Of a DNA stretch of 64,000 nt, positions 1-64,000 are shown in pieces. The stretch lies in the IMG/VR virus record IMGVR_UViG_3300025770_000004, positions 248,001-312,000 of that record; one strand, written 5' to 3'. The notes under the pieces were generated by a model. It was given only the letters and a program-made list of their open reading frames with translations, did not search any database and had not been told where the DNA came from. Position numbers and translations under genes: made by a program. Every line of letters starts with the position of its first letter. Within the stretch, counting starts at the first letter, position 1. This DNA comes from a virus.

Positions 1-3000
1 AACCCCCAAAATATTGTAGATGTCAATTCTAACAGTCCTGGTAATACAACAACAAATGCTTATCGATCGCCTCTCGGAAGACCCGATCTTGTAACCTACG
101 AATCTAGTTTTGATGAATTTGGATCTGCAGCATTTCCCAATTATTATGGAACAGCAACCATTAAAGAATTCAAAGTGGTAGAAATGGACTGGTTTGTACA
201 AGGGTGGGCTTTGAGTTCCAACCAAGGTGATGTTGGTGAGGCTGATGAAATATATTCAGCTGGGTGGAAATATGATTTTACTAATGATAGTTTTAGATTT
301 CAACCACAAAGACCAATTGAATTCATATCTGCACCACCAGATGGTATTCCGGTAGACTTTGACGGACAGGATGCTTACTCAGATAGATTACCTTACGGAT
401 ACTACCCGGGTTATTTCATTTTTACTTACCTCGGAATAGATGAACAGATTCCTTTACCCTATCAACCATGCTTAACTGGATTCACATCAAGTAACTATAT
501 ATCAAGGTTTATACCATACGCATCATTTAATATATCATTTGATGCTGATGCTGGATTTAGTGATGATTCATATGTTGATATGTATTTAATTGATAGTTTG
601 GGAGATAATTTAAAAACTAATAACATCACAGATTTTGAGAATATATTGAGTGGTGGTCAATTTTTGGGTAAAATAGACGCTGATGGTAATTATAAATATT
701 TTGGTTTAAAAGGAAATCAATATCTCCTATTTAGGGGTAATAATGATGGGTTTACTCAAAGTGGTGATTGGGCCTATTCGACATCGATACTATTGAGTAA
801 TTTTTCAATAGATGGCGCATACCAAGAAAATGATAACAATGAACAATTTTTATTCACAGAAACAGATTTATATGAAGAACCAACAGAACTTTGTGTTATT
901 GGTGGTTCATATGATGCGACTTATAGCGTTAATGTTGTTAATGAAAATACATTACATGAAGTATTGACCTTTTCAGCATCGGTTCCTCCGGGAACTGGTG
1001 TAACATTATCTGAGTTATTTGGAGCAACTGGATTCCCTGGATATTTTTCAAATTTATATGGTAATATTATAAATCTTAATTCATTAAAAGCTAAAGTAGG
1101 AAATGGGATATTCAAACAAGGTATTTGGGAAAATGGTGTTTGGAATAGTGGTTGGCGAGTTGATGGTGATGTTCAAGAATTCGATGATGTAGAAATATCA
1201 AAGATGATGAATACAACAAATATAAGATGGAGGATAAAAATATCCGGAAGAAAAGAGGTAGTATCATACTTTAAAGTTGGTGATAAAGTGTCAATAGGAA
1301 ATATAGTTGGTATAGATATTAATGAAAATAGAAAGTTAATGACAAATTACTTCACTGTATTATTTGTTAACATAGTTGGTGAAGGAGGATTTGATAATAG
1401 TATTGTTGTTGATTTTAATAATACATTTCCGCTTAGAAGAATTGAAAAAGATTCTGATAACCATAAGATAAAAATAACAAAAAATGTTTGGTTGAATGGT
1501 GGTTTCTTAAATGGGTATTTTGAAGGTATTTGGAATAACGGACTATTTAAAGGATTTCCATATATAACAGAAATGTATAACACACACTGGATAGACGGTA
1601 GGTATGATGGTGGTCACTTCTACGGGAACTACCATGAATCTAGTTTTGTTGATACTTATTGGTGGCAAGAAACCTCACCAAACACACTAGGGTTAACATT
1701 TGGAGCAACAGCACATGGATTTGTGGTTGGTGATAAAGTTAATATTAATATGGATGACCAAAATTTTAATATACACTACAATGGAGAATCAAATGTTATT
1801 GCTGTTGTTGATGATTATATGATTGTGATTGATAAACAATTTGGAGCCTCTTCTACATCAGAAGGTGGTCTAGTTAGTAGTAGAACCGGAACTGCAGTTA
1901 TACAAAACTTTGATTTTATTGATAATAATGTTGCTCCGAGTACTGTTCTAGAAACATCTAATTTAGAATCCGTTTATAGCTATAATTCGTGGATTGATGT
2001 TAAGTGGTTGGATGAATCAGCTACCAACCTAGGAAGAAGTCAAACTATATATGAGTTTGGGTTTGGGAAATACTCACAGAATAATTTATACGGACACATA
2101 ACAGAAGATGTTCTTGATAGTAAATCATCTTTTAGAAATAGTTATAATTTAAGAAATACTATTTATTCACTAGGTACTAAATATGAAATTTATGAAGATT
2201 TCTTGGGTGACTTCTCAGAATTTAATGATCCATTTAGCTCTGCTACAGGACCATCTTTTCCTTTTGGTTATCAAACCAGGAACTTTAATGGTGGATTAGG
2301 TACCTTTATAAATGATGGATGGACATATAGTTTATCATCCGGATTATCGGAAAATGAACTTATGTTAGAAAGGAATGATTCAACTGAATCATTCCAAATA
2401 GATATTATAAAAGAAACTGGTTCTGGTTCAGCTTCTGGTAGTTTCAAACTAAATAATACAAATGTTACTATTGAAAAGAAAAGATATTCAATGGTTGAAT
2501 TTGATTTATTATCCTTTGAGGGGTTAACCGGAGGTGGTAATCCACAAAATCCTCTTAATGTTTATGATGGAGAAAAACCAAGTATTTATTTATTAAATAC
2601 TTTAGATGTTGCTGCTGTAGTACCATATAAAGCTTTCCCAGATCAAGAATTTGTAAATCACATACAAACAAATAAAACAAGAAAGTATGAATATTTCTTC
2701 AATAGAAGAGATTTAAATATTTTATTACTAGCTAATGGTGATTTAACAACATCTATGGATAATATCAAATTCTATGAGATAGATAAAGCTCCTTTTTTCA
2801 AATACATAACTGATGATTATATAAACAAAGCTGTACAAATTCCCTTTCAAGGAGTAGCACCATTTATAGATTATGAAGATAATCAATTCAGCTTTATCGA
2901 TAATATCGTTATTGGTTTGGATAGTTTATCAACAGAATCATCATACAATGATCCAAGTGATAATAATGATGGAGAATCATCAGGTGGTGGTGGCGGAGGT

Positions 3001-3006
3001 TCTTGA
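1..3006 (+). CDS. Giant tail/baseplate-type virion protein, 5' end missing
   Basis: The reading frame is open from base 1, so the gene starts outside the window; a GTG at 175 is an internal codon, not a convincing start. About 1001 residues are visible, rich in Asn, Gly, Tyr, Ser and Thr and almost free of Cys, as in phage tail proteins. Clusters of W/F-x-x-G-x repeats lie at about 1108-1170, 1485-1560 and 1582-1640, alternating with globular segments that begin with 'VGDKV'. The same repeats occur in the 1905-aa protein at 16228-21945, so the two probably belong to the same tail structure. The C-terminus is a Ser/Gly tract (GGGGGGS). The exact role (fibre, baseplate wedge, tail sheath decoration) cannot be read from sequence. 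Confidence 0.6.
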   Translation, partial: NPQNIVDVNSNSPGNTTTNAYRSPLGRPDLVTYESSFDEFGSAAFPNYYGTATIKEFKVVEMDWFVQGWALSSNQGDVGEADEIYSAGWKYDFTNDSFRFQPQRPIEFISAPPDGIPVDFDGQDAYSDRLPYGYYPGYFIFTYLGIDEQIPLPYQPCLTGFTSSNYISRFIPYASFNISFDADAGFSDDSYVDMYLIDSLGDNLKTNNITDFENILSGGQFLGKIDADGNYKYFGLKGNQYLLFRGNNDGFTQSGDWAYSTSILLSNFSIDGAYQENDNNEQFLFTETDLYEEPTELCVIGGSYDATYSVNVVNENTLHEVLTFSASVPPGTGVTLSELFGATGFPGYFSNLYGNIINLNSLKAKVGNGIFKQGIWENGVWNSGWRVDGDVQEFDDVEISKMMNTTNIRWRIKISGRKEVVSYFKVGDKVSIGNIVGIDINENRKLMTNYFTVLFVNIVGEGGFDNSIVVDFNNTFPLRRIEKDSDNHKIKITKNVWLNGGFLNGYFEGIWNNGLFKGFPYITEMYNTHWIDGRYDGGHFYGNYHESSFVDTYWWQETSPNTLGLTFGATAHGFVVGDKVNINMDDQNFNIHYNGESNVIAVVDDYMIVIDKQFGASSTSEGGLVSSRTGTAVIQNFDFIDNNVAPSTVLETSNLESVYSYNSWIDVKWLDESATNLGRSQTIYEFGFGKYSQNNLYGHITEDVLDSKSSFRNSYNLRNTIYSLGTKYEIYEDFLGDFSEFNDPFSSATGPSFPFGYQTRNFNGGLGTFINDGWTYSLSSGLSENELMLERNDSTESFQIDIIKETGSGSASGSFKLNNTNVTIEKKRYSMVEFDLLSFEGLTGGGNPQNPLNVYDGEKPSIYLLNTLDVAAVVPYKAFPDQEFVNHIQTNKTRKYEYFFNRRDLNILLLANGDLTTSMDNIKFYEIDKAPFFKYITDDYINKAVQIPFQGVAPFIDYEDNQFSFIDNIVIGLDSLSTESSYNDPSDNNDGESSGGGGGGS

Positions 3007-3030
3007 TAAAAATAGATTAAAAACATAAAT

Positions 3031-3693
3031 ATGGGGAAATTTCATTATAAGATAGGGTCAGTAGAAACTACCACACCATGGTTAAGACCTACCTATGATA
3101 GGTTAAAAAATTACTTGATCGATATCCGTGAAAATACTGATATCCTGGATAAATTCGACCTTTACATATATGGTAAATGTTTATTTGATTGGCATACGTG
3201 GGATGTAGATTTGTATCTTTATGGACATTATGAAAATATAGAAGAGTTGGAAAGTACGATGAATGTTTTATACGAGAAGGCACTGAATCAGCATAAACTT
3301 CTTGTAGATATTTCATGGAAACCTAAACACATTGAGGTAATAACACATGAAATGTATTCGGTACAAGGAGGTATTGAACGCGAAAAAACTGATATGATCA
3401 GGTTTAATTCAAAAAAGAAGAATGATACCAGAACACCCGATTCCATTCGCCAGCCGAGTTTTTCATTCAAATACACAGAACTGGATTCAGATTTTTGGAA
3501 ACGAAATGAAGTTGAAGCGGTTGGTACTAACTTGGTAAAGATATGTTTCCATGCAGGGAGAGAATTTCACCCTAAAATGAGACAGTCAAATCAGAATCAT
3601 AAGCTATTTCAAGGAGCTCCTATCAATGCAAATATATTCATAGATACGGATATTGATTGGTGGTGTTCAAACAGAGACAAGATTATAGGATAA
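3031..3693 (+). CDS. Possible nucleotidyltransferase-fold protein
   Basis: 220 aa, starting 24 nt after the tail gene. Around residues 43-65 a segment 'YGKCLFDWHTWDVDLYLYG' resembles the G-x(n)-hDhDh core of polymerase-beta-type nucleotidyltransferases, and a third acidic position follows in 'LLVDISW'. The usual Gly-Ser pair is not clear, so the assignment is tentative. It could modify a small molecule or nucleic acid end, or be a structural protein with a coincidental motif. The codons of this gene (more cgN and ccg/cga than neighbours) look slightly different from the tail gene before it. No promoter box is visible; it is probably co-transcribed with the tail gene. Confidence 0.3.
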   Translation: MGKFHYKIGSVETTTPWLRPTYDRLKNYLIDIRENTDILDKFDLYIYGKCLFDWHTWDVDLYLYGHYENIEELESTMNVLYEKALNQHKLLVDISWKPKHIEVITHEMYSVQGGIEREKTDMIRFNSKKKNDTRTPDSIRQPSFSFKYTELDSDFWKRNEVEAVGTNLVKICFHAGREFHPKMRQSNQNHKLFQGAPINANIFIDTDIDWWCSNRDKIIG

Positions 3694-3775
3694 GTGAACT
3701 TTAAATAATTTAACTAAATTCCGGATATTGATAACTCTTTACTCTGGTGAATCTGAGACACAGACGAATATAGAC
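3694..3775. other. Short convergent intergenic stretch
   Basis: Eighty-two bases between two convergent genes. I see no clear terminator hairpin with a T-run and no small gene here. Confidence 0.4.
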
Positions 3776-5551
3776 TTATGAATTATTTTTGATTTTTTTC
3801 ACTAAAAGTAAGTATCCTACACCATTCTTAGAAAAATGACCCATAGTATCTAATTTAGTTTCATCATCAGTAAGTTTAATACCTGACAATTTTTGATTAC
3901 CCATTGTTCTACCATTACCTTCACATTTATCACAAGGTTTTAATCCAACTTTTCCTTGACCAACACAAAATGAACAATCTGAACCATCATAGCTTTTACC
4001 AGTACCCTCACAGTTATTAACAAGTAATCCATCAATAGTATATTTATGTGTTTTATCAACTGTTATATTATATACTTTATTATTTAAAACTTCTCTCTTA
4101 TTAATACTCTTAACTTTTAGACAAGTACCTTCCTTTATTTTTTTATTATAAATACCCACTTTTGTCAAATCTCCAACAAAAGTTATATAAACTCTATAAC
4201 AAGCTTGGTGATTAACATCATGTTTATCAACATATGATTTATACCTTGATATCGAAGCATTATGGCCTAATCCAAGAGCTAAGTGTAATACTTGGTTACC
4301 TAATTTTTCAGAAACAGTTGTATATGTTCTTAAATTTTTCTTATGATATCCATCACACAATAATAGAGTTTCTAGCAATGACTGATCTGATGCACCTAGT
4401 ATATCATTATTTATAAATTTATTTTCAGCTCTATGGCCACAAAATTTCTTTAAAAATTTTGATAATTGCGAATTAAAAATTTCAATTTTTATAACCTTAT
4501 CACCCCAGGAATCATTTTGAAAACATTTAATGGTATTACCAATAGACTCCATATAATGCTTTATAAAATCAACCAAATGTTTATCCTTTTCTATGTGCAT
4601 TGTTATAACAACAACTCTATCATCTCTTGTATTACCCTCGGTAATATAACAAGCTATAAATTTAACAAAGTTATCATCTATTAGTATTTCAGATAAATCT
4701 CTATTTATTGTTTTTTCTAGAATTATTTTTGATTTTGGTTTATATTTACGTGTTTGGTATAAAACAAAATCATCAGTTGTTACTTCATCAACTGATGATT
4801 CCAATATATCATAATTATTTATATTAACCCTACCCTGTTTATTTCTTTTAAATCTAACAATATTAAATTTATGATTAGGAGTAACACCAACAACATTAAT
4901 ACCACAAACATTAATATCATATAAGTTACCACTATAATCCCTATTCATTAAGTTTACAACTTCGTAGTAATTATTATTACTGGATAGAACGAAATCACCC
5001 AATTTAACATCTTTTATAAATTTTGGACCATTTTCAGTTATTACATTATTATACCCATCAAAACAGAAATCACAACCATCCTCAGCATCAAATGTTTTCA
5101 CAATATTACCTTCTAAGTCACGAATAAGTATTTTCCCCGACATATCTTTTCCACTACCATCACAAGGTTTACACTTAACCCATCTAACATATTCAATTTT
5201 ACCATCAAATGTTTCATCAACTTCAATTTGAATGTTATTTATTTCATTTCTTTTGAATTTCTCTAATTGTTCTTTACCATCATCATATGAAAAATCTACA
5301 TTGATATCAAATAATTCATAATATTCATCATAACATTTACCATATCTACTTTTACAATCATATTCTTCTCGTATTTTTTCATCATCACAAAGAACATCAT
5401 AAGCTTCTGTCATTTCACCAAATATAATAGCATCACCACCTTTATCAGGATGGTGTGTAAATGATAATTTATAATAAGCTTTTTTTATTTGATTGTTATC
5501 AGAATCATGAGTAACACCAAGTATATCATAGTAGTTTTTATTCTTATCCAT
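3776..5551 (-). CDS. dnaJ: DnaJ-like cochaperone interrupted by an intein
   Basis: 591-aa precursor. Residues 5-65 are a J domain with the Hsp70-activating HPD motif (residues 34-36). A DnaJ-type cysteine-rich domain with four CxxCxGxG motifs follows: CKPCDGSG (127-134), a second motif split by an intein, CSFCVGQG and CDKCEGNG. The intein occupies residues 163-513; removing it rejoins CDF with CEGTG into a perfect second motif, giving a 240-aa mature protein. The substrate-binding C-terminal domains of full DnaJ are absent, so this is a short J-protein that could recruit host DnaK to phage assembly or replication. Its start overlaps the end of the 144-aa gene upstream by 8 nt, indicating translational coupling. 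Confidence 0.85.
   Translation of the reverse strand: MDKNKNYYDILGVTHDSDNNQIKKAYYKLSFTHHPDKGGDAIIFGEMTEAYDVLCDDEKIREEYDCKSRYGKCYDEYYELFDINVDFSYDDGKEQLEKFKRNEINNIQIEVDETFDGKIEYVRWVKCKPCDGSGKDMSGKILIRDLEGNIVKTFDAEDGCDFCFDGYNNVITENGPKFIKDVKLGDFVLSSNNNYYEVVNLMNRDYSGNLYDINVCGINVVGVTPNHKFNIVRFKRNKQGRVNINNYDILESSVDEVTTDDFVLYQTRKYKPKSKIILEKTINRDLSEILIDDNFVKFIACYITEGNTRDDRVVVITMHIEKDKHLVDFIKHYMESIGNTIKCFQNDSWGDKVIKIEIFNSQLSKFLKKFCGHRAENKFINNDILGASDQSLLETLLLCDGYHKKNLRTYTTVSEKLGNQVLHLALGLGHNASISRYKSYVDKHDVNHQACYRVYITFVGDLTKVGIYNKKIKEGTCLKVKSINKREVLNNKVYNITVDKTHKYTIDGLLVNNCEGTGKSYDGSDCSFCVGQGKVGLKPCDKCEGNGRTMGNQKLSGIKLTDDETKLDTMGHFSKNGVGYLLLVKKIKNNS
4013..5065 (-). mobile_element. Intein with LAGLIDADG-type homing endonuclease in dnaJ
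   Basis: 351-aa intein. It begins with Cys1 (CFDGYNNVITENGPKFIKDV), shows the Hint splicing pattern 'VKLGDFVLSS' and 'VTPNHKF' (block B His), and ends 'HKYTIDGLLVNN' followed by extein Cys+1, a standard class 1 layout except that the penultimate residue is Asn rather than His. The central part has two endonuclease helices, 'FIACYITEGN' and 'LLLCDGYHKKN', of LAGLIDADG/DOD type. The insertion sits exactly before the second Cys of a zinc-binding CxxCxGxG motif, a highly conserved site typical for homing. Splicing is needed to complete the zinc site. Confidence 0.88.
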
Positions 5552-5978
5552 AATATTCCTCTATTAGTTTGATGTGATATTTTACCAACTCATCGAATCT
5601 ACCAGTTATTTCTTTTGGTGTATCCTTTTTCTTCATAAAATCAGTATCAATTTCATTTAAAATATCACCAGTTAATAAAACATCAACCCAGGATGGATCT
5701 GTTTTAAGATTTAAAAGAACATTTGATAAATTAAATAGTTCTTTGTAATTTTCATGATTTAAAACATTATTATGATGTGAATTAAATATTATATCCTTTT
5801 TAATAACTTCTCGTATTTTATTATATTTTACGCACTTGAAATTAAAATTATCATAAAAATTACTTGACCAAGTATCAATTATTAAAGCATCAGCATTAAC
5901 CAACTTACATATAAAATTAATGTTACTAACATTCTCAAGTATCATTTCCTTTCTAATATATCTTTTATTAAAACCCAT
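5544..5978 (-). CDS. Hypothetical protein, 144 aa, between rpsU and dnaJ
   Basis: I do not recognise a family. The protein is soluble, with a hydrophobic stretch 'LVNADALIIDTW' and mixed charge. It overlaps the downstream dnaJ start by 8 nt, and its own start shares one base with the stop of the bS21 gene, so bS21, this gene and dnaJ form one tightly coupled operon. The context suggests a role early in infection, in translation or protein folding, but the sequence itself does not show this. Confidence 0.5.
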   Translation of the reverse strand: MGFNKRYIRKEMILENVSNINFICKLVNADALIIDTWSSNFYDNFNFKCVKYNKIREVIKKDIIFNSHHNNVLNHENYKELFNLSNVLLNLKTDPSWVDVLLTGDILNEIDTDFMKKKDTPKEITGRFDELVKYHIKLIEEYYG

Positions 5979-6172
5979 TAATCCTTTTCGTTATCTTTAA
6001 TCTTTTGTATATAAATAGCTTTATTCTTTTCTTCTCTACGCTTAACACTTTTTTTCTTGAAGTTTTTTCTATCTCTAACTTCATTCATAACTTTCGTTTT
6101 TCGGTGTTTATTTTTATACCTTTTCAGAGCTCTTTCAATCTTCTCACCCTCTTTAACCTTTATTATTAACAT
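5978..6172 (-). CDS. rpsU: Ribosomal protein bS21 homologue
   Basis: 64 aa, very basic. It follows the bS21 pattern throughout: N-terminal beta segment 'MLIIKVKEGEKIERALKRYK', then a basic helix with 'VRDRKNFKKKSVKRREEKNKA' split by short gaps, and ends 'IYIQKIKDNEKD' as Bacteroidota bS21 proteins do. bS21 sits on the 30S platform next to the 16S rRNA 3' end. In Bacteroidota it takes part in hiding the anti-Shine-Dalgarno sequence. A phage copy could replace the host protein in 30S subunits and bias initiation toward phage messages. No Shine-Dalgarno is visible upstream of its ATG. It is the first intact gene of the operon with the 144-aa protein and dnaJ. Confidence 0.88.
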   Translation of the reverse strand: MLIIKVKEGEKIERALKRYKNKHRKTKVMNEVRDRKNFKKKSVKRREEKNKAIYIQKIKDNEKD

Positions 6173-6181
6173 AATACATTT

Positions 6182-6284
6182 TTATTTTATATCCCTAAGA
6201 ATTGATTTTCGTTCATCATACTTATATGTATTAATTTATACCTAATTGTTTTAGTTTTATTTCATGAATTTGTAGCTTTTTCAT
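6182..6284 (-). pseudogene. Possible small gene broken by a one-base frameshift
   Basis: Directly after the gp46-like gene, an ATG shares its A with that gene's stop codon (TAATG coupling) and opens 17 codons (MKKLQIHEIKLKQLGIN). Immediately afterwards another frame continues as 'NTYKYDERKSILRDIK' to a TAA at 6182. Joined by a one-base shift they would make a basic protein of about 32 aa that fills the otherwise empty gap before rpsU. It may be a decayed gene or chance. Confidence 0.25.
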
Positions 6285-7987
6285 TAGACATACTCATAAA
6301 CCACCTCTTCAACAGATGAAAAAATATCTTTATTTATTTTAATAATTCTATCAAACATCTCCTGACTTAAAATTGCGTGATGAACAACAAATATATTGAT
6401 ATTATAGTCGTTTGCGAATGATTTTAAGAGACCCAATATAGAATCTATTCCCTCTATATCAATAGAGGCAAATACTTCATCTAAGAAGAGTATATTGATA
6501 TGTTTCTTAGTTCGTATCAATTTCAAATAAGCTATCAAAATAGCAATATTTATCTTTTTAGTTTCACCAGTTGATAATGAATCATGTTCAATGGGAACAC
6601 CTAACATTTTAATCTCAGCAGTAAACGTTTCGTCTAACTGAACATCAAATGGTAACCCCATTGTTTTAACATTCTCTTTTATGAAATGGTTTATTGGTTT
6701 AATAATACCAGCGATAATTGCTTTCTTAACACCATCCTCACCAAATATGCGATTCAACTCTTTATAATAAAGTTCCTTTTCTTTACTAATAGAGATATTA
6801 TCGTGGCTAAAACCTTTCTTTTCTTCTAACTCTTCAATTGTTTTTTGAAACTCTTGTACATTAATAGATTCTTTACCAATCTCCCTACCCTGCTTTCTTG
6901 ATAATTCATCAATCTTAGTTTTATAATTACGTAGTAAGTAAGATAAATCGTTAAATGATGTTGTTGTACCATCAGCTATTTCTTTCAATTTAACTTGTTT
7001 AGCCTTAACACTTTTAATATTTTCTTCGATTTCAAGTTTAATATCATCAAATCCTTGTTTCTTCTCCAATAAAGAAGTTCTCAAATCAGCAAAATGTGTT
7101 GATTTGAAATCAGTTGAACAAGTAGGACATTTACCAGAATCATAAAGGTCTATTTCCCTCTGAACATTCTTAATATCATTCTTTGTATTACTATACTGAC
7201 TTTTCTCAGTATCCATTTCTTTGGTTAAAATTTTCTCTTTACCCTTTATCTTCTCAACTTTTTCTTTTAATAACTTGTAATCTCCTTTCTTAGAGTTCAT
7301 TTCTTTAATTAAAACATCTATCTCTTGTTGAAGATCTTCTTTCTCTCTTTCAATAGCCTTAGCAACTGACCTCTTAATAGAATCAATCGATTCTTCTAAT
7401 GTTCTTATCTCAGAATCCAAAGAAGCTAATCTAACTTTATTATTTTTATTGATATCCTTTAATATACCATTGAGTACATTAATAACTTCAAGATTAAATA
7501 ATTTATCAAGTAATAATTTCTTTTCTTCATTAGTTAATGATATAAAGTTTTTGAAATCATTAATAGACATTGATATAAAGGACTTAAATGTCTCAATATC
7601 TAACCCAATATACTTTTCTATATGATCGTCTATGTTTGATTTACCAGCTCTTTCATTAACAACACCATTTTCGGTTAATTCTAAGATACCTGGTGATATA
7701 CCACGTTTAACTTCAACCTCTGTTCCATTAGCAACAAATTTTATTCTATTAAGAAGTTCTCCGTTTATTCTATTTGGTAGTGTTGACAACTTGTGCCATT
7801 TCTTTGTTTTACCTGACTTTACTTTACCATAAAGTACGTATTCAAAAGATTCTAGTAATGAAGATTTACCATTACCGTTGTTACCGACAAGAAGTAGTAA
7901 TTCACCTCTTTCCGTATTTAATTTTAAGACTTGTTCATTGTTTCCAAATGATTTATAACCCCTAATTCCTATTTCACTTATAAGCAT
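6284..7987 (-). CDS. 46: Rad50/SbcC-type ATPase, T4 gp46-like recombination nuclease subunit
   Basis: 567 aa. Walker A GNNGNGKSS at residues 35-43; long coiled coil about 185-390 interrupted by a zinc-hook type CPTC (287-290); ABC signature LSTGETKK from residue 471; Walker B 'LFLDEVFASID' with the catalytic Glu at about 504; H-loop 'FVVHH' near 534-538. This matches gp46, the ATPase that with nuclease gp47 resects DNA ends for recombination-dependent replication; it is short for SbcC, as phage gp46 proteins are. A gp47 nuclease is not in the window; the phosphoesterase at 34947-35546 is too small and of another type. ATG at 7987 gives the conserved N-terminal strand before 'YKSFGNN'. Confidence 0.88.
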   Translation of the reverse strand: MLISEIGIRGYKSFGNNEQVLKLNTERGELLLLVGNNGNGKSSLLESFEYVLYGKVKSGKTKKWHKLSTLPNRINGELLNRIKFVANGTEVEVKRGISPGILELTENGVVNERAGKSNIDDHIEKYIGLDIETFKSFISMSINDFKNFISLTNEEKKLLLDKLFNLEVINVLNGILKDINKNNKVRLASLDSEIRTLEESIDSIKRSVAKAIEREKEDLQQEIDVLIKEMNSKKGDYKLLKEKVEKIKGKEKILTKEMDTEKSQYSNTKNDIKNVQREIDLYDSGKCPTCSTDFKSTHFADLRTSLLEKKQGFDDIKLEIEENIKSVKAKQVKLKEIADGTTTSFNDLSYLLRNYKTKIDELSRKQGREIGKESINVQEFQKTIEELEEKKGFSHDNISISKEKELYYKELNRIFGEDGVKKAIIAGIIKPINHFIKENVKTMGLPFDVQLDETFTAEIKMLGVPIEHDSLSTGETKKINIAILIAYLKLIRTKKHINILFLDEVFASIDIEGIDSILGLLKSFANDYNINIFVVHHAILSQEMFDRIIKINKDIFSSVEEVVYEYV

Positions 7988-8038
7988 TCAAATATGATTA
8001 TTTTTTATTTATATCATTTTTGTAATGTAAGTTTATTG

Positions 8039-8350
8039 TTATTCTGATTTATTATCTAATACGATTCCATATTGAGACATATCAATCTCATCACACCTAC
8101 CAATCATTTCATCATAAGGAACTACTCTTTTAAGTATATCCATCATTAAATCATTATAACCTTCCCAGTCTTCTATAACTGATCCAAGTTTTTCTTCTAA
8201 TCTTTCTTCGGGTGTTAAAGCTACTAATTTATCTTTATAGTATAAAGTACATTCATAGTATTCATCATCATATGATAATGTAAGTAGTACAATGATACCC
8301 TCATCAAACTTACCTAAGTATTCTAATATATCAGCTTTTATTTCCATCAA
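8039..8350 (-). CDS. Hypothetical acidic protein, 103 aa
   Basis: Not recognised. Acidic, soluble, with alternating hydrophobic strands 'IIVLLTLSYDDEYYECTLYYKD' in two short blocks. Last gene of a three-gene operon (8828 down to 8039) in which each start overlaps the previous stop by 4 nt, a sign of coupled translation. Such small acidic proteins are common early anti-host proteins, but nothing in the sequence proves it. Confidence 0.5.
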   Translation of the reverse strand: MMEIKADILEYLGKFDEGIIVLLTLSYDDEYYECTLYYKDKLVALTPEERLEEKLGSVIEDWEGYNDLMMDILKRVVPYDEMIGRCDEIDMSQYGIVLDNKSE

Positions 8351-8559
8351 GATAATATTTGTTCAATTTTCTCATCGCGAACTTCTTTCAAATACTTATT
8401 ATTAAATAATGTATTAAAAATAGATTTAGCCACTTCTTCTCTTTTATCATGAGCAGAATGTAACATATCAGTATAATAACTGTGTATTTTATCTTTATCA
8501 CTTTGTGTTTTTAATTCACCAACCTTTTCTAAATCTAAATAATAGTTTGAATAATTCAT
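8347..8559 (-). CDS. Hypothetical protein, 70 aa
   Basis: Not recognised. Predicted mostly helical and charged (YYTDMLHSAHDKREEVAKSI). ATGA-type 4-nt overlaps with both neighbours place it in the middle of the 8828-8039 operon. Confidence 0.5.
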   Translation of the reverse strand: MNYSNYYLDLEKVGELKTQSDKDKIHSYYTDMLHSAHDKREEVAKSIFNTLFNNKYLKEVRDEKIEQILS

Positions 8560-8828
8560 ATTTTATCATCTATTAGAAATTCTAGTTTCTTAAACTTATC
8601 ATCAGTATCAAAAAATATTACTGATACACTCTTAATACCTTTGAATTCATGTGCATCACCAGTAACTTCATTAATCATAACATCTTTTTTATAAACAACA
8701 TCAATACCAGGTTCTTCTCCTAAGAATTTTCTCATATCTTCTTTTATTTGAGCAAGTCCCCAATCATCTCTTTTGAAGTCTATATTAGATATGTACTCTC
8801 TAATACTATTTTCTTTTACTGATACCAT
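8556..8828 (-). CDS. Hypothetical protein, 90 aa
   Basis: Not recognised. Mixed alpha/beta, starting MVSVKENSIREYISNIDFKR. First gene of the three-gene coupled operon. The leader before its ATG is A/T-rich, with no TTAATATATA box. Confidence 0.5.
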   Translation of the reverse strand: MVSVKENSIREYISNIDFKRDDWGLAQIKEDMRKFLGEEPGIDVVYKKDVMINEVTGDAHEFKGIKSVSVIFFDTDDKFKKLEFLIDDKI

Positions 8829-8867
8829 AACAATATTTTATTTTTATATTTTTTAATTCTAAAAAGT

Positions 8868-9197
8868 TTAAAACTTACCTTTTTCTAAATAGTAGTTGCC
8901 CTGTGAAACAACTTCTAGATTATTATCTATTTGTTTACACATTTCTCTAAACTTTAGTATATCATCTTCATCTAAATCAAACCACTCACCATTAACCTTT
9001 TTATCTCTAAAAATTTTGTGTAACTGAGCTTCAACCATCGTACCCCACTTTGATTCAAATGAATCAACAATATAAAATTCAGAAGCGTTACCTGTCTTAA
9101 ATTCCTTTATTCTTTGCTCAATAGTACGTTTTGTGTATCCTATCTTGTGAAGTTTTTCACCACCAATTTCAGCACATATCAAGTAAATTTTAATCAT
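8868..9197 (-). CDS. GIY-YIG-type protein (T5orf172/MUG113 subfamily)
   Basis: 109 aa. It opens with a strand 'IYLICAE', then 'HKIGYTKRTIEQRIKEFKTG', the modified GIY-YIG core of the T5orf172 family with the conserved Arg of helix 1, and continues to 'EAQLHKIF' and 'GEWFDL', the conserved Glu and the W-F pair near the family C-terminus. Related proteins are nucleases or parts of larger phage DNA-binding proteins; this one is the bare domain. It could be a homing-type or host-attacking nuclease. A promoter box lies 4 nt before its ATG, so it is likely read from a leaderless message of its own. Confidence 0.75.
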   Translation of the reverse strand: MIKIYLICAEIGGEKLHKIGYTKRTIEQRIKEFKTGNASEFYIVDSFESKWGTMVEAQLHKIFRDKKVNGEWFDLDEDDILKFREMCKQIDNNLEVVSQGNYYLEKGKF

Positions 9198-9201
9198 AGA
9201 G

Positions 9202-9210
9202 TATATATTA
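9202..9210 (-). promoter_or_regulatory. TAATATATA promoter box, 4 nt before ATG
   Basis: Minus-strand TAATATATA followed by CTCT and the ATG of the GIY-YIG gene. Predicts a leaderless transcript. Confidence 0.55.
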
Positions 9211-9259
9211 TACTCACATGATTACCTTTTATTTATATTTTCTCAATAAGGATTTTATA

Positions 9260-9481
9260 CTACCCAACATAGTTTTTTTTGCTCTTTTCACCAACTGGTA
9301 TTGTAAATGTTCTTCTGGGTTGAGCAGTATTACTACCCCAAAGGACTTGTGGATTGGATAATAAAAGGTCCTCATATTCAAAATCAAATATTTTAGCAAT
9401 ACTCCTTTTTCTAGAATATGTATTAACTCGGTTAGGAAACCAATAATCCCTTTCTATTTTAAGTTTATTAAACTTTTTCAT
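9260..9481 (-). CDS. Hypothetical basic protein, 73 aa
   Basis: The frame is open further upstream, but the ATG at 9481 (MKKFNKLKIERDYWFP) is preferred because an earlier start would overlap the preceding gene by 77 nt, while this one overlaps by 14 nt. Not recognised; basic N-terminal half, then 'FDFEYEDLLLSNPQVLWGSN'. The stop is TAG, one of the few TAG stops here. Coupling to the capsid-like fragment upstream suggests a linked structural role. Confidence 0.45.
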   Translation of the reverse strand: MKKFNKLKIERDYWFPNRVNTYSRKRSIAKIFDFEYEDLLLSNPQVLWGSNTAQPRRTFTIPVGEKSKKNYVG

Positions 9482-9959
9482 TTTTCTTTTTCTTTTTACT
9501 TCTTCTAGTCTTTTTATGTGTGTTACTAGATGTACCACCACCATATTGATAATCCAAATAAAATAAATTACTCTTAGGCATTTGTTGTTCTTTATATTTA
9601 GGGTGGTCTTCGACTTTCATTTCATCAAAACATTTATCTTCTGTAATAGAATCTATTTTTCTATCACGATTTTCAATTTTAATATCAGATCTTATTTCTT
9701 TCATCTCATTAGATGAGTTTCCACCACCAATAGGATTAACATCTACCAAATCTAAACTAACCGTTTTAGCAAAAACTCTTTTAGCTATAGGTAATAGTGT
9801 TAAATTAAAATTGGATTGAGTTGATGATATTTGATTCTCATTAATAGAGTGCATTTCAACATATTGTGACATCCAATCTGCTTTTGAACCAGTAACACCC
9901 ATTGAATCGATAATAGGTGCCCATTTTTGAAGTAATTCTTCTTTAGAGCTTTGAGTCAT
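9468..9959 (-). CDS. Short protein resembling the N-terminus of gp23-type major capsid protein
   Basis: 163 aa. The start 'KEELLQKWAPIIDS' resembles the opening of T4 gp23 (KAELLNKWKPLLEG), and 'LPIAKRVFAKTVSLDLVDVN' (residues about 56-75) resembles the segment after the gp23 cleavage region, where gp23 has a similar 'lpnLiafDicgVqPm' pattern. 'LFYLDYQYG' at about 133-141 matches the strand that follows in related capsid proteins. A low-complexity insert separates these parts, and the protein ends in a Lys/Arg-rich tail instead of the capsid core domain. It is far too short to be the capsid subunit (gp23 is 521 aa). It may be a truncated duplicate, a core or scaffold mimic that co-assembles with the true capsid protein, or a decaying copy. 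Similarity is from memory and unverified. Confidence 0.45.
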   Translation of the reverse strand: MTQSSKEELLQKWAPIIDSMGVTGSKADWMSQYVEMHSINENQISSTQSNFNLTLLPIAKRVFAKTVSLDLVDVNPIGGGNSSNEMKEIRSDIKIENRDRKIDSITEDKCFDEMKVEDHPKYKEQQMPKSNLFYLDYQYGGGTSSNTHKKTRRSKKKKKNEKV

Positions 9960-9991
9960 TTAAATTAATATTTTCTTATTATAGAAAATTA

Positions 9992-10285
9992 TTAACCAAT
10001 GTTTAGGAATTCGTATTCTTCTTGTAATTTATTATAAACTTCTTTAGATACTTCATCTGTAAGCTCAGAATGGTTTGATTCGAACCACCCAATCATCTGT
10101 TCTAATATAATGTCTTGTGCCTCACCATTACCACTTGTAGTGTAATCATCTGCCCATTCAAGCATTTCTTTTTCATAAGATTCTTTAACCTTATCAATAG
10201 TAAACTCTTCTTTTATCTTAGCTAAAACAAAATCTAAATCTTGCTCTTGTTCGTTTGACTCGTTATATTTTCTTAAATATTTCAT
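9992..10285 (-). CDS. Capsid-targeted-type small protein, 97 aa
   Basis: Starts MKYLRKYNE|SNEQEQD, the tag shared by about twenty proteins in this window and similar to the T4 capsid-targeting sequence. The remainder is acidic and helical, with no recognised domain. It follows the 330-aa tagged protein after 3 nt, in one operon with the virion proteins upstream (12438 down to 9992). I infer it is packaged in the head and processed after Glu9. Confidence 0.5.
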   Translation of the reverse strand: MKYLRKYNESNEQEQDLDFVLAKIKEEFTIDKVKESYEKEMLEWADDYTTSGNGEAQDIILEQMIGWFESNHSELTDEVSKEVYNKLQEEYEFLNIG

Positions 10286-10288
10286 ATC

Positions 10289-11281
10289 TTATTTCAATTT
10301 TATATGTATGTATAACCAAAATGATTGTGGTTTAACACTCACCAACACTTTACCACCCCATTTCTTAGAAATTACCCAAGTAGTAAAATTATTTTTAATA
10401 TTCATATACTCACCTTCATCTAATTTACCATTATCCCATTTACCGACACCATAATACCCAAAAGATATAACTCTATCATTTATAGTAGGATAAGATCTCT
10501 TTTCATGATAACCAGGGTTAAAATCTACCATATCCATTTTAATCTTACCAAGTAATAATATATCATTGTATGTTAGATTAACTAATTCCTTTTTAATGGA
10601 TTGTGCTGATTTTGATTGTTGTTGAACTAACCACTTAATACTTGAGATTGATAACTTAAATTGACCAATTGGAAGTAAATTATCATAAGATATACCATAT
10701 TCAAATTGACCATCACATTTGATACCGAAGTAAAGATTTATTTCATTCTTACTATAATCAATCTTATCAGAATACCTTAAAAGTGATTTGAATCGACTAA
10801 ATATTATTTTAACATCATTAGTATTTAAATTTTCATAATTGTAATAAATCAAGAAATCTTTTGGACAATTCTCATAATCAGGACTAGATTCTTTTCTACC
10901 GAGAGCAGTTAATGATTTAAGGAAAGATGAAAATACACCTTTACCAGCAACACTTATTTCTTGTTGTATAACCGGAGCAGGCATTAATTCCAAACTCTCA
11001 CTCAAATCTTCAATATCAGTAGATGTTAAAACTTGTGGTTCTATCTCAACAAGACCATTTTGTAAATAATCTTGTACTTGTGATTTTATATCAGATTGTT
11101 CTACCTCATCTAATAAATTAATAGCATTTGATAATTCTATATCTGAACCAATATCACCTAAATATCTATTTACGATGTTCATAACATACTCATCATCAGA
11201 TATAGATTCAATCCACTCACCTAGTGATTTAAAATCCTCTGAGCTTTCTTTTATAAATTGTATGTACTTTTTAATTATCAT
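10289..11281 (-). CDS. Capsid-targeted-type protein, 330 aa
   Basis: N-terminus MIIKKYIQFIKE|SSEDF fits the tag best of all, with a predicted cut after Glu12. Residues 1-130 are acidic and helical, ending in a Gly/Phe patch 'VAGKGVFSSFLKSLTALG'. Residues 140-330 form an unrecognised alpha/beta domain with 'LIYYNYENL', 'LYFGIKCDGQFEYGIS' and, near 280-293, 'GVGKWDNGKLDEGEY', which resembles the WxxGx repeats of the tail proteins. The start overlaps the stop of the 386-aa virion protein by 4 nt. The body could be an enzyme or effector delivered with the DNA; no catalytic signature is evident. Confidence 0.5.
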   Translation of the reverse strand: MIIKKYIQFIKESSEDFKSLGEWIESISDDEYVMNIVNRYLGDIGSDIELSNAINLLDEVEQSDIKSQVQDYLQNGLVEIEPQVLTSTDIEDLSESLELMPAPVIQQEISVAGKGVFSSFLKSLTALGRKESSPDYENCPKDFLIYYNYENLNTNDVKIIFSRFKSLLRYSDKIDYSKNEINLYFGIKCDGQFEYGISYDNLLPIGQFKLSISSIKWLVQQQSKSAQSIKKELVNLTYNDILLLGKIKMDMVDFNPGYHEKRSYPTINDRVISFGYYGVGKWDNGKLDEGEYMNIKNNFTTWVISKKWGGKVLVSVKPQSFWLYIHIKLK

Positions 11282-12438
11282 AATAATCCTGTGAATGATA
11301 TATTTACGATGTTATTTGGATCAAGTGTTCCAAAAGAATCTGTTATATTAAATCCTAATGAATATGTTCCTGATGATGTTATACCACTTATAACCAAACT
11401 TGAATAATCATATAATATGTAGTTACTACCCGTAGCTGAGAAAGTAACACCATTAGCTTCTTCAACATGGTCAACTAAAACACCAGCCATATCCAATGAA
11501 CTAACCGTACCACCATAACTAGACATAGTTAATGAAACTGTAGCCCCAAATGTAGCACCTTGTAAAGTATTAAATGGTGAAGCTGTTGATCCAGGTAAGT
11601 AAACATCGGGTGTGAAATAAACAACAGGTGTGTATATTGTGTTGTATTCTATAACAACATTATCAGCAACATTAATTGAGTTATTTAAAGAATCTGTTAT
11701 ATCAAATTTCATAGAATATGTACCAGATAATGTAAATGAACTAATTGGATTAGTATCATAATCATACAACAAATAATTACTACTAGTGGTACTCAATATC
11801 AAACCATTTGACTCAACAACATGGTCTACAATTTCAGTTCTTAAACTATCAATATCATATCCAATAAAATCATTAATACTTGATATAGTTGCACCAAAGT
11901 TGGTACCAAGTGATGTATTATAAGGTCCTAAATAAACAGCATTTTCTAATGTTACTAATGGTGTAAAATAAACAACAGGGCTATAATCAAAGAATGAATT
12001 ATCATCAATAACAGCAACCATAACATCAAGTGTTACTGGGTATTTACTATTTGGATTTGTTAAGAATAATTGTGGTATCCTATTACTTGAATTACCAGTT
12101 AATACTAATAACTGAGCCATTGAATTAACTCTAGAAACATCATCATAAAAAGACCACTCAACATAATTATCTTCTTCAATTACAGATTTAGGATCATAGG
12201 TTACTTTAATAGCTAAAAATGTTGCGTTATCTCCTAAACCTAAATGGTTTAATAAGTAATCTTTTTGACCAATTTTTAATAAAACTCTACCTTTTAATAA
12301 TTGCTTATAAGGCATTCTCAAATTAGATAGAATTAAATTCTCGGCTGTATTTGATCCCTCAATAGCAACGAATGATCCATTTGATACTTTTATATAGTTA
12401 CTACCACTACCAAATAATGATTGTCCACAAACACCCAT
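11278..12438 (-). CDS. Virion protein with two tandem Ig-like repeats
   Basis: 386 aa, Ser/Thr/Asn-rich. Residues 1-150 form an N-terminal domain. Two related segments follow at about 155-265 and 270-386, each with the landmarks 'VYFTP', 'FGATIS/FGATVS', 'VDHV.E.NG', 'SNYLLYDY/SNYILYDY' and a final 'SGTYSMKFDITDS/SGTYSLGFNITDS'. These look like Ig-like beta sandwiches, common on phage heads and tails for surface binding. The gene has a TTAATATATA box with a leader of about 21 nt and leads into the tagged genes downstream, so it is expressed with assembly genes. Confidence 0.6.
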   Translation of the reverse strand: MGVCGQSLFGSGSNYIKVSNGSFVAIEGSNTAENLILSNLRMPYKQLLKGRVLLKIGQKDYLLNHLGLGDNATFLAIKVTYDPKSVIEEDNYVEWSFYDDVSRVNSMAQLLVLTGNSSNRIPQLFLTNPNSKYPVTLDVMVAVIDDNSFFDYSPVVYFTPLVTLENAVYLGPYNTSLGTNFGATISSINDFIGYDIDSLRTEIVDHVVESNGLILSTTSSNYLLYDYDTNPISSFTLSGTYSMKFDITDSLNNSINVADNVVIEYNTIYTPVVYFTPDVYLPGSTASPFNTLQGATFGATVSLTMSSYGGTVSSLDMAGVLVDHVEEANGVTFSATGSNYILYDYSSLVISGITSSGTYSLGFNITDSFGTLDPNNIVNISFTGLL

Positions 12439-12459
12439 ATAACAATTTTTTATTTTAAT

Positions 12460-12469
12460 TATATATTAA
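12460..12469 (-). promoter_or_regulatory. TTAATATATA promoter box, leadered
   Basis: Minus-strand TTAATATATA about 21 nt before the ATG of the 386-aa virion protein. Confidence 0.55.
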
Positions 12470-12479
12470 AATTTGAAAG

Positions 12480-15176
12480 TTATATAATGTCATCGAGTTG
12501 TAAAATATACCTTTCGTTTAATATAGCTGAGTTACTAACTCTGGTAACATTTATTTTAACACCTTTATTCAAAGAAAAATAAGGTATGTTTGATAAGGAT
12601 GTTGATGATGTTCCGTGTATCTCTAATGGCAATGATGATGATAATCCATAAGAAACTAAATCATCATTATCACTAATATCAAAGATTATATAAGAACTAG
12701 TACCACCACCAACAGAATCAATTTTATACTGACCTGAAAAATCAAAAATAGAAGATGTACCAACATAGAAGTTATTCATTTGTAATGTACTACCAACTTT
12801 TAAAGAGTTTTCAATTATTGTAGTATTACCAGAAAACGGAACTTCAAGTCTAGCACCCGTTATTAGATTAATAGGTTGTTCAAAATCAATATCAAATCTA
12901 AAATCTTTCCATAGAGAAGCCGAATTAGGTAATTGTGTTGATGTATTATAAAAAACTGGTAAATCAATATCACCAATTAATAAAATCTCTGTTGTTGTAC
13001 CATCATTTGATCCTATATCACTTTCCATAAAAATATCAATCTTCTTATTCTGAGAAGAAAATTCACTCGGTGTAATTAAAATATCAACCGATTGATTAAT
13101 ATATAGATCTTTATCTAAAATAAAAGTTAATTTGTCATTATTATCTAATTCAAGTTCTACTTCATCATTATTAATGAAATTAATTAAAAAACTTTTATTC
13201 TTTGGTACAGAAATATTTATAGGTATAATACCTTGAGCATTATATAAGTCAGTCGCTTTGTAATTATCAACCCTACTATATAATGGATCAATGCTATCCA
13301 AAAAAATCTGTGGCGGTGATCCAGGTAATATATTAACCTCAATACTTTCACTAGTACTCATTTGGTTTGCTGAATAAAGTCTTATTAAATTCTCAAGATT
13401 ATTCATTCTAGTATTTAATACAGTTAAATCAGTCTGTGTATATACTAAACCTTTTATATTTCTCAATTCTTCTGATATCACAGAGTGTTCTGCTATAATA
13501 TTAATGAAACTATCATTAGTAGATGCTAACCTTTTCATAGCATCATTAAATAAATTCATACTAAATAAAGAATTTATAGCTTCTGGGTTATAAGCATCAA
13601 TCGTATTTTCATTAATTATATTAAAGTTAAGGTTAAGGTTATAAGAATAAGATGTACCATCTTGCTCACCATCAGAAACCAACTTTTTAATAGTTGGAAA
13701 TCTTAAACTTATTTCTTCTGTTTTTAGATTATTATTTGGGTGGTCTAAAAATGAAATACCATATAAATTACTTTTAGAGTTACCATCAGAATCCTCAACA
13801 GTATAATACCATAATATAGCATTATACTCAAAACTCTTAGGTGGATTATTATTTACCTCAAGGGCATTAAACTGATCAAAGTTTGTAACAACTCTATTTG
13901 GTATATTCATCTTAACATAGTGACTTGTATTAAAGTCCAATGTGACACCATCAATTGTAGAACCATTAACAACAGGATTATTTACATCACCTTTAACACC
14001 ATAATAATTACCGCTTCTTCTAATACTATCACCGGGAGCAGTTTCATATGTAAAATCTAAAGTATCAAACTGACCAAAGTAAGAACCTGGATAATTTTGA
14101 GGTGTACTAACAATAGGAGAGTTAAATATCTCACCTCCTTGTATTTCTGGTTGATATTGACTTGGTAAAATCGGAAATGTTAAATTTGGTTTATAATTAA
14201 CATCAGTCAGAGTTCTAAAAAGAACATCAGGTGTTTGTCCCGTATGATCAGGAATATTAGCATAAACTTCTGTATAACTTCTATTGGCTTCTTGAACATT
14301 ACTAATACCATTAACCTCACCAATATATTGAACCAATCTACTATAAACTAATTTCGCTTTACCCGATGACTCAGGAGTAGCACCAAGAACTGTGTCGATA
14401 TCGAATATAATTCGCTGACCTTGTGTAGCACTTGATGGAACAATAGAAAGCACTGTCGTATTTATACCATCTACTGAATTCGAACCAACAAGTCCTGGGA
14501 CATTATATATCGTATTATTACTAACATTAGATATATTAGTAATATCACCAACTCTGAAATTAGTAGTCCCACCAAACTCAATTTCTAATTTACCATAAAA
14601 AGATGGATCAGTTGATCCAGTTTGTTCAAAAATTCTCGTATTCCAATTAGTTACTTCTCTTTCTTTCCATAAAAATTCAGGAAAATAATCATCTAAGTTA
14701 ATATTTCTCGATTGAAATTCTTGTAAATTACTAAAATACTCATCCTCTGGTATAGCAGGTTCAAAGTCAATAATATTTAATTTCTTTGCCCACTTAAAGA
14801 ATAACTTCTCAGAAGTTGTTTCTAAGGCATTTGTATCATAATAATATTTAGTGTTATTTAATCTACTCTCTCTAATAACAACTTCTTGGTTGGCAACATA
14901 GTTTCTCAAAGATTCAATCATAGCATCAGAATAATTAGATGGTGGTGTTGCGTTTACAGAACCCTCAAAAGAATTCTCAAAGTCAAAATAGATTGGTTTT
15001 GATTGTGTACCAGCATTAACATTCTGCTTTGGTAAATTTACCAAAGTATATTTACTGAAATACATTTTATAATTTGTATTTTGATATGCTGCTGATATGT
15101 CCTCGGCCGCTCCCGGAAAAGCATAAAATGATGTTCCGTTCGGTTTAAGAGACTTATAAAGTGGAGTAGATGCCAT
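12480..15176 (-). CDS. Large virion (tail/baseplate-type) protein, 898 aa
   Basis: Composition (Asn, Ser, Thr and Tyr high, Cys absent) and repeated beta-rich segments mark it as structural. It opens MASTPLYKSLKPNGTSFYAF and has an N-terminal region (1-200) with 'FFKWAKKLNIIDFEP' and 'FLWKEREVTNWN', reminiscent of a baseplate assembly domain. A helical stretch at about 575-625 follows, then several beta domains ending 'RYILQLDDII'. No enzyme motif is visible. It lies between the 386-aa virion protein and the 1905-aa tail protein on the same strand. Related proteins are expected in other large Bacteroidota phages, but I cannot name one. Confidence 0.55.
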   Translation of the reverse strand: MASTPLYKSLKPNGTSFYAFPGAAEDISAAYQNTNYKMYFSKYTLVNLPKQNVNAGTQSKPIYFDFENSFEGSVNATPPSNYSDAMIESLRNYVANQEVVIRESRLNNTKYYYDTNALETTSEKLFFKWAKKLNIIDFEPAIPEDEYFSNLQEFQSRNINLDDYFPEFLWKEREVTNWNTRIFEQTGSTDPSFYGKLEIEFGGTTNFRVGDITNISNVSNNTIYNVPGLVGSNSVDGINTTVLSIVPSSATQGQRIIFDIDTVLGATPESSGKAKLVYSRLVQYIGEVNGISNVQEANRSYTEVYANIPDHTGQTPDVLFRTLTDVNYKPNLTFPILPSQYQPEIQGGEIFNSPIVSTPQNYPGSYFGQFDTLDFTYETAPGDSIRRSGNYYGVKGDVNNPVVNGSTIDGVTLDFNTSHYVKMNIPNRVVTNFDQFNALEVNNNPPKSFEYNAILWYYTVEDSDGNSKSNLYGISFLDHPNNNLKTEEISLRFPTIKKLVSDGEQDGTSYSYNLNLNFNIINENTIDAYNPEAINSLFSMNLFNDAMKRLASTNDSFINIIAEHSVISEELRNIKGLVYTQTDLTVLNTRMNNLENLIRLYSANQMSTSESIEVNILPGSPPQIFLDSIDPLYSRVDNYKATDLYNAQGIIPINISVPKNKSFLINFINNDEVELELDNNDKLTFILDKDLYINQSVDILITPSEFSSQNKKIDIFMESDIGSNDGTTTEILLIGDIDLPVFYNTSTQLPNSASLWKDFRFDIDFEQPINLITGARLEVPFSGNTTIIENSLKVGSTLQMNNFYVGTSSIFDFSGQYKIDSVGGGTSSYIIFDISDNDDLVSYGLSSSLPLEIHGTSSTSLSNIPYFSLNKGVKINVTRVSNSAILNERYILQLDDII

Positions 15177-15275
15177 TTACTTTAATTTTTTTTTAAGTTA
15201 TACTATATATATTTATTCTCGGCTTCTATAAAAACAAAAAGGGTAATAATATATATAAATTAAAATAATTAGACA
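15177..15275. promoter_or_regulatory. Divergent promoter region
   Basis: Ninety-nine AT-rich bases between divergent genes. Boxes close to the TTAATATATA type occur on both strands (AATAAATATATA for the minus gene, TAATAATATATATAA for the plus gene), each weaker than the consensus. Confidence 0.35.
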
Positions 15276-15707
15276 ATGGGTTATATTTTTTATGGTTTCG
15301 GTATATTGATTTTATTATCTTGTGTGGTGGCTCTTATACAGTTTAAGAAAATTTCTTTTGTTAAAGAATGGTTTATTAAATTCAAAGAATTGTCAGGAGA
15401 ATCTCCTAAATCAAATGATTTTAGAAGTAAAAAAGACTTAAACCTACACACAAATCGAAATTTATTATCTGGTATCGAACTTTTATGGGTATTATTTGGT
15501 TTGTTAACAAACAATTGGATTATATTCCTATTCCTGTTAATAACATCTATAATGCTTAAAGTTATTTTCGGTAAAATTCAATACACGATAATTGGTAAGA
15601 TAATATCAATGATATTTTTAATATTTAGAATAGTGATTTATTTATTATTAATAATAAACCACTATCATTTACATATGGATTTGGTTAGTTATTTAATCAT
15701 AACCTAA
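15276..15707 (+). CDS. Small integral membrane protein, 143 aa
   Basis: Four hydrophobic segments: residues about 3-23 (IFYGFGILILLSCVVALIQF), 66-82, 83-100 and 108-130, with a basic cytoplasmic-type loop between the first and second. There is no signal peptidase site or lysis-protein signature. It could be a holin-like, superinfection-exclusion or membrane-remodelling protein; the sequence does not decide. It stands alone on the plus strand and its last 15 nt overlap the end of the convergent Cys-rich mini-gene. Confidence 0.5.
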   Translation: MGYIFYGFGILILLSCVVALIQFKKISFVKEWFIKFKELSGESPKSNDFRSKKDLNLHTNRNLLSGIELLWVLFGLLTNNWIIFLFLLITSIMLKVIFGKIQYTIIGKIISMIFLIFRIVIYLLLIINHYHLHMDLVSYLIIT

Positions 15708-15821
15708 TTCAAATTTCATAGAACAATCACAACCAGGACAATCACAACCAGGACAATCACAATCTTCGCAATTATTCTTTACACATTCTTCACAATCACA
15801 AGTACATTCTTGTTCATTCAT
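15693..15821 (-). CDS. Cysteine-rich mini-protein with CDCPG repeats, 42 aa
   Basis: Too short for usual ORF cut-offs. It starts MNEQECTCDCEECVKNNCED and continues with two tandem CDCPG units. Eleven of 42 residues are Cys and ten are Asp or Glu, with no aromatic residue until the end, a composition typical of metal-binding peptides. The ATG is 3 nt after the stop of the tagged 124-aa gene, suggesting co-translation. No homologue is recognised; a metallothionein-like or zinc-buffering role is an inference from composition. Its 3' end overlaps the convergent membrane-protein gene. Confidence 0.55.
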   Translation of the reverse strand: MNEQECTCDCEECVKNNCEDCDCPGCDCPGCDCSMKFELGYD

Positions 15822-15824
15822 GTT

Positions 15825-16199
15825 TTATGATAACATTTTCACAATTTCATTCATAGAATTCTCGGTTCCCTTAATAACATATTCATATAACCCAAATGCA
15901 TTTATTTCAGTAGGAGTTTCTCCAAAGAATTTAATATCATTTAAGATTTCATCAATATCATTTCTCCATTTCAAATAAAATTCATAAACATCAGAATCAT
16001 TTATAAATCCTTCTATTTTAACATCTTCTGGATTTTTGATAAAGGAATCAACAAAAGAAGAAAATTCACCTCCACTTTGTTCGATAGTTTTCTCAATCAT
16101 TGATTTAACCTCATCTTTAACATCTTCAAATTTAGATGAATCTGGTTCTGATTGAATTTCATCAGCTTCTTTTATATACTGTAAATATTTTTTAATCAT
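15825..16199 (-). CDS. Capsid-targeted-type protein, 124 aa
   Basis: Starts MIKKYLQYIKE|ADEIQSEPD, nearly the T4-type tag with a predicted cut after Glu11 (I-x-E|A). The rest is acidic and helical, with 'IEKTIEQSGGEFSSFVDSFI', and shows no known domain. A TTAATATATA box lies 4 nt before the ATG, so the mRNA is predicted leaderless. The Cys-rich mini-gene follows 3 nt after its stop. Confidence 0.55.
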   Translation of the reverse strand: MIKKYLQYIKEADEIQSEPDSSKFEDVKDEVKSMIEKTIEQSGGEFSSFVDSFIKNPEDVKIEGFINDSDVYEFYLKWRNDIDEILNDIKFFGETPTEINAFGLYEYVIKGTENSMNEIVKMLS

Positions 16200-16203
16200 A
16201 ATC

Positions 16204-16213
16204 TATATATTAA
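16204..16213 (-). promoter_or_regulatory. TTAATATATA promoter box, 4 nt before ATG
   Basis: Minus-strand TTAATATATA, then GATT, then the ATG of the 124-aa tagged protein. Confidence 0.6.
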
Positions 16214-16227
16214 TTTATCAAATCAAA

Positions 16228-19200
16228 TTACATCCAAGTAGCATCACCAAAAACACCATTATACCAAAGTCCACCTTCCCATAATCCACTATCTAATATA
16301 CCATTTGTCCATATACCTGATTTCCAATTAACGAATCTAAACCTACTAACCAATCTTAACCCTAAGTCAACAGGAGCATTAAGATTATAAGTCATAGTTC
16401 TATCAACATAAACTTTTGTCCATTTATTATCATTATCTTCATTTGTATATAATACGGTATACTTACCAGGATCAGAATTACTTCCAAAATCAACAGAATA
16501 AGAATTCCCTATTTGATTATCAATAATATTAAACTCATCACCTATATTAAATTTGAAAATACCATTCAGTGTAAAATAATTTTCACCAACAGCATCAAAA
16601 CCAAACCCAATAACTTGAATATCTTCTAATATACCACCATGCCAAATTCCGGATTTAAAATCCATGTTATAAGCTATACCACCATAGAAATCACCACTAA
16701 ACCAAGATCCTGTTTTCCAAATACTCAGATTATGTGAATCGGATACATCATACTCACCATCATCATTTAAATTTAATTTAGAATGGAAACTACCACTAAC
16801 CCAATTACCAGCATGCCAAGTAGCTGTTCTACTATTATAAGCATTAACACCAAACCTAGATTCATCATTTTTAGCTTCGAATAGTCCATTATACCACATA
16901 CCATTCTCAAAATCACCACCAAACCATTCACCATCTAACCAGTAAGCCGGTTCGTTATCAGTGTTAAATATACCATTATTCCATATTCCAAGGATCCAAA
17001 CACCTCCACCAAAAACTCCATCGTTCCAAGTACCATCGTTCCAAATACCCTTAAACCAATTCCCACCGTTCCAAGTACCATCATACCATCTACCATTTAC
17101 CCATAAACCATTATCCCAAGTACCATCATACCACCTACCACCAAACCAAGTTGATTGTGATATATCAGATGATTTTTCATCAACTTCAACAGAAATATAA
17201 TTATCTTTGATATTCTTAGAATACCAAGTACCATCATACCAATCTCCTGATAACCAAGTTCCTGAGTACCAAGTACCACCAAACCATCTACCACATTCCC
17301 AAGTTCCTGAGTACCAAACTAACTCACCTTCACCTCCTAATCCCAAAACAGCTTCTGATATCTCAGCTTCAAGTATCCAAGGAAATTGAATTGCAAGTTG
17401 TTCAACATTTAACCCATCAACCAATCTAAATCTATATTTACTAAAATCAACACCAGATAATCTATAAACATCATTAGTCAATTTTACGTTATCAATAGAT
17501 AATTCAATTGACCTTTTACCTTTTTTATCAACACCCACATCTATTATATCAACTGGTTGATAATTCAAGAAAGGATCCTTTTTAGTGTATTTAACAAATC
17601 CAGTGTCATTACCAACTAAAGGAGTTGTACCATAAGGAATATCTAGATAAAAGTTGTATTGATTTACAACAATAACCGGGTGGAATCCATAATATTGTTG
17701 ATTTAATTCTTGTGAAGAACCAGTACCACCATTAAAGTCTAAAACAATACCCTCACCTGTTTTAAGATCGTGCTTTTCTGTACAAGAAATAAATAAATTC
17801 CCACCAAAATTTGAGGTCGTTAGGATAGGTATATTATACTCTCTTTCTAATCTTGTCATATTCATAGATAACTCATTCTTATAATCAATATAAAATATAG
17901 CACTCAACTCTTGTATAGTTTCAGCATCAGATAACATTACTTTAGCATAAGAATCTGTCGGTATCTTAAAGTTTAATTCTCTTTCATAATTATCAAAAGA
18001 AGATCCTATGAATATACCATCAGATGTTTCCAATCTACCCCTCTGTATATTATTAAGTTCTTGTAGATCACTACTTATTTGGTGGAGTTTTCTTCTTGAT
18101 ATTATATCAACAAAATAAAGAGGTGTTCCTAAATCAAGATTTAGTTTTTTATGAAACTCAATAACATAAACATTATCCGCTTCATTAAAGTATTTTTTCA
18201 TAACCAACAATCTTTCTGTTGTTGATGAAGGAGTGGAATAAGTAGCTGAATCATATAGATTAACATCAACAAATGTATTAATAAATACACTTTCCCATTC
18301 TAGTTTTAGATCTACACCAAATGAAATTTTATTACCAGCAGTATTTGAATATGTTATACCATTATAATCAACATAAGCATCACTATCAGTTATCGTAGTT
18401 ATACCAGGTAAAGGAATTCCTCTATAATCAGGCATTGCATAATATTCTTTATCACCATAGAATGCTGGACTTGGATCACCAATATCATTCATTGATTCTA
18501 AATAATCAAGTAAATTGTAAGTAGGTGTATATCCGAATTTCAAGAATCCATCAGTATATGACATTGTGTGATAATCCCCAGAAAGGTAAGAACTAGCAGA
18601 ACTAGTAATAACGTTTGTAGCTAAATTATAATACGATGTTAAATTATTAAATTTAGGATTAATTGTTAAATTACTAGGGACGGAATCATCGGTTATTATA
18701 CCATAACTATTGCCATCTATAATTAAATTGGTAGATGATGATAATTTAATATCATCTATATAAATCTTTTGTGAAGGATTTCCGATAGGAATGGTCGTCT
18801 GAACAAAACCCTGATGTAAAACAAATCTAAATTTTTTATAACCAAATGTTACTGGTATATTATAAGAAACCCACCCTACTAAGTTAATAAGAGGTATATT
18901 TAATAGGGCGATATCCACCCAAGTCACACCAGATAAACCTTGTACCGTTATACTAGAATATGTACCAGATACATAACTACCAAAAGTTCCATTACTGTAA
19001 TTATATAAAAAGGATACGAGATCAACACCCTCAACCTCAGGTGATTCTATTATATATGTTGTATTTTGGTTTAATGTTTTAGCCACATCAGGTCGACCCC
19101 CGAAAATCGGGTCGAATTCCAAGTTGTTATCAACAACCCAATTTATATAAGATGCTGTTGTTCCAAACTCAAAGTCCATCAAAACCCCATTATTAACTGA

Positions 19201-21945
19201 TGAACCACGTATTAACTCATAACCATTTGATATAGGATGTGTGTTAAATCTTTCCTGTAACTCATCAACATCAGAATATTTATTCAGATTTGTCAGAGTC
19301 ACGGAATATGTAGTAGTTGATAATTCGGTTATAATGTTTTGATTAAACTCACTAAACATATATAAATATTTATCACCACCAAATTCAGCAATCTTATTAA
19401 CAACAAATTCAGAATTAACAACATTACTTTCTAATCCAAAAGCATCACCAACCACAACCTCATAATCATCTGCTACTTTAGCAACCATTAAATAATCATA
19501 TAAATATAAATCATATGATGATGATGGGGCTGATATAGCAGTCATACCAGCACCATTAAATCTACCAAGACTTCTATTATAAATATTAGGAGCTAAATTT
19601 TCTATATCAGAAAAAGTATCTGTTATTGAGGATATGATTAATTCTGATTGAGTTGGTGAATATGAAAAATCTGAGGATAATAAAACTTTTGTTGATTCAT
19701 CCAATGGTAACCCAGTAGAATAAAATTCAAATGTTTTATACCTATCTGACCAATAATCAAACCAACTAACTTCTGATTGTGTCATAAAGCTAGGTGATGT
19801 AGCACCATAAACTAACGAACTAAGCGATATAGAAGAAGTTGATGAAAATAAATCAGCCGGGAATGATAAGGAATTCGGTAATCTATATTGACCATCATCT
19901 GTGAAGAAATTTAGCTTAGAACCCATATCATAATCCAAAAATAACATCTTAGACTTTAGCCTCGACTCAAAATTCTCATCAAGAATTTCAAAATTAAATG
20001 TAGTACTATAAGTTGAACTTCTCAATAAAGATTCATTTCCACATAAAATCATTTCATCACCTAAATAATCGAAAGTATTATTCGAATATAAATTTGATTC
20101 AAATGTAGCTGAAGCGGTTGTTGTTATTGTATTTGAGTATTCAATATCGTTATTATGTTCAACACCAATTTCACTAAAAAGATTAATATTGAAGGAAAAT
20201 AAACCACTTTCGATATTAATATCATTTATACCAGTAAAATAAAAATCATTAGTTCCTTCTCTCCGAGATATATTTCTAATATCACCATATTCATGTAATT
20301 CAATATCATTTGATCTAAAATCTAAATAAAGAAAATCATAGTCGGGAATTGAATTATTAATATCGTGTACTATAAATTTACTATCATCAGTAACTATAAA
20401 TAACAATTCTTTATCAACAGAAATCGATTGACTACCGTAATTATGAGAATGTGTTAATCCCCAGGTATCTATGTTTGTATATAACATATCATTAATATTA
20501 TCAACTAGTAAATACTCATCCTCACCACTTGTGTTTTGTGGTGTTGATCCATCTATGAATCTAGATATTCTTCTTCTATAAGCTGTCCATCCAGATAAAT
20601 CTTTTATAAACTCAATAAACACACCAACATTACCACCTATGAAAAACTTATTAGGGTCATAAAAAATAACCTTATTATAATAATAAGTATCGAAGTCTGG
20701 TATTTTAATAACTTCCCAATGAAATCCAGAATCATTTGTAACTAAAATAGTATTTAAATCACCGACAACAGCACCTCTCAAATTATCAAAAAATGAAACA
20801 GATTTTAAATTGGATGTTGTTAAGTTTTCAACTTCAATTCTCTCAACATTAAAATCATGTTTCCTAACTTTCAATAAAACACCACCATCACCACAAATCC
20901 AATAATATTTAGATGTTTGTGAAATACTTCTTAAATTAACTTTATACTTATTACTAATAATATTAGAGACATTCTCTTGGTTATTTAGTATAACACCAAA
21001 CTCACCAACAGATATAGTTCTTTCTGGTATACTATAAGTAATACCACCAATCTCATAAGATTGTTCGCCATGTTTTATAACGTCATAATAGTTTATCTCA
21101 AATAAATTATTATAATCAACTCTGTTTCTTAGTAACCAATTATGTTTTTCGATGAATTCCATTGGTTGATCCAATGAGGATGTTGGATAATATCCATTTA
21201 ATAATCTAGATAAATGAAATTGCTTTTCTCTGTTATTAGCACCTAACTTAGCAATAATACTAAACCTAACACAATCTTCATAATCATCTAAATCAGATTC
21301 TTTTGATAATAAAAAATTTTCATATTTATAAATACCATTTTCATTACTATAATATTCATATTGTATTGTTGTACCGAAATTTTGAATTTCTGTATAATTA
21401 CCACTGAAATAATCATCTGGGTTAGTCGTATTTGGTAAAACTTCTGTTGTTTTTTGATCTTTTATTAAAATTCTATGACCATCTAAAAGTCTAGTACCAT
21501 CAATAACCCTATTAATAACAGGATCATATAAATCAAATATTTGAGTTGTTGTGGTAACATCAACATATATGTAGTTATTAATAGAATCACTTATTAATCT
21601 ATTTGGTGTGAATAGGTTTTTTAATGTTAATCCATATTCAGATAAATATTTAGTATAATAATCATATGATGAATCATTAGTTATTTCAACAGCATTTTGT
21701 GGTGGTATAAGTGAATTACTATAAGGTGATCCACCCAAACCAATATACCAGTTTCTAGGCTTATATTCACCTAATATATCATATATATTGTTTATATTAT
21801 TCATAGGTAAGTATGCAGCACCACTCAAACACTTAGAATAGAATCTAACAGATGATAACTCTTGTTTTAAGTAATCAAACTCACTCTTAACTAAATTATC
21901 ACCACTAGAAGACCATTTATTATAATCATTATCGAATATCCACAT
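16228..21945 (-). CDS. Giant tail protein with WxxGx pentapeptide repeats, 1905 aa
   Basis: The largest gene in the window. Around residues 345-445 there is a BNR/YCF48-like propeller segment ('ICGDGGVLLKV', 'GAVVGDLNTILVTNDSG'). Many beta-rich domains follow. From about residue 1545 to the end come repeats of the form W-[YF]-x-G-x, for example WYSGTWECGRWFGGTWYSGT and WYDGTWNGGNWFKGIWNDGT, interrupted by insertions and closing with 'WYNGVFGDATWM'. Such arrays probably make an elongated beta-solenoid, suited to a tail fibre or tail spike shaft. The partial protein at 1-3006 has the same repeat and shares 'VGDKV'-like spacer domains. No signal peptide or protease motif is visible. The start MWIFDNDYNKW is one base from the end of the small gene upstream. 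Confidence 0.65.
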   Translation of the reverse strand: MWIFDNDYNKWSSSGDNLVKSEFDYLKQELSSVRFYSKCLSGAAYLPMNNINNIYDILGEYKPRNWYIGLGGSPYSNSLIPPQNAVEITNDSSYDYYTKYLSEYGLTLKNLFTPNRLISDSINNYIYVDVTTTTQIFDLYDPVINRVIDGTRLLDGHRILIKDQKTTEVLPNTTNPDDYFSGNYTEIQNFGTTIQYEYYSNENGIYKYENFLLSKESDLDDYEDCVRFSIIAKLGANNREKQFHLSRLLNGYYPTSSLDQPMEFIEKHNWLLRNRVDYNNLFEINYYDVIKHGEQSYEIGGITYSIPERTISVGEFGVILNNQENVSNIISNKYKVNLRSISQTSKYYWICGDGGVLLKVRKHDFNVERIEVENLTTSNLKSVSFFDNLRGAVVGDLNTILVTNDSGFHWEVIKIPDFDTYYYNKVIFYDPNKFFIGGNVGVFIEFIKDLSGWTAYRRRISRFIDGSTPQNTSGEDEYLLVDNINDMLYTNIDTWGLTHSHNYGSQSISVDKELLFIVTDDSKFIVHDINNSIPDYDFLYLDFRSNDIELHEYGDIRNISRREGTNDFYFTGINDINIESGLFSFNINLFSEIGVEHNNDIEYSNTITTTASATFESNLYSNNTFDYLGDEMILCGNESLLRSSTYSTTFNFEILDENFESRLKSKMLFLDYDMGSKLNFFTDDGQYRLPNSLSFPADLFSSTSSISLSSLVYGATSPSFMTQSEVSWFDYWSDRYKTFEFYSTGLPLDESTKVLLSSDFSYSPTQSELIISSITDTFSDIENLAPNIYNRSLGRFNGAGMTAISAPSSSYDLYLYDYLMVAKVADDYEVVVGDAFGLESNVVNSEFVVNKIAEFGGDKYLYMFSEFNQNIITELSTTTYSVTLTNLNKYSDVDELQERFNTHPISNGYELIRGSSVNNGVLMDFEFGTTASYINWVVDNNLEFDPIFGGRPDVAKTLNQNTTYIIESPEVEGVDLVSFLYNYSNGTFGSYVSGTYSSITVQGLSGVTWVDIALLNIPLINLVGWVSYNIPVTFGYKKFRFVLHQGFVQTTIPIGNPSQKIYIDDIKLSSSTNLIIDGNSYGIITDDSVPSNLTINPKFNNLTSYYNLATNVITSSASSYLSGDYHTMSYTDGFLKFGYTPTYNLLDYLESMNDIGDPSPAFYGDKEYYAMPDYRGIPLPGITTITDSDAYVDYNGITYSNTAGNKISFGVDLKLEWESVFINTFVDVNLYDSATYSTPSSTTERLLVMKKYFNEADNVYVIEFHKKLNLDLGTPLYFVDIISRRKLHQISSDLQELNNIQRGRLETSDGIFIGSSFDNYERELNFKIPTDSYAKVMLSDAETIQELSAIFYIDYKNELSMNMTRLEREYNIPILTTSNFGGNLFISCTEKHDLKTGEGIVLDFNGGTGSSQELNQQYYGFHPVIVVNQYNFYLDIPYGTTPLVGNDTGFVKYTKKDPFLNYQPVDIIDVGVDKKGKRSIELSIDNVKLTNDVYRLSGVDFSKYRFRLVDGLNVEQLAIQFPWILEAEISEAVLGLGGEGELVWYSGTWECGRWFGGTWYSGTWLSGDWYDGTWYSKNIKDNYISVEVDEKSSDISQSTWFGGRWYDGTWDNGLWVNGRWYDGTWNGGNWFKGIWNDGTWNDGVFGGGVWILGIWNNGIFNTDNEPAYWLDGEWFGGDFENGMWYNGLFEAKNDESRFGVNAYNSRTATWHAGNWVSGSFHSKLNLNDDGEYDVSDSHNLSIWKTGSWFSGDFYGGIAYNMDFKSGIWHGGILEDIQVIGFGFDAVGENYFTLNGIFKFNIGDEFNIIDNQIGNSYSVDFGSNSDPGKYTVLYTNEDNDNKWTKVYVDRTMTYNLNAPVDLGLRLVSRFRFVNWKSGIWTNGILDSGLWEGGLWYNGVFGDATWM
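16230..17320 (-). repeat. DNA encoding the WxxGx repeat array
   Basis: On the plus strand this appears as recurring tacca(c/t) ... cca units of 15 nt, with several near-identical copies of 'tacca-agtacca(t/c)c' between about 17020 and 17320. It codes for the pentapeptide repeats and is prone to recombination, so copy number may vary between relatives. Confidence 0.7.
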
Positions 21946-21946
21946 A

Positions 21947-22162
21947 TTACTTTTTTACTTTTAATTCCCAAATAGCTGTCTTACTATCAAGTTTAACTTG
22001 ACTATCAACTATTTTTACTTTCGATTTTTTTAAAACTGATTTCATATCAGAAACAAATTCTTCATATTGATAAATATCAAGTATATACTCAGATATATCA
22101 ACCTTATAATTAATTTCTTCACTGAAAATCAATTCATATATTAAATCGTCTTTACTCTTCAC
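21947..22162 (-). CDS. Small hypothetical protein, probable GTG start
   Basis: The frame is open up to an ATG at 22252, but the upstream 30 codons are hydrophobic low-complexity sequence overlying a promoter box (22186-22195). A GTG at 22162, 23 nt after that box, gives a 71-aa protein starting MKSKDDLIYELIF, which fits the leadered spacing seen at other genes. No domain is recognised. It ends one base before the giant tail gene and likely leads its operon. Confidence 0.45.
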   Translation of the reverse strand: MKSKDDLIYELIFSEEINYKVDISEYILDIYQYEEFVSDMKSVLKKSKVKIVDSQVKLDSKTAIWELKVKK

Positions 22163-22185
22163 TACAAAAATATATTTTTTCGGTA

Positions 22186-22195
22186 TATATATTAA
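22186..22195 (-). promoter_or_regulatory. TTAATATATA promoter box, leadered
   Basis: Minus-strand TTAATATATA 23 nt before the proposed GTG start at 22162; likely drives the giant tail gene as well. Confidence 0.5.
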
Positions 22196-22268
22196 AAATT
22201 TTGAGTTCTTAAAGAGATATAATAGAATAAGATATATATTAGTATATACCAAAAAATTAATTTACTGA

Positions 22269-24110
22269 ATGAGTAGAAGAAAACAAGATCAAAATGAAGA
22301 AGTAAAAACCGGAATAAAAGATTATGAATTTCAGAAAATATCAAGAAAGAAGAATTCATTAACAAAAGCTGAATTTAATAAGTCTAGAGTAGAATTAACA
22401 CCAAAACAACACTTATTATATAAAGGAATAAGAAACAGTATATTAACAGCCGTTCACGGCCCAGCTGGTACATCAAAGGCACAGCCACTAGATTCACCAA
22501 TACTAACACCCGATGGATGGGTAAAAATGGGTGATTTGGAAATTGGTGATAGGGTCATGTCTGTGGATGGCAACTCAACGATAGTGACCGGTGTTTTCCC
22601 ACAAGGTGAAAAGGAAATATGGGAATTAACATTTTCTGATGGATCAAAAGTGGAATGCTGTTCCGATCATTTATGGAATACACAAACTGAATCTGATAGA
22701 AATAATAGGGAATGGACAAAAACAGTAAATGGTGTTAGGAATAGGTATAAATCACCAAAAAGTGGATCCACAAAAACAACCAGTGAAATAATAGACACTC
22801 TTTATACAAATCGTGGTAGAATAAACCACACAATACCAATTACATCACCTGTAAATTTTACTGAAAGAGAATTGGAAATTGATCCATATATATTGGGTTG
22901 TTTAATAGGTGATGGTTGTTTGAGACACCATGTTGGATTTAGCACAGCGGATTCTGAAATTATCGAAAAAATAACAAACTTATTAGATGATGATATAAGT
23001 GTATCTGATAGAGGAGGTTATGACTTTGCCTTAGTTAAGGAAAAAACAACAAGGGAGAATAAATTAAAACAATATCTTAAAAAAATTGGAATATGGGGTA
23101 AATTATCATATGAAAAATTTATACCAGATTGTTATAAGTATAACAGTGTTGATAATAGAATATCTATGTTAAGAGGGTTAATGGATACAGATGGTACGGT
23201 ATCAAAAGATGGTACATACGTTAGCTTTTGCTCAACCTCAAAGGAATTAATAGAAGATGTAAAGGAATTGGTACAATCATTGGGTGGTATATCCACAGAT
23301 CAAACACCAAGAAATGAAAATTACACACACAAAGGTGTGGTGAAACAAGGAAGAACATCATATAATTTAACAATTAAAATGAATCCAGATATAAATCCTT
23401 TTTCATTAAGGAGAAAATTTGACCGAGTTATACCTAAGACTAAATACAAACCATGTAGGTATATAGTATCAGCGAGTCTTATTGGTGTTAAAGAAGCTCA
23501 ATGTATAAAAGTAGATCATCCTACACACTTATATTTAACCAATAATTATATTGTTACACACAACACATTCACAACGTGTTATACGGCATTAGCCTTACTA
23601 GCAGATAAGAAAGTAGAAAGAATAATAATAACAAAACCGGTACAAGAAAGTGGTGAAAATTTAGGATTCTTACCAGGTGATATGCAGGAAAAGTTAGACC
23701 CATATAAAAGATCATACTACAACACATTCGTAAAGATAATAGGAAGACAACAAACAGATTTTTTATTCGCATCAGAAGAAATTATATTTGAGCCACTAGC
23801 TTACATGAGAGGATCAACGTATGATAACTGTGTAATGTTATTAGATGAGTGTCAAAACGCATCTGTTAAAAAATTAATGTTGTGGGTAACTCGATTAGGC
23901 AGAGAGTCAAAAGCTGTTATGATGGGAGATACATCACAATATGATGTTAGGAAGAAAGATTCTGGATATCTAGATTTTATCGGAATGGTAACGGGTATGG
24001 ATAAATTGAATTTATTCGAGTTTAATAATAATGATATTGTTAGAAATAAGTTCTTAATTGAAATTGCTAACAGATATGATAAATATCGAGCGGATAATCC
24101 AAATATCTAA
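22269..24110 (+). CDS. phoH: PhoH-like ATPase interrupted by an intein
   Basis: 613-aa precursor, 251 aa after splicing. The N-extein ends in 'LTAVHGPAGTSK' and the C-extein resumes 'TFTTCYTALALLADKKVERI', which together restore the Walker A motif GPAGTSKT. Downstream are 'IIITKPVQESGENLGFLPGD' (PhoH signature region), 'PLAYMRGSTYDNCVMLLDEC' (Walker B with Asp-Glu) and 'MMGDTSQYDV' (GDxxQ). PhoH proteins are P-loop ATPases common in large phages and expressed during phosphate stress; the true role is unsettled, and an RNA-helicase-like function has been proposed. It lies alone on the plus strand, divergent from the tail gene. Confidence 0.9.
   Translation: MSRRKQDQNEEVKTGIKDYEFQKISRKKNSLTKAEFNKSRVELTPKQHLLYKGIRNSILTAVHGPAGTSKAQPLDSPILTPDGWVKMGDLEIGDRVMSVDGNSTIVTGVFPQGEKEIWELTFSDGSKVECCSDHLWNTQTESDRNNREWTKTVNGVRNRYKSPKSGSTKTTSEIIDTLYTNRGRINHTIPITSPVNFTERELEIDPYILGCLIGDGCLRHHVGFSTADSEIIEKITNLLDDDISVSDRGGYDFALVKEKTTRENKLKQYLKKIGIWGKLSYEKFIPDCYKYNSVDNRISMLRGLMDTDGTVSKDGTYVSFCSTSKELIEDVKELVQSLGGISTDQTPRNENYTHKGVVKQGRTSYNLTIKMNPDINPFSLRRKFDRVIPKTKYKPCRYIVSASLIGVKEAQCIKVDHPTHLYLTNNYIVTHNTFTTCYTALALLADKKVERIIITKPVQESGENLGFLPGDMQEKLDPYKRSYYNTFVKIIGRQQTDFLFASEEIIFEPLAYMRGSTYDNCVMLLDECQNASVKKLMLWVTRLGRESKAVMMGDTSQYDVRKKDSGYLDFIGMVTGMDKLNLFEFNNNDIVRNKFLIEIANRYDKYRADNPNI
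22479..23564 (+). mobile_element. Class 3-type intein with LAGLIDADG-type endonuclease in phoH
   Basis: 362-aa intein in the P-loop between Lys and Thr. It starts with Ala (AQPLDSPILTPDGWVKMGDL) rather than Cys/Ser. It has the three marks of class 3 splicing: Trp in 'SDHLW' (block B), Cys in 'QCIKVDHPTHLYL' (block F) and Thr in the terminal 'VTHN' (block G), with Thr as first C-extein residue. Endonuclease helices are 'YILGCLIGDGCL' and 'MLRGLMDTDGTV'. The class call is by motif only. Confidence 0.85.
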
Positions 24111-24115
24111 CTTGA

Positions 24116-25102
24116 TTACCAATCCTCTCCTTCGTCATATTCTTCTTCATTATACTCTTCTTCTTCACTTTGTCTCTCAACACAACCATCACACTGTACT
24201 AGTTTATACTGATATCTGAAATTCACAGTATTTGATAACCAACCACCATATAAATCAAAATACTTAAATGTATCTAAATAAGGATAATCGTTCATTTCCC
24301 AATTATTTAATTTAATTCTTAATTCTAAAGTAGTAGGTTGTCCATTCACATCAAACAATACTTCTGATTTAGCACTTTGTTCTAATTTAGTTATATAACC
24401 ATTTTCTTTGGCCCAACCCTTAAATAAGAACATATCGTGGTCATAAATAGAATAAATTCTATCCATCACTTTATAAGAATTACCATATTTATCAACAACA
24501 TTTTCCCACAAAAGTGCTCTGGCTCTTAATTTACCATCGTCTGTTAAGAATATTAACATCTTCACCAATGAAATATTTTTTGTATAAAGAACCATATACT
24601 TATTTCTTTCGCTTTGTCTCATACAAGACTTCCAAAGACTACCACTTCGATTACCACAAGTAGTTGCATAATTATCTTCTAAATACCATTTTAATATATC
24701 GACACCATCAGTTATTTGTAACTTATTTTTATCAGGAGTGAAATATGATTTGAAAAGGTTAACAAAATCTTCAATATCTTTATCAGATATACCAAAATCA
24801 ACAATTGATTGGCTTGATAAAAATTTTCTCAGAAATCTACCAATTTTAACATTTATTCTATTTGTAGATTGTATCATAAGATTATCAACATCATCCCAAC
24901 CGAGCTTATCAGCATCAAAATCAATCTTTTTAATTGGAATAAATGATACAACATCAATTTTACTTCTATCCCTACGAATAAAATTACCAACTTCTATAAT
25001 AGCCCCCTGACTACCATTAAGCATTATCATTGAAATTTTGTTATTTGAACTAACTTGTAAGAAGTTAGTTATTTCGTTGTCAAAAAAGAGTCTACCAAAC
25101 AT
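24116..25102 (-). CDS. Hypothetical protein with 'SCMR' core, 328 aa
   Basis: I do not know the function. The centre has 'TCGNRSGSLWKSCMRQSE' and then 'KMLIFLTDDGKLRARALLWE' and 'MDRIYSIYDHDMFLFKGWAK', an arrangement I associate with uncharacterised proteins of large DNA viruses and phages. The N-terminal 130 residues are helical. The C-terminus has CDGC and a very acidic tail (EEEEYNEEEYDEGEDW). Convergent with phoH (5 nt between the stops) and divergent from the 71-aa gene, with a shared palindromic TATA region at 25100-25114. Confidence 0.45.
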   Translation of the reverse strand: MFGRLFFDNEITNFLQVSSNNKISMIMLNGSQGAIIEVGNFIRRDRSKIDVVSFIPIKKIDFDADKLGWDDVDNLMIQSTNRINVKIGRFLRKFLSSQSIVDFGISDKDIEDFVNLFKSYFTPDKNKLQITDGVDILKWYLEDNYATTCGNRSGSLWKSCMRQSERNKYMVLYTKNISLVKMLIFLTDDGKLRARALLWENVVDKYGNSYKVMDRIYSIYDHDMFLFKGWAKENGYITKLEQSAKSEVLFDVNGQPTTLELRIKLNNWEMNDYPYLDTFKYFDLYGGWLSNTVNFRYQYKLVQCDGCVERQSEEEEYNEEEYDEGEDW

Positions 25103-25110
25103 AATATATA
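25101..25110 (+). promoter_or_regulatory. ATAATATATA promoter box, 4 nt before ATG
   Basis: ATAATATATA, then GTAT, then the ATG at 25115. The surrounding sequence is nearly palindromic and may serve the divergent gene ending at 25102 as well. Confidence 0.5.
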
Positions 25111-25114
25111 GTAT

Positions 25115-25330
25115 ATGAAATTTTTAAATGAATATAAATCGTTTTATAAAGAAGGAGATATAGTATTAATTGAATATTGGTATAATGATATGATTACACC
25201 AGTAAAAATACTTGAAAAGGTATCAAGTAGATCTTTCAAAATAACACATAATATATCTCAGTCTAAAATTTTTAATGCTCCGGATGAAACAATAAAGACA
25301 AGCGATATCATCGATAACGCTCGAATTTAA
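25115..25330 (+). CDS. Small hypothetical protein, 71 aa
   Basis: Starts MKFLNEYKSFYKEGDIVLIE. The first 13 residues loosely resemble the capsid-targeting tag, and the rest looks like a small SH3-type barrel ('GDIVLIEYW', 'VKILEKVSSRSFKI'), as in proteins that bind nucleic acid or protein. Predicted leaderless. It ends exactly where the convergent peptidase gene ends. Confidence 0.45.
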   Translation: MKFLNEYKSFYKEGDIVLIEYWYNDMITPVKILEKVSSRSFKITHNISQSKIFNAPDETIKTSDIIDNARI

Positions 25331-26464
25331 TTACACCACTTGTTCTTGTAAGTATTCATAGAAATATCTATCATACTGAGTATTTAAATCTAAATACTGT
25401 TCGCCGATAATTTCTAGACCATCTATTGTTAATTCCTTTTCTAAAAATTTATCTAGAACCCAACTGTATTTATCACCACCTGTTAGTTTGTTATATTGTT
25501 CTTCATCAAATTCATCATTTTTAGTAGTCATTTCAACTAACCCATTAGATCCATCATAATACATTCTTGATGTTTCTTTTTTTCTCGACTTATGTGATTT
25601 ATTTTGACTTTTGAATGAATCCCATCCATCAATATAATCTTCATCATACCAATCATCATAAGTGCTATAAGTTTTACTTGAACTAGTTCCATAACCATAA
25701 CCACTATATGGCTTTGGCTCGTAAATATTAGGATTTCTTTTCGTTGGTAATCCTTCCCAATCAACTTGAACACAAGCTTCAGCTAATGCTGTTAAGTGTG
25801 TGATATCTTGGTGCTCATTGGTTGTGTGTTCTTTGTAATACCCAACAGATACGTTTGTACATTCTTGGATATCATCAGCAAATTCAGCAGAATCAGTATA
25901 AACACCACCAGAATCTTTAGAGTAATCTAGTCCTAAGAAGTTAAATTCACCACACAAAGCATCTGCGAAAGAATCTGAACAAGAACGACCACAAGATTGG
26001 TGTGTTATAATTGATCCTGTACCTCTTCTATCAAATGAAAGTATTCTATCATAGTCTTTGAAATCTTCTTTCTGTGAAGCTAATCCTGAACCAATACATC
26101 CTACTTCTTCTCCAATGAAAAAGTAATAAAGTCCTGGAACTTGATTTTTAATCATCCAAAGCATAACCGTAGTACCAGCTTTATCATCAGCACCAAGTGT
26201 TGTTTTACCATCTGTTCTTATTAAGTCACCATCTAATACGTGAGTAACTGCAACATAATCTTTTGAAACCGTATCTAAGTGTGAAGCAAAAATAGTTCTT
26301 GATTCACCTATCTTATAGAAGTAGTTTCCATGAGCATCTTGTTCAATATCACTAGGGAATAGATTCTTAACCTCAGCCATAAACTTATCCTCAAATCCAT
26401 AAGGAACTGTCTTGGATGTCAGTCTTAAAAATGTTTCAAATACAAAATCTTTTACTTCGTTCAT
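25331..26464 (-). CDS. Zinc metallopeptidase of M20/M28/M42 type
   Basis: 377 aa. Metal-binding residues are readable: His62 and Asp64 in 'ASHLDTV', Asp93/94 in 'GADDKAG', the catalytic Glu pair 119-120 in 'FIGEEVG', Asp145 in 'SFDRRG', and a late His in 'EHTTNEHQD' (about 213-218). This is the dinuclear aminopeptidase or carboxypeptidase fold (peptidase T-like). After residue 240 comes an extra Tyr/Ser/Lys-rich linker and a C-terminal helical domain of about 80 residues not usual in the family. Such an enzyme is rare in phages; it could recycle peptides from prohead processing or degrade host proteins. The promoter is of host type (TATATTTG). Confidence 0.85.
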   Translation of the reverse strand: MNEVKDFVFETFLRLTSKTVPYGFEDKFMAEVKNLFPSDIEQDAHGNYFYKIGESRTIFASHLDTVSKDYVAVTHVLDGDLIRTDGKTTLGADDKAGTTVMLWMIKNQVPGLYYFFIGEEVGCIGSGLASQKEDFKDYDRILSFDRRGTGSIITHQSCGRSCSDSFADALCGEFNFLGLDYSKDSGGVYTDSAEFADDIQECTNVSVGYYKEHTTNEHQDITHLTALAEACVQVDWEGLPTKRNPNIYEPKPYSGYGYGTSSSKTYSTYDDWYDEDYIDGWDSFKSQNKSHKSRKKETSRMYYDGSNGLVEMTTKNDEFDEEQYNKLTGGDKYSWVLDKFLEKELTIDGLEIIGEQYLDLNTQYDRYFYEYLQEQVV

Positions 26465-26487
26465 GTTATTATTTTATTAGTTATATA

Positions 26488-26495
26488 CAAATATA
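26488..26495 (-). promoter_or_regulatory. Bacteroidota-type -7 box TATATTTG
   Basis: Minus-strand TATATTTG (consensus TAnnTTTG) 23 nt before the peptidase ATG; a good -33 TTG is not evident. Confidence 0.5.
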
Positions 26496-26622
26496 AGGAT
26501 TTTTTAATGGAAAACCTAACTTTTTACTATATAATCTTAGCTGTTCGCTAACTTATGTCGGGTATCTTTAGGGTATCTTCGAGATTTTTAAAAGAATTAA
26601 AGATATAGGTATATAAATAAAA

Positions 26623-27591
26623 ATGAATACTATGGTAGCAAAAACTACGGATATCCATGTTATACCAAACGCATGGATTGTTTCACCCAAAGATAAGGGT
26701 AGAAAATCAATTAAAAAAGGAAAAGTCTTCTTAAATGATGGAGACGAATTCGAAATCGAACTATTTAATCCACTTACGGAATGTGTCTTAGCTGACATCA
26801 AATTAAATGGTCAATCAATCTCAAAAACAGGATTAGTAATTAAACCAGGTCAAAGATTTTATCTTGATTGTTTTGTTGATGATAAAAAGAAATTCATATT
26901 TAACACATACGAAGTTGAAACTAATCTACAATCAATACAATCAACTAAAAACAATGGTTTATTAGAAGTTTTCTTTTATAAAGAAGATGTTGTTACTATT
27001 AACAACTGGAGAAGTAGATTTGATAAAGTTATCGTTGAAAGATGGTATCCTACATATTACCCAGGTTATAATCCTTGGTGGGAACCAAATAGAATATATT
27101 TCAATAGCGGAGCCACAACATTAGGAACTTGTGGAACAACCACAACTGGTAACTTTGATGGAGGTTCAACATCAACAACAACTTACGGATCTGTAAATGC
27201 TTTTGTGACAAATACCGGAAGTGTAGATTTAACTTCACTAAATGCTGTTTATGATAGTGGGTTTAATAACAACTCTATGCTTTGTTCATCAAACAGTAAT
27301 TTCAACATGAAACATGAAACTGGTAGAGTTGAAAAGGGATCATCCTCTTCTCAAAAATTCACAGAGGTAGATATAGACTTTGAAACTAATTATATCTCAT
27401 CAACAATTATTGAGATTTTACCAGAAAGTGTTAAACCACTTGATATTAAGAAAGTTAAGAAAAAAACGAAACCAAGCGAATCTGATGAGGTTATTGACTT
27501 AATCAGAAAGCTTTCTGAATTACACACAGCCGGTATATTAACCGATGAGGAATTCTCGTCAAAAAAATTAGAACTACTATCTAAAATATAA
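26623..27591 (+). CDS. SHOCT-domain protein, 322 aa
   Basis: The last 33 residues, 'VIDLIRKLSELHTAGILT' followed by 'DEEFSSKKLELLSKI', fit the SHOCT motif (short C-terminal oligomerisation domain). Residues 1-110 look like a beta-rich domain with 'FEIELFNPLTECVLADIKLN'; residues 145-215 are low-complexity, rich in Gly, Thr, Asn and Ser. It may be a virion or surface-binding protein that oligomerises through SHOCT. MNTM at 26623 is preferred; upstream lies 'TATATAAATA', which contains the T4 late promoter octamer TATAAATA. A strong terminator follows at 27617. Confidence 0.6.
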   Translation: MNTMVAKTTDIHVIPNAWIVSPKDKGRKSIKKGKVFLNDGDEFEIELFNPLTECVLADIKLNGQSISKTGLVIKPGQRFYLDCFVDDKKKFIFNTYEVETNLQSIQSTKNNGLLEVFFYKEDVVTINNWRSRFDKVIVERWYPTYYPGYNPWWEPNRIYFNSGATTLGTCGTTTTGNFDGGSTSTTTYGSVNAFVTNTGSVDLTSLNAVYDSGFNNNSMLCSSNSNFNMKHETGRVEKGSSSSQKFTEVDIDFETNYISSTIIEILPESVKPLDIKKVKKKTKPSESDEVIDLIRKLSELHTAGILTDEEFSSKKLELLSKI

Positions 27592-27616
27592 TAAGTAAAA
27601 ATACGAACAGTTAATT

Positions 27617-27646
27617 AAGAGAGTCTAAATGACTCTCTTTTTTTTA
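27617..27646 (+). terminator. Rho-independent terminator
   Basis: Perfect 9-bp stem AAGAGAGTC/GACTCTCTT with a TAAAT loop and a run of eight T, after the SHOCT gene. Confidence 0.85.
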
Positions 27647-27652
27647 TATATA
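27643..27652 (+). promoter_or_regulatory. TTTATATATA promoter box, 4 nt before ATG
   Basis: A variant of the TTAATATATA box overlapping the terminator T-run, followed by CACT and the ATG at 27657. Confidence 0.45.
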
Positions 27653-27656
27653 CACT

Positions 27657-29012
27657 ATGATTAAAAAGTATTGGAAGTTCATAAGAGAGTCTATAAAAGA
27701 AGATATAGACGATGGTAAGTTCTGGAAGTTAGACGAAGATGATATACGAGAATTTCTAATAGATTTAGATGATGAGAATTATTTAACAACAGTAACATTT
27801 GGGTTTGTTAATGAAGAAGAATCATATAACTATAAAGTTAACAAAACAACCACTAGTCAAGTTTTCACAGAAAAAGTAATACCTGGTGATGATATTAGAC
27901 CAGCTTATTGGATATTAATAGAAACCGGTAGAGATACTTCTAGTGTTGATGTAACTGATTCTGTTATTTTCGCACATGATATAATTAAGGAGAAGGTTGA
28001 TGGGGAAATAACAATACATGATGAGGATGGTCGATTAGACATAAACAACATTCAATTAAAAGGTGGTTTATGGATAGGAAAGGATGAATCGAGAAACCAA
28101 AAAGGAGAAATATTTTTTAAACATTCAGAACAATTAGAAGCTAAAGAATACATAGCTTTGTTTGTTAAACAAAAAAATACTGTTGAATTAACACAGAAAC
28201 AAGTTGCTGATTATTATGGACTTGCTTATGACAAAGAAGATAAATCAGGTGGTGTTTATATACACGTTGATTTGGAAGACATGGCTGATTGTCTATTAAA
28301 TAGAAATGATGATTATAAAGATACACTAGTTGGTGGTACTGAGAATATGTGGGATCATTATGAGTCACATTATTATATACCAGACACACAATCATTTTTC
28401 CAATATACATTAGATAAAGAAAATGAAGTTTTAATGGTTAAGTCAATTATTAAAGAATATGGTGGATTTCAAGAAGTATTAGATAATTTTGATTGGCCAC
28501 ATATGTCAAATGGATTTGAAAATATATCATCAGAAGATGAGCTTATTGAATTTTTACTAAAGGAAAGATTTTATAGGTCGATAGATGAATTATCAAAGGA
28601 TATAGAAATATCACAAGAAGCTAAACAGATAGCAGCCGATTGGGAAATGGGAGCACACGTTGATGAGACATATAACAGTATATTAAGTTCCTTTGATTAT
28701 AAGGTTGATGAAGAATTTGACTATCAAAAAGTTGATATAGATACTTGGGTTAAATCAAAACATAATTCATCAGGTTACACACAAAGTATAACTTATTATG
28801 AAGTTGAATTTGATTCTAAATGGATGGATGACTTTGATTCAGATGATTTATTCAGAGAATCATCAATAAGAAATTTATGGGATGAATGGTGTGGACAACA
28901 ATGGTTTAATGAAACTTTAAATCCTAGAATACCAGATTATGGAAGTGCGGATAGTAAAGGTATAAATTCAGATATAAAACATCTATTAGATAATTATCTT
29001 AAAGACCACTAA
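27657..29012 (+). CDS. Capsid-targeted-type protein, 451 aa
   Basis: N-terminus MIKKYWKFIRE|SIKEDIDD is one of the clearest tags, with a predicted cut after Glu11 (I-x-E|S). The body is acidic and contains several Trp/Tyr-rich segments ('ENMWDHYESHYYIPDTQSFF', 'IRNLWDEWCGQQWFNETL') but no family I know. The size and lack of repeats suggest a folded enzyme or effector carried in the head. Predicted leaderless. The last 14 nt overlap the convergent Nudix gene. Confidence 0.5.
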   Translation: MIKKYWKFIRESIKEDIDDGKFWKLDEDDIREFLIDLDDENYLTTVTFGFVNEEESYNYKVNKTTTSQVFTEKVIPGDDIRPAYWILIETGRDTSSVDVTDSVIFAHDIIKEKVDGEITIHDEDGRLDINNIQLKGGLWIGKDESRNQKGEIFFKHSEQLEAKEYIALFVKQKNTVELTQKQVADYYGLAYDKEDKSGGVYIHVDLEDMADCLLNRNDDYKDTLVGGTENMWDHYESHYYIPDTQSFFQYTLDKENEVLMVKSIIKEYGGFQEVLDNFDWPHMSNGFENISSEDELIEFLLKERFYRSIDELSKDIEISQEAKQIAADWEMGAHVDETYNSILSSFDYKVDEEFDYQKVDIDTWVKSKHNSSGYTQSITYYEVEFDSKWMDDFDSDDLFRESSIRNLWDEWCGQQWFNETLNPRIPDYGSADSKGINSDIKHLLDNYLKDH

Positions 29013-29568
29013 GATATTCTTTCAATTTAAGTAACATATAATCAGTTATTAAATCAGAAGTATTCATCGAATCAATATATTTAGCATCAACTTTAACAGA
29101 CTTACTGAGTTCCTCAGCTTTCGAACCATCACCCTTAGCGATAACTTCATGATAATCTCCCTCATTTAATGGAATTATAAATGGTCTGTATTTATTAGTA
29201 TGTGCTTTACTAATAAATAAAGGCTTCATTTCTTCTAATTGATAATCTTCTCTTAAAACAATACCAGCTTCTTCTTCTAATTCTCTTACTAAAGCTCTTT
29301 CAGTAGTCTCACCGTCTTCAATACCACCACTTATAACAGTTATATGATACTCTTGACCATCAACATATTTAAAAGGTGGTATATATTCATAACGAATAAT
29401 AAATTGATTACTTTCAATTAAATAAGGAATACAAACAACAGCATCTCTTTCTTGAATAATATGCCAATCCTCATATTCAATAATTTTGAAGTAATCATCA
29501 TTATAGATAATTTTATCCTTTTTACCCCCGAATTCATCTTTCGACTTTAACTTTGAAAACTTTTCCAT
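28999..29568 (-). CDS. Nudix hydrolase, ADP-ribose pyrophosphatase-like
   Basis: 189 aa. Nudix box from Gly82: 'GIEDGETTERALVRELEEEAGI' pattern (G-x5-E-x7-RE-x2-EE-x-G). The flanking 'IPYLIESNQFIIRYEYIPPF' and 'LEEMKPLFISKAHTNKYRPF' fit the ADP-ribose or NDP-sugar pyrophosphatase branch. Likely to hydrolyse a nucleoside diphosphate derivative; in phages such enzymes can reshape NAD or ADP-ribose pools or act on capped RNA. Downstream of a TTAATATATA box with a leader of about 21 nt. Confidence 0.85.
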   Translation of the reverse strand: MEKFSKLKSKDEFGGKKDKIIYNDDYFKIIEYEDWHIIQERDAVVCIPYLIESNQFIIRYEYIPPFKYVDGQEYHITVISGGIEDGETTERALVRELEEEAGIVLREDYQLEEMKPLFISKAHTNKYRPFIIPLNEGDYHEVIAKGDGSKAEELSKSVKVDAKYIDSMNTSDLITDYMLLKLKEYLSGL

Positions 29569-29589
29569 TAATTTATTATGAGTTTTTAT

Positions 29590-29599
29590 TATATATTAA
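29590..29599 (-). promoter_or_regulatory. TTAATATATA promoter box, leadered
   Basis: Minus-strand box 21 nt before the Nudix ATG. Confidence 0.55.
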
Positions 29600-29608
29600 G
29601 TTACTAAT

Positions 29609-30247
29609 TTAGAATTTATAATTCTTAGTAACTTTACGACATTTAATCTGACTCTTGACATTGTTAAGTTCATTAACACCGATTTCAAGTTTGGCATTCT
29701 TACGTTTCATAACAAGACCTTCTATCATATCGATTGGGGTTAATGTATTAAATAAATCAAGAAATCCATCATCATATGATTTAACTCGATAAACATTATC
29801 AGTTACTTTATAAACATAATCTTTTTCACACTCAATCTTACCATAAATATTGTCAAGTAATTCAACTCTCTGTGAGAAAGTTTGACCAACTAAATATTCA
29901 CCACCAAATGTAAGAATATCAAATATAACAAATTTATGATTGAAAACTTTTTTAGTTTCATCTTTCTTACTCTTATTCATATACTCTCCGTTAATAACCA
30001 TCCAATCACCATTACCCCGATAAATATCTTTAATTTCATTTGGTGTTAATCTAAAGTTTGTCAACCTTTGATTATGTCTATTCATAACCATACTATCAAC
30101 ACCATTGGTGAAGATAACACAATTTGAACCATTAAATTTAGGTTGAGCTAATAAGGAACCACCATCCCAGAAATCCAAGTCAGTTGTTGGTATAGCGTTC
30201 TTTGGACGGGGTGGGTAAATATATCTATAAGTGTTGTATCTTGCCAT
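29609..30247 (-). CDS. ATP-dependent nucleic-acid ligase (RNA ligase-like)
   Basis: 212 aa from the ATG at 30247 (MARYNTYRYIYPPRPK). An upstream in-frame TTG at 30274 lies inside the promoter and is rejected. The motifs of covalent nucleotidyltransferases are present: motif I 'QPKFNGSN' with adenylated Lys37, motif III 'FVIFDILTF' with 'VINGEYMN' before it, motif IV 'EGLVMKRKN', motif V 'SQIKCRK'. The short size and lack of an OB fold fit phage RNA ligase-like proteins rather than a full DNA ligase. With the PNKP-type phosphatase at 52667 it could repair tRNAs cut by host anticodon nucleases. The ATG follows a host-type promoter by 4 nt, predicting a leaderless message. Confidence 0.8.
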   Translation of the reverse strand: MARYNTYRYIYPPRPKNAIPTTDLDFWDGGSLLAQPKFNGSNCVIFTNGVDSMVMNRHNQRLTNFRLTPNEIKDIYRGNGDWMVINGEYMNKSKKDETKKVFNHKFVIFDILTFGGEYLVGQTFSQRVELLDNIYGKIECEKDYVYKVTDNVYRVKSYDDGFLDLFNTLTPIDMIEGLVMKRKNAKLEIGVNELNNVKSQIKCRKVTKNYKF

Positions 30248-30251
30248 AAAA

Positions 30252-30282
30252 CAAATATAAGGAAAATATATCAATTAAACAA
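30252..30282 (-). promoter_or_regulatory. Host-type promoter TTG-N20-TATATTTG
   Basis: Minus strand: TTG (30282-30280), 20 nt, TATATTTG (30259-30252), then 4 nt to the ligase ATG. Both boxes fit the Bacteroidota primary-sigma consensus. Confidence 0.65.
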
Positions 30283-30310
30283 CTCAATAGACTTAAAAAG
30301 GAAAATTAGA

Positions 30311-30380
30311 GGTCGGGGATGGATTTCAACCACCGTAAAAGACTTTGCAGGTCTCCACCTATTCACTCGGCCACCCGACC
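30311..30380 (-). tRNA. tRNA-Cys (GCA)
   Basis: Minus strand. Acceptor GGTCGGG pairs with CCCGACC; D arm GCC/GGT; anticodon stem GAGAC/GTCTT with loop CTGCAAA, anticodon GCA; T arm GGTGG/CCATC with loop TTGAAAT. The 3' CCA is not encoded. It is the only tRNA I find, and sits between the ligase and a 59-aa gene. Confidence 0.88.
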
Positions 30381-30385
30381 TTATA

Positions 30386-30565
30386 TTAAAAGGGTAAATC
30401 GTTTACTTCGTTATCAGAATTAATATCCACTAACCCATCTTTGTTGATTGTATCCATCTCAATCTGGTTCTTATAATCTTCTGACATTGTTATAAGAAAT
30501 TGGAAACTAGAAGCATCAACATCACTTCTTTCAGCGTAGTCATTTATAATTGATTCTATATACAT
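30386..30565 (-). CDS. Small acidic protein, 59 aa
   Basis: Starts MYIESIINDYAERSDVDASS and ends 'INSDNEVNDLPF'. Its own host-type promoter lies 24 nt upstream, and its stop is 6 nt before the tRNA-Cys 5' end on the same strand, so gene and tRNA are probably co-transcribed. No family recognised; small, acidic and early-type, as many host-takeover proteins are. Confidence 0.55.
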   Translation of the reverse strand: MYIESIINDYAERSDVDASSFQFLITMSEDYKNQIEMDTINKDGLVDINSDNEVNDLPF

Positions 30566-30589
30566 ATCTTAATTGTTTTAATTAGATAA

Positions 30590-30597
30590 CAAATATA
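30590..30597 (-). promoter_or_regulatory. Host-type -7 box TATATTTG
   Basis: Minus strand, 24 nt before the 59-aa gene; likely also transcribes tRNA-Cys. Confidence 0.55.
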
Positions 30598-30613
30598 AGG
30601 AAAAATTATCGAA

Positions 30614-31867
30614 TTAACTAATAACTGATGTATTCAATTTCATTATAACATCAATTTTATTTCGGAAAAATCCCTCATTGAAATCAACCACATAAAATAT
30701 AGAACCACCATCAACTATCGGTTCGATAATATCCCTTATTTCTATTTGATATTTATTACTCGAAAGTCCACTTTCGATTTTATCGATTTTCAAAACATCA
30801 CCAAGTTCTTGAACTAACTCATCTAATGTTTTTTTCTTGAATATATTCTTAAATTTTCTTTTCTCAAGTTTAGATTCAATACTTTTAAGAACCTTAAATA
30901 TTTCTTCATTACTAACACTCATTTTCTCATTTTCTTTTTTTATATGAACTACTTTTACATTTTCTTCATTTTTCAACTCCTTATTATCTTTTATTTCTCT
31001 TTTAATTTCATTAGAAAAAATATCATTCTTAAATACCATATTACCCTTATCATTTAATGTACAAATAAATTGAAAGTGTGTTTGGTATTTATAACCATCT
31101 TGTTTACTGTTTAAAACAGGATCAGGACCAGCTATACTAAAACTATTATCAAATCCTTCAAATGAATACCATTTATAATCTTTAAGAGTAAGTTCCATAC
31201 TATAAGAACAAATAACTCTACAAACTATATGTTCTTTACCACTAAATGTGAATATGATAACATCATCATTTTTATATTCTTTAGAGGATGTAAAGGATAC
31301 TTTATTTTCTGTTTTAATTAAATCAAAAGTCGTATTTAATCCCTTTTCCAAAAACTCTGGTTTAAAATAACTGTTATTAACTGGTTGTAAAATATCTTTA
31401 TTTGTATTATCTAAAGAAACATAAACACCTCTTGTTATTTCATCATGTCCTGGTATTTTATTCCATTTTTTACCCTTCTCATTATCAAAGTTAAAATGGT
31501 CTTTCAATGATTGACAAAGATATTTAAAAGTTTTGGGTGCTTTTTTATTCAAAGAAGATAATAATCCACCATAACCAACATCAGAAAAAACAATAGTAGA
31601 GCCTTTTAATGATTCTTCCTTTATATCTAGAATATCTTCTAATATATTTTTACAATTTTTTTCATACTCAGAGTCTTTATAAAAAGATACACTTTTATTA
31701 CTTGGCCCCTTTTTAGTTCTTATACCCATACTGTTAGATAAATCTCTTATAATAGATTGACCAACTTTACCTATTCTAGCATTATTATCACAAAAAACAA
31801 ATATCTTATTTGGGTTATTATTTATATAATCCACTTTCCAATCACCATTGTATATTTCAATCTTCAT
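30614..31867 (-). CDS. Hypothetical protein with phage 'DNNARIGKVGQ' domain, 417 aa
   Basis: Residues 20-135 contain 'IFVFCDNNARIGKVGQSIIR', 'GIRTKKGPSNKSVSFYKD' and 'TIVFSDVGYGGLLSSL', a conserved alpha/beta domain I associate with uncharacterised proteins of large phages (DUF7831-like pattern 'vFGDNtaRiGkGGQa-IR'). The middle is beta-rich, and residues 300-350 are a charged, Lys/Glu-rich coiled segment. Function unknown. Overlaps the upstream gene by 11 nt. Confidence 0.5.
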   Translation of the reverse strand: MKIEIYNGDWKVDYINNNPNKIFVFCDNNARIGKVGQSIIRDLSNSMGIRTKKGPSNKSVSFYKDSEYEKNCKNILEDILDIKEESLKGSTIVFSDVGYGGLLSSLNKKAPKTFKYLCQSLKDHFNFDNEKGKKWNKIPGHDEITRGVYVSLDNTNKDILQPVNNSYFKPEFLEKGLNTTFDLIKTENKVSFTSSKEYKNDDVIIFTFSGKEHIVCRVICSYSMELTLKDYKWYSFEGFDNSFSIAGPDPVLNSKQDGYKYQTHFQFICTLNDKGNMVFKNDIFSNEIKREIKDNKELKNEENVKVVHIKKENEKMSVSNEEIFKVLKSIESKLEKRKFKNIFKKKTLDELVQELGDVLKIDKIESGLSSNKYQIEIRDIIEPIVDGGSIFYVVDFNEGFFRNKIDVIMKLNTSVIS

Positions 31868-32240
31868 AATTTATTTCTTTTTTGTGGAAAAAATCACCAA
31901 GTGTTGGGTTATTAACATAATCTGGAAGTAATCCAAGTATTTGATCTATCTTTCTTTCTCTCATTTTTTCCTTTGTATATATAGTATCCATATCTATCAT
32001 CTTACCAATATCCATAACATTTCTTCTAAAATACTTAGCATTTCCTCTAGTCTCTATTATATTATAAGTAATGTTAGGAGTTTCTAAATATCGCCAACAA
32101 GGTTCTCTTTCATCTTCCCAATCATAATCATAATCTTCATAGTAATAATTCCAATAATAACAATAATAGTCTAACTCTAACTCTAACTCTAGAGATAAAG
32201 TATTATCCATTAATTGTATTTTGTTTTTCGTTATCGCCAT
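31857..32240 (-). CDS. Tyr-rich acidic hypothetical protein, 127 aa
   Basis: Residues 15-45 carry an unusual run of aromatic and acidic residues (DYYCYYWNYYYEDYDYDWED). The C-terminal half is helical and charged. Nothing recognisable. It leads a two-gene unit with the 417-aa protein; the intergenic region upstream holds the terminator of the preceding gene. Confidence 0.45.
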   Translation of the reverse strand: MAITKNKIQLMDNTLSLELELELDYYCYYWNYYYEDYDYDWEDEREPCWRYLETPNITYNIIETRGNAKYFRRNVMDIGKMIDMDTIYTKEKMRERKIDQILGLLPDYVNNPTLGDFFHKKEINYED

Positions 32241-32271
32241 CTTTTATAGAAAATTCGGGTTTTTTGTGCAT

Positions 32272-32299
32272 AAAAAAAGTATAATTTAATAATTATACT
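32272..32299 (-). terminator. Rho-independent terminator after HAD gene
   Basis: Minus strand: stem AGTATAATT/AATTATACT with a 4-nt loop, then seven T. A second small hairpin (AAACATT/AATGTTT) lies just before it. Confidence 0.75.
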
Positions 32300-32316
32300 C
32301 TTTAAACATTAAATGT

Positions 32317-32796
32317 TTAGTTCATATGTCTAACATCTTTATGTGGCTTCTTCTTTTGACCAGAATGACTCCAGAACCTAGCAAATGGTGTGGTAAAGAA
32401 TTCATTATAAGATATAGTATCATCCAAGTGTAAAGTTATACCATTATCTCTACAATAATTAGCTTTAACCACATCCCAATCTTCATTACGAAACTTACTT
32501 TGTATAGTTCCATCAGGAAATTCAATCTCACCAGTAACTAAAGAATCACCTTTAACAAGAAAATCATAAACAGAAAAAACGTGTGTGTATTTAATACCAT
32601 AAGAATCGATTTCTGATTTCATTTCATCAGTCCAAGATCCACCAGTAATTATATGCACTTCACCTCCATTTTTTACAAAAGCATCTGTCATGAATGCAAA
32701 AAACTCCGGCATGGCATCTATAACACCATGAACATCGATACCCAATTTAATTTTGGATGAATTACTTTCGTTTATCATTTCACTAAATTTATTCAT
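32317..32796 (-). CDS. HAD-like phosphatase with capsid-targeting-type N-terminus
   Basis: 159 aa. MNKFSEMINE|SNSSK fits the tag with a predicted cut after Glu10 (I-x-E|S), and the HAD core starts immediately after: motif I 'LGIDVHGVID' (Asp-x-His variant), motif II 'VHIITGGS', and an acidic 'LHLDDTISY' as motif IV. Asp at the second motif I position is replaced by His, as in some 5'-nucleotidase-like members, so catalysis may be altered. It may be packaged and act on nucleotides or protein phosphates right after injection. Predicted leaderless. Confidence 0.65.
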   Translation of the reverse strand: MNKFSEMINESNSSKIKLGIDVHGVIDAMPEFFAFMTDAFVKNGGEVHIITGGSWTDEMKSEIDSYGIKYTHVFSVYDFLVKGDSLVTGEIEFPDGTIQSKFRNEDWDVVKANYCRDNGITLHLDDTISYNEFFTTPFARFWSHSGQKKKPHKDVRHMN

Positions 32797-32800
32797 TACT

Positions 32801-32810
32801 TATATATTAA
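32801..32810 (-). promoter_or_regulatory. TTAATATATA promoter box, 4 nt before ATG
   Basis: Minus-strand TTAATATATA, AGTA, then the ATG of the HAD-like gene. Confidence 0.6.
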
Positions 32811-32838
32811 TACAATAAAATGTTTATCTTCGAATCTC

Positions 32839-33435
32839 TTAAATACTTCTGTTATGAGGTAATATTCTCTTAAAAGCTATTTTAAAGTTCCACAAAACTA
32901 CAAATATTGTATGAGCAATCTCCGAAATAGCCATACCATTGAAAAATGATAAGAATATCAAAGGAAATACCATCATACATATAGATAATATCATGTGGTG
33001 GATCCAATCTTGGTATTTTAATGATTTTCTATGTATATGAGCAAACAAAAATATAAAAAACGGAAATGTAAAGAAGTATAGATAAGCTCCAAAATTATGT
33101 AAAAAATAATAATCAACATTAAAGAATCCAACCATAAATAAAACAAATGAAACAAATGAAAACATTATGTGTGACACATTCTTATACTTAATCCTTTTAT
33201 TATGCTTTATATAGAAATGTGTATTTAGAAATATAGAAATGGATAGTAAACAAATTACACCATTCCAAATTCTCTCAACAATTGATCCTGTTTCTCCCCA
33301 TTTAGATAATTGTATCTCTGTTAATTCAAATCCGGTAATATCCCAGCAAAATAAAAACACACCAAAAAATAACATAATTGATATAAAGGTTTGGGACCTT
33401 CTTATGAATCTGACTAAATCCTCTCTCCTTTTCAT
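32839..33435 (-). CDS. Integral membrane protein, six helices
   Basis: 198 aa from the ATG at 33435 (MKRREDLVRFIRRSQ), chosen because it makes the 4-nt ATGA overlap usual in this operon; an ATG 15 nt upstream is possible. Hydrophobic segments at about 16-33, 59-75, 90-108, 115-135, 148-165 and 170-190. Positive-inside pattern with 'KHNKRIKYK' and 'HRKSLKYQ' loops. No transporter signature recognised; the pattern resembles DUF998/Frag1-like membrane proteins only loosely. Last gene of the 35546-32839 operon. Confidence 0.5.
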   Translation of the reverse strand: MKRREDLVRFIRRSQTFISIMLFFGVFLFCWDITGFELTEIQLSKWGETGSIVERIWNGVICLLSISIFLNTHFYIKHNKRIKYKNVSHIMFSFVSFVLFMVGFFNVDYYFLHNFGAYLYFFTFPFFIFLFAHIHRKSLKYQDWIHHMILSICMMVFPLIFLSFFNGMAISEIAHTIFVVLWNFKIAFKRILPHNRSI

Positions 33436-33830
33436 AATAATTCTCTCCAATTTTGTTCCTCAACAGGCACAACCAAACAATTATGTCCCCTTTCGACACA
33501 AACTTTATTTATTAAATTTACCTCATAATCATCATTTTCAAAATGTCTATCAATCTGTAATATAATTATATGTGAAAATTTCATTTCCCGATTGGTAAAA
33601 TAAACCTTTTCTATACCCAATTCTTTTGCTAAGTTATAAACTTCTAAATGCTCATTTTTCAATCTATCATAATCATTCTCAGGTCCATATCTTTTAGTTA
33701 ATATCATTACATCATGACCTTCACTAATATATCTTTTAGCTAGAGACTGAATCTCCAACTTTTGTTCATTAACTGGTACTCCACCGAATTCATCTTCTAG
33801 CGTACCATCAAAATCAAAACTTATTCTCAT
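33432..33830 (-). CDS. Small HAD hydrolase
   Basis: 132 aa. Motif I 'ISFDFDGTLED' at the N-terminus and motif II 'VMILTKRYG' (Thr) are clear; the later motif is 'ILQIDRHFENDDYEV'. No cap domain, so likely acts on small phosphates such as nucleotides. ATGA overlaps on both sides couple it to the membrane protein and the SLOG-type protein. Confidence 0.75.
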   Translation of the reverse strand: MRISFDFDGTLEDEFGGVPVNEQKLEIQSLAKRYISEGHDVMILTKRYGPENDYDRLKNEHLEVYNLAKELGIEKVYFTNREMKFSHIIILQIDRHFENDDYEVNLINKVCVERGHNCLVVPVEEQNWRELL

Positions 33831-34444
33831 ATAAATGTTTTATTATAAATTTCTGTTATAACTTCTATACCATTTTTACTAATTTGTCGTGTTCCAATAC
33901 CAGCAAAATTTTGAAATTTTATTTTTGGACTATCCTTCATCTGTATAAAACTCAAAGAAGAATAAGACCACCTAAACCATTCATCTACCTTTTGGTCATA
34001 AACATAAACCGGTTTTTGATTATTTATAGCCATCTGAACAGCATATCCAGTACCACCATCAACCATATCAAATTTACCTCTATTATAATATCCTTTAATA
34101 TTTTTCTTTCCTACTTTCACAATATAACCAATCGCGAATATTTCATCAGAATATTTTACCTGTGACCAATTACGGGCAAGCATATTCATATACTTACTTA
34201 TACCATATCTATTAAGAAACTTATTTGCCTTTTTTACTTCTATAATACCTTCTTTATAATCTTCTTCTGATATTTCCACCTTATTTTTAGATTCGTGATA
34301 TTTTGTTTTATATGAATAAGCTTTTGTTTTAACACCAAATTCTTCTCCTATATTTTCCCAATAAGTATCAGAACCTTGAGCACCTCCTGAGTGACAAACA
34401 ACGTTGTTTAAGTCTAATGGTTTTATTCCAAAAATATCAATCAT
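33827..34444 (-). CDS. SLOG/DprA-type Rossmann protein
   Basis: 205 aa. 'VVCHSGGAQGSDTYWENIGE' is the glycine-rich GGAxGaD loop of SLOG (SMF/DprA, LOG) proteins. 'MVDGGTGYAVQMAINNQKPV' is the second nucleotide-contacting segment, and 'FAGIGTRQIS' a third. Relatives bind nucleotide-derived ligands or single-stranded DNA. With neighbouring HAD and phosphoesterase genes it could sense or degrade a nucleotide signal; that is inference. Coupled in operon. Confidence 0.7.
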   Translation of the reverse strand: MIDIFGIKPLDLNNVVCHSGGAQGSDTYWENIGEEFGVKTKAYSYKTKYHESKNKVEISEEDYKEGIIEVKKANKFLNRYGISKYMNMLARNWSQVKYSDEIFAIGYIVKVGKKNIKGYYNRGKFDMVDGGTGYAVQMAINNQKPVYVYDQKVDEWFRWSYSSLSFIQMKDSPKIKFQNFAGIGTRQISKNGIEVITEIYNKTFI

Positions 34445-34769
34445 TTATAACACTATTAATTTTTTGATCTCTTAAATATATCTTATAGTTTTCACTATCA
34501 GTGATAAAGTATTCACTCATTTCACTTTCAGTAAAGTAGTACATTTTCACTCTTTTATTATGTGGTAATTTCCACCAATTAACATTATCAGGATCATACC
34601 CAAACATATCATCTTCTATACCATATCCGTGGCCCTTTTTACCACCAACTTCTGGGTCAGCATTATATGTTAAGTTACCTCTACCTTTTATAGAGTAACC
34701 ACTAGTAAGTTTAAGTGTTTTATATGCTTTTATACAAAACACTTTTTGTACATCCCACCTATCTTCCAT
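34437..34769 (-). CDS. Hypothetical protein, 110 aa
   Basis: Not recognised. Contains 'GYSIKGRGNLTYNADPEVGG', a Gly-rich loop, and several Trp/Tyr. Overlaps the SLOG gene by 8 nt and the gene before it by 11 nt. Confidence 0.45.
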   Translation of the reverse strand: MEDRWDVQKVFCIKAYKTLKLTSGYSIKGRGNLTYNADPEVGGKKGHGYGIEDDMFGYDPDNVNWWKLPHNKRVKMYYFTESEMSEYFITDSENYKIYLRDQKINSVIND

Positions 34770-34947
34770 ATAATTTATTTATTTTACTTTTTCGTTTTTG
34801 AATTTTGTATATTTTGTATTTTACAGCTTTAATTCTATCATTAATTCTATCATAGACATCATCAAAATATCCATCTCTTGTTCCAGTTGAATATGTTGAG
34901 TTTATTAACATTTTTAAGTGTTTTAATTCGGTTTGTAAACTTCTCAT
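34759..34947 (-). CDS. Small basic protein, 62 aa
   Basis: MRSLQTELKHLKMLINSTYS, then a Lys/Arg-rich helix; looks like a coiled-coil or nucleic-acid-binding peptide. TAG stop, overlapping the next gene's start by 11 nt. Its ATG shares one base with the phosphoesterase stop. Confidence 0.45.
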   Translation of the reverse strand: MRSLQTELKHLKMLINSTYSTGTRDGYFDDVYDRINDRIKAVKYKIYKIQKRKSKINKLYGR

Positions 34948-35546
34948 TAGTGATGATCAACTGATATAATATCCTTTTTAAGCATTACACCTTTTATTTC
35001 TTCATAAGAAGCTGGTGTATAATCTATTACGTTACAACCAACATCTATTACCTTTCTTTTGTAATAATCTTGGTTAGACTTCATTAAACTTCCATGACAA
35101 TGACCGTGTAAATGCCAACTACCATAATGTGCTCTGTTCCAACTTAAAATTGGATAATGTGTCATTATAATTTGTTGATATCCGTTCATACCACGAGTAG
35201 ATTTCAAATCTTCATCTTTAATAAAGATTTCTGTTCCATATTCATAGATTTCTTCCCAACGACCATACTTACGTATTTTTTTAAGTTTGTCGTGATTACC
35301 CATTATAAAATGTATTTTTCCTTTTAGTGAATGTATGAACCATTGAGCTAGTTCGTCTCGACAAAATGCTAAATCACCTAAGTAATAAACAATATCATCG
35401 TCTTCGATTACTGAATTCCATCTTTTGATTAACTCAGTGTGCATTTCCTCTGTGTCCTGAAAAGGACGACCATCAAATTTTAACACGTTTTTGTGACCAA
35501 CATGGAAATCTGATATAAAGTAAATATTTTGTTTTTCGTATTTCAT
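34947..35546 (-). CDS. Calcineurin-like metallophosphoesterase
   Basis: 199 aa. The dimetal motifs are complete: 'ISDFHVGH' (D-x-H), 'YYLGDLAF' (GD), 'IMGNHDK' (GNHD), 'MTHYPILSW' (H) and 'HLHGHCHGS' (GHxH). This is the small single-domain form found in many phages, likely a phosphodiesterase or nucleotide phosphatase; it lacks the capping domain of Mre11/gp47. The ATG lies 5 nt after a host-type promoter box, so it is probably an early, leaderless message leading the operon down to 32839. Confidence 0.85.
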   Translation of the reverse strand: MKYEKQNIYFISDFHVGHKNVLKFDGRPFQDTEEMHTELIKRWNSVIEDDDIVYYLGDLAFCRDELAQWFIHSLKGKIHFIMGNHDKLKKIRKYGRWEEIYEYGTEIFIKDEDLKSTRGMNGYQQIIMTHYPILSWNRAHYGSWHLHGHCHGSLMKSNQDYYKRKVIDVGCNVIDYTPASYEEIKGVMLKKDIISVDHH

Positions 35547-35551
35547 TAATG

Positions 35552-35559
35552 CAAATATA
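35552..35559 (-). promoter_or_regulatory. Host-type -7 box TATATTTG, 5 nt before ATG
   Basis: Minus strand; TATATTTG, CATTA, then the phosphoesterase ATG. Confidence 0.6.
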
Positions 35560-35582
35560 AGGATAATTTACACTATACTACT

Positions 35583-35660
35583 TTATTTAATGAAAATTAA
35601 TTGTATTGTTTTTGAAAAACGTTGACGTAATGATTCGTTATATTTCTTTAAATATTTCAT
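35583..35660 (-). CDS. Stand-alone capsid-targeting peptide, 25 aa
   Basis: The ATG overlaps the preceding stop by 4 nt (ATGA), and the peptide reads MKYLKKYNE|SLRQRFSKTI followed by QLIFIK. It is a complete tag with only 15 further residues. It is either the remains of a tagged gene whose body was deleted or a peptide packaged as such. Seen in sequence; function unknown. Confidence 0.45.
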   Translation of the reverse strand: MKYLKKYNESLRQRFSKTIQLIFIK

Positions 35661-36391
35661 CCTTCAAATGATTTTAAGGAATCTTTTAACTCATCGTGAT
35701 AAATATTATACTTATTAGTATTCTTATGATAAGTAGCTACGTGATGTAATTCTTCATTTGGTGGGAAAACACCAATATTTATGTTATCATCATCGTCCAT
35801 GGTATCATAAACATCATCAAAATCTATATCATGTGTTTTATAAAAATCTCTTAACTTTTTCATCATTTTTCGGTATTCATCTCCAATAGATGTGTCCCAT
35901 CTCTGATAATAATCTTTAAGCTTATCACTAATATCCTCACCAAGGAAGTGTATATAAAATGTTGTATGAGAAGCATCACCAGAACTGTTTTTACTTGAAA
36001 TAGGCTCAACTAGAACTTTATTATGGTTTAATTCTAATTCACCAGACCTATCAATCATCTCCTGAATAGACATTCTAACTACGGATAAATCATCAACAAT
36101 ACCAGAAAACTCATCGAATGTGTGATCAGGCTTTTGTTTAAAAACAATAAGTATCATATACTTTATCTTATACTCTACACCATCTGTAAATTCTTTTACG
36201 AATAACCCCTTTGGATCACTTATCATTTTATGAACACTCACACTACAATTACTCATATCAATAACCTCTCTAAGACTATCAGTGAAAAAATCATCAGATA
36301 ATGCGTTATCTGATAAAAAATCAGAATACTCATTAGATCTAGAAAAAGATTCGTTTATAATTTGGAAATTATCCCACTTCTTTATTCTCAT
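35657..36391 (-). CDS. Capsid-targeted-type protein, 244 aa
   Basis: N-terminus MRIKKWDNFQIINE|SFSRSNE, a longer form of the tag with a predicted cut after Glu14 (I-x-E|S). The body is acidic with 'VYDTMDDDDNINIGVFPPNE' and a likely alpha/beta fold; no known domain. The ATG overlaps the methyltransferase stop by 4 nt, and the 25-aa peptide follows with another ATGA overlap. Confidence 0.5.
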   Translation of the reverse strand: MRIKKWDNFQIINESFSRSNEYSDFLSDNALSDDFFTDSLREVIDMSNCSVSVHKMISDPKGLFVKEFTDGVEYKIKYMILIVFKQKPDHTFDEFSGIVDDLSVVRMSIQEMIDRSGELELNHNKVLVEPISSKNSSGDASHTTFYIHFLGEDISDKLKDYYQRWDTSIGDEYRKMMKKLRDFYKTHDIDFDDVYDTMDDDDNINIGVFPPNEELHHVATYHKNTNKYNIYHDELKDSLKSFEG

Positions 36392-37224
36392 CTCTTGAAA
36401 TTCTTATTTTGTATGATCATTTTAGTATGTGTTGAGTGTGTTAAGTGAACATTGAAATCTTTTTTCACTTGCCTTTTTAAGAAATCTAAAAGAAAATCTT
36501 GCTCATAAACAATTTTATAACTACTTGGTATCTTAGTCTTAACAGTTTCTAATGAAACAGGTAAGTAATCTTCATTTACCTCTCTCTCCCAATTATCGGT
36601 ATATCTATACTTTAATAAGTAATGTATAAATACTTTATAATTATCATTTATATCACCCCATCTTTCCTCAAAAGATTTTAAATAGAATTTATCACATTTA
36701 TTTCTAACTTTCTTAACATCATCTTTGAACATATTTATTTCTTCTCTACCAATCTCAAGTGATGGTATCATATCTCTTATAGTTATCCATTTAAAATAAC
36801 CACCAAAAACTTGTTCTTCCCAAAATTTCTTAATAACATTACCTAATGAATATGAATAAACTTCATGTATAACAGAACTAAGGTTTAATAATGGGTTCTT
36901 AGAATGTAATATCATACTAGTAGCTTCATCCCAATCACTTGTTAGAAAAGCTCTATTACCTAATCTAGTTCTAGCTTTTGATAACATTGTCTCGTCTAAA
37001 TCATATCCTATTATTTTAACATTTGGATTTGATTTCATTATACTTTCTAAAAAAGTACCATCACCGCACCCAAAATCAACAATAGTATCAAAATTAAGCT
37101 TATCAACAAAGAAAAGCTTATCTTGCATAGATAAACTCATACCATCAATATAAGATTGTAAATCATATATTGGCTTTTCACCAACAAGTTCTTCTAAAAA
37201 TAGTTCCCAATTAAGAATATTCAT
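36388..37224 (-). CDS. SAM-dependent methyltransferase with tag-like N-terminus
   Basis: 278 aa. SAM-binding motif I 'IVDFGCGDGTFLES' at about 49-62, the acidic end of strand 2 in 'IIGYDLDETMLSKA', and a post-loop 'AFLTSDWDEA' identify a class I methyltransferase. The N-terminus MNILNWELFLEE|LVGEKP resembles the capsid-targeting tag (L-x-E), though less strictly. The target is unknown; similar proteins act on small molecules or rRNA. If packaged it could modify a host molecule immediately after entry. Predicted leaderless, leading an operon with the 244-aa tagged protein. Confidence 0.7.
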   Translation of the reverse strand: MNILNWELFLEELVGEKPIYDLQSYIDGMSLSMQDKLFFVDKLNFDTIVDFGCGDGTFLESIMKSNPNVKIIGYDLDETMLSKARTRLGNRAFLTSDWDEATSMILHSKNPLLNLSSVIHEVYSYSLGNVIKKFWEEQVFGGYFKWITIRDMIPSLEIGREEINMFKDDVKKVRNKCDKFYLKSFEERWGDINDNYKVFIHYLLKYRYTDNWEREVNEDYLPVSLETVKTKIPSSYKIVYEQDFLLDFLKRQVKKDFNVHLTHSTHTKMIIQNKNFKR

Positions 37225-37228
37225 AAAG

Positions 37229-37238
37229 TATATATTAA
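37229..37238 (-). promoter_or_regulatory. TTAATATATA promoter box, 4 nt before ATG
   Basis: Minus-strand TTAATATATA, CTTT, then the methyltransferase ATG. Confidence 0.6.
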
Positions 37239-37239
37239 A

Positions 37240-38010
37240 TTATTTCCAAATTTTTTCTAAATCTATCTTAGAACTAATTTCAATAACCCTACCATTCTTA
37301 GTAAGTGAATAACTTTGAATAGGCATAAACGTTTTCATTATTTTATTAATTTTACTTAATTCAACTTTTTCTATATCATAATTAAATATCTGTATGAGGT
37401 TATCTATCTCATCAAATGATAATTGTGTTTTATCACCCAAGAAATATGTAAAATCATAAAAATAATTATTATACTCAACAGCATTAGGACTATCAGATTT
37501 AGATATTAAAAAGTTAGTTAAGCTATTCTCAACTCCAATCGATGGTAAAGAGTACTTATACCCATTTATAATAAATTCCTGTGTAACTTTATCATAAAAT
37601 TTCATTAAATCATTATCAATATTAAAATAATTGAAATTATTATGACCAAACTCTATAACATCATCATGTCCAGTTTCTTCATCAACATAAGATAATTTTA
37701 TAGACTCACCCTTAGTGAATTTAACTATTTCCAGAAACAGAAATATGATATCAATACTTTTAATATCATTAAAAGAATACCCATAAGAAAGTATAATATT
37801 CTTCCCTACTAAGTTCTTAACTTTGTGTATAATGACACCAAGATCGTCTTTAACGAAGTTATACTCATACGCTACAATATCTTCTACATCAGCTTTTTTT
37901 ATCCAAATTTCAAAGTCGCTTTTATAAAATAATCCTTGTGAAGGTAATATACAAGGATCTAACTTTTTTTGTAAATTAAGTAGATTTTTAACTAGTCCGA
38001 TTAAACTCAT
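37240..38010 (-). CDS. Baseplate hub-type protein (T4 gp26-like)
   Basis: 256 aa. The opening 'DPCILPSQGLFYKSDFEIWI' matches the 'LPSrGlpY...i.ik' signature that marks T4 gp26/baseplate hub chaperone proteins (T4_baseplate family), and the following helical region 'DVEDIVAYEYNFVKDDLGVI' is consistent with it. The length is slightly above T4 gp26 (208 aa). It would act in assembly of the baseplate hub. It lies upstream of the methyltransferase on the same strand; a weak AATAAATATATA box precedes it. Confidence 0.55.
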   Translation of the reverse strand: MSLIGLVKNLLNLQKKLDPCILPSQGLFYKSDFEIWIKKADVEDIVAYEYNFVKDDLGVIIHKVKNLVGKNIILSYGYSFNDIKSIDIIFLFLEIVKFTKGESIKLSYVDEETGHDDVIEFGHNNFNYFNIDNDLMKFYDKVTQEFIINGYKYSLPSIGVENSLTNFLISKSDSPNAVEYNNYFYDFTYFLGDKTQLSFDEIDNLIQIFNYDIEKVELSKINKIMKTFMPIQSYSLTKNGRVIEISSKIDLEKIWK

Positions 38011-38059
38011 ATCTAATAGTTATTTTTCTTATATATTTATTTTAGGAAGTTCATGTAGG

Positions 38060-38069
38060 TTAATATATA
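38060..38069 (+). promoter_or_regulatory. TTAATATATA promoter box, 4 nt before ATG
   Basis: TTAATATATA, ATTT, then the ATG of the DNA methyltransferase at 38074. Confidence 0.6.
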
Positions 38070-38073
38070 ATTT

Positions 38074-38784
38074 ATGTTGATTTTTGGTGATTGTATAGTG
38101 GAACTCTCGAAGATAAAAAGTAATTCAGTAGATTTAATACTAATAGATCCACCTTATCTCATATCAAGAGATTCTAATTTTAAAAATTATTCAGAGAATA
38201 CATCAAAGGAATTAGTTTCTAAATATGGAAATATATCAATTGACTTTGGGGATTGGGATAAAGAAGAATTAAATTGGGATATTTTACTAAAAGAGTATTA
38301 TAGAATTCTGAGAAAAGGCGGAACCTTATTAACATTTTATGATATTTGGAAGGCAAATGAAATAAAAGAATCTGCTGATAAATATAAATTTAAACAAAAA
38401 AGAGTTTCTTGCTGGACAAAAACAAACCCCGTGCCGATAAATTCAAAAGTAAATTACTTATCTAACGCAAATGAATACTTTTTTAGTTTTGTGAAAGGTG
38501 GTAAACCAACATTTAACTCTAAGTATGATAATGGTCTTTATAGTTATCCAATATGTCATGGTAAAGAAAGATATAAACACCCAACACAAAAACCATTAAG
38601 ATTAATAAAAGATTTAATAGAGAAACATTCAAACCCTGGAGACTTGGTATTGGATACTTTTGCTGGAACTGGAACCACAGCTCACGCATGTATCTTATCA
38701 GATAGAAAGTATATTATGATAGAAAAGGATGAAGAATATTTCAAAATAATCGAAGAAAGATTAAACAATATCAAAGTAGAATAA
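38074..38784 (+). CDS. DNA methyltransferase, beta class (N6-adenine/N4-cytosine)
   Basis: 236 aa. Motif IV DPPY at residues 25-28 precedes the SAM motif 'DTFAGTGTTAHAC' (about 194-206), the order of beta-class amino-methyltransferases; 'KHPTQKPLRLIKDLI' is the conserved motif X region. Compact and without a cognate restriction gene nearby, so it probably protects phage DNA from host restriction or has a regulatory role. The recognition site cannot be deduced. Predicted leaderless; the next gene follows after 27 nt. Confidence 0.88.
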   Translation: MLIFGDCIVELSKIKSNSVDLILIDPPYLISRDSNFKNYSENTSKELVSKYGNISIDFGDWDKEELNWDILLKEYYRILRKGGTLLTFYDIWKANEIKESADKYKFKQKRVSCWTKTNPVPINSKVNYLSNANEYFFSFVKGGKPTFNSKYDNGLYSYPICHGKERYKHPTQKPLRLIKDLIEKHSNPGDLVLDTFAGTGTTAHACILSDRKYIMIEKDEEYFKIIEERLNNIKVE

Positions 38785-38811
38785 TATAAAACAAAATATA
38801 AAGTAATAATT

Positions 38812-39213
38812 ATGTCAATCATTGTAAAAAACTCAGAATTAAATAACGAAACGATCGAAGCTTTAAACAGCTTAATCGAATTTGATATAAATGCTACAGC
38901 AGCATTTAGATTAACAAGAATAATAAAAGAAATTTCTTCTATCGTTGAAGATAAATTAACAACTGAGAAAAAGATTTTAGAAAAGTATGTTGAAAAAGAT
39001 TCAGAGGGTAATACTATCAGACCAAAGGATGAATCAGGTAATATTGTTGAAGATGCTGTTAATATAACTAATGTAGAAAAATTTTCAAAAGAAATGAACG
39101 AATTAATGTCAATTGAAAACGAAGTTAACTTTGATAAAATCAAATTCGAAGATTTAGAATTGAAAACGGCTAAGGTTAAAGACTTAATTAAACTAGATTT
39201 CTTATTTGATTAA
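38812..39213 (+). CDS. DUF1617-like phage protein, 133 aa
   Basis: Helical protein opening 'IIVKNSELNNETIEALNSLI', followed by 'AAFRLTRIIKEISSIVEDKL' and 'ILEKYVEKDSEGNTI', a layout I associate with small phage proteins of the DUF1617 type, found among structural or assembly genes of tailed phages. No catalytic residues. A terminator follows, closing the unit started at 38074. Confidence 0.5.
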   Translation: MSIIVKNSELNNETIEALNSLIEFDINATAAFRLTRIIKEISSIVEDKLTTEKKILEKYVEKDSEGNTIRPKDESGNIVEDAVNITNVEKFSKEMNELMSIENEVNFDKIKFEDLELKTAKVKDLIKLDFLFD

Positions 39214-39259
39214 TTCTTTACTAAATCCAACCCAAAAACATAGAATCAAAATTATATTT

Positions 39260-39289
39260 AAATCCGATAAGTAATTATCGGATTTTTTA
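39260..39289 (+). terminator. Rho-independent terminator
   Basis: 11-bp stem AAATCCGATAA/TTATCGGATTT with a GTAA loop, followed by T-run. Confidence 0.85.
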
Positions 39290-39306
39290 TTACCTAGTAT
39301 CACTTT

Positions 39307-39316
39307 TTAATATATA
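39307..39316 (+). promoter_or_regulatory. TTAATATATA promoter box, leadered
   Basis: Twenty nt before the ATG of the first of three virion genes (39337-44075). Confidence 0.6.
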
Positions 39317-39336
39317 CATAAAAAGTAATTATATCG

Positions 39337-40971
39337 ATGCCTTCTACTTATAGTATAAACGTAGGTCAAGTAACTGAATCTACAAGAAAAACAGACATTT
39401 TTACCGTATTAGGAGATTTACCTAATAATACACAAAAGTTAATATCACCTAGGGATGTTAGAGATGCTTTCTTAACAACTTGGGCTAATTCATCTTTTAG
39501 AGTTACAACGGGAGCAACTTACTCAACAGAAGAATATATTGGTATTGATTCTGGTAATCCAGAAAATAGAGATATAAAACAAAGAATATTAATAGGTAAA
39601 AGAAGTTTTGGTAATTTAGACATAATGAATAGTTCTCTTATGAATAGTTCAGATGCTGATATATTTCTTTACAACACAAAATCAGATTCACTAACACAAA
39701 GTTCAACAAAGGTTGCGATATTAGCGGGAACAAATTCAACACTACACACATTCGCACCTTATTTAGAATCAGTATTAAACCCAACGGATGATGCACTTGA
39801 TCTAAATATAACAAACCCATCTTTATTCGGTGGTGATATTAATATTTTCTCAACAGTTGGAAGGGTAGCAATTAATGGAATTGTATTTCCAACTGCAACC
39901 GAAACATCAACTAATGCTTCAAATGGTAAGATTTTAAGATACTTTGGTACTTACCCATATGGTTCGTTGAAATGGGATGATTCGACTGTTACAATATCTG
40001 ATATAGGAACACCTGGATTACCAACTAATATTTATGGAAGTCCTGTTCTTTTAAATGGATATTCTTTAGAGTTTGTTGATGAGAATGTAGTACCAGTAAC
40101 AATTGGTGGTATAACACAAGGAGCAACATTTTTGACTGGATCATTCGCTGGTCAAGATTGGCCAATGAGTGAAGTTATAAGACAAATACTTTATCCTTAT
40201 ATAGAACCAGTTTTAGAACTAAGCATTATCAACCCAACAACAGGAACAACATATGCTGAAGCTGGAACAACACCTTCTTTAGAATTTGATTGGTCAATAA
40301 CAACATATGCTAGAGATGATAATGAGTTAGTTAGGGATTTTCAATTTAGAGAAGATATATCTAACACATTAGTAACATCATTCAACGGAGATGGATATGG
40401 ATCAACTTTTAGTGATATACCCGGAAGTTCAACATATTCAACATTTAATCATGCTACATATAGTGTGAGTGGTGATATGGAATTTACACTTTACGTTTCA
40501 AACGCAGAAGTACCATCAATTTCATATAATTCTATATCAGGAACACCACCAACACTTAGAGGTTCTTTCCCAGGAGGATATTCATTCAGTTCAACAGAAA
40601 CTATAAGTTTCATAAATCCAATATTTTACGATTATGATTCAACAATAGCAACAAACGGAGCTGAATTAAAAACAGTAACAACAGGTTCACCAAAATTGAT
40701 AGAACCTTACATGGGAGTTTCACACTCATATAAGGTTCCTTATAGTGGGAATGGATATGTATATTTCATATACCCAGGAACATACCCAACAGATATAAAG
40801 TATATCAAAGATCCAAGTGGATTCGAAATATATAATTATACATCACCAACCTATTCCATATTTACAAGTTCTAGTATAACACATCCTGATTATACAGGAC
40901 CATTTAAAGTGTGGAGAACAACAGCTACATCAAGTTATGTTGGAGTTGGACAATTTGAATTTATATTTTAA
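39337..40971 (+). CDS. Virion protein, paralogue 1
   Basis: 544 aa, Ser/Thr/Asn/Tyr-rich, beta-type. The N-terminal half matches the next gene landmark by landmark: 'ISPRDVRDAFLTTW' versus 'VNPLDIRDAILSLW', 'RDIKQRILIGKRSF' versus 'RDIKRKIYLGKRAF', 'DADIFLYNTKSDS' versus 'DVDIFLYNTKIDT', 'VAILAGTNSTLHT' versus 'VAIIAGTNLSLHT'. The C-terminal parts diverge into Ig-like or receptor-type domains. Likely part of a neck, tail or fibre structure; co-transcribed with the two genes that follow. Confidence 0.6.
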   Translation: MPSTYSINVGQVTESTRKTDIFTVLGDLPNNTQKLISPRDVRDAFLTTWANSSFRVTTGATYSTEEYIGIDSGNPENRDIKQRILIGKRSFGNLDIMNSSLMNSSDADIFLYNTKSDSLTQSSTKVAILAGTNSTLHTFAPYLESVLNPTDDALDLNITNPSLFGGDINIFSTVGRVAINGIVFPTATETSTNASNGKILRYFGTYPYGSLKWDDSTVTISDIGTPGLPTNIYGSPVLLNGYSLEFVDENVVPVTIGGITQGATFLTGSFAGQDWPMSEVIRQILYPYIEPVLELSIINPTTGTTYAEAGTTPSLEFDWSITTYARDDNELVRDFQFREDISNTLVTSFNGDGYGSTFSDIPGSSTYSTFNHATYSVSGDMEFTLYVSNAEVPSISYNSISGTPPTLRGSFPGGYSFSSTETISFINPIFYDYDSTIATNGAELKTVTTGSPKLIEPYMGVSHSYKVPYSGNGYVYFIYPGTYPTDIKYIKDPSGFEIYNYTSPTYSIFTSSSITHPDYTGPFKVWRTTATSSYVGVGQFEFIF

Positions 40972-40973
40972 TT

Positions 40974-42491
40974 ATGATGACATTCAGTGTAAATACAGGT
41001 TTACCAACTGAAGCGATAAGTTATCCAGTACAAGATTACTTGGATGATATCTTATTAAAGCTTGAGGATAACGAGGATAAATTAGTAAACCCTTTGGATA
41101 TAAGAGATGCTATTTTGTCTTTGTGGTCAAGTGTACCATTTAAACAAACAACGGTTCCAGGTGGTACGGTATCTTATGTTGGATTAGATGCTATCAACCC
41201 AAGTGAAAGAGATATTAAAAGAAAAATTTATTTAGGTAAAAGAGCATTTTCTGGAACTTATTCATATAATGAATTTGATAATATAATGAATGATACTTTA
41301 TTAACAAGTGATGTTGATATATTTCTTTATAATACAAAAATAGATACAAAAAGTCAAACATCAACAAGAGTTGCTATAATAGCTGGTACAAATTTATCAC
41401 TACACACAAAAGCTCCTTATATACAAAGTCAAATAGTATCAGGAACTACACAATCACTGTCATTAGACATAATAAATCCATCATTTGGTGATGTAAACAT
41501 ACAAGGTAGTTTGATTGGTAGTGGATATACTGGAAGTGTTATAGTAAATAATATAATATTCCCAACATCCGATGAGAGTGGTTTATCAGCCTCTAATGAA
41601 AAGATTCTTATTATGGAGGATGGTGAATTAATTTGGGATTTTATAAAATTACCAGATTTAAACTATATAGGAAATACTGGATCACAATTAGATATTTATG
41701 GAACACCAACAAACGTAACTTCAGCGGGTCTCAATGGTTATTCTTTAGAATTTGCTGATGACAGAATGTGTCCGGTTGAAATAGGAGATATAAACTACGG
41801 TGATACTTTTAATAATATGCCTTTATCAGAGGGTTTAAGAAGAATAATATATGATTATTTACCACCATCTTGTAGTATAGAAATAACAGGTGTTTATTCA
41901 GTTGGTTATGCTGAAGTTGGTACTTATCCATCACCCTCAATACAATATACAATTAATAAGAAAACATTAAATACATCAATAACCGGATTAAGTAATATGA
42001 TACCTGGGGCTTATCCAGCAATCGTAAGTAATTCTTATGAAACAATAACTGGTAGTTCAAGTGGTGTTGTTATATCACCAATACTACCAGTGAGTACAGA
42101 ATTTAAAATTACTGTCGGTGATGGATTAAACACAGCATCAGCAAGTACTCAGATTACAGGTATTTATCCATATTTTCATGGATTTAGTACAAATTTAACA
42201 ATGAATAGTATTGGATTAGCTGGGTTATCAAAATTAACAGAATCAATGGGTGATAAGATAATTGATATTAATGGGATTGGTAATTTATATTTTATATATG
42301 ATTCTGATTATGGAACATTATCAAATATATATGATGAGTATGGGAATACATCATCAGGATCATTCTCATACACACCAATAGTTTTATCATCACCAACAGG
42401 ATTATGGGCAGCAAAAGAATTTTATGTTTATCAATGGAATGGGGCTCCACAAATTGGACCACCATCGGTAAATTACCAATTCAAATATTAA
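40974..42491 (+). CDS. Virion protein, paralogue 2
   Basis: 505 aa; tandem paralogue of the preceding gene, sharing its N-terminal 240 residues and differing after 'NGYSLEFAD'. Two start codons are adjacent (ATGATG); the first, two nt after the previous stop, is used here. The C-terminal half contains 'TAEVGTYPSPSIQYT'-like beta segments. The tandem copies suggest neofunctionalised subunits of one structure. Confidence 0.6.
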   Translation: MMTFSVNTGLPTEAISYPVQDYLDDILLKLEDNEDKLVNPLDIRDAILSLWSSVPFKQTTVPGGTVSYVGLDAINPSERDIKRKIYLGKRAFSGTYSYNEFDNIMNDTLLTSDVDIFLYNTKIDTKSQTSTRVAIIAGTNLSLHTKAPYIQSQIVSGTTQSLSLDIINPSFGDVNIQGSLIGSGYTGSVIVNNIIFPTSDESGLSASNEKILIMEDGELIWDFIKLPDLNYIGNTGSQLDIYGTPTNVTSAGLNGYSLEFADDRMCPVEIGDINYGDTFNNMPLSEGLRRIIYDYLPPSCSIEITGVYSVGYAEVGTYPSPSIQYTINKKTLNTSITGLSNMIPGAYPAIVSNSYETITGSSSGVVISPILPVSTEFKITVGDGLNTASASTQITGIYPYFHGFSTNLTMNSIGLAGLSKLTESMGDKIIDINGIGNLYFIYDSDYGTLSNIYDEYGNTSSGSFSYTPIVLSSPTGLWAAKEFYVYQWNGAPQIGPPSVNYQFKY

Positions 42492-42509
42492 AAAATTTAT
42501 ATATAGAAC

Positions 42510-44075
42510 ATGGCAATACAAATAATAGATAATTTTCAAGTAAATGTGGCAGACGCCATCGATAACAGATTAGTTGTTGGGCCTAGTCAATTTTATACAG
42601 ACAAGGATGATTTACCTTATAAATACGCAGGTATGCGTGTATGGGATTTAAACGATGGAGTTAGTGGAGTACCATATGTATGGAATGGAACAACATTTGA
42701 AACTGAAGCATCTAGTGGTATTGCAGGTAGCGGTACTCCAGGATTCATACCAAAATTCATTGGAGGTGGTAATGTATTAGATGATAGTATTATTCAGATC
42801 GTTGGTAGTAATGTTGGTATAGGCATATCACCCATAAAAACACTTCACGTTAATGGTGATATACAATCAGATGGATCTGGTGGGTTTTATGGTGAAGGAA
42901 CTTTTATAACTCAACTAAATGCTAGTAATATAACTTCTGGTACATTAGCATTAAGTTACTTACCTAATGGATCTTCGGGACAGGTATTACAAGCAGGAGG
43001 ATCAAATCCGATTTGGGTAAATCAAAACACACTATCGGTTGGAGATAGTATAAATTCGGATAATATATATCACTCGGATGATGGAACGACCAGTACCGAC
43101 AGACGGATACTTTTTATAAATTCAGATAGCGATGGTTACGATGATGTAAGAACTAATGCTGGGTTAGTATTTACACCCAACACTCAAAATCTCAGAGTGG
43201 AAGGTAAGGGAAACTTTATGAAGGGAGTCGGTGTTGGTTTTGCCCTTGGGGGTGCTGCTGTTGGTGCTTACGGACTCTATATAAAAGGGGACGAATTCAG
43301 TGCATGGCCTCTCTTTGTTACCGCAGCCTCTAATAATAGAAGCGCATATTTTGTTGGTAATATAGGAATTGGGACCTCTCCATCAACAGTCTCAGGGAGA
43401 CATCTCGCCATCGCCGGTGGTACTTCAACATATAATGTTTACGGCAATCTTTTCACAAGTGGTGCTATTAGATCCACAACAACAGTAAAGGCGGATTGGT
43501 GGTTATATACAGGAACAGGTGGTAGCACCACTAATTCACAAGGTGGTATTGATATTCTTGGTCGAAGTACTGTACCGGCAAATGATCCTTTAATTATCAC
43601 ACCGGTTGCACCAGCACACACCTATATTTATAGACATTCTGCTGATTTTACCACTATCAGAGTAGATGGTAATAATGGAAGTGCAAATTACACTGGAGCC
43701 TTTAGTTTTTACCAGGATGGGTCAGCATCAAAAGGGGGTGGTGGTGGAAGTTGGTTAGGAACATCTGACAAAAGACTTAAAACTAATATAAAGTCTATAT
43801 CAAACTCACTAGATAAACTTAAAAAGTTACAAGCTGTTGAATTCAATTGGAAAATAAGTGGTAAAAAGGACGTAGGGTTTTTAGCTGATGATGTACAAAC
43901 ACACTTTCCAAATTGGGTGACGGAAAGAAAGTCTCAAGATCCGGAAATTAAAAAAATTGTTAATGATGATAAAGTTAAATCATTAGAATTTCCAACTGAA
44001 TGGTATGCGTTAGTTTCTGAATCAATAAAAGAGTTAGATATTAGATTAAAGTCAATAGAGGATAAACTTAGTTGA
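42510..44075 (+). CDS. Tail fibre with S74-type intramolecular chaperone
   Basis: 521 aa. The C-terminal 105 residues form a peptidase S74/endosialidase-type chaperone: 'GTSDKRLKTNIKSISNSLDK' (catalytic Ser and the Lys of the dyad region), 'VEFNWKISGKKDVGFLADDV' and a terminal coiled coil 'IKELDIRLKSIEDKLS'. This domain helps fibre trimers fold and then cuts itself off. The middle has fibre-type 'GNVGIGISPIKTLHVNGDIQ' segments. The N-terminus 'MAIQIIDNFQVNVADAIDNR' is probably the virion attachment part. The stretch about 43080-43760 has more G and C than its neighbours, suggesting an exchanged receptor-binding module. Confidence 0.8.
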   Translation: MAIQIIDNFQVNVADAIDNRLVVGPSQFYTDKDDLPYKYAGMRVWDLNDGVSGVPYVWNGTTFETEASSGIAGSGTPGFIPKFIGGGNVLDDSIIQIVGSNVGIGISPIKTLHVNGDIQSDGSGGFYGEGTFITQLNASNITSGTLALSYLPNGSSGQVLQAGGSNPIWVNQNTLSVGDSINSDNIYHSDDGTTSTDRRILFINSDSDGYDDVRTNAGLVFTPNTQNLRVEGKGNFMKGVGVGFALGGAAVGAYGLYIKGDEFSAWPLFVTAASNNRSAYFVGNIGIGTSPSTVSGRHLAIAGGTSTYNVYGNLFTSGAIRSTTTVKADWWLYTGTGGSTTNSQGGIDILGRSTVPANDPLIITPVAPAHTYIYRHSADFTTIRVDGNNGSANYTGAFSFYQDGSASKGGGGGSWLGTSDKRLKTNIKSISNSLDKLKKLQAVEFNWKISGKKDVGFLADDVQTHFPNWVTERKSQDPEIKKIVNDDKVKSLEFPTEWYALVSESIKELDIRLKSIEDKLS

Positions 44076-44765
44076 TTAATCTTCAACTGGATCAAACCAA
44101 TAGTTAAAGTAGATAAAGTTATCACCAACTAGATTATAAGATTCATTATCATGTCTTACAATGATTTTATCATCATGAGATCTAACTAATTCAATCTCAA
44201 TACCTTTTTCCATTCTTAATTGTTTACCAGTATCAACTGAATAACATATAACTTCATTATTTATAAGTTTATACATACCTGGATCAGGCTTTAACCAAGC
44301 TTTTAATGTTTTAATAACTAAACCTTTTATCTTAATAGTCCATTCTTTTGGTTGATATAAATCAAAGTCTTTGAATACTTCTGATTCAAATTTAGGATCT
44401 AATCCAGTTATGTTAAGAATCGTACCCCAATATTCTATATCATCAATGATTATTGACAAATAAACATCATAATGAACAGAATTAGATTTAATTATTCTTT
44501 GTATTTTAATATTTTTTATATCTTGGTCTTCTAAAGCTAATTTAGATCTTAATGTAGAATAAGCACTAGTTCCTTTTAAGTTATGAAGAATATCATCAAT
44601 TCTAGACATAGCTTGTCTAACACCACTTTGGTGTTTATCAAAAGCATCCAAAGATAATTGTGGATTATCAGTCATTGGCACACCAGTACCACCAGCAGAC
44701 TCAGCACCAAATCTTTGCAAATTAAATTCAGTAAACTCTAAAATAAGCTTATTCCTCTTCTTCAT
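44076..44765 (-). CDS. Virion- or capsid-associated protein, 229 aa
   Basis: N-terminus MKKRNKLILEFTEFNLQRFG then AESAGGTG, a looser form of the tag (basic start, aromatic/hydrophobic pattern, AES). The following 'SAYSTLRSKLALEDQDIKNI' and 'YDVYLSIIIDDIEYWGTILN' define an unrecognised alpha/beta domain. It ends next to the tail fibre gene (stops adjacent). It shares a bidirectional promoter region with the plus-strand 105-aa gene. Confidence 0.4.
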   Translation of the reverse strand: MKKRNKLILEFTEFNLQRFGAESAGGTGVPMTDNPQLSLDAFDKHQSGVRQAMSRIDDILHNLKGTSAYSTLRSKLALEDQDIKNIKIQRIIKSNSVHYDVYLSIIIDDIEYWGTILNITGLDPKFESEVFKDFDLYQPKEWTIKIKGLVIKTLKAWLKPDPGMYKLINNEVICYSVDTGKQLRMEKGIEIELVRSHDDKIIVRHDNESYNLVGDNFIYFNYWFDPVED

Positions 44766-44767
44766 AA

Positions 44768-44783
44768 TTAATATATATATTAA
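44768..44783. promoter_or_regulatory. Bidirectional palindromic TTAATATATATATTAA box
   Basis: A 16-bp palindrome contains TTAATATATA on both strands between the divergent genes starting at 44765 and 44803. Confidence 0.6.
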
Positions 44784-44802
44784 ATATTAAAAATACAATC
44801 AT

Positions 44803-45120
44803 ATGAAAATTAAGAAAGTTTTTGAAAACGAAGAGATAGACATATCAACAGCAAGGGTTGGTGAGATAATAGAGGATTTGAGAGGATTTACTTCTACAAT
44901 AGAAGATAAGAATAAAAAAATCGAATCTTATATAAACGAACTAAATAACTATAAAAACCAATCAAAGAAAGGAAATGACCAAATAGATGATTCTATATCG
45001 GCATTACAGATAATTAAAAAGGAATTGGATGATAGCTTAGACAAAGTTGATACAGTTATAAATAATCTAATGGATTATAATGATGAAGGAAGGAAGTATT
45101 TATATACTGAAAACAAATAA
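44803..45120 (+). CDS. Coiled-coil protein, 105 aa, tag-like start
   Basis: MKIKKVFENE|EIDISTARV, then a long heptad-rich helix through residue 95 ('IEDKNKKIESYINELNNYKN', 'DDSLDKVDTVINNLMDYND'). Might be a core or scaffold component or a packaged internal protein. Weak tag. Confidence 0.45.
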   Translation: MKIKKVFENEEIDISTARVGEIIEDLRGFTSTIEDKNKKIESYINELNNYKNQSKKGNDQIDDSISALQIIKKELDDSLDKVDTVINNLMDYNDEGRKYLYTENK

Positions 45121-45141
45121 TCAAAACATCATATAATTTAT

Positions 45142-45345
45142 ATGACGGGTAAGAAAACAAGTAATTCACTACAATCAGGTTTAGTTTGGGTGCCTTATAT
45201 ACCAATAGAAACAGTACAATCTATTTCTAATTCTAACTTTACACCAAGGTTATCTATCAAGTCTAGATATTTTATAAGAACTATAAATTTAATAAGGAAA
45301 TCTAAAATAGAAAATATATTTAAAATTAAAAACCCAACTGATTAA
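45142..45345 (+). CDS. Small protein resembling a capsid-protein C-terminal segment, 67 aa
   Basis: 'GLVWVPYIPIETVQSISNSN' followed by 'FTPRLSIKSRYFIRTINLIR' loosely follows the pattern near the C-terminus of gp23-type capsid proteins ('f.PYiplq...vd...F.Pr..f.tRY'). If right, it is a fragment of a capsid-protein gene or a minor relative. Low certainty. A bidirectional terminator follows directly. Confidence 0.3.
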   Translation: MTGKKTSNSLQSGLVWVPYIPIETVQSISNSNFTPRLSIKSRYFIRTINLIRKSKIENIFKIKNPTD

Positions 45346-45358
45346 GTTGGGTTTTTTG
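45329..45358. terminator. Bidirectional terminator
   Basis: Stem AAAACCCAACT/AGTTGGGTTTT with a GATTA loop between convergent genes; A- and T-runs on both sides. Confidence 0.85.
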
Positions 45359-45359
45359 T

Positions 45360-45518
45360 TTAATCAATTGAGTTGTATTTAATATTACCATTCATTAAGT
45401 TTGCTGGAACATTATCTAACGTTTTATAATATTTATGTAATTCATCTAAATATCTTGTTACGCTTTCTGTTTTTTCCAATTTAGCAACTTTATTTATTAT
45501 ATCTCTAACCTCACTCAT
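45360..45518 (-). CDS. Small helical protein, 52 aa
   Basis: MSEVRDIINKVAKLEKTESV and so on, ending 'NGNIKYNSID'. Its ATG overlaps the stop of the 39-aa tagged peptide by 8 nt, so the two are translated together. A longer frame upstream (to 45608) overlies the tagged peptide and is rejected. Function unknown. Confidence 0.5.
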   Translation of the reverse strand: MSEVRDIINKVAKLEKTESVTRYLDELHKYYKTLDNVPANLMNGNIKYNSID

Positions 45519-45630
45519 TAGATTTACTGAATTCACCGAATTCATTTCTAAGTAATTCACCACTAGAATTTGGATATTTATTTGGAAGTGTAGGCTCCCA
45601 AACTTCATTAAACTTTCTTAAATGGTTCAT
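45511..45630 (-). CDS. Tagged mini-protein, 39 aa
   Basis: MNHLRKFNE|VWEPTLPNKYP then NSSGELLRNEFGEFSKSNE. The ATG overlaps the stop of the 130-aa gene by 4 nt, and the stop overlaps the next start, so three genes are chained. The tag is clear, the body tiny. Twenty bases of its tag coding region recur exactly at 46092-46111. Confidence 0.5.
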   Translation of the reverse strand: MNHLRKFNEVWEPTLPNKYPNSSGELLRNEFGEFSKSNE

Positions 45631-46019
45631 TTTATTTCCTTTAGTTTTTCATCTTTGCTAATTTCTTTTACCTCACCTTCATCATTTATCATCTCATCAT
45701 ATAACTTCTTTCCACCTTTATATTTACCCTCTCTTATAGTTAGGTCATTATAAATATCTGCTATTGGATTTATACTGGCATCAATTTTATCTACTTGAAG
45801 CTCTTTGAAAAACTCTATAAAATGAGAACCTTCAATTAATTTTTTTTCTAGTGATACGGGGTCTTTTCCTATTTCCCTATCAAGCTCACTTCTATAAATC
45901 CCAATACTAACCTCTGCAATTTCCCTAGTATAATTTATACTTAAAGAAACTATACGAGCATATGCTTTTTCGTAACTATCACCAAATCTTGTTTCAAACC
46001 CTTGTATTTCTATTGCCAT
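45627..46019 (-). CDS. Hypothetical protein, 130 aa
   Basis: 'SYEKAYARIVSLSINYTREI' then 'AEVSIGIYRSELDREIGKDP' suggests a beta-hairpin domain like small virion-assembly proteins that share a 'yARI.sl' pattern, but I cannot name one. The C-terminus is Lys/Glu-rich. An A12 homopolymer lies just upstream of its ATG and may vary in length. Confidence 0.45.
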   Translation of the reverse strand: MAIEIQGFETRFGDSYEKAYARIVSLSINYTREIAEVSIGIYRSELDREIGKDPVSLEKKLIEGSHFIEFFKELQVDKIDASINPIADIYNDLTIREGKYKGGKKLYDEMINDEGEVKEISKDEKLKEIK

Positions 46020-46052
46020 AACCTTTTTTTTTTTTTATAATCCTTAGTAAAA

Positions 46053-46115
46053 TCAAACCATTTTTATCTTTACGATAAGTGCCTTGTTCACAACTTCATT
46101 AAACTTTCTTATATA
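46053..46115 (-). pseudogene. Remnant of a tagged gene
   Basis: After the stop of the 184-aa gene and in the same frame, the codons read YIRKFNEVVNKALIVKIKMV and then TGA, with no start codon. The part RKFNEV is encoded by a 20-bp exact copy of the tag region of the 39-aa gene at 45601-45620. Probably a decayed duplicate. Confidence 0.45.
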
Positions 46116-46670
46116 TTACTTATTAAATTTTAACTTATAAAGTGTTTTGTATATCAAACAAACAATATCATCAATTATACTATGTAAATGAGTATCTTCT
46201 TCTGATATACATTTTTTAGCATGTTTTATATATTCACCCAATTCTTCAAAATAAGCAACTGGTTCCTTTGATTTAGTTTCACTAGTGTCAATAACATCAT
46301 AGTTTTCTATTATACCATACTGACCTTGATAAACCTCGATAACATCATCAACCATACCAAGAACTTCTTCATAATAAGATCCAAGTGCCATATGTTTAGC
46401 ATAAGAACCTTCATCACCTCTAACTTGTAAATGATAAACGTGTGCCATTTCTCTACTTTCAAATAACTTAGAAAAGAAAGTAGAAACATCATTAGATTCT
46501 GTTGTACCAACTATCTCATCATCATTTTTTTCTTGTGGTACGATTACATTACCAGGTAGATTAGCAGTAACAGATCCATCTCCACTAATTGGTTGCAAAT
46601 CTACCGTTTCTTCTACCTCATTTATTGCTTTAACTGGCCTTTTACCACCAAAATCTGAAAACTTTCTCAT
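46116..46670 (-). CDS. Tag-like protein with helical DUF5856-type domain, 184 aa
   Basis: MRKFSDFGGKRPVKAINE|VEE: a long tag variant with a possible cut at I-x-E. Residues 60-184 are helical: 'STFFSKLFESREMAHVYHLQ', 'SYAKHMALGSYYEEVLGMVD', 'HLHSIIDDIVCLIYKTLYKL'. The spacing of Glu and His (ESREMAHVYH; HLHSIIDD) resembles a ferritin/Dps-like bundle, known to me from uncharacterised phage proteins (DUF5856). Metal binding is an inference. Confidence 0.5.
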   Translation of the reverse strand: MRKFSDFGGKRPVKAINEVEETVDLQPISGDGSVTANLPGNVIVPQEKNDDEIVGTTESNDVSTFFSKLFESREMAHVYHLQVRGDEGSYAKHMALGSYYEEVLGMVDDVIEVYQGQYGIIENYDVIDTSETKSKEPVAYFEELGEYIKHAKKCISEEDTHLHSIIDDIVCLIYKTLYKLKFNK

Positions 46671-46693
46671 ATTCTATAATTTTTTATCTTGTT

Positions 46694-46703
46694 TATATAT
46701 TAA
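46694..46703 (-). promoter_or_regulatory. TTAATATATA promoter box, leadered
   Basis: Minus-strand box 23 nt before the 184-aa gene, just after the stop of the 131-aa gene. Confidence 0.55.
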
Positions 46704-46704
46704 A

Positions 46705-47100
46705 TTAAAATTTACCTTTTAACGCTTTAAATATTAATTCAGTCTCATATCCATCTGATCTCATATCATGATAAAATTCCATTCTCTGTTCTATATCAGG
46801 TATAGCATCACCAAACTCATTTTTCCAAGCTAATTCTATTATTTCTTCTGGTGTTTTACCATCTCCCATCATCTCTTGCTTATGTTTATATATTTCCATA
46901 TTTTCTTCAATTCTTTCTTCAGTAGAATCAATGTTATTTATTTGATAATTTGAACCATACTCAATTGATGATAATATAGAATCTGATAGATACCCTGCCT
47001 CGCCCTCATTTTCAGCAGGTAATATAAGTTCTATCTCAGCATTTACTTTGAAGAATCTACCATTCTCAATATCTTCTAAAACTTTAGTGAATTTTTTCAT
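46705..47100 (-). CDS. Hypothetical acidic protein, 131 aa
   Basis: MKKFTKVLEDIENGRFFKVN: the start is tag-like in composition (basic, aromatic, acidic) but lacks a clean cleavage site. The body contains 'IELILPAENEGEAGYLSDSI' and a helical C-terminus with two 'MxxDGxxxExI' turns ('MMGDGKTPEEII', 'MRSDGYETELIF'). Unknown function. Confidence 0.45.
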   Translation of the reverse strand: MKKFTKVLEDIENGRFFKVNAEIELILPAENEGEAGYLSDSILSSIEYGSNYQINNIDSTEERIEENMEIYKHKQEMMGDGKTPEEIIELAWKNEFGDAIPDIEQRMEFYHDMRSDGYETELIFKALKGKF

Positions 47101-47122
47101 GCGTATTTTTTAATTTATAAAG

Positions 47123-47132
47123 TATATATTAA
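47123..47132 (-). promoter_or_regulatory. TTAATATATA promoter box, leadered
   Basis: Minus-strand box 22 nt before the 131-aa gene. Confidence 0.55.
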
Positions 47133-47178
47133 ATAACCCAGTTAAATTTCATTGAATTCGAAAAATAGAATTATAATT

Positions 47179-47188
47179 TTAATATATA
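47179..47188 (+). promoter_or_regulatory. TTAATATATA promoter box, leadered
   Basis: 24 nt before the ATG at 47213; likely drives the three plus-strand tagged genes to 50931. Confidence 0.6.
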
Positions 47189-47212
47189 ATATGTACAAAA
47201 ATAACTAAGCTT

Positions 47213-47482
47213 ATGAGATTTTTAAAAAAATTCGAAAAATTTAATGAAGAGTTCGTAATGGGTGGACAGGAAGTGGAAACTAAACCAGCACCAACAACAA
47301 CTCCAGATGTTAAACCAGGAACAAGACCTAGTAGACCATCACCAATAAGGAGAGATAAACCATCGGTTAATCCTAATCCTAAAATGGAACTTCCAACATC
47401 TAGTGTTGAAGACGTTGTTAATAAATTCGTGAGTCTCCTTAATGATAAGGGTGAAGACATAAAAAAATATGTCAATAAATAA
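47213..47482 (+). CDS. Tagged Pro-rich protein, 89 aa
   Basis: MRFLKKFEKFNE|EFVMGGQ, then a Pro/Thr/Arg-rich flexible stretch (residues 22-60) and a short C-terminal helix 'VEDVVNKFVSLLNDKGEDIK'. Looks like a head-internal or core peptide. The stop shares its last base with the next ATG (TAATG). Confidence 0.5.
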   Translation: MRFLKKFEKFNEEFVMGGQEVETKPAPTTTPDVKPGTRPSRPSPIRRDKPSVNPNPKMELPTSSVEDVVNKFVSLLNDKGEDIKKYVNK

Positions 47483-48996
47483 TGAAGAATTTTAACGACT
47501 TTATGAATGAAGAAGTTTCTCTTAAAGGTAACTCAGGTATACCTGGAGAAGGGGCTGATAAAGATGAAAAGAAATATTTAAGTGATGTTGAGCGTAGAGC
47601 TCGTCAAAGAATAGGTGTACCCAATGAGGAAAACCCTAGATTTGGACCTCCAAGACAAACAATGCAAGTAGGTAGAGAGATGATGGAAGTCATGGGACAA
47701 TCTATGAGGTTTGTTAGAGGTAATGAAGATGCTTTAGAAGAATTAGCAGAAAGAATAATAATGCAAGAATATGCGTCTATATTAGATAATGTAGATTTAG
47801 ATATTAAGATTGTTAGGCCAGGTGATGTTAAGGCTTTTATGGATGAAGAGTGTGAAGATTGTGAACCACCATCTATGCAATTATTAGAAGATCCCGAAAT
47901 TAAAAAAGAGGTTGATAAAAGAAAGGTTATAAACAATATTACACAAGGTGAAGCTAAAAACACCAAAAGAATTTTAGCAATGCCAGAAGTTAAAACTGAA
48001 TTACAAGCTATTCTTGGTCAAGGACCAGGTGAAGAAGCTCACACACTATGGATGAGATTAACAGAATTAGCTGATAAAATGGATTGGTTAATACCAGTTG
48101 ATGTTAAAGGTGATATGATGGAACAAGCACCAGAAGGAGCGGCAGGAGCATGTTCAGTAAAATGGCCAGAAGCAAAAGAAGAAGAAGATTTATCAAAGAA
48201 AATATTAAAGAATCTTGAAGAAGATGACGCTGATATAGATAACGAAGATGAGGATATACAAGAATTGTTATCAAGTGGTAACCCAATTATAAAAGCAAGA
48301 GGTGTAGATTTCCCAATGTTATTACATGAAACTGTTAAAGGTATTTATGAATTAATAGCAGCGGCTGGTATACCAGAAGATAAAAGAACTGCTGGATTAG
48401 TTATGTCAAATACATCTACAATGGATGATGAAGCAGAAGAGTTCAGATATGGACCAGAATTAGCATCAGATATAAGAGATTTTGTTAATGAAGCTCCGGA
48501 TGTTGATAAGTATCCAAATATAAGAGAACACTTCTATGGTGTGTTACACGCTTTACCAGTAGATGAGTTCTTACCATTGGTTAAGAAAATTCTTTTAAGT
48601 ACCCCAGAAGCTAGAACAAAGGTTGATGAGATGGTAGAAGAAATAATCAAATCAATAGATGAGTATGAATTAGGCGAAGCTTTACCTAATTCTGATTATA
48701 ACGAACCAGAAGAAGATGGAGATACAATTGAACCTAGTAAAGAAAAAGATATTTCATTTGAGGATGAGATGAAACAAAAAACAATTGAAAGAGAATCAGA
48801 TTACTCTCAATTAAGTAAAAAAGAGATTCAAGATTTAATTGATGATGCTCTTGATGCGGCTATAAAGAAAGGTGATGGAGACTTTTCTAAAGTAAAAGAG
48901 CTAAGTGAATTCTTAGGAGAAGGAAAGGAAATTTATCTTAGAGAAATAGAAAGAATAAACGAGGGTCATAGTCACCACGATAGAAAACAAAAATAA
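47482..48996 (+). CDS. Tagged acidic protein, 504 aa
   Basis: MKNFNDFMNE|EVSLKGNSG. Very acidic and mostly helical, with a CEDCEPP motif near residue 133 and 'GACSVKWPEA' near 222; a Glu/Asp-rich loop at 235-255 and another before the C-terminal helix bundle. High charge and helicity fit an internal or core head protein; no enzyme motif. Second gene of the 47213-50931 operon. The next gene follows after 6 nt. Confidence 0.55.
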   Translation: MKNFNDFMNEEVSLKGNSGIPGEGADKDEKKYLSDVERRARQRIGVPNEENPRFGPPRQTMQVGREMMEVMGQSMRFVRGNEDALEELAERIIMQEYASILDNVDLDIKIVRPGDVKAFMDEECEDCEPPSMQLLEDPEIKKEVDKRKVINNITQGEAKNTKRILAMPEVKTELQAILGQGPGEEAHTLWMRLTELADKMDWLIPVDVKGDMMEQAPEGAAGACSVKWPEAKEEEDLSKKILKNLEEDDADIDNEDEDIQELLSSGNPIIKARGVDFPMLLHETVKGIYELIAAAGIPEDKRTAGLVMSNTSTMDDEAEEFRYGPELASDIRDFVNEAPDVDKYPNIREHFYGVLHALPVDEFLPLVKKILLSTPEARTKVDEMVEEIIKSIDEYELGEALPNSDYNEPEEDGDTIEPSKEKDISFEDEMKQKTIERESDYSQLSKKEIQDLIDDALDAAIKKGDGDFSKVKELSEFLGEGKEIYLREIERINEGHSHHDRKQK

Positions 48997-49002
48997 AATT
49001 AT

Positions 49003-50931
49003 ATGAAACTACATAAATATAATCAGTTTTTGGATCAAAAGCCAATAAACGAAGATCTAAATAAATCTAAGAAATTCTTGAAGGAGAGACACCTTTTAAT
49101 AAAAGCGGCTGAAGAAATGGGGTTGATCAAAGGTGAATTAGAACAACAATTGAAACATGGTGAGAAAAAATCACTAACACTAAATGATTTCACTGATGAA
49201 CAAGCAAAGGAACTTAGATATATGATGAGAGGTATGAAAATCTCGGATGAAGAAATACAACAGATTGAAAGAGATCCTGAATTTTTGGAGTTAAGAGAAG
49301 AACTCAAAGATAATATTGGTTATTTATATAACTTCACTTATATGTATTATGTAGAAATGGTTACATTAGAAGAAATAAAGTCTATGTATAATAGATTATT
49401 AGAATACAAAAATTTATTAAACCAATTACCAAAAAAGTTCAATGTAGGTTTTATAGACACTAAAATAGATAATAATAGTGAGATTCTAGTAGATGGTCTT
49501 GACCAATTAGAAGATTATAGAAAAGTTAAGAAGATTGTAGATAAACTGACTAGTGAACTTAAAAAGGATTATAAAAAAGCGGCCGAAGGACAAAAAGAAA
49601 AATTCTCATCAATTGCCACAGCATTTAACGAGATGGGTAAAAAGGAAGACGGAACAATAGATGAAGAAAAGAGAGATGGTTTATGGAAATCATTCTTTGG
49701 TGAAGTAAGAGTAATTGAAGGAGTTAAAAGATATGTTGGTCAATTAAAACGTTACAAAACCATTGGTGAGTTTAACAGAGCGGCAGAAAACTTCTTAAAA
49801 GCATCAGAAAATTCAGATATATTAGCTTTTTATGATAAAATAAATGATTGTAATGAGAAATTTGGATTTGCCGGGGCTGATATAGTATTTGATGAGAATG
49901 GAATTCTTATAATAGAAGTTAAATCATTCCCAGCGAATCAAATGTTAAATGGACATACTAGACACTGTATTAAAGATTATAACAGTCAATGGGAAAATTA
50001 TGTATCAAATCATAATAACAAACAATATTACGTTTATAACTTCAATATACCACAACATGATAATATGTCAGTAGTTGGTGTAACAATCGAACCAGGTCAA
50101 AGAGTAAGAGCAGCACACGCTAAGAATGATTCAAGTGTTGGAAGTGGGTTTAAAAGAACAATGGATAATTGGCAAAAAGAATATGCAATAAAAGATAATC
50201 TTTGGGATCAATTAAAACCAATGACACAAGAAGAAGTTGATAGGAGAGAAAGAGCTAAAGTAGCCGAAAGAAGGATTATCGAGAAAGGATTATCAATTGA
50301 AGATATTGTTAAATTTGTAAAAGAAGATGGTGCTAATATTAATAAGAATAATGGTGTGTGTTTGTCAAACGCTGTTGAAGAAGATGATATCGAAAAGGCT
50401 AAAGTTATACTTCAATTAGGAGCATCTCCTAACTTAAAGAAAGGAGCTGATGCTCCAATTTCAAAAGCTAAGAACTTAGAGATGATTAAGCTACTTGTTA
50501 GTAATGGCTCTGATATAACAGGAGATGTATTCAATAATATATTACACGATATGGATGCTTTAGAATATTGTTTAAAAGCTGGATTAGATCCTAACTTCAA
50601 TAACTTTTTACCATTCAGAAGAGTTTGTAAAGGTAGTTGGAAAACAAGAGATGATATCGGAGAAAGTTATTTAGGAGCATTTAAGTTATTACTTAAATAC
50701 GGAGCTAAATTATCTGATGATAGAGGTAGAAATATGATTATCAAATGGGCATCTGAATACTCTAGACTTGATATATTAGATTTCTTATCAGAAGAAAATC
50801 TTTCACAGAAGTTCACAGCGAAAGAATGGGAGGAAGCAATAACTTGGATAAGCCATTCAAGAAAAACTAATGATGATATAAAAACTGGAATATTTGATTA
50901 CTTAAATAATGAGATAAGTAAAAAATCATAA
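49003..50931 (+). CDS. Tagged protein with ankyrin repeats, 642 aa
   Basis: Tag-like start MKLHKYNQFLDQKPINE|D. Residues 20-250 are helical. Residues 285-395 form a domain with 'GADIVFDENGILIIEVKSFP', 'HTRHCIKDYNSQWENYV' and 'MSVVGVTIEPGQRVRAAHAK', recalling PcfJ-like 'HCV..Y' proteins. Residues about 440-620 carry ankyrin-type repeats: 'DIEKAKVILQLGASPNLKKG', 'NLEMIKLLVSNGSDITGDVF', 'ALEYCLKAGLDPNFNN', 'AFKLLLKYGAKLSDDRG'. Ankyrins mediate protein binding and are unusual in phage virions. I infer a head-packaged effector. A terminator follows. Confidence 0.6.
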   Translation: MKLHKYNQFLDQKPINEDLNKSKKFLKERHLLIKAAEEMGLIKGELEQQLKHGEKKSLTLNDFTDEQAKELRYMMRGMKISDEEIQQIERDPEFLELREELKDNIGYLYNFTYMYYVEMVTLEEIKSMYNRLLEYKNLLNQLPKKFNVGFIDTKIDNNSEILVDGLDQLEDYRKVKKIVDKLTSELKKDYKKAAEGQKEKFSSIATAFNEMGKKEDGTIDEEKRDGLWKSFFGEVRVIEGVKRYVGQLKRYKTIGEFNRAAENFLKASENSDILAFYDKINDCNEKFGFAGADIVFDENGILIIEVKSFPANQMLNGHTRHCIKDYNSQWENYVSNHNNKQYYVYNFNIPQHDNMSVVGVTIEPGQRVRAAHAKNDSSVGSGFKRTMDNWQKEYAIKDNLWDQLKPMTQEEVDRRERAKVAERRIIEKGLSIEDIVKFVKEDGANINKNNGVCLSNAVEEDDIEKAKVILQLGASPNLKKGADAPISKAKNLEMIKLLVSNGSDITGDVFNNILHDMDALEYCLKAGLDPNFNNFLPFRRVCKGSWKTRDDIGESYLGAFKLLLKYGAKLSDDRGRNMIIKWASEYSRLDILDFLSEENLSQKFTAKEWEEAITWISHSRKTNDDIKTGIFDYLNNEISKKS

Positions 50932-50937
50932 TAAAAC

Positions 50938-50967
50938 AAAAACCACTTAAATTAAGTGGTTTTTTTA
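50938..50967. terminator. Bidirectional terminator
   Basis: Stem AAAAACCACTT/AAGTGGTTTTT between convergent genes; the stop codon of the resolvase gene lies inside the hairpin. Confidence 0.8.
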
Positions 50968-51671
50968 TTTTCTAATACTTTGTATATTAAATACGCATCA
51001 TTACAATCCTCATAAGGCTTAGGTAAATTCTTAACAGCTAATAATTCTTCACTAGATTGCTTACAATGTGTAGCCCAATAATCATTTAGGTTATCATTCT
51101 CAACAATTGCTCTTAACATCTCAGGTTTCTTAAAATTACCACCAGAAATTCCCCAATTATTCTTGTAAATATATTCAGTTCTTGGATTCTTACCACCAAT
51201 CTTTTTCTCAATAGGTTTGTATGTTAATTTACATGATTCTAACTTCAATGTAGAGGGTGAAAGTACAAATATGTCGTCTGATACTCTATCAAATAGTTTC
51301 TTTCTTAGAAGTGTTGAAAACGTCACCAAATCGATTATATCACCAGCAGTACTTGAGAATGAATAACCCTCAATTCCTATTAAAGTTTCTTCTTCTGGAT
51401 TTATAGTATCTAAGATATCATCTATAATATAATCAGTAATTCTATCATAATCTTTTAATTTCGTTAACTCACCTTCTGAGTAATCTTCGAACTCTCTATA
51501 CTCAATATATTTATAGGTTATAAATTGCTCTGCCATCTTAAACCACTTCTTCATACCTTTCTTACCAGATACGGATGATTCGCGACAATAATTAAATATT
51601 TTAAATGTTTCACCATCAGAAACCACTAACCCTGTGGAAATTAAACTCGGATCAACTGCTACTATATTCAT
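50952..51671 (-). CDS. RuvC-like Holliday junction resolvase
   Basis: 239 aa, RNase H-type fold. The first catalytic Asp is in 'MNIVAVDPSLISTGLVV', the Glu in 'LIGIEGYSF' (about 100), and the last acidic pair in 'EDCNDAYLIYKVL' near the C-terminus. The order and spacing fit RuvC/poxvirus A22-type junction resolvases, here longer because of an insert at 150-205 with a basic loop. It would resolve branched DNA before packaging, as T4 gp49 does by a different fold. Confidence 0.75.
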   Translation of the reverse strand: MNIVAVDPSLISTGLVVSDGETFKIFNYCRESSVSGKKGMKKWFKMAEQFITYKYIEYREFEDYSEGELTKLKDYDRITDYIIDDILDTINPEEETLIGIEGYSFSSTAGDIIDLVTFSTLLRKKLFDRVSDDIFVLSPSTLKLESCKLTYKPIEKKIGGKNPRTEYIYKNNWGISGGNFKKPEMLRAIVENDNLNDYWATHCKQSSEELLAVKNLPKPYEDCNDAYLIYKVLENKKTT

Positions 51672-51707
51672 AGAATTATATATCTATCGAATCCACCTCT
51701 CTTTTGG

Positions 51708-52124
51708 TTAGTTTGGGTTACCATCATTATCATATCTCTCCGGTATAAACTGTGGTTTATGACCAATTTCAGTGATAACCAACTCATAATAAGCATCAGT
51801 AGATCCAAAATCACTATAAAATACCTTTAACCCGAATCCACTTAGTTGTGAATGAACATCATATATTAAATCGTGTATCTTTGGCTCTATATGATATAAT
51901 GTTGGCATATCATTTGGAAAATCTATGGTTTTATCAAAAAGTTGTATAATAAATGATTTATCATCATTTTTAATGATGCCTGATTGTAATGGATTCTCTA
52001 CTGAAAATCCTAACTCCGGAAACTCATCAGTTATGTATAACATAATATCACTTATATCATTATAAGTCATACCTTTATCACCATAAACACTTTCTTTTAG
52101 AAACTCGTTATACTTTTTCAACAT
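51708..52124 (-). CDS. Capsid-targeted-type protein, 138 aa
   Basis: MLKKYNEFLKE|SVYGDKG is nearly superimposable on the T4 tag with L-x-E|S. The body is a small alpha/beta domain ('DISDIMLYITDEFPELGFSV', 'SQLSGFGLKVFYSDFG') of unknown function. Predicted leaderless. Confidence 0.55.
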   Translation of the reverse strand: MLKKYNEFLKESVYGDKGMTYNDISDIMLYITDEFPELGFSVENPLQSGIIKNDDKSFIIQLFDKTIDFPNDMPTLYHIEPKIHDLIYDVHSQLSGFGLKVFYSDFGSTDAYYELVITEIGHKPQFIPERYDNDGNPN

Positions 52125-52128
52125 ACGG

Positions 52129-52138
52129 TATATATTAA
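52129..52138 (-). promoter_or_regulatory. TTAATATATA promoter box, 4 nt before ATG
   Basis: Minus-strand TTAATATATA, CCGT, then the ATG of the 138-aa tagged protein. It abuts the divergent host-type promoter at 52139. Confidence 0.6.
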
Positions 52139-52170
52139 TTTGGTCATTGAGTAATATTTCCTTATATTTG
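52139..52170 (+). promoter_or_regulatory. Host-type promoter TTTG-N20-TATATTTG
   Basis: TTTG at 52139-52142, 20 nt, TATATTTG at 52163-52170, then a 25-nt leader to the DUF6011-like gene. Confidence 0.65.
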
Positions 52171-52195
52171 TATTAATCACTACAAAATAAAAACT

Positions 52196-52648
52196 ATGAA
52201 AGGACACAAATTAAATAACACAGACGCTCTTAAATTTATCTTCTCGGGTAAATCAACGACTACATTCTTAAATGTAGAAACTAATAACAGATTCACTTTC
52301 AAAGTGAAACAAGCTAAAGATTCAAACCTGTTTTTCGTAAGTCTTCTAAATGGACCAGATAATTATTCTTACATCGGAACGGCAGTAGAAGGTAATTACA
52401 GACACGGTAAGAAATCTTTAATAACAAAAGATTCACAATCTGTTAAAGTTTTCGAATATGTTGTGAAAAAATTAAAATCAAAGAATCTATCTGAAAAAAT
52501 AGAAGTTTGGCATGAAGGAAGATGTGGTAAATGTAATAGACCACTAACAGTACCATCTAGTATCTTAACTGGAATTGGACCATCTTGTGCTAAGAAACTA
52601 TCAAAGTCTGAAAAGAGAGATAACTTCCTTAAATTGATTCTCGCTTAA
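52196..52648 (+). CDS. DUF6011-like zinc-ribbon protein, 150 aa
   Basis: Near residues 110-135 lies 'GRCGKCNRPLTVPSSILTGI' then 'GPSCAKK', the CxxC...GxGPxCxxK pattern of DUF6011 found in many phage and plasmid proteins. The N-terminal domain ('TTTFLNVETNNRFTFKVKQA') is beta-rich. Probably binds nucleic acid. Transcribed from a host-type promoter with the phosphatase gene downstream (18 nt), so an early gene. Confidence 0.65.
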   Translation: MKGHKLNNTDALKFIFSGKSTTTFLNVETNNRFTFKVKQAKDSNLFFVSLLNGPDNYSYIGTAVEGNYRHGKKSLITKDSQSVKVFEYVVKKLKSKNLSEKIEVWHEGRCGKCNRPLTVPSSILTGIGPSCAKKLSKSEKRDNFLKLILA

Positions 52649-52666
52649 TACATTAAATAAAAACCA

Positions 52667-53137
52667 ATGACAAAAGATACTTATATTTTCGATCTCGATG
52701 GTACTATCGCAAACATAGATGCACGTAGAAAACTATCCACCAAAACAAACGGTAAAATGGATTTCAAACAATTCTTTGATCCGAAAAATATCGATTTAGA
52801 CTTACCAAATGATCCAGTAATTCAAACATTACAAACACTTCACAAAGCTGGATTCAAGATCGTTATCTTCTCAGGAAGAAGCAAAGCAACAAAAGCCACA
52901 ACGACACAATGGTTAAATAAATACAACATACCATTTGATGTTCTAAAAATGAGACCAACATCAAATACATTCGCATATATGAAGGATGATGATCTTAAAA
53001 AACATTGGTTAGATACAATTTTCCCTGATGATTCTAAAAATCGAATTATTTCAGTTTTTGATGATAGAGACCAAGTAGTAACAATGTGGAGATCAAACGA
53101 TATTCCATGTTTTCAAGTAAATTATGGTGATTTTTGA
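52667..53137 (+). CDS. Polynucleotide kinase-type 3'-phosphatase domain (HAD)
   Basis: 156 aa. Motif I 'YIFDLDGTIAN', motif II 'IVIFSGRSKATKATTTQWL', then 'VLKMRPTSN', 'KKHWLDTI' and 'ISVFDDRDQVVTMWRSNDIP', the pattern of the C-terminal phosphatase half of T4 Pnkp. The kinase half is absent. With the RNA ligase-like protein it could heal RNA ends (2',3' phosphate removal) in tRNA repair. Ends before a terminator. Confidence 0.8.
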   Translation: MTKDTYIFDLDGTIANIDARRKLSTKTNGKMDFKQFFDPKNIDLDLPNDPVIQTLQTLHKAGFKIVIFSGRSKATKATTTQWLNKYNIPFDVLKMRPTSNTFAYMKDDDLKKHWLDTIFPDDSKNRIISVFDDRDQVVTMWRSNDIPCFQVNYGDF

Positions 53138-53156
53138 AAAATAAAATTATATCCAT

Positions 53157-53208
53157 AAAAAAACCCCAATCATAAGATTAGGGTTTTTGGGACCGACTTT
53201 GGAAGTCG
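53157..53208. terminator. Terminator plus second hairpin
   Basis: Stem AACCCCAAT/ATTAGGGTT with flanking A/T runs (53157-53188), followed by a second hairpin CGACTT-TGG-AAGTCG (53194-53208). Lies between convergent genes. Confidence 0.75.
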
Positions 53209-53221
53209 AACATCCACCACC

Positions 53222-53449
53222 TTATTTTTCTAAATAAGGAAAATTATTTTTTCTTTTTTCAATATAACTAATCACACCACGTACAAAGAGTTCCTGTAAA
53301 ACTGATTCACAAGTATATTGTTTGTCAAAATAGTACTCAATGTTATTACTAACATTATCCATACCTGCTTTATATAGTTTTTCCATAGGGAAGTTTCCAC
53401 TTTCAACATTTTTTTCCTCTAACAATTCCTTTATTCTTCTCTGTAACAT
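53222..53449 (-). CDS. Hypothetical protein, 75 aa
   Basis: Helical, MLQRRIKELLEEKNVESGNF and so on. Not recognised. It lies after the Hc1-like gene on the same strand. Confidence 0.45.
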   Translation of the reverse strand: MLQRRIKELLEEKNVESGNFPMEKLYKAGMDNVSNNIEYYFDKQYTCESVLQELFVRGVISYIEKRKNNFPYLEK

Positions 53450-53466
53450 GGTGATGATTAGTATTT

Positions 53467-53634
53467 TTATTTTTTAGCTTCTTCAACAGACGCCGCTCTA
53501 TAAGATGTAACTAACTTCTTAATCTCACCTAGAGCTTTACGAGCATCACCATCAGACTTCTTAGTTGGTTTGTTGTGACTCTCTTCAAATGTTTCCCACA
53601 ATTGCTTTAATTGTTCAAAAATTTCTTGCTTCAT
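53467..53634 (-). CDS. Histone H1-like (Hc1-type) protein, 55 aa
   Basis: MKQEIFEQLKQLWETFEESH, then 'ARKALGEIKKLVTSYRAASV' and EEAKK. The second half matches the Bacteroidota/Chlamydia Hc1-type pattern 'aRKAl.eiKKL...yR.aSvee.KK', a small DNA-binding nucleoid protein. It may help compact or organise phage or host DNA. Downstream of uvsX by 45 nt on the same strand. Confidence 0.65.
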   Translation of the reverse strand: MKQEIFEQLKQLWETFEESHNKPTKKSDGDARKALGEIKKLVTSYRAASVEEAKK

Positions 53635-53678
53635 ATTTATTTATTTGTTTTATAACCCGAAGGTTTGGTTTTCAAGAT

Positions 53679-54905
53679 TTACTTGAAAATATCTTCTGCG
53701 TCTGACGCATCTGTGAAACCGTTTGTATCATCATACGCGTCATCCTCAATAACTTCATTGAATTGTTTTTCAACTTCTTCTATTTCATCAATTGATTTGA
53801 ATCTAAAATAATCATTTACAATAGGGTTCATAGCTTCTAACACCTCTTTTGTAAATACATCTGGTCTAAATAATTGTTTCTTACTAACTGATTTACTCAA
53901 ATGGTTAACATACCATCTATTACCACCTGGTTTAAATGTCATTTCACCAGTTTCTTTATTCACTTCCATTTTACCTTTAGCAATACCTATTTGTTCAAAA
54001 TATTCTGGTCTACAAAAAGCATCTAACCCTGTAAAAGGATTCATACCATTAGCAAATGAGATATCAAATCTGATTTTCTTAGGTTTAGCTAATCTATTCT
54101 TTTGTGTTTTGAACAATACACTAATCCCAGATGATCCTAAATCCATATCATCTTCATCACCCGTTTTTAGTTTAGACTTACTCATAAATCCAATAACAGA
54201 AGCAGAATATAATAATCCATTACCACCCTTTAGCACTGCTCGTGGAAAAAGATCCATGGTTAGGTAAGTATGGTTACATACTAAAAATGGAATATTCAAA
54301 TACCCCAAATCAGTGTTTATACTTCGGAACATAGAACCCATGGCCTTCGCCTTTGTCATATCTTGTTTAATATTACCTTTCAACAAATCTTCTTTTTCTT
54401 TATTAGATGCCATCTGACCAAGTGAATCCAAAACTATTAACAACTTTGGTATTTCAAACCCATTAATCTTTTGCTCTTTCAACTCATCAACTAATTGGGT
54501 AAGGAGAATATTAACATCCTCAACTTTATTAGATCTTATAAGTCTAAATTTTTCTGGAGAACTATCAACACCAAACTTAGGCATATCTTCCAAATCAACA
54601 GCTTGTTCTGTATCAATATAAATAACCGAATATCCTTTCTTTTGAGCATTTCTACAAACAGAATATGCCAAAAATGATTTTCCTGACCCTGACTCACCAG
54701 CAAAGGCTGTAATTCGATTTGTAGAAATACCACCTTCTAATAATTTCCCAGATAAAGCAGCATCTAACACATAAACACCAGTAGTTATAAACTCCCTTTC
54801 CTTTACCTCAGTTTCTATTTGAATAGGCACAGTTTTAGCGATGTTATCTAATATAGCCCCTACTTTACTAAATTCAAATTTTTTAACTTCTTTCTTTTTT
54901 GCCAT
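53679..54905 (-). CDS. uvsX: RecA/UvsX-type recombinase
   Basis: 408 aa. Walker A GESGSGKS at 70-77, the catalytic-Glu region 'VIYIDTEQAVD' (about 94-104), Walker B 'LLIVLDSLG' ending at Asp160, loop L1/L2 region with 'SMFRSINTDLGYLNIPFLVC' and 'TYLTMDLFPRAVLKGGNGLL'. The long acidic C-terminus ('EVEKQFNEVIEDDAYDDTNG') is typical of phage UvsX. It promotes strand exchange for recombination-dependent replication, together with the gp46-like protein. A TTAATATATA box with a 31-nt leader precedes it. Confidence 0.92.
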   Translation of the reverse strand: MAKKKEVKKFEFSKVGAILDNIAKTVPIQIETEVKEREFITTGVYVLDAALSGKLLEGGISTNRITAFAGESGSGKSFLAYSVCRNAQKKGYSVIYIDTEQAVDLEDMPKFGVDSSPEKFRLIRSNKVEDVNILLTQLVDELKEQKINGFEIPKLLIVLDSLGQMASNKEKEDLLKGNIKQDMTKAKAMGSMFRSINTDLGYLNIPFLVCNHTYLTMDLFPRAVLKGGNGLLYSASVIGFMSKSKLKTGDEDDMDLGSSGISVLFKTQKNRLAKPKKIRFDISFANGMNPFTGLDAFCRPEYFEQIGIAKGKMEVNKETGEMTFKPGGNRWYVNHLSKSVSKKQLFRPDVFTKEVLEAMNPIVNDYFRFKSIDEIEEVEKQFNEVIEDDAYDDTNGFTDASDAEDIFK

Positions 54906-54936
54906 TTTAAATTTTTAATTTTTAATTTTCTTATGT

Positions 54937-54946
54937 TATATATTAA
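54937..54946 (-). promoter_or_regulatory. TTAATATATA promoter box, leadered
   Basis: Minus-strand box 31 nt before uvsX. Confidence 0.55.
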
Positions 54947-55039
54947 ATTTTCACGCCCCATTTATAGATTTTATGAAAAAAAAATTATTTATATAAGAAA
55001 AGTATATATAAGAAAAAATATAAAGGGGAAGTATATTAT

Positions 55040-56923
55040 ATGATATATAATAACATGGAAAAAGAAAAATTCTTAGAGAGAGTTAAAAATATACACAAAG
55101 ATTATAATTATAAATATTATATAAATGGTGATGTTAAATCACACGATTATATAGAAATAAAATGCAGGGATCACGATAATAGATTTAAACAAAAAGTTTA
55201 CACACACCTAAATGGATCAACTGGGTGTAAAGAATGCTACACAAATAAAATAACATCAAAGAATAAAATAACTAAGAGTGAATTTATAGAAAGAAGTAAC
55301 AGGAAACACGGAAACATATATGATTACACAAAAGTCAATTTAATCGATAGCAAAACAAAAGTGGAAGTTGTTTGTAAAGAACACGGATCATTTTTCCCAA
55401 CACCATCAAACCATATGATGGGTAGTAAATGCCCGAAGTGCTCGATAATTAATAAATCTGAAAGTCAAAAAATTACATTTGTGGAATTTATAGAAAGATC
55501 TAACAATATATACCATGGTCTTTACCAATACACAAAGCCGGGAATATTTGATTATAAATCACCGATAAAAGCAATCTGTAAAAAACATGGGGAGTTCATA
55601 TTAAATCCAGAAAGACACATAACCAAAGGCCAATGTTGTACATTATGCACAGAAGAAAGAATAAAAATATCAAAGGATGAATTTATAGAAAGTTGTAATA
55701 AAATACATAATTATAAATACAATTACGAATTAGTAAACTATAAAACACTAAGAGATAAAGTTAAAATAATATGTCCATCTCACGGCATTTTCGAAAAAAA
55801 TGCAACACATCACATACATAACAAAAAAGGATGTCCGGAATGCTCTAGATTAAAAAAATTATCAATGAATATACATGAATTTATAAAAATATCAAATAAA
55901 ACATTTAATAATAAGTATGATTATTCAAAATCAATTTTCAAAAATAAAAAATCAAAAATAGAAATAATATGTCCACTCCACGGACAATTCTCAAAACGAC
56001 CAATTGAACATATTAATGGTTCAGGATGTCCTATATGCAAGGAAAGTAAAGGTGAAATTAAAATAAGGGAATTATTAAATAAATATAAAGTGAATTTTAT
56101 ATCACAAAAGGAATTTGAGGGGTGTGAATATAAAAAAAACTTAAAATTTGATTTTTATATACCCAAATTCAATTCTTGTATAGAATATGATGGACCACAA
56201 CACTCGGAAATAATAGAAACATGGGGTGGTATCAAAAAGTTAAAGGAAACACAAATAAGAGATAATATTAAAAATAAGTTTTGTACCGATAATAAAATAG
56301 ATTTATTGAGGATAAAATTCACCGATTATAAAAACATAGAAAATATATTAGCAGAATATTACTCTCTCACAGAAGCAAAAAAGGCGAAGCAACCAAAGGT
56401 TAAAGTTTATAAGAAAACAAGAGAAAATAAAATAAATGAACTAATATCCAAGTGTCAAATAACACACAATTTTAAATATAAATACATTATAAATGTAAAT
56501 GAATATAAAAATATAAACTCACATATAGAAGTTTTGTGTCCTATACACGGTTCCTTTATACAAAGGGCATATACACACTTAAATTACGGAATAGGTTGTA
56601 AAAAATGTGATGAATTTAAGTATATGAATTATATATCACATTTCTTAGATGAAAATGACATAAGGTATTATAAAAACCACAACATAGATGGTTTAATATT
56701 TAATTATTATCTACCAAAAACAAGAACAATAATAGAATTTGATGGTAGACATCATTTTGAACCAATAGATGAGTTTGGGGGATTAAAAACACTAAATAGG
56801 ATAAGGGAAATAGATAAAATTAAGAAGAATTACTGTGAAGATAATTATATTAATTTAATTAGAATAAAGTATAATAAAATAGATGATATCTATCAAATAC
56901 TTTGGGAAAATCTTAAAAGATAA
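55040..56923 (+). CDS. Free-standing homing-type endonuclease with repeated zinc ribbons
   Basis: 627 aa. Five or six repeats of about 60 residues, each with 'F(I/L)ER.N..H...Y.Y', then 'C..HG.F...P..H..G..CP.C' (e.g. 'ICPSHGIFEKNATHHIH' with a C-x2-C), as in phage zinc-ribbon DNA-binding arrays. Two PD-(D/E)xK-like nuclease units are embedded: 'FDFYIPKFNSCIEYDGPQHS' with 'LLRIKF' (about 370-450) and 'FNYYLPKTRTIIEFDGRHHF' with 'LIRIKY' near the C-terminus. It sits right beside uvsX, a typical landing site. AAAGGGGAAG lies 9 nt before the ATG at 55040, an SD-like leader otherwise rare here, supporting this start and foreign origin. Confidence 0.7.
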   Translation: MIYNNMEKEKFLERVKNIHKDYNYKYYINGDVKSHDYIEIKCRDHDNRFKQKVYTHLNGSTGCKECYTNKITSKNKITKSEFIERSNRKHGNIYDYTKVNLIDSKTKVEVVCKEHGSFFPTPSNHMMGSKCPKCSIINKSESQKITFVEFIERSNNIYHGLYQYTKPGIFDYKSPIKAICKKHGEFILNPERHITKGQCCTLCTEERIKISKDEFIESCNKIHNYKYNYELVNYKTLRDKVKIICPSHGIFEKNATHHIHNKKGCPECSRLKKLSMNIHEFIKISNKTFNNKYDYSKSIFKNKKSKIEIICPLHGQFSKRPIEHINGSGCPICKESKGEIKIRELLNKYKVNFISQKEFEGCEYKKNLKFDFYIPKFNSCIEYDGPQHSEIIETWGGIKKLKETQIRDNIKNKFCTDNKIDLLRIKFTDYKNIENILAEYYSLTEAKKAKQPKVKVYKKTRENKINELISKCQITHNFKYKYIINVNEYKNINSHIEVLCPIHGSFIQRAYTHLNYGIGCKKCDEFKYMNYISHFLDENDIRYYKNHNIDGLIFNYYLPKTRTIIEFDGRHHFEPIDEFGGLKTLNRIREIDKIKKNYCEDNYINLIRIKYNKIDDIYQILWENLKR

Positions 56924-57364
56924 TTAAGGTCTAAAAGCCCACTTTTTCAATACTTCAAAAACCTCACCCATACCAAAAGAGTAACTAGAAGAATATTCTA
57001 AAAATTCTTCCTTAGTCATACCTTTAGCAATCTCATCATGAATATCTATTTCTAATTTATTGATTTCATCATCCGACCATTGAAAATTCTCACTAACTAA
57101 ATCTCCAGTTGGTTCTTCTTCAACAGTACCAGGTATTTCTAAATATTGATCTAAAATACCTTTAGTAGTCATATCATCTTCCCAATACCAAGCTTCTCCA
57201 TCAAGTAATGCAACTTTATCATCAGAAATTAATTTTTGTAAAGATGTGTTATCTGTAAATGCGTTAACATCCTCATCAGTTAAATTTACCTTAACAGAAC
57301 CCGGTATATTTTCACCTGGTTTCTCTGCTTTACTTTCGTTAAATTGACTCCACTTTTTAATCAT
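56924..57364 (-). CDS. Capsid-targeted-type protein, 146 aa
   Basis: MIKKWSQFNE|SKAEKPGEN carries the tag with a predicted cut after Glu10. Acidic body with 'YWEDDMTTKGILDQYLEIPG' and C-terminal 'SFGMGEVFEVLKKWAFRP'. Last of six consecutive tagged genes (59198 down to 56924) that appear to be one operon. Confidence 0.5.
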   Translation of the reverse strand: MIKKWSQFNESKAEKPGENIPGSVKVNLTDEDVNAFTDNTSLQKLISDDKVALLDGEAWYWEDDMTTKGILDQYLEIPGTVEEEPTGDLVSENFQWSDDEINKLEIDIHDEIAKGMTKEEFLEYSSSYSFGMGEVFEVLKKWAFRP

Positions 57365-57370
57365 CTTTCT

Positions 57371-57862
57371 TTATTTATTTTTATCAAAATCATTTATCAT
57401 ATCCAAAACTTCCTTAAAAGCTTTTTTTCTACCAGATTTATAAGCATTTACTGTACCACCATCAGAGACACCTTTGTAGGCATCATCAAAATCCCATAAT
57501 TCATAATTTACTTTCTTATTTAGACCTTCTTTAACTTTCAAATTTAAAATATGTAATATTGTTTCTTTATCTAATTCTGCTGATAGATTCTCATCAATTT
57601 TATTACTCTCAAGTAAACCTCTTAATTCATTTACTAAATATCCAGGATCTTCATCATACTTCCCACCACTCCAATCATCTAACAATCCTTGAAGTTCAGG
57701 AACATTACTAACTGTCTTCATTTTATTCACAGGTTTAGACGCTTCTTCAATGTCTTGTTTATCTACTCCCGCCGCTGGAAATGATTGCATCTCCTGAAAG
57801 AAGTTCAATAAACTATAATCACTATTTGATTCATTAACGAATTGTTTCCACTTTTTAATCAT
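57371..57862 (-). CDS. Capsid-targeted-type protein, 163 aa
   Basis: MIKKWKQFVNE|SNSDYSLLN is a clear tag (V-x-E|S). The rest is helical with 'FQEMQSFPAAGVDKQDIEEA', no known domain. Start overlaps the preceding gene's stop by 8 nt. Confidence 0.5.
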   Translation of the reverse strand: MIKKWKQFVNESNSDYSLLNFFQEMQSFPAAGVDKQDIEEASKPVNKMKTVSNVPELQGLLDDWSGGKYDEDPGYLVNELRGLLESNKIDENLSAELDKETILHILNLKVKEGLNKKVNYELWDFDDAYKGVSDGGTVNAYKSGRKKAFKEVLDMINDFDKNK

Positions 57863-58262
57863 AATTTCTTAATAATTTTTTTAACATATCAGTTGGCTCA
57901 TCATCAAAATAAATTGATTCTATATAACCTACTCTATAATCATCAATACCATCATACTCACCATCGGCACCAGTTATTAAATTCAACAATTGTTGACTTT
58001 TACTACCTACATATTCTTCGTCCAAAGAAGCACCTGTCTCATTTTTAAATGCTTCTGGTGATTCATATTCTTTCCATTCTCCTGATTTTGATTTTTCAAA
58101 TACCTTACCCTCTGTTGTTACAAGTATAATACCTGTACCAGATAATAAATCTTCTAAGAATACCGGAACATTAATACCATTTTCAAATATTTCTTTCAAA
58201 TCATTGATAGTATCTAATCCCTCACTCTCTAATTCTTCGTTAAATTTTCTTAAATATTTCAT
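57855..58262 (-). CDS. Capsid-targeted-type protein, 135 aa
   Basis: MKYLRKFNE|ELESEGLDT. Acidic; contains 'VPVFLEDLLSGTGIILVTTE' and 'SQQLLNLITGADGEYDGID'. Unknown fold. Coupled to the next gene by an 8-nt overlap. Confidence 0.5.
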   Translation of the reverse strand: MKYLRKFNEELESEGLDTINDLKEIFENGINVPVFLEDLLSGTGIILVTTEGKVFEKSKSGEWKEYESPEAFKNETGASLDEEYVGSKSQQLLNLITGADGEYDGIDDYRVGYIESIYFDDEPTDMLKKLLRNYD

Positions 58263-58270
58263 AATTATAA

Positions 58271-58555
58271 TTATCTTTTTCCTGTTCTGTATTCTTCGAT
58301 GATAGTATCAACATCCCTACGTACCTTCTTCCTACTAACACCATATAATATTGATAATGTATCTTCACAACCTGACTGACCATCATAACTAGGATTCATA
58401 GATCCATCCATATAATCACCGTATATCTGATCTGCTATATATTTACACATTTTTTCTAAAGCTTCTTCGTAACTAGGACACTTAGATTTAGGTGGATCAA
58501 AATCATCATCACTTCTACCTATAACACCCTCATTAAATTTTATTAAATGTTTCAT
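58271..58555 (-). CDS. Capsid-targeted-type protein, 94 aa
   Basis: MKHLIKFNE|GVIGRSDDD. Small helical body with 'CPSYEEALEKMCKYIADQIY' and a basic C-terminus 'VSRKKVRRDVDTIIEEY'. Its own promoter box lies 5 nt before the ATG. Confidence 0.5.
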   Translation of the reverse strand: MKHLIKFNEGVIGRSDDDFDPPKSKCPSYEEALEKMCKYIADQIYGDYMDGSMNPSYDGQSGCEDTLSILYGVSRKKVRRDVDTIIEEYRTGKR

Positions 58556-58560
58556 TATTC

Positions 58561-58570
58561 TATATATTAA
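58561..58570 (-). promoter_or_regulatory. TTAATATATA promoter box, 5 nt before ATG
   Basis: Minus-strand box then GAATA and the ATG of the 94-aa tagged gene. Confidence 0.55.
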
Positions 58571-58575
58571 TTTTA

Positions 58576-58899
58576 TTATTTGAATTTATGTGGGAATATG
58601 TGTCTTAGTTCATGACCCTTTGGTATATCAGAAGCTCTCATACCCATAATCTTTTTCTCAGGACAAGTATCTTTACCATCCATTAGGTAATTATTATTAC
58701 AAGCCCATACTTCAATAGTTCTATTAAATAGTTGACCTACTTGAAAAGGGAATCTAATATTTGGTAATTTTTCGATTCTTGTTATTTTACCATCAGGAGT
58801 TTTAAACACAGAAAAAACCATATGTCTATTTCTCTTATTAGTAAAAACTACCTCTCTTTCTGGTAAATTTCCCTCATTAAATGTTTTCAAATGTTTCAT
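58576..58899 (-). CDS. Capsid-targeted-type protein, 107 aa
   Basis: MKHLKTFNE|GNLPEREVV. Body is beta-rich with 'MVFSVFKTPDGKITRIEKLP' and 'VWACNNNYLMDGKDTCPEKK', Cys-containing and basic, unlike the acidic bodies of most tagged proteins. Function unknown. Its first base overlaps the stop of the 99-aa gene. Confidence 0.5.
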   Translation of the reverse strand: MKHLKTFNEGNLPEREVVFTNKRNRHMVFSVFKTPDGKITRIEKLPNIRFPFQVGQLFNRTIEVWACNNNYLMDGKDTCPEKKIMGMRASDIPKGHELRHIFPHKFK

Positions 58900-59198
58900 T
58901 ATTTTAAATATGACATATCTTCTTTTGTTAAGGCCGAGAATAAATCTACTATTTTACCTTTGATTCCACCTAAATCACCTCTGATATCTTCTATCATATC
59001 AATCAATTCTTGTGGTAATTCATTTTCATTAACATTTAACTCAGCCATCATATTATTAAACTCACCCACACCATATTTACTCGATCCTAAAGAATCATGT
59101 ATATCACCAAATTCTCCGTGTTGATCTATATATCCATTGTAATCAACATACTCACCAGAATTCTCATCCCAAGCTTCATTAAATTTTTTAATAGCCAT
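58899..59198 (-). CDS. Capsid-targeted-type protein, 99 aa
   Basis: MAIKKFNE|AWDENSGEY; short tag with cut predicted after Glu8. Acidic body 'DIHDSLGSSKYGVGEFNNMM'. First gene of the six-gene tagged cluster, behind a leadered TTAATATATA box. Confidence 0.5.
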   Translation of the reverse strand: MAIKKFNEAWDENSGEYVDYNGYIDQHGEFGDIHDSLGSSKYGVGEFNNMMAELNVNENELPQELIDMIEDIRGDLGGIKGKIVDLFSALTKEDMSYLK

Positions 59199-59219
59199 AA
59201 TATTTATATTTCTTTTTTG

Positions 59220-59229
59220 TATATATTAA
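59220..59229 (-). promoter_or_regulatory. TTAATATATA promoter box, leadered
   Basis: Minus-strand box 21 nt before the 99-aa gene, directly after the terminator of the Ro60-like gene. Confidence 0.6.
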
Positions 59230-59233
59230 AACA

Positions 59234-59261
59234 AAAAACCCACTTCAAAGAAGTGTGTTTT
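59234..59261 (-). terminator. Terminator of the Ro60-like gene
   Basis: Stem AACCCACTTC/GAAGTGTGTT with an AAA loop, one mismatch, flanked by A/T runs. Confidence 0.7.
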
Positions 59262-59263
59262 TG

Positions 59264-60715
59264 TTAAAGCTGGATAGACTTTATCTCATTGAAGAGAGCC
59301 TTTTTGTCGACCTCCATCAACTTCATAATATCGAATACTTTATCGGAAAATCCGGCTAAAGCAAAGACATTATTTTCTGGGAACTGCAATGTACCATACC
59401 CAGCGAGATCCCAAGAATAAACGAATGGTGTAGCACCAAACATATTCTTATATTGGTTAAATTCATCAGATGGTGTAGTATAACCAACCCATCCTTGCAT
59501 ATCTGAAAGAATTATTATTCTATCATACTTCTTGTTAGCAGTTGTGAAAATTGACTTAAAGTTTGTTCCACCACCAGCAAATCTAAAACCATCTCTAATA
59601 GTTAACACAGAATCCATTGGATTATATGCCATATAGTTAGCTTCTCTAGCAAATGTCATAACATCACAGTTATTAACCTTTGATAGAATTGCACCGAATA
59701 AAGAAGCCGTGTCAGATGCTATACCCCTCATAGAAGCTGAAACGTCCATAACTACAAGTGTTTCTCCTTCGAACTTAGGAACGTTAGCTACTGATATATC
59801 AAGTGCTTGATTAAGAGCAATAAGTACATCTCTGACATCCTTAGAAGAACCAATCTTATTGATTTCCTCATAAGCCGTAGCGAAACGGAATGGAAGAATT
59901 CTTGACTTCTTGATTAACTTTTCATTAACTAACATCTCACAAGCTTCCTTAATAGAAGTAGGTGATTGAGTTATAATATTTCTCAAGTTTCTCAAAAGAG
60001 CGAAATATCCAATCTTACCAGTTGAGATTAACTCTCCCCAAGCATCTGATTTTAATTTTTCCAAATCTTCCTTAGAATCAGCCTTTTGACCAGCTTCAGA
60101 TAACTTAGCTTCCCAAGTTTGTGTGTTTTTCAACTCACCTCTGATAAGTGACTCAAGCGCTTCTTTATTTCTAGAAGTCGGAACAGGGTGAACTAAGTTC
60201 ACAATATCAACTAACTTCACTTCCTTATTCTCACCTTTATACTTAGATAGATTATATCCATCAAATTTATCAAAAGCCTTCGCAAATCCCTTCTTCAAAG
60301 CATTTGGAAACTTTGGATTATCTTTAGATGTTTTGTTTTCTAAGTAGTAAGATAATATTTCTGTCATATCATCAACACGAACAACCACTTTCTCGTAGAA
60401 ATCCTTAGCCCACTCTTGACCAGTAAGTTGTGAAGTCAATTCACCAGCTAAAGCGTGAGTAATACTTCTCATCCCGAAACGGTCACGAGCAAATATAGCA
60501 GCTTTCGCAACAAACTCTTTATCCTTAACCTTCTCAGAAATATTTTTCAAATCTACTAAAGAATTACCACCATCTCTATAAAATTGAGTATTAACAAATG
60601 ATGTTAATAATAGCGAAACCAACACTAACTCATTAGATTGTGAATAAGATTCCCCACCAGCTAAATTGGAAGTCTTTGTTATTGCCTTTGGCATTGTTGT
60701 GTTAAATTTTGACAT
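59264..60715 (-). CDS. rsr: TROVE/vWA protein, Ro60 (Rsr) homologue
   Basis: 483 aa. Residues 20-300 are the helical-repeat TROVE ring, with 'ARDRFGMRSITHALAGEL' and 'LVHPVPTSRN', then 'KIGYFALLRNLRNI' (about 234-247), as in bacterial Rsr and animal Ro60. Residues 315-480 are a vWA domain with an intact MIDAS: DVSAS at 324-328, Thr384 in 'GGGTNF', Asp405 in 'ILSDMQGW'. Ro60 binds misfolded small RNAs in its ring and Y RNAs on its outer surface, and in bacteria links to PNPase for RNA decay. A structured RNA lies immediately upstream. Phage use might be RNA salvage, ribosomal RNA turnover or stabilisation of a phage RNA. Confidence 0.88.
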   Translation of the reverse strand: MSKFNTTMPKAITKTSNLAGGESYSQSNELVLVSLLLTSFVNTQFYRDGGNSLVDLKNISEKVKDKEFVAKAAIFARDRFGMRSITHALAGELTSQLTGQEWAKDFYEKVVVRVDDMTEILSYYLENKTSKDNPKFPNALKKGFAKAFDKFDGYNLSKYKGENKEVKLVDIVNLVHPVPTSRNKEALESLIRGELKNTQTWEAKLSEAGQKADSKEDLEKLKSDAWGELISTGKIGYFALLRNLRNIITQSPTSIKEACEMLVNEKLIKKSRILPFRFATAYEEINKIGSSKDVRDVLIALNQALDISVANVPKFEGETLVVMDVSASMRGIASDTASLFGAILSKVNNCDVMTFAREANYMAYNPMDSVLTIRDGFRFAGGGTNFKSIFTTANKKYDRIIILSDMQGWVGYTTPSDEFNQYKNMFGATPFVYSWDLAGYGTLQFPENNVFALAGFSDKVFDIMKLMEVDKKALFNEIKSIQL

Positions 60716-60748
60716 AATTTTTATTTTTATTTAATTTTTAATTCAAAA

Positions 60749-60790
60749 AAAAGACCAGACTCTCTACATTTGTAGTTAATCTGGTCTTTT
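60749..60790 (-). terminator. Terminator of the structured RNA
   Basis: Outer stem AAAAGACCAGA/TCTGGTCTTTT with an inner CTACA/TGTAG hairpin and a T-run on the minus strand. It separates the RNA from the Ro60-like gene. Confidence 0.8.
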
Positions 60791-61102
60791 ATATAATATT
60801 TGCAAACAAGAAAATTTAGCCGAAGCGCTACGAAGATTCGTGAGAATATTCGCCGATAGTTTAAGTGACCATCTCACTTTGACCTTTACGTAGTCACTCG
60901 GACTTTTTCACCTCAACTACTTTATAGTGTTTTGGTAGATTCGCTGTCGCTAATCACTTTTTTTCATAGTTGATCATTTAGATCTCGAAGTATCTCAAAC
61001 TATCGCTATGTTTGCTTATTATAATAATAGACCAGAGGAAGTTATCAAAGAGTGTGTTTTTAGAATTTATATTTCGAAGTAACTCTTTAAATCACTACTG
61101 GT
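60791..61102 (-). ncRNA. Structured non-coding RNA, candidate Y RNA of the Ro60-like protein
   Basis: A region of about 310 bases without a gene, flanked by terminators and rich in base pairing. Seen: GCAAACA (60802-60808) with TGTTTGC (61009-61015); CGATAGTTT (60854-60862) with AAACTATCG (60997-61005), nine perfect pairs; AAGTGAC (60863-60869) with GTCACT(C) (about 60893-60899); ACCAG (61031-61035) with CTGGT (61098-61102); AAAGAGT (61047-61053) with ACTCTTT (61082-61088). Strand is inferred from the neighbouring terminator, a TTGATATATA box at about 61131-61140 and gene orientation. On the minus strand GTCCGAGTGAC...GTCACTT vaguely recalls the Ro-binding stem of Y RNAs. tmRNA, RNase P and group I intron signatures were not found. 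Confidence 0.5.
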
Positions 61103-61130
61103 TTTTTATTCGTTTCTAATTTCTATATGT

Positions 61131-61140
61131 ATATATCAAC
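61131..61140 (-). promoter_or_regulatory. Candidate promoter of the structured RNA
   Basis: Minus-strand TTGATATATA, one base off the common box, about 30 nt upstream of the first RNA stem. Confidence 0.4.
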
Positions 61141-61181
61141 CTCTAAAATTTCATTTTTTTCGAAGGTGGATTGTTTATAGC

Positions 61182-61219
61182 AAAAAAAGGGAGAAGTTAA
61201 AAATCTTCTCCTTTTTTTT
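61182..61219. terminator. Bidirectional terminator after nrdA
   Basis: Stem GGAGAAG/CTTCTCC with an 8-nt loop and runs of seven or eight A and T on both sides. Confidence 0.85.
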
Positions 61220-61230
61220 AATTATATATG

Positions 61231-63774
61231 TTATGCTCCACAAGACAAACAATCATCTGGATTATCAAGCGAACAAGCTATTTCATCCATTTGCTCCTCA
61301 ATAGATTTCTTATCTTCTTGAACAGTGAATTTAACAGCATCCGTTGCTGATTTATTTCTCAAATAATAAATACCAGTTTTAAGTGAGTACTTCTTATCTC
61401 TAAAGAATCTTGGTTTCCCATCTTCATCATAAACGATTTCGATACCTTCACCTTTTGGTAAGATTGGTTGTCCTTTATCATCTAACATAAAGTTTCTTCT
61501 TCCCCAACCGTAGAAGTGCATTGCTGTTAATTTAGCAAAATTCGGAGAATCCATAAAGATATTCATTGATTGTGTTTGGTCAATAAAGGCTCCTCTATCA
61601 GCCGCCATATCAATTACATCTTTTTGTTTAATCTCATAAACAGTTTTAAATATTTCTTTAATATTCGTTGGTACTTCTGGTATGTTTTGAACTGAACCAT
61701 TCTCAGAAATTATCTTTCTTCTTAACGAATCATCCCAAATTCCTAATTTAACCAATTCTTTAACTAAATATTTATTAACCATAATGAAAGTTCCAGAAAG
61801 AACACTTCTAGTGTACATATTTGAAGTTTGACCCTCACAAGATGCTTCGTTACCCAATATATTAGCCGTTGATGCTGTTGGCATTATACAACCAGTTAAT
61901 GAGTTTCTCACACCAAATTCTAAAATCTCAGATCTTAGTTTATCCCAATCCCATCTCTTTGTCGGAACAACACCCCACAAATCAAATTGAAATTTACCCT
62001 CTGATATCGGAGAACCTTTATAAGTAGCGTATGGTCCTTGTTCTTTAGCTAAGTCACAAGAAGCTTTCATTGCCGCGAAGTGAATCGTTTCAAATATCTC
62101 TCTGTTTAATTCTTTAGCCTCATCTGAATCATATGCTAAGTTTGTCATAAAGAAAACATCAGCCAATCCCTGAACACCCAAACCAATTGGTCTATGTAAT
62201 AGGTTAGAAAATTTAGCACCCTCTGATGGATAAAAATTAACATCAATAACATTATTAAGGTTAATAGTAGCATTGTAAGCCACATCATATAACTTCTTAT
62301 GGTTATAAGTTTTATTCTTATTCACAAACTTTGGAAGAGCAATAGACGCTAAGTTACATACAGCAGTTTCATTAACATATTCTCTACCATAAAACTCACC
62401 CAAATCTAAACTCTCAAGTAATTCTTTATTCTTCAATACTTCCTTTTGAATCTTAGTAATACCAGTAGCTTCAACAATCTCAGCACATAAGTTAGAAGAT
62501 CTAACAATACCAATATTTGATTGATTTGATTTCTCATTAATAGCATCTTTATATAAGATATATGGTGTACCAGTTTCTATTTGCGATTCAAGTATTTTAT
62601 TCCAAACTTCTCTAGCCTTAATAACTTTCTTATATCTTCCTTCCTTTTCATATTTCAAATACAATTCACGGAATTCTTCACCATAAGTTTCATTCAAACC
62701 AGTACATTCATGTGGACACATCAAAGACCAATCCTCATCTAAATCAACTCTTTCCATAAATAAGTCATTCATCCACATAGCCAAGAATAAATCTCTAGCT
62801 CTAATCTCATCTTTACCTTGATTCTTACGAAGGTCTAAGAACTCCATAATATCAGAGTGCCAAGGTTCCATATAAATAGCAATAGAACCTTTACGTTTTC
62901 CCCCACCTTGATCAACAGCTCTTGCAGTCTCATTAAAAATCTTCAAGAATGGAATAATACCATTTGAAGTACCATTAGTACCAGCGATATATGTTCCTTT
63001 ACCTCTTACTTTATTAAAAGATATACCAATACCTCCGGCGTTCTTTGATATTTGAGCTGATTCTTTAAGAGTATTAAATATTCCCTCAATTGAATCATCT
63101 TCGGTATCTAATAGAAAACAAGAAGATAATTGTGGTCTACCTGTACCGGAATTAAATAATGTTGGTGTAGCGTGTGTATAATATCCTTCTGATAGGTAGT
63201 TATATGTTTCAATAACCTTATCAATATTATTACCCCAAATTTGTATTGCTGTTCTCATATACATATACTGAGGTCTTTCAGCTACAACACCATTTAATTT
63301 CAATAGATATGATTTCTCAAGTGTCTTAAATCCAAAATAATCAAAATTATGATCACGAGAGTGAACAATAGCAGAATCTAATCTACCCTTATGCTCATTT
63401 ACAATATTCTGAAAAGAATCAGAAACAATAGGAGATAATCTATTTGTTCTTGGATCAATATAATTATATAAGTCTGAAACTGTCTCCGAAAAACTCTTCT
63501 TAGTTTCTTTGTGTAAGGTTGTTATAGCCAACCTAGCTGCTAGTATAGAATAATCTGGATGTTTAGTCGCCAAAGACGCTGCAGTTTCCATAGCTAATCT
63601 ATCAAGTACGGAAGTTTTAATATTAGGAGCCACTCCAGCAATTACTTTTTGAGCTACGTCAAAAGGAATTACCCACTTCTGGTCTAGTTTGTAAGTTTGT
63701 TGAGTTATTCTATCAACAATCTTATCTAACATTACCGGCTCTTTCTTCCCATTTCTTTTTATTACTTTTATCAT
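61231..63774 (-). CDS. nrdA: Class I ribonucleotide reductase large subunit
   Basis: 847 aa. N-terminal ATP-cone (residues 1-95, 'IKVIKRNGKKEPVMLDKIVD'). Catalytic barrel: 'RPQLSSCFLL' (first redox Cys), 'NAGGIGISF', 'SSNLCAEIVEA' with N-x-C-x-E (radical Cys and Glu), 'ETAVCNLASIALPKF' (second redox Cys), 'MPTASTANILGNEASCEGQT', 'FVYGWGRRNFML'-like 'HFYGWGRRNFMLD'. The C-terminal CLSCGA is the redox-active pair that reduces the active site. It makes dNTPs for phage replication; the small subunit NrdB is not in the window and may lie just beyond it. Coding upstream of the Ro60/RNA locus on the same strand. Confidence 0.95.
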   Translation of the reverse strand: MIKVIKRNGKKEPVMLDKIVDRITQQTYKLDQKWVIPFDVAQKVIAGVAPNIKTSVLDRLAMETAASLATKHPDYSILAARLAITTLHKETKKSFSETVSDLYNYIDPRTNRLSPIVSDSFQNIVNEHKGRLDSAIVHSRDHNFDYFGFKTLEKSYLLKLNGVVAERPQYMYMRTAIQIWGNNIDKVIETYNYLSEGYYTHATPTLFNSGTGRPQLSSCFLLDTEDDSIEGIFNTLKESAQISKNAGGIGISFNKVRGKGTYIAGTNGTSNGIIPFLKIFNETARAVDQGGGKRKGSIAIYMEPWHSDIMEFLDLRKNQGKDEIRARDLFLAMWMNDLFMERVDLDEDWSLMCPHECTGLNETYGEEFRELYLKYEKEGRYKKVIKAREVWNKILESQIETGTPYILYKDAINEKSNQSNIGIVRSSNLCAEIVEATGITKIQKEVLKNKELLESLDLGEFYGREYVNETAVCNLASIALPKFVNKNKTYNHKKLYDVAYNATINLNNVIDVNFYPSEGAKFSNLLHRPIGLGVQGLADVFFMTNLAYDSDEAKELNREIFETIHFAAMKASCDLAKEQGPYATYKGSPISEGKFQFDLWGVVPTKRWDWDKLRSEILEFGVRNSLTGCIMPTASTANILGNEASCEGQTSNMYTRSVLSGTFIMVNKYLVKELVKLGIWDDSLRRKIISENGSVQNIPEVPTNIKEIFKTVYEIKQKDVIDMAADRGAFIDQTQSMNIFMDSPNFAKLTAMHFYGWGRRNFMLDDKGQPILPKGEGIEIVYDEDGKPRFFRDKKYSLKTGIYYLRNKSATDAVKFTVQEDKKSIEEQMDEIACSLDNPDDCLSCGA

Positions 63775-63896
63775 TGCTTTTTATTAATTATTTTTTGTTT
63801 TTTATATATTGATGTTTTACTTACATTAAAAAGTACAACATTTCATTTTTATAAGGTTTTTTATATTAAAGTTTTTATCTTTTTTTATAAAAATTT
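63775..63896. promoter_or_regulatory. AT-rich region upstream of nrdA
   Basis: Contains a box TCAATATATA (minus strand, 63803-63812), one base off the common promoter box and 28 nt before the nrdA start. No other feature is visible. Confidence 0.4.
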
Positions 63897-64000
63897 TTAC
63901 AAAAAGTCTATGTTGTTTAACTTATTTAAGTTATACTTGAATTTATTATTTAAAATTTGTGTTATCTGATCTAGCTCAATCGTGAAAATATTTTCATAAG
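63897..64000 (-). CDS. 3' end of an unidentified gene
   Basis: An open frame entering from the right edge ends 'ENIFTIELDQITQILNNKFK' and 'YNLNKLNNIDFL' before TAA at 63897. Only 33 residues are visible. It could be the end of the ribonucleotide reductase small subunit or any other gene; the sequence is too short to tell. Confidence 0.45.
   Translation of the reverse strand, partial: YENIFTIELDQITQILNNKFKYNLNKLNNIDFL

Follow-up and report, generated by a model that had tools for sequence, protein, structure and literature searches.

Why proteins that share little else should begin with the same short peptide is the question raised by the window, a 64,000-nucleotide stretch of IMG/VR virus record IMGVR_UViG_3300025770_000004 (30% G+C). 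The first-pass annotation had read the peptides as T4-type tags on about twenty head-packaged, injected proteins, and the seven N termini that it quoted were all found at their positions. We conclude from sequence comparison that the shared N termini are very probably head-targeting signals, equivalent to the capsid-targeting sequences of T4.

The tag was defined from knowledge of T4 as an aromatic residue, two residues, F or Y, one of I, L, V or M, any residue, and E, near the N terminus. We take this core, [YFW]xx[FY][ILVM]xE (class A), to be the T4 capsid-targeting sequence. Class B (MK[YH]LKxFNE-like) and class C (MKYLxLFE-like) are looser and were drawn up post hoc from the data; the three narrower classes took over from a loose first expression that gave too many chance matches in T4 and elsewhere. 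The core matched 7 of the 78 window open reading frames (ORFs), compared to a mean of 0.14 and a maximum of 2 in 200 within-gene shuffles, and it matched 1 of 277 internal methionine positions. All classes together matched 12 of 78 ORFs (mean 0.24 and maximum 3 in 300 shuffles of the N termini) and likewise 1 of 277 internal methionines. Summed over the sampled phages, class A was enriched only about 5-fold relative to internal methionines (22 of 3,656 internal positions). Elsewhere in the record, six sampled stretches of 20 kb gave 10 matches in 179 ORFs, and thus the window is richer in tags than those stretches. Tags at 32317, 35657, 49003 and 58899 were added by eye, and 25115 and 46116 were weak candidates, the former of which was dropped, as its match in relative W02 lacks the E. 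The tag set is real, and at some 15 to 16 good cases it is slightly smaller than first claimed. The candidates are as follows, with a slash after the tag glutamate; W01, W02 and W03 are three relatives of about 640 kb in which the protease was also sought.

9992..10285, minus strand: 97-aa protein; tag MKYLRKYNE/S, class B, by regular expression
10289..11281, minus strand: 330-aa protein; tag MIIKKYIQFIKE/S, class A
15825..16199, minus strand: 124-aa protein; tag MIKKYLQYIKE/A, class A; best W01 and W02 matches tagged
27657..29012, plus strand: 451-aa protein; tag MIKKYWKFIRE/S, class A
32317..32796, minus strand: HAD-like enzyme; tag MNKFSEMINE/S, by eye
35657..36391, minus strand: 244-aa protein; tag MRIKKWDNFQIINE/S, site displaced, by eye
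36388..37224, minus strand: methyltransferase (Pfam Methyltransf_12); possible tag MNILNWELFLEE/L, by core expression, doubtful because the residue after E is L (F in W01)
46116..46670, minus strand: DUF5856 protein (Pfam, E 5.8e-17); weak candidate tag MRKFSDFGGKRPVKAINE/V, by eye
47482..48996, plus strand: 504-aa protein, no Pfam or PHROG match; tag MKNFNDFMNE/E, class A, by regular expression
49003..50931, plus strand: 642-aa ankyrin-like protein (Ank_2, E 1.9e-5, below the curated cutoff); tag MKLHKYNQFLDQKPINE/D, site displaced, by eye
51708..52124, minus strand: 138-aa protein; tag MLKKYNEFLKE/S, class A, by regular expression
56924..57364, minus strand: 146-aa protein; tag MIKKWSQFNE/S, class B, by regular expression
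57371..57862, minus strand: 163-aa protein; tag MIKKWKQFVNE/S, class A, by regular expression
57855..58262, minus strand: 135-aa protein; tag MKYLRKFNE/E, class B, by regular expression
58271..58555, minus strand: 94-aa protein; tag MKHLIKFNE/G, class B, by regular expression
58576..58899, minus strand: 107-aa protein; tag MKHLKTFNE/G, class B, by regular expression
58899..59198, minus strand: 99-aa protein; tag MAIKKFNE/A, by eye

Matches in relatives retain the tag though the bodies diverge. The best W01 and W02 matches of the 9992 protein are tagged while their bodies are 78% and 35% identical to it, and the tag is present in all eight members of the 10289 family, the window's included. In the AlphaFold model of the 10289 protein, residues 1 to 13 (protein residues 2 to 14) have a pLDDT below 50, and the tag is predicted to lie beyond the folded part; a fold search with the model gave no PDB match at an E of 0.001 or lower. 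The W01 match of the 27657 protein carries MRLKKYLEFIKES at an inner methionine (by eye), and a PDB sequence search with the 27657 protein found no match. Used as single-protein queries of IMG/VR, the 10289, 27657 and 32317 proteins retrieved no relatives. An alignment query for 10289 retrieved five; it used two search patterns, one of which was the tag, and as none of the five N termini fits the tag pattern, they were retrieved by the other. Class B would be the same signal one residue shorter, and the class B protein at 56924 has a W02 homolog (48% over 66 aa) with the class A tag MIKKWNQFINES.

The T4 tag is about 10 residues long with an aromatic residue at 4 and F at 7, according to the portion of PMC9026906 consulted. 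IPI, IPII, IPIII and Alt of T4 likewise carry a short N-terminal propeptide (aromatic 4, F 7, I/L 8, E 10), and there, too, one tag sits on unrelated bodies and is accompanied by a gp21-type protease. Our core expression finds IPII and IPIII and misses IPI, whose site appears displaced, as is that of the 35657 protein; one review, in its accessible part, restricts the targeting sequence to IPII and IPIII (PMC9958956). Whereas tagged proteins in T4 number a handful, 184 kb of G000 carry tags on 22 ORFs out of 257 and 186 kb of W01 on 20 out of 277, which extrapolates to roughly 50 to 70 per 635-kb genome. The shortened class B tag is a feature of these phages and not of the T4 internal proteins.

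S, A, G or N follows the tag glutamate in 25 of 37 class A and 18 of 27 class B tags (background 0.234), in 21 of 31 and 16 of 21 when each body family is counted once, and in only 10 of 64 internal motif matches taken as a control. The preference for a small residue is consistent with cleavage. The L/I-x-E rule for T4 cutting, which the first-pass annotation invoked, is obeyed by class A only, the L/I being replaced by F or Y in class B. An INE/N in the capsid protein was considered as the counterpart of the T4 gp23 cut; alignment places the T4 cut elsewhere, and INE/N stays a candidate only.

A gp21-type protease gene had been expected outside the window. The phrog_207 profile, used because PF03420 (Pfam, gp21) matched nothing anywhere, controls included, found no match in the window's own 313-kb fragment, but it did find the protease in all three relatives of about 640 kb (E 1e-29 to 1e-35). 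There the gene lies 1 to 3 kb before a gp23-type capsid gene (phrog_138), as in T4, and by eye the protein shares HP and SSR motifs with the T4 protease; their His and Ser are presumably the catalytic residues of gp21 (family S77). Class B tags are present in four of five protease-bearing IMG/VR contigs. In the relatives, protease and scaffold form one protein of about 700 aa, and the scaffold half contains ten tandem 14-residue repeats (YSEY[IL]AE-NLDKNI) that include the tag core. Each of the three proteins has 11 core matches, the last ten consecutive at 14-residue spacing, compared to 0.14 to 0.20 in shuffles. Scaffold core copies occur in all of the best 80 of 300 IMG/VR relatives, 10 to 12 of them in 78. 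Five of the seven residues at positions 4 to 10 of T4 IPIII are matched by 13 of 2,152 scaffold 7-mers, 3 of 15,240 N-terminal 7-mers and 4 of 240,281 internal ones. The predicted structure of the scaffold is of low confidence (mean pLDDT 49). The fusion of protease and scaffold with tag-core repeats is new here; T4 gp22 has no core match.

Whether tags go with the repeat was asked across phages. Class A occurs in 37 of 1273 ORFs of repeat-scaffold phages and in 3 of 854 of protease phages without the repeat; alternative groupings give p of 1.4e-4 and 0.006. The latter regroups W06, which was first placed among the repeat phages, its repeats looking degenerate, and which has class A tags in 7 of 142 ORFs yet only 2 core matches in its protease-scaffold (30 of 1131 versus 10 of 996). 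Conversely, W03 has 11 repeat copies but class A in 3 of 238 ORFs, a number reached by 4 of 300 shuffles, and its DNA gave no match to the class B pattern. Lak-C1 has class A in 2 of 146 ORFs in code 15 and 0 of 200 in code 11. A search for a separate repeat scaffold in sampled stretches of KVP40, XacN1, PA5oct, pT24 and Lak-C1 gave at most one core match per open frame (code 11). Finally, the first-pass annotation had asked whether the tag is common in phages with no prohead protease: in four AT-rich control phages without a gp21-type protease it is rare (any class in 1 of 547 ORFs, class A in 0 of 547). Common descent may link all of the repeat-scaffold phages.

We propose that a tagged protein would be drawn into the prohead as its tag mimics one 14-residue scaffold repeat, the tag's main aromatic positions lining up with the two tyrosines of the repeat. 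The protease half would cleave scaffold and tags after the glutamate, and the released cargo would remain with the DNA and enter the host alongside it. We consider this explanation as a whole likely. Enrichment, conservation, the relatives' protease and the post-glutamate residue support, short of proof, the earlier claim of a head-packaged, injected protein set. For its parts, we favor imitation of the repeat as the way in which the tags work, at odds lowered slightly by W06, and on balance we expect the cargo to be injected and active early. With a confidence barely above even, we extend the proposal to Mahaphage-type phages: the scaffold would be a tandem array of targeting sequences, one N-terminal copy would make any protein head cargo, and virions would carry several dozen preloaded proteins, among them enzymes for RNA repair and perhaps others acting on cyclic nucleotides (anti-CBASS-like), active ahead of phage gene expression.

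Alternatively, the tags might target the head and be cut while binding another core or shell component, possibly the case in T4 too, their likeness to the repeat reflecting a shared protease site and helical packing. T4 gp22 lacks the repeat and T4 tags function nonetheless, W06 has many tags with few scaffold matches, and core targeting in T4 is itself unsettled, its mechanisms said to "remain mysterious" in the part of the review at hand (PMC9958956). We nevertheless consider that account unlikely, as the repeats keep the upstream aromatic pair Y-x-x-Y/F besides the cut site, the aromatic positions in T4 serve targeting and not cutting (PMC9026906, in the portion seen), and class A tracks the repeat, less so with W06 regrouped. 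A scaffold made of the tag's own seven-residue motif is a direct and testable answer to the core-targeting question.

The shared N terminus might instead have a different job, as an address for a membrane or replication compartment or as a feature of late-gene translation starts. Tagged genes do share an upstream element, TTAATATATA (20 of 59 versus 54 of 591), which ties their start region to regulation, although the element came from k-mer counting and the associated p value is thus post hoc. The T4 late promoter TATAAATA shows no excess before tagged genes (3 of 59 versus 23 of 591), which counts against our reading. A different job seems improbable, as it leaves the small residue after E and the scaffold copies unexplained. 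Moreover, the class B peptide is constant while its synonymous codons vary (a reversed control pattern gave 0 matches), and by eye the displaced-site forms retain an INE.

Very improbable is that the tagged proteins are diverged duplicates in which only the first residues were retained. Some neighbors look paralogous by eye (L019, 13575-16008), and 62 tagged proteins in the sampled parts of four phages fall into 51 families, not 62. The bodies of the 12 regex-matched window proteins (first 16 residues removed), however, gave no mutual BLASTP match at an E of 1e-4 and make 12 families, as the first-pass annotation had held in calling them unrelated, and tagged bodies in the clade include folds as different as RNA ligase, polynucleotide kinase (PNK) phosphatase, PPK2, LRR, NUDIX and methyltransferase; an Acb1-like protein is tagged as well. 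The 32317 enzyme (phrog_13623, unknown function), called HAD-like from GIDVHGVID read by eye and without a Pfam match, keeps its tag in W01 and W02 and lacks it in its W03 and KVP40 homologs, the W03 protein beginning at the enzyme domain. Chance has a negligible claim: MKK-like starts are frequent in a genome this low in G+C and the loose first expression matched often, but the N-terminal shuffles and the AT-rich control phages yield almost none.

Other phages load their heads by related means. In phiKZ, 201phi2-1 and SPN3US, many head proteins are likewise cleaved after glutamate and ejected, with a different cut motif (S/A-x-E) and a diverged protease, and the part of PMC9026906 consulted reports no short aromatic tag for them. 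An N-terminal stretch also directs DarB of P1, an antirestriction defense, to the head (PMC9024508, as excerpted); there, one cargo is known and 30 residues suffice. Returning to the tags of repeat-scaffold phages, the rule may let DNA sequence reveal which proteins an uncultured giant phage injects, many of them lacking recognized domains and some devoted to RNA repair or counterdefense, and the tags could serve as a kit for loading cargo into phage heads. We note that a 163-aa protein at 9468..9959 on the minus strand, with a lysine-rich C terminus and a match to phrog_138 (E 0.0017, residues 5 to 78), resembles the N-terminal part of the major capsid protein when aligned with those of W01, W02 and W03, and it possibly represents a second way into the head.

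The shared tags on the window proteins are real, and they are a known kind of signal on a new scale. According to excerpts of PMC9026906, residues 4 and 7 of T4 IPIII serve targeting and residues 8 and 10 processing, and gp21 cuts after L/I-x-E. A core pattern built from these positions, [YFW]xx[FY][ILVM]xE (class A), matched 7 of the 78 window ORFs (200 shuffles: mean 0.14, maximum 2). With two forms defined after looking at the data, class B (MK[YH]LKxFNE-like) and class C (MKYLxLFE-like), the count was 12/78 (300 shuffles: mean 0.24, maximum 3), and internal methionines gave 1/277. The N-terminal peptides quoted in the first-pass annotation are all present, and its claim that unrelated proteins share the tag holds, as 12 window bodies have no mutual BLASTP similarity once the first 16 residues are removed. 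Trimmed likewise, 62 tagged proteins from stretches of the record containing the window (G000) and of relatives W01, W02, and W03 formed 51 families.

G000 (312,709 bp; window, bases 248001-312000) probably represents roughly half of a megaphage genome, judging by its likeness to relatives of ~635 to 642 kb: a 1905-aa window protein is 73% identical to a protein of LR745206 (W01, 635 kb) and 56% to one of LR756502 (W02, 642 kb). Remoter relatives are LR756504 (W03, 636 kb), LR756501 (W05, 735 kb), and LR756500 (W06, 462 kb). In sampled stretches, tags of any class occurred in 22/257 ORFs of G000, 20/277 of W01, 17/176 of W02, 5/238 of W03, 9/183 of W05, 10/142 of W06, 0/90 of pT24, 0/78 of KVP40, and 4/257 of T4. 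The T4 matches are IPII, IPIII, gene 61.1, and gene 56, the last of which looks like chance. The small 61.1 protein (L004 18966-19130) begins MKTFKEFIKE, then D, a full capsid-targeting core, and may belong to the T4 internal proteins without being listed among them; a literature search that included the gene name gave no paper bearing it among the matches listed (8 of 13).

Best matches in the W01/W02 stretches are also tagged by pattern for window genes 9992, 10289, 15825, 36388, and 56924 and by eye for 27657 and 32317, and 49003 has a weak match (22%) that also looks tag-like by eye (MKYISRFHLNENV). Gene 25115, the exception, was dropped because its W02 match lacks the E. Y..FI.E is present in 8/8 members of the 10289 family (window, W01, W02, and five IMG/VR contigs), and that tag lies outside the predicted fold (AlphaFold pLDDT below 50). 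The tag of 56924 is class B and that of its W02 match (48% over 66 aa) is class A; this pair of homologues favours a single signal in two forms. The tag of 32317, a HAD-like enzyme named by eye, is present in G000, W01, and W02; the W03 homologue begins at the enzyme domain itself and the KVP40 copy has a different N-terminus, and by this comparison the tag is an add-on. A class B DNA pattern was counted 8 times in G000, 21 in W01, 11 in W02, and 2, 7, 8, 0, and 9 in five IMG/VR contigs, with 0 in W03, W05 to W11, and T4. A reversed control pattern gave 0 in all 17 records. Class B is conserved as a peptide: synonymous codon choice varies widely among the matches listed. Three neighbouring class B proteins of G000 (L019 13575-16008; MRYLRKYNEEL and, twice, MKYLKRFNEEL) look like paralogues.

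The first-pass annotation looked to a gp21-type protease gene as a check. That expectation was borne out in W01, W02, and W03, with one match each to phrog_207 (T4 gp21; E 1e-29 to 1e-35), and not in G000, where the same search found none. In all three relatives a gp23-type capsid gene lies downstream, and the protease is part of a ~700-aa fusion, in which it is followed by a long stretch of repeats and by acidic and C-terminal parts. Each fusion has 11 core matches, a single one separated by 28 or 42 from a run of ten at 14-residue spacing (2000 shuffles: 0.14-0.20, maximum 3). Across 222,404 aa, T4 included, 33 of the 112 core matches lie within the three fusions, and the next best protein has 2. 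Among the best 80 of 300 IMG/VR relatives, 56 have 11 copies, 16 have 10, 6 have 12, and 2 have 4; W05 has 14 core matches and W06 only 2. A second, partial gp21-type match lies at 154858-155151 of W06 (LR756500). The repeat YSEYIAE differs from YQEFIAE of T4 IPIII at 2/7 positions, and 5-of-7 matches to the latter occur in 13/2,152 scaffold 7-mers, 3/15,240 N-terminal, and 4/240,281 other, one of these four being a mis-called N-terminus (L001 13900). In the AlphaFold model of the scaffold, which has low confidence (mean pLDDT 49), a single helix spans residues 235-449. The sole relative among 149 pattern matches in a bacterial genome collection was a homologue of the fusion on a 4.5-kb contig of a Psychroflexus MAG; this fits the Bacteroidetes hosts predicted for phages >634 kb (PMC7162821, in excerpt).

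The likeness of tag and scaffold is a new, testable clue to how the targeting signal works: tagged cargo would enter the prohead by imitating one repeat and then be cut after E. In open-literature search listings and paper excerpts, neither a scaffold of targeting-sequence repeats nor such tags in megaphages turned up; a huge-phage paper (PMC7162821) never uses the terms internal protein, injected, prohead, or protease, and a marine megaphage paper (PMC9723777) contains neither protease nor scaffold.

Tags common in phages without a prohead protease would have told against targeting. Class A occurred in 0/547 ORFs of four phages without a phrog_207 match versus 37/1273 in six Mahaphage-type samples (any class: SPbeta 0/142, crAss001 0/93, phage G 1/177, phage K 0/135). 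In phages with the protease, by annotation for XacN1 and phrog_207-type match for the others, and at most one core match per open frame in sampled stretches, class A totaled 3/854, all ORFs of 52-57 aa (Lak-C1 2/146, pT24 0/200, KVP40 0/201, XacN1 0/122, PA5oct 1/185). The excess in repeat-scaffold phages (37/1273; p 5e-6) counts among them G000, its own scaffold unseen, and W06, its repeats degenerate; omitting both gave 22/874 versus 3/854 (p 1.4e-4), moving W06 to the no-repeat side gave 30/1131 versus 10/996 (p 0.006), and shared descent confounds the covariation too. W03, with repeats present and class A at 3/238, counts against imitation of the repeat.

S/A/G/N follows the tag E in 25/37 class A (p 1.4e-8) and 18/27 class B tags (p 2.1e-6) versus 0.234 of the proteome, and in 21/31 and 16/21 when each body family is counted once; internal occurrences of the core gave 10/64. 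Since L/I-N-E and L/I-A-E, then S/N/A/G/K, recur along the fusion protein, it may be its own substrate, much as gp22 is cut by gp21 in T4.

Among ORFs of at least 60 aa, the motif TTAATATATA, picked after k-mer counting, lies within 40 nt upstream of 20/59 tagged versus 54/591 untagged ones (p 1e-6). It also precedes the putative portal gene, assigned from position, in W01 (L025 3127) and W02 (L031 4545) and, in both phages, a gene located after the capsid gene. This points to a shared promoter, probably late, for which TTAATATATA is the candidate in this phage clade. The element sits roughly 14 or 30 nt ahead of the start codon of tagged and other genes (e.g., window 51708, 15825, 39337).

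Outside the window, 71 ORFs are tagged; Pfam (E <= 1e-4) was run on the 61 that are 110 aa or longer. They matched 19 families, one member each, and about 50 had no match. Individual scans of 48/61 left ten proteins that explain all but the methyltransferase families:

T4 Rnl1-type RNA ligase, G000 L020 12705, tag MKKLSKYLEFINE, then S
HTH_45, W01, tagged
SMODS-associated NUDIX, W01 L026 10824, tag MILDFLSFINE, then S
PPK2, W05 L125 12222, tagged
DUF2201, W06, tagged
2'-5' RNA ligase/Acb1-like protein, W03 L035 13145, tagged
LRR protein, W06 L137 13382, tagged
PNK 3'-phosphatase, W06 L137 17088, tagged
DUF6576, W02, tagged
NUDIX, W01, class C tag

The Acb1-like protein is the weakest case because K follows its E and tag frequency in W03 is close to chance. 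An NFACT-R protein, tagged by eye (MIKKYKLFKE, then G), directly follows the W01 capsid gene (L025 12508). T4 loads IPI against GmrSD (PMC9958956 and PMC3012670, in excerpt), and we infer that RNA repair and anti-CBASS-like enzymes may be preloaded for use before phage gene expression.

Other features of the window:

9468-9959 (-), 163-aa protein similar to part of the relatives' major capsid protein (N-terminal propeptide and arm), with a lysine-rich C-terminal tail
59264-60715 (-), TROVE (Ro60-like) protein (Pfam E 2.4e-18) adjoining the tagged gene cluster
3776-5551 (-) and 22269-24110 (+), a DnaJ-domain protein and a PhoH-like protein with internal domains of the intein or homing-endonuclease type
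30309-30380 (-), single tRNA-Cys(gca) gene

Rfam at gathering thresholds found no Y-RNA in the window. The 163-aa protein is matched in W01 and W02 and is possibly a head-targeted DNA-binding protein or an assembly decoy.
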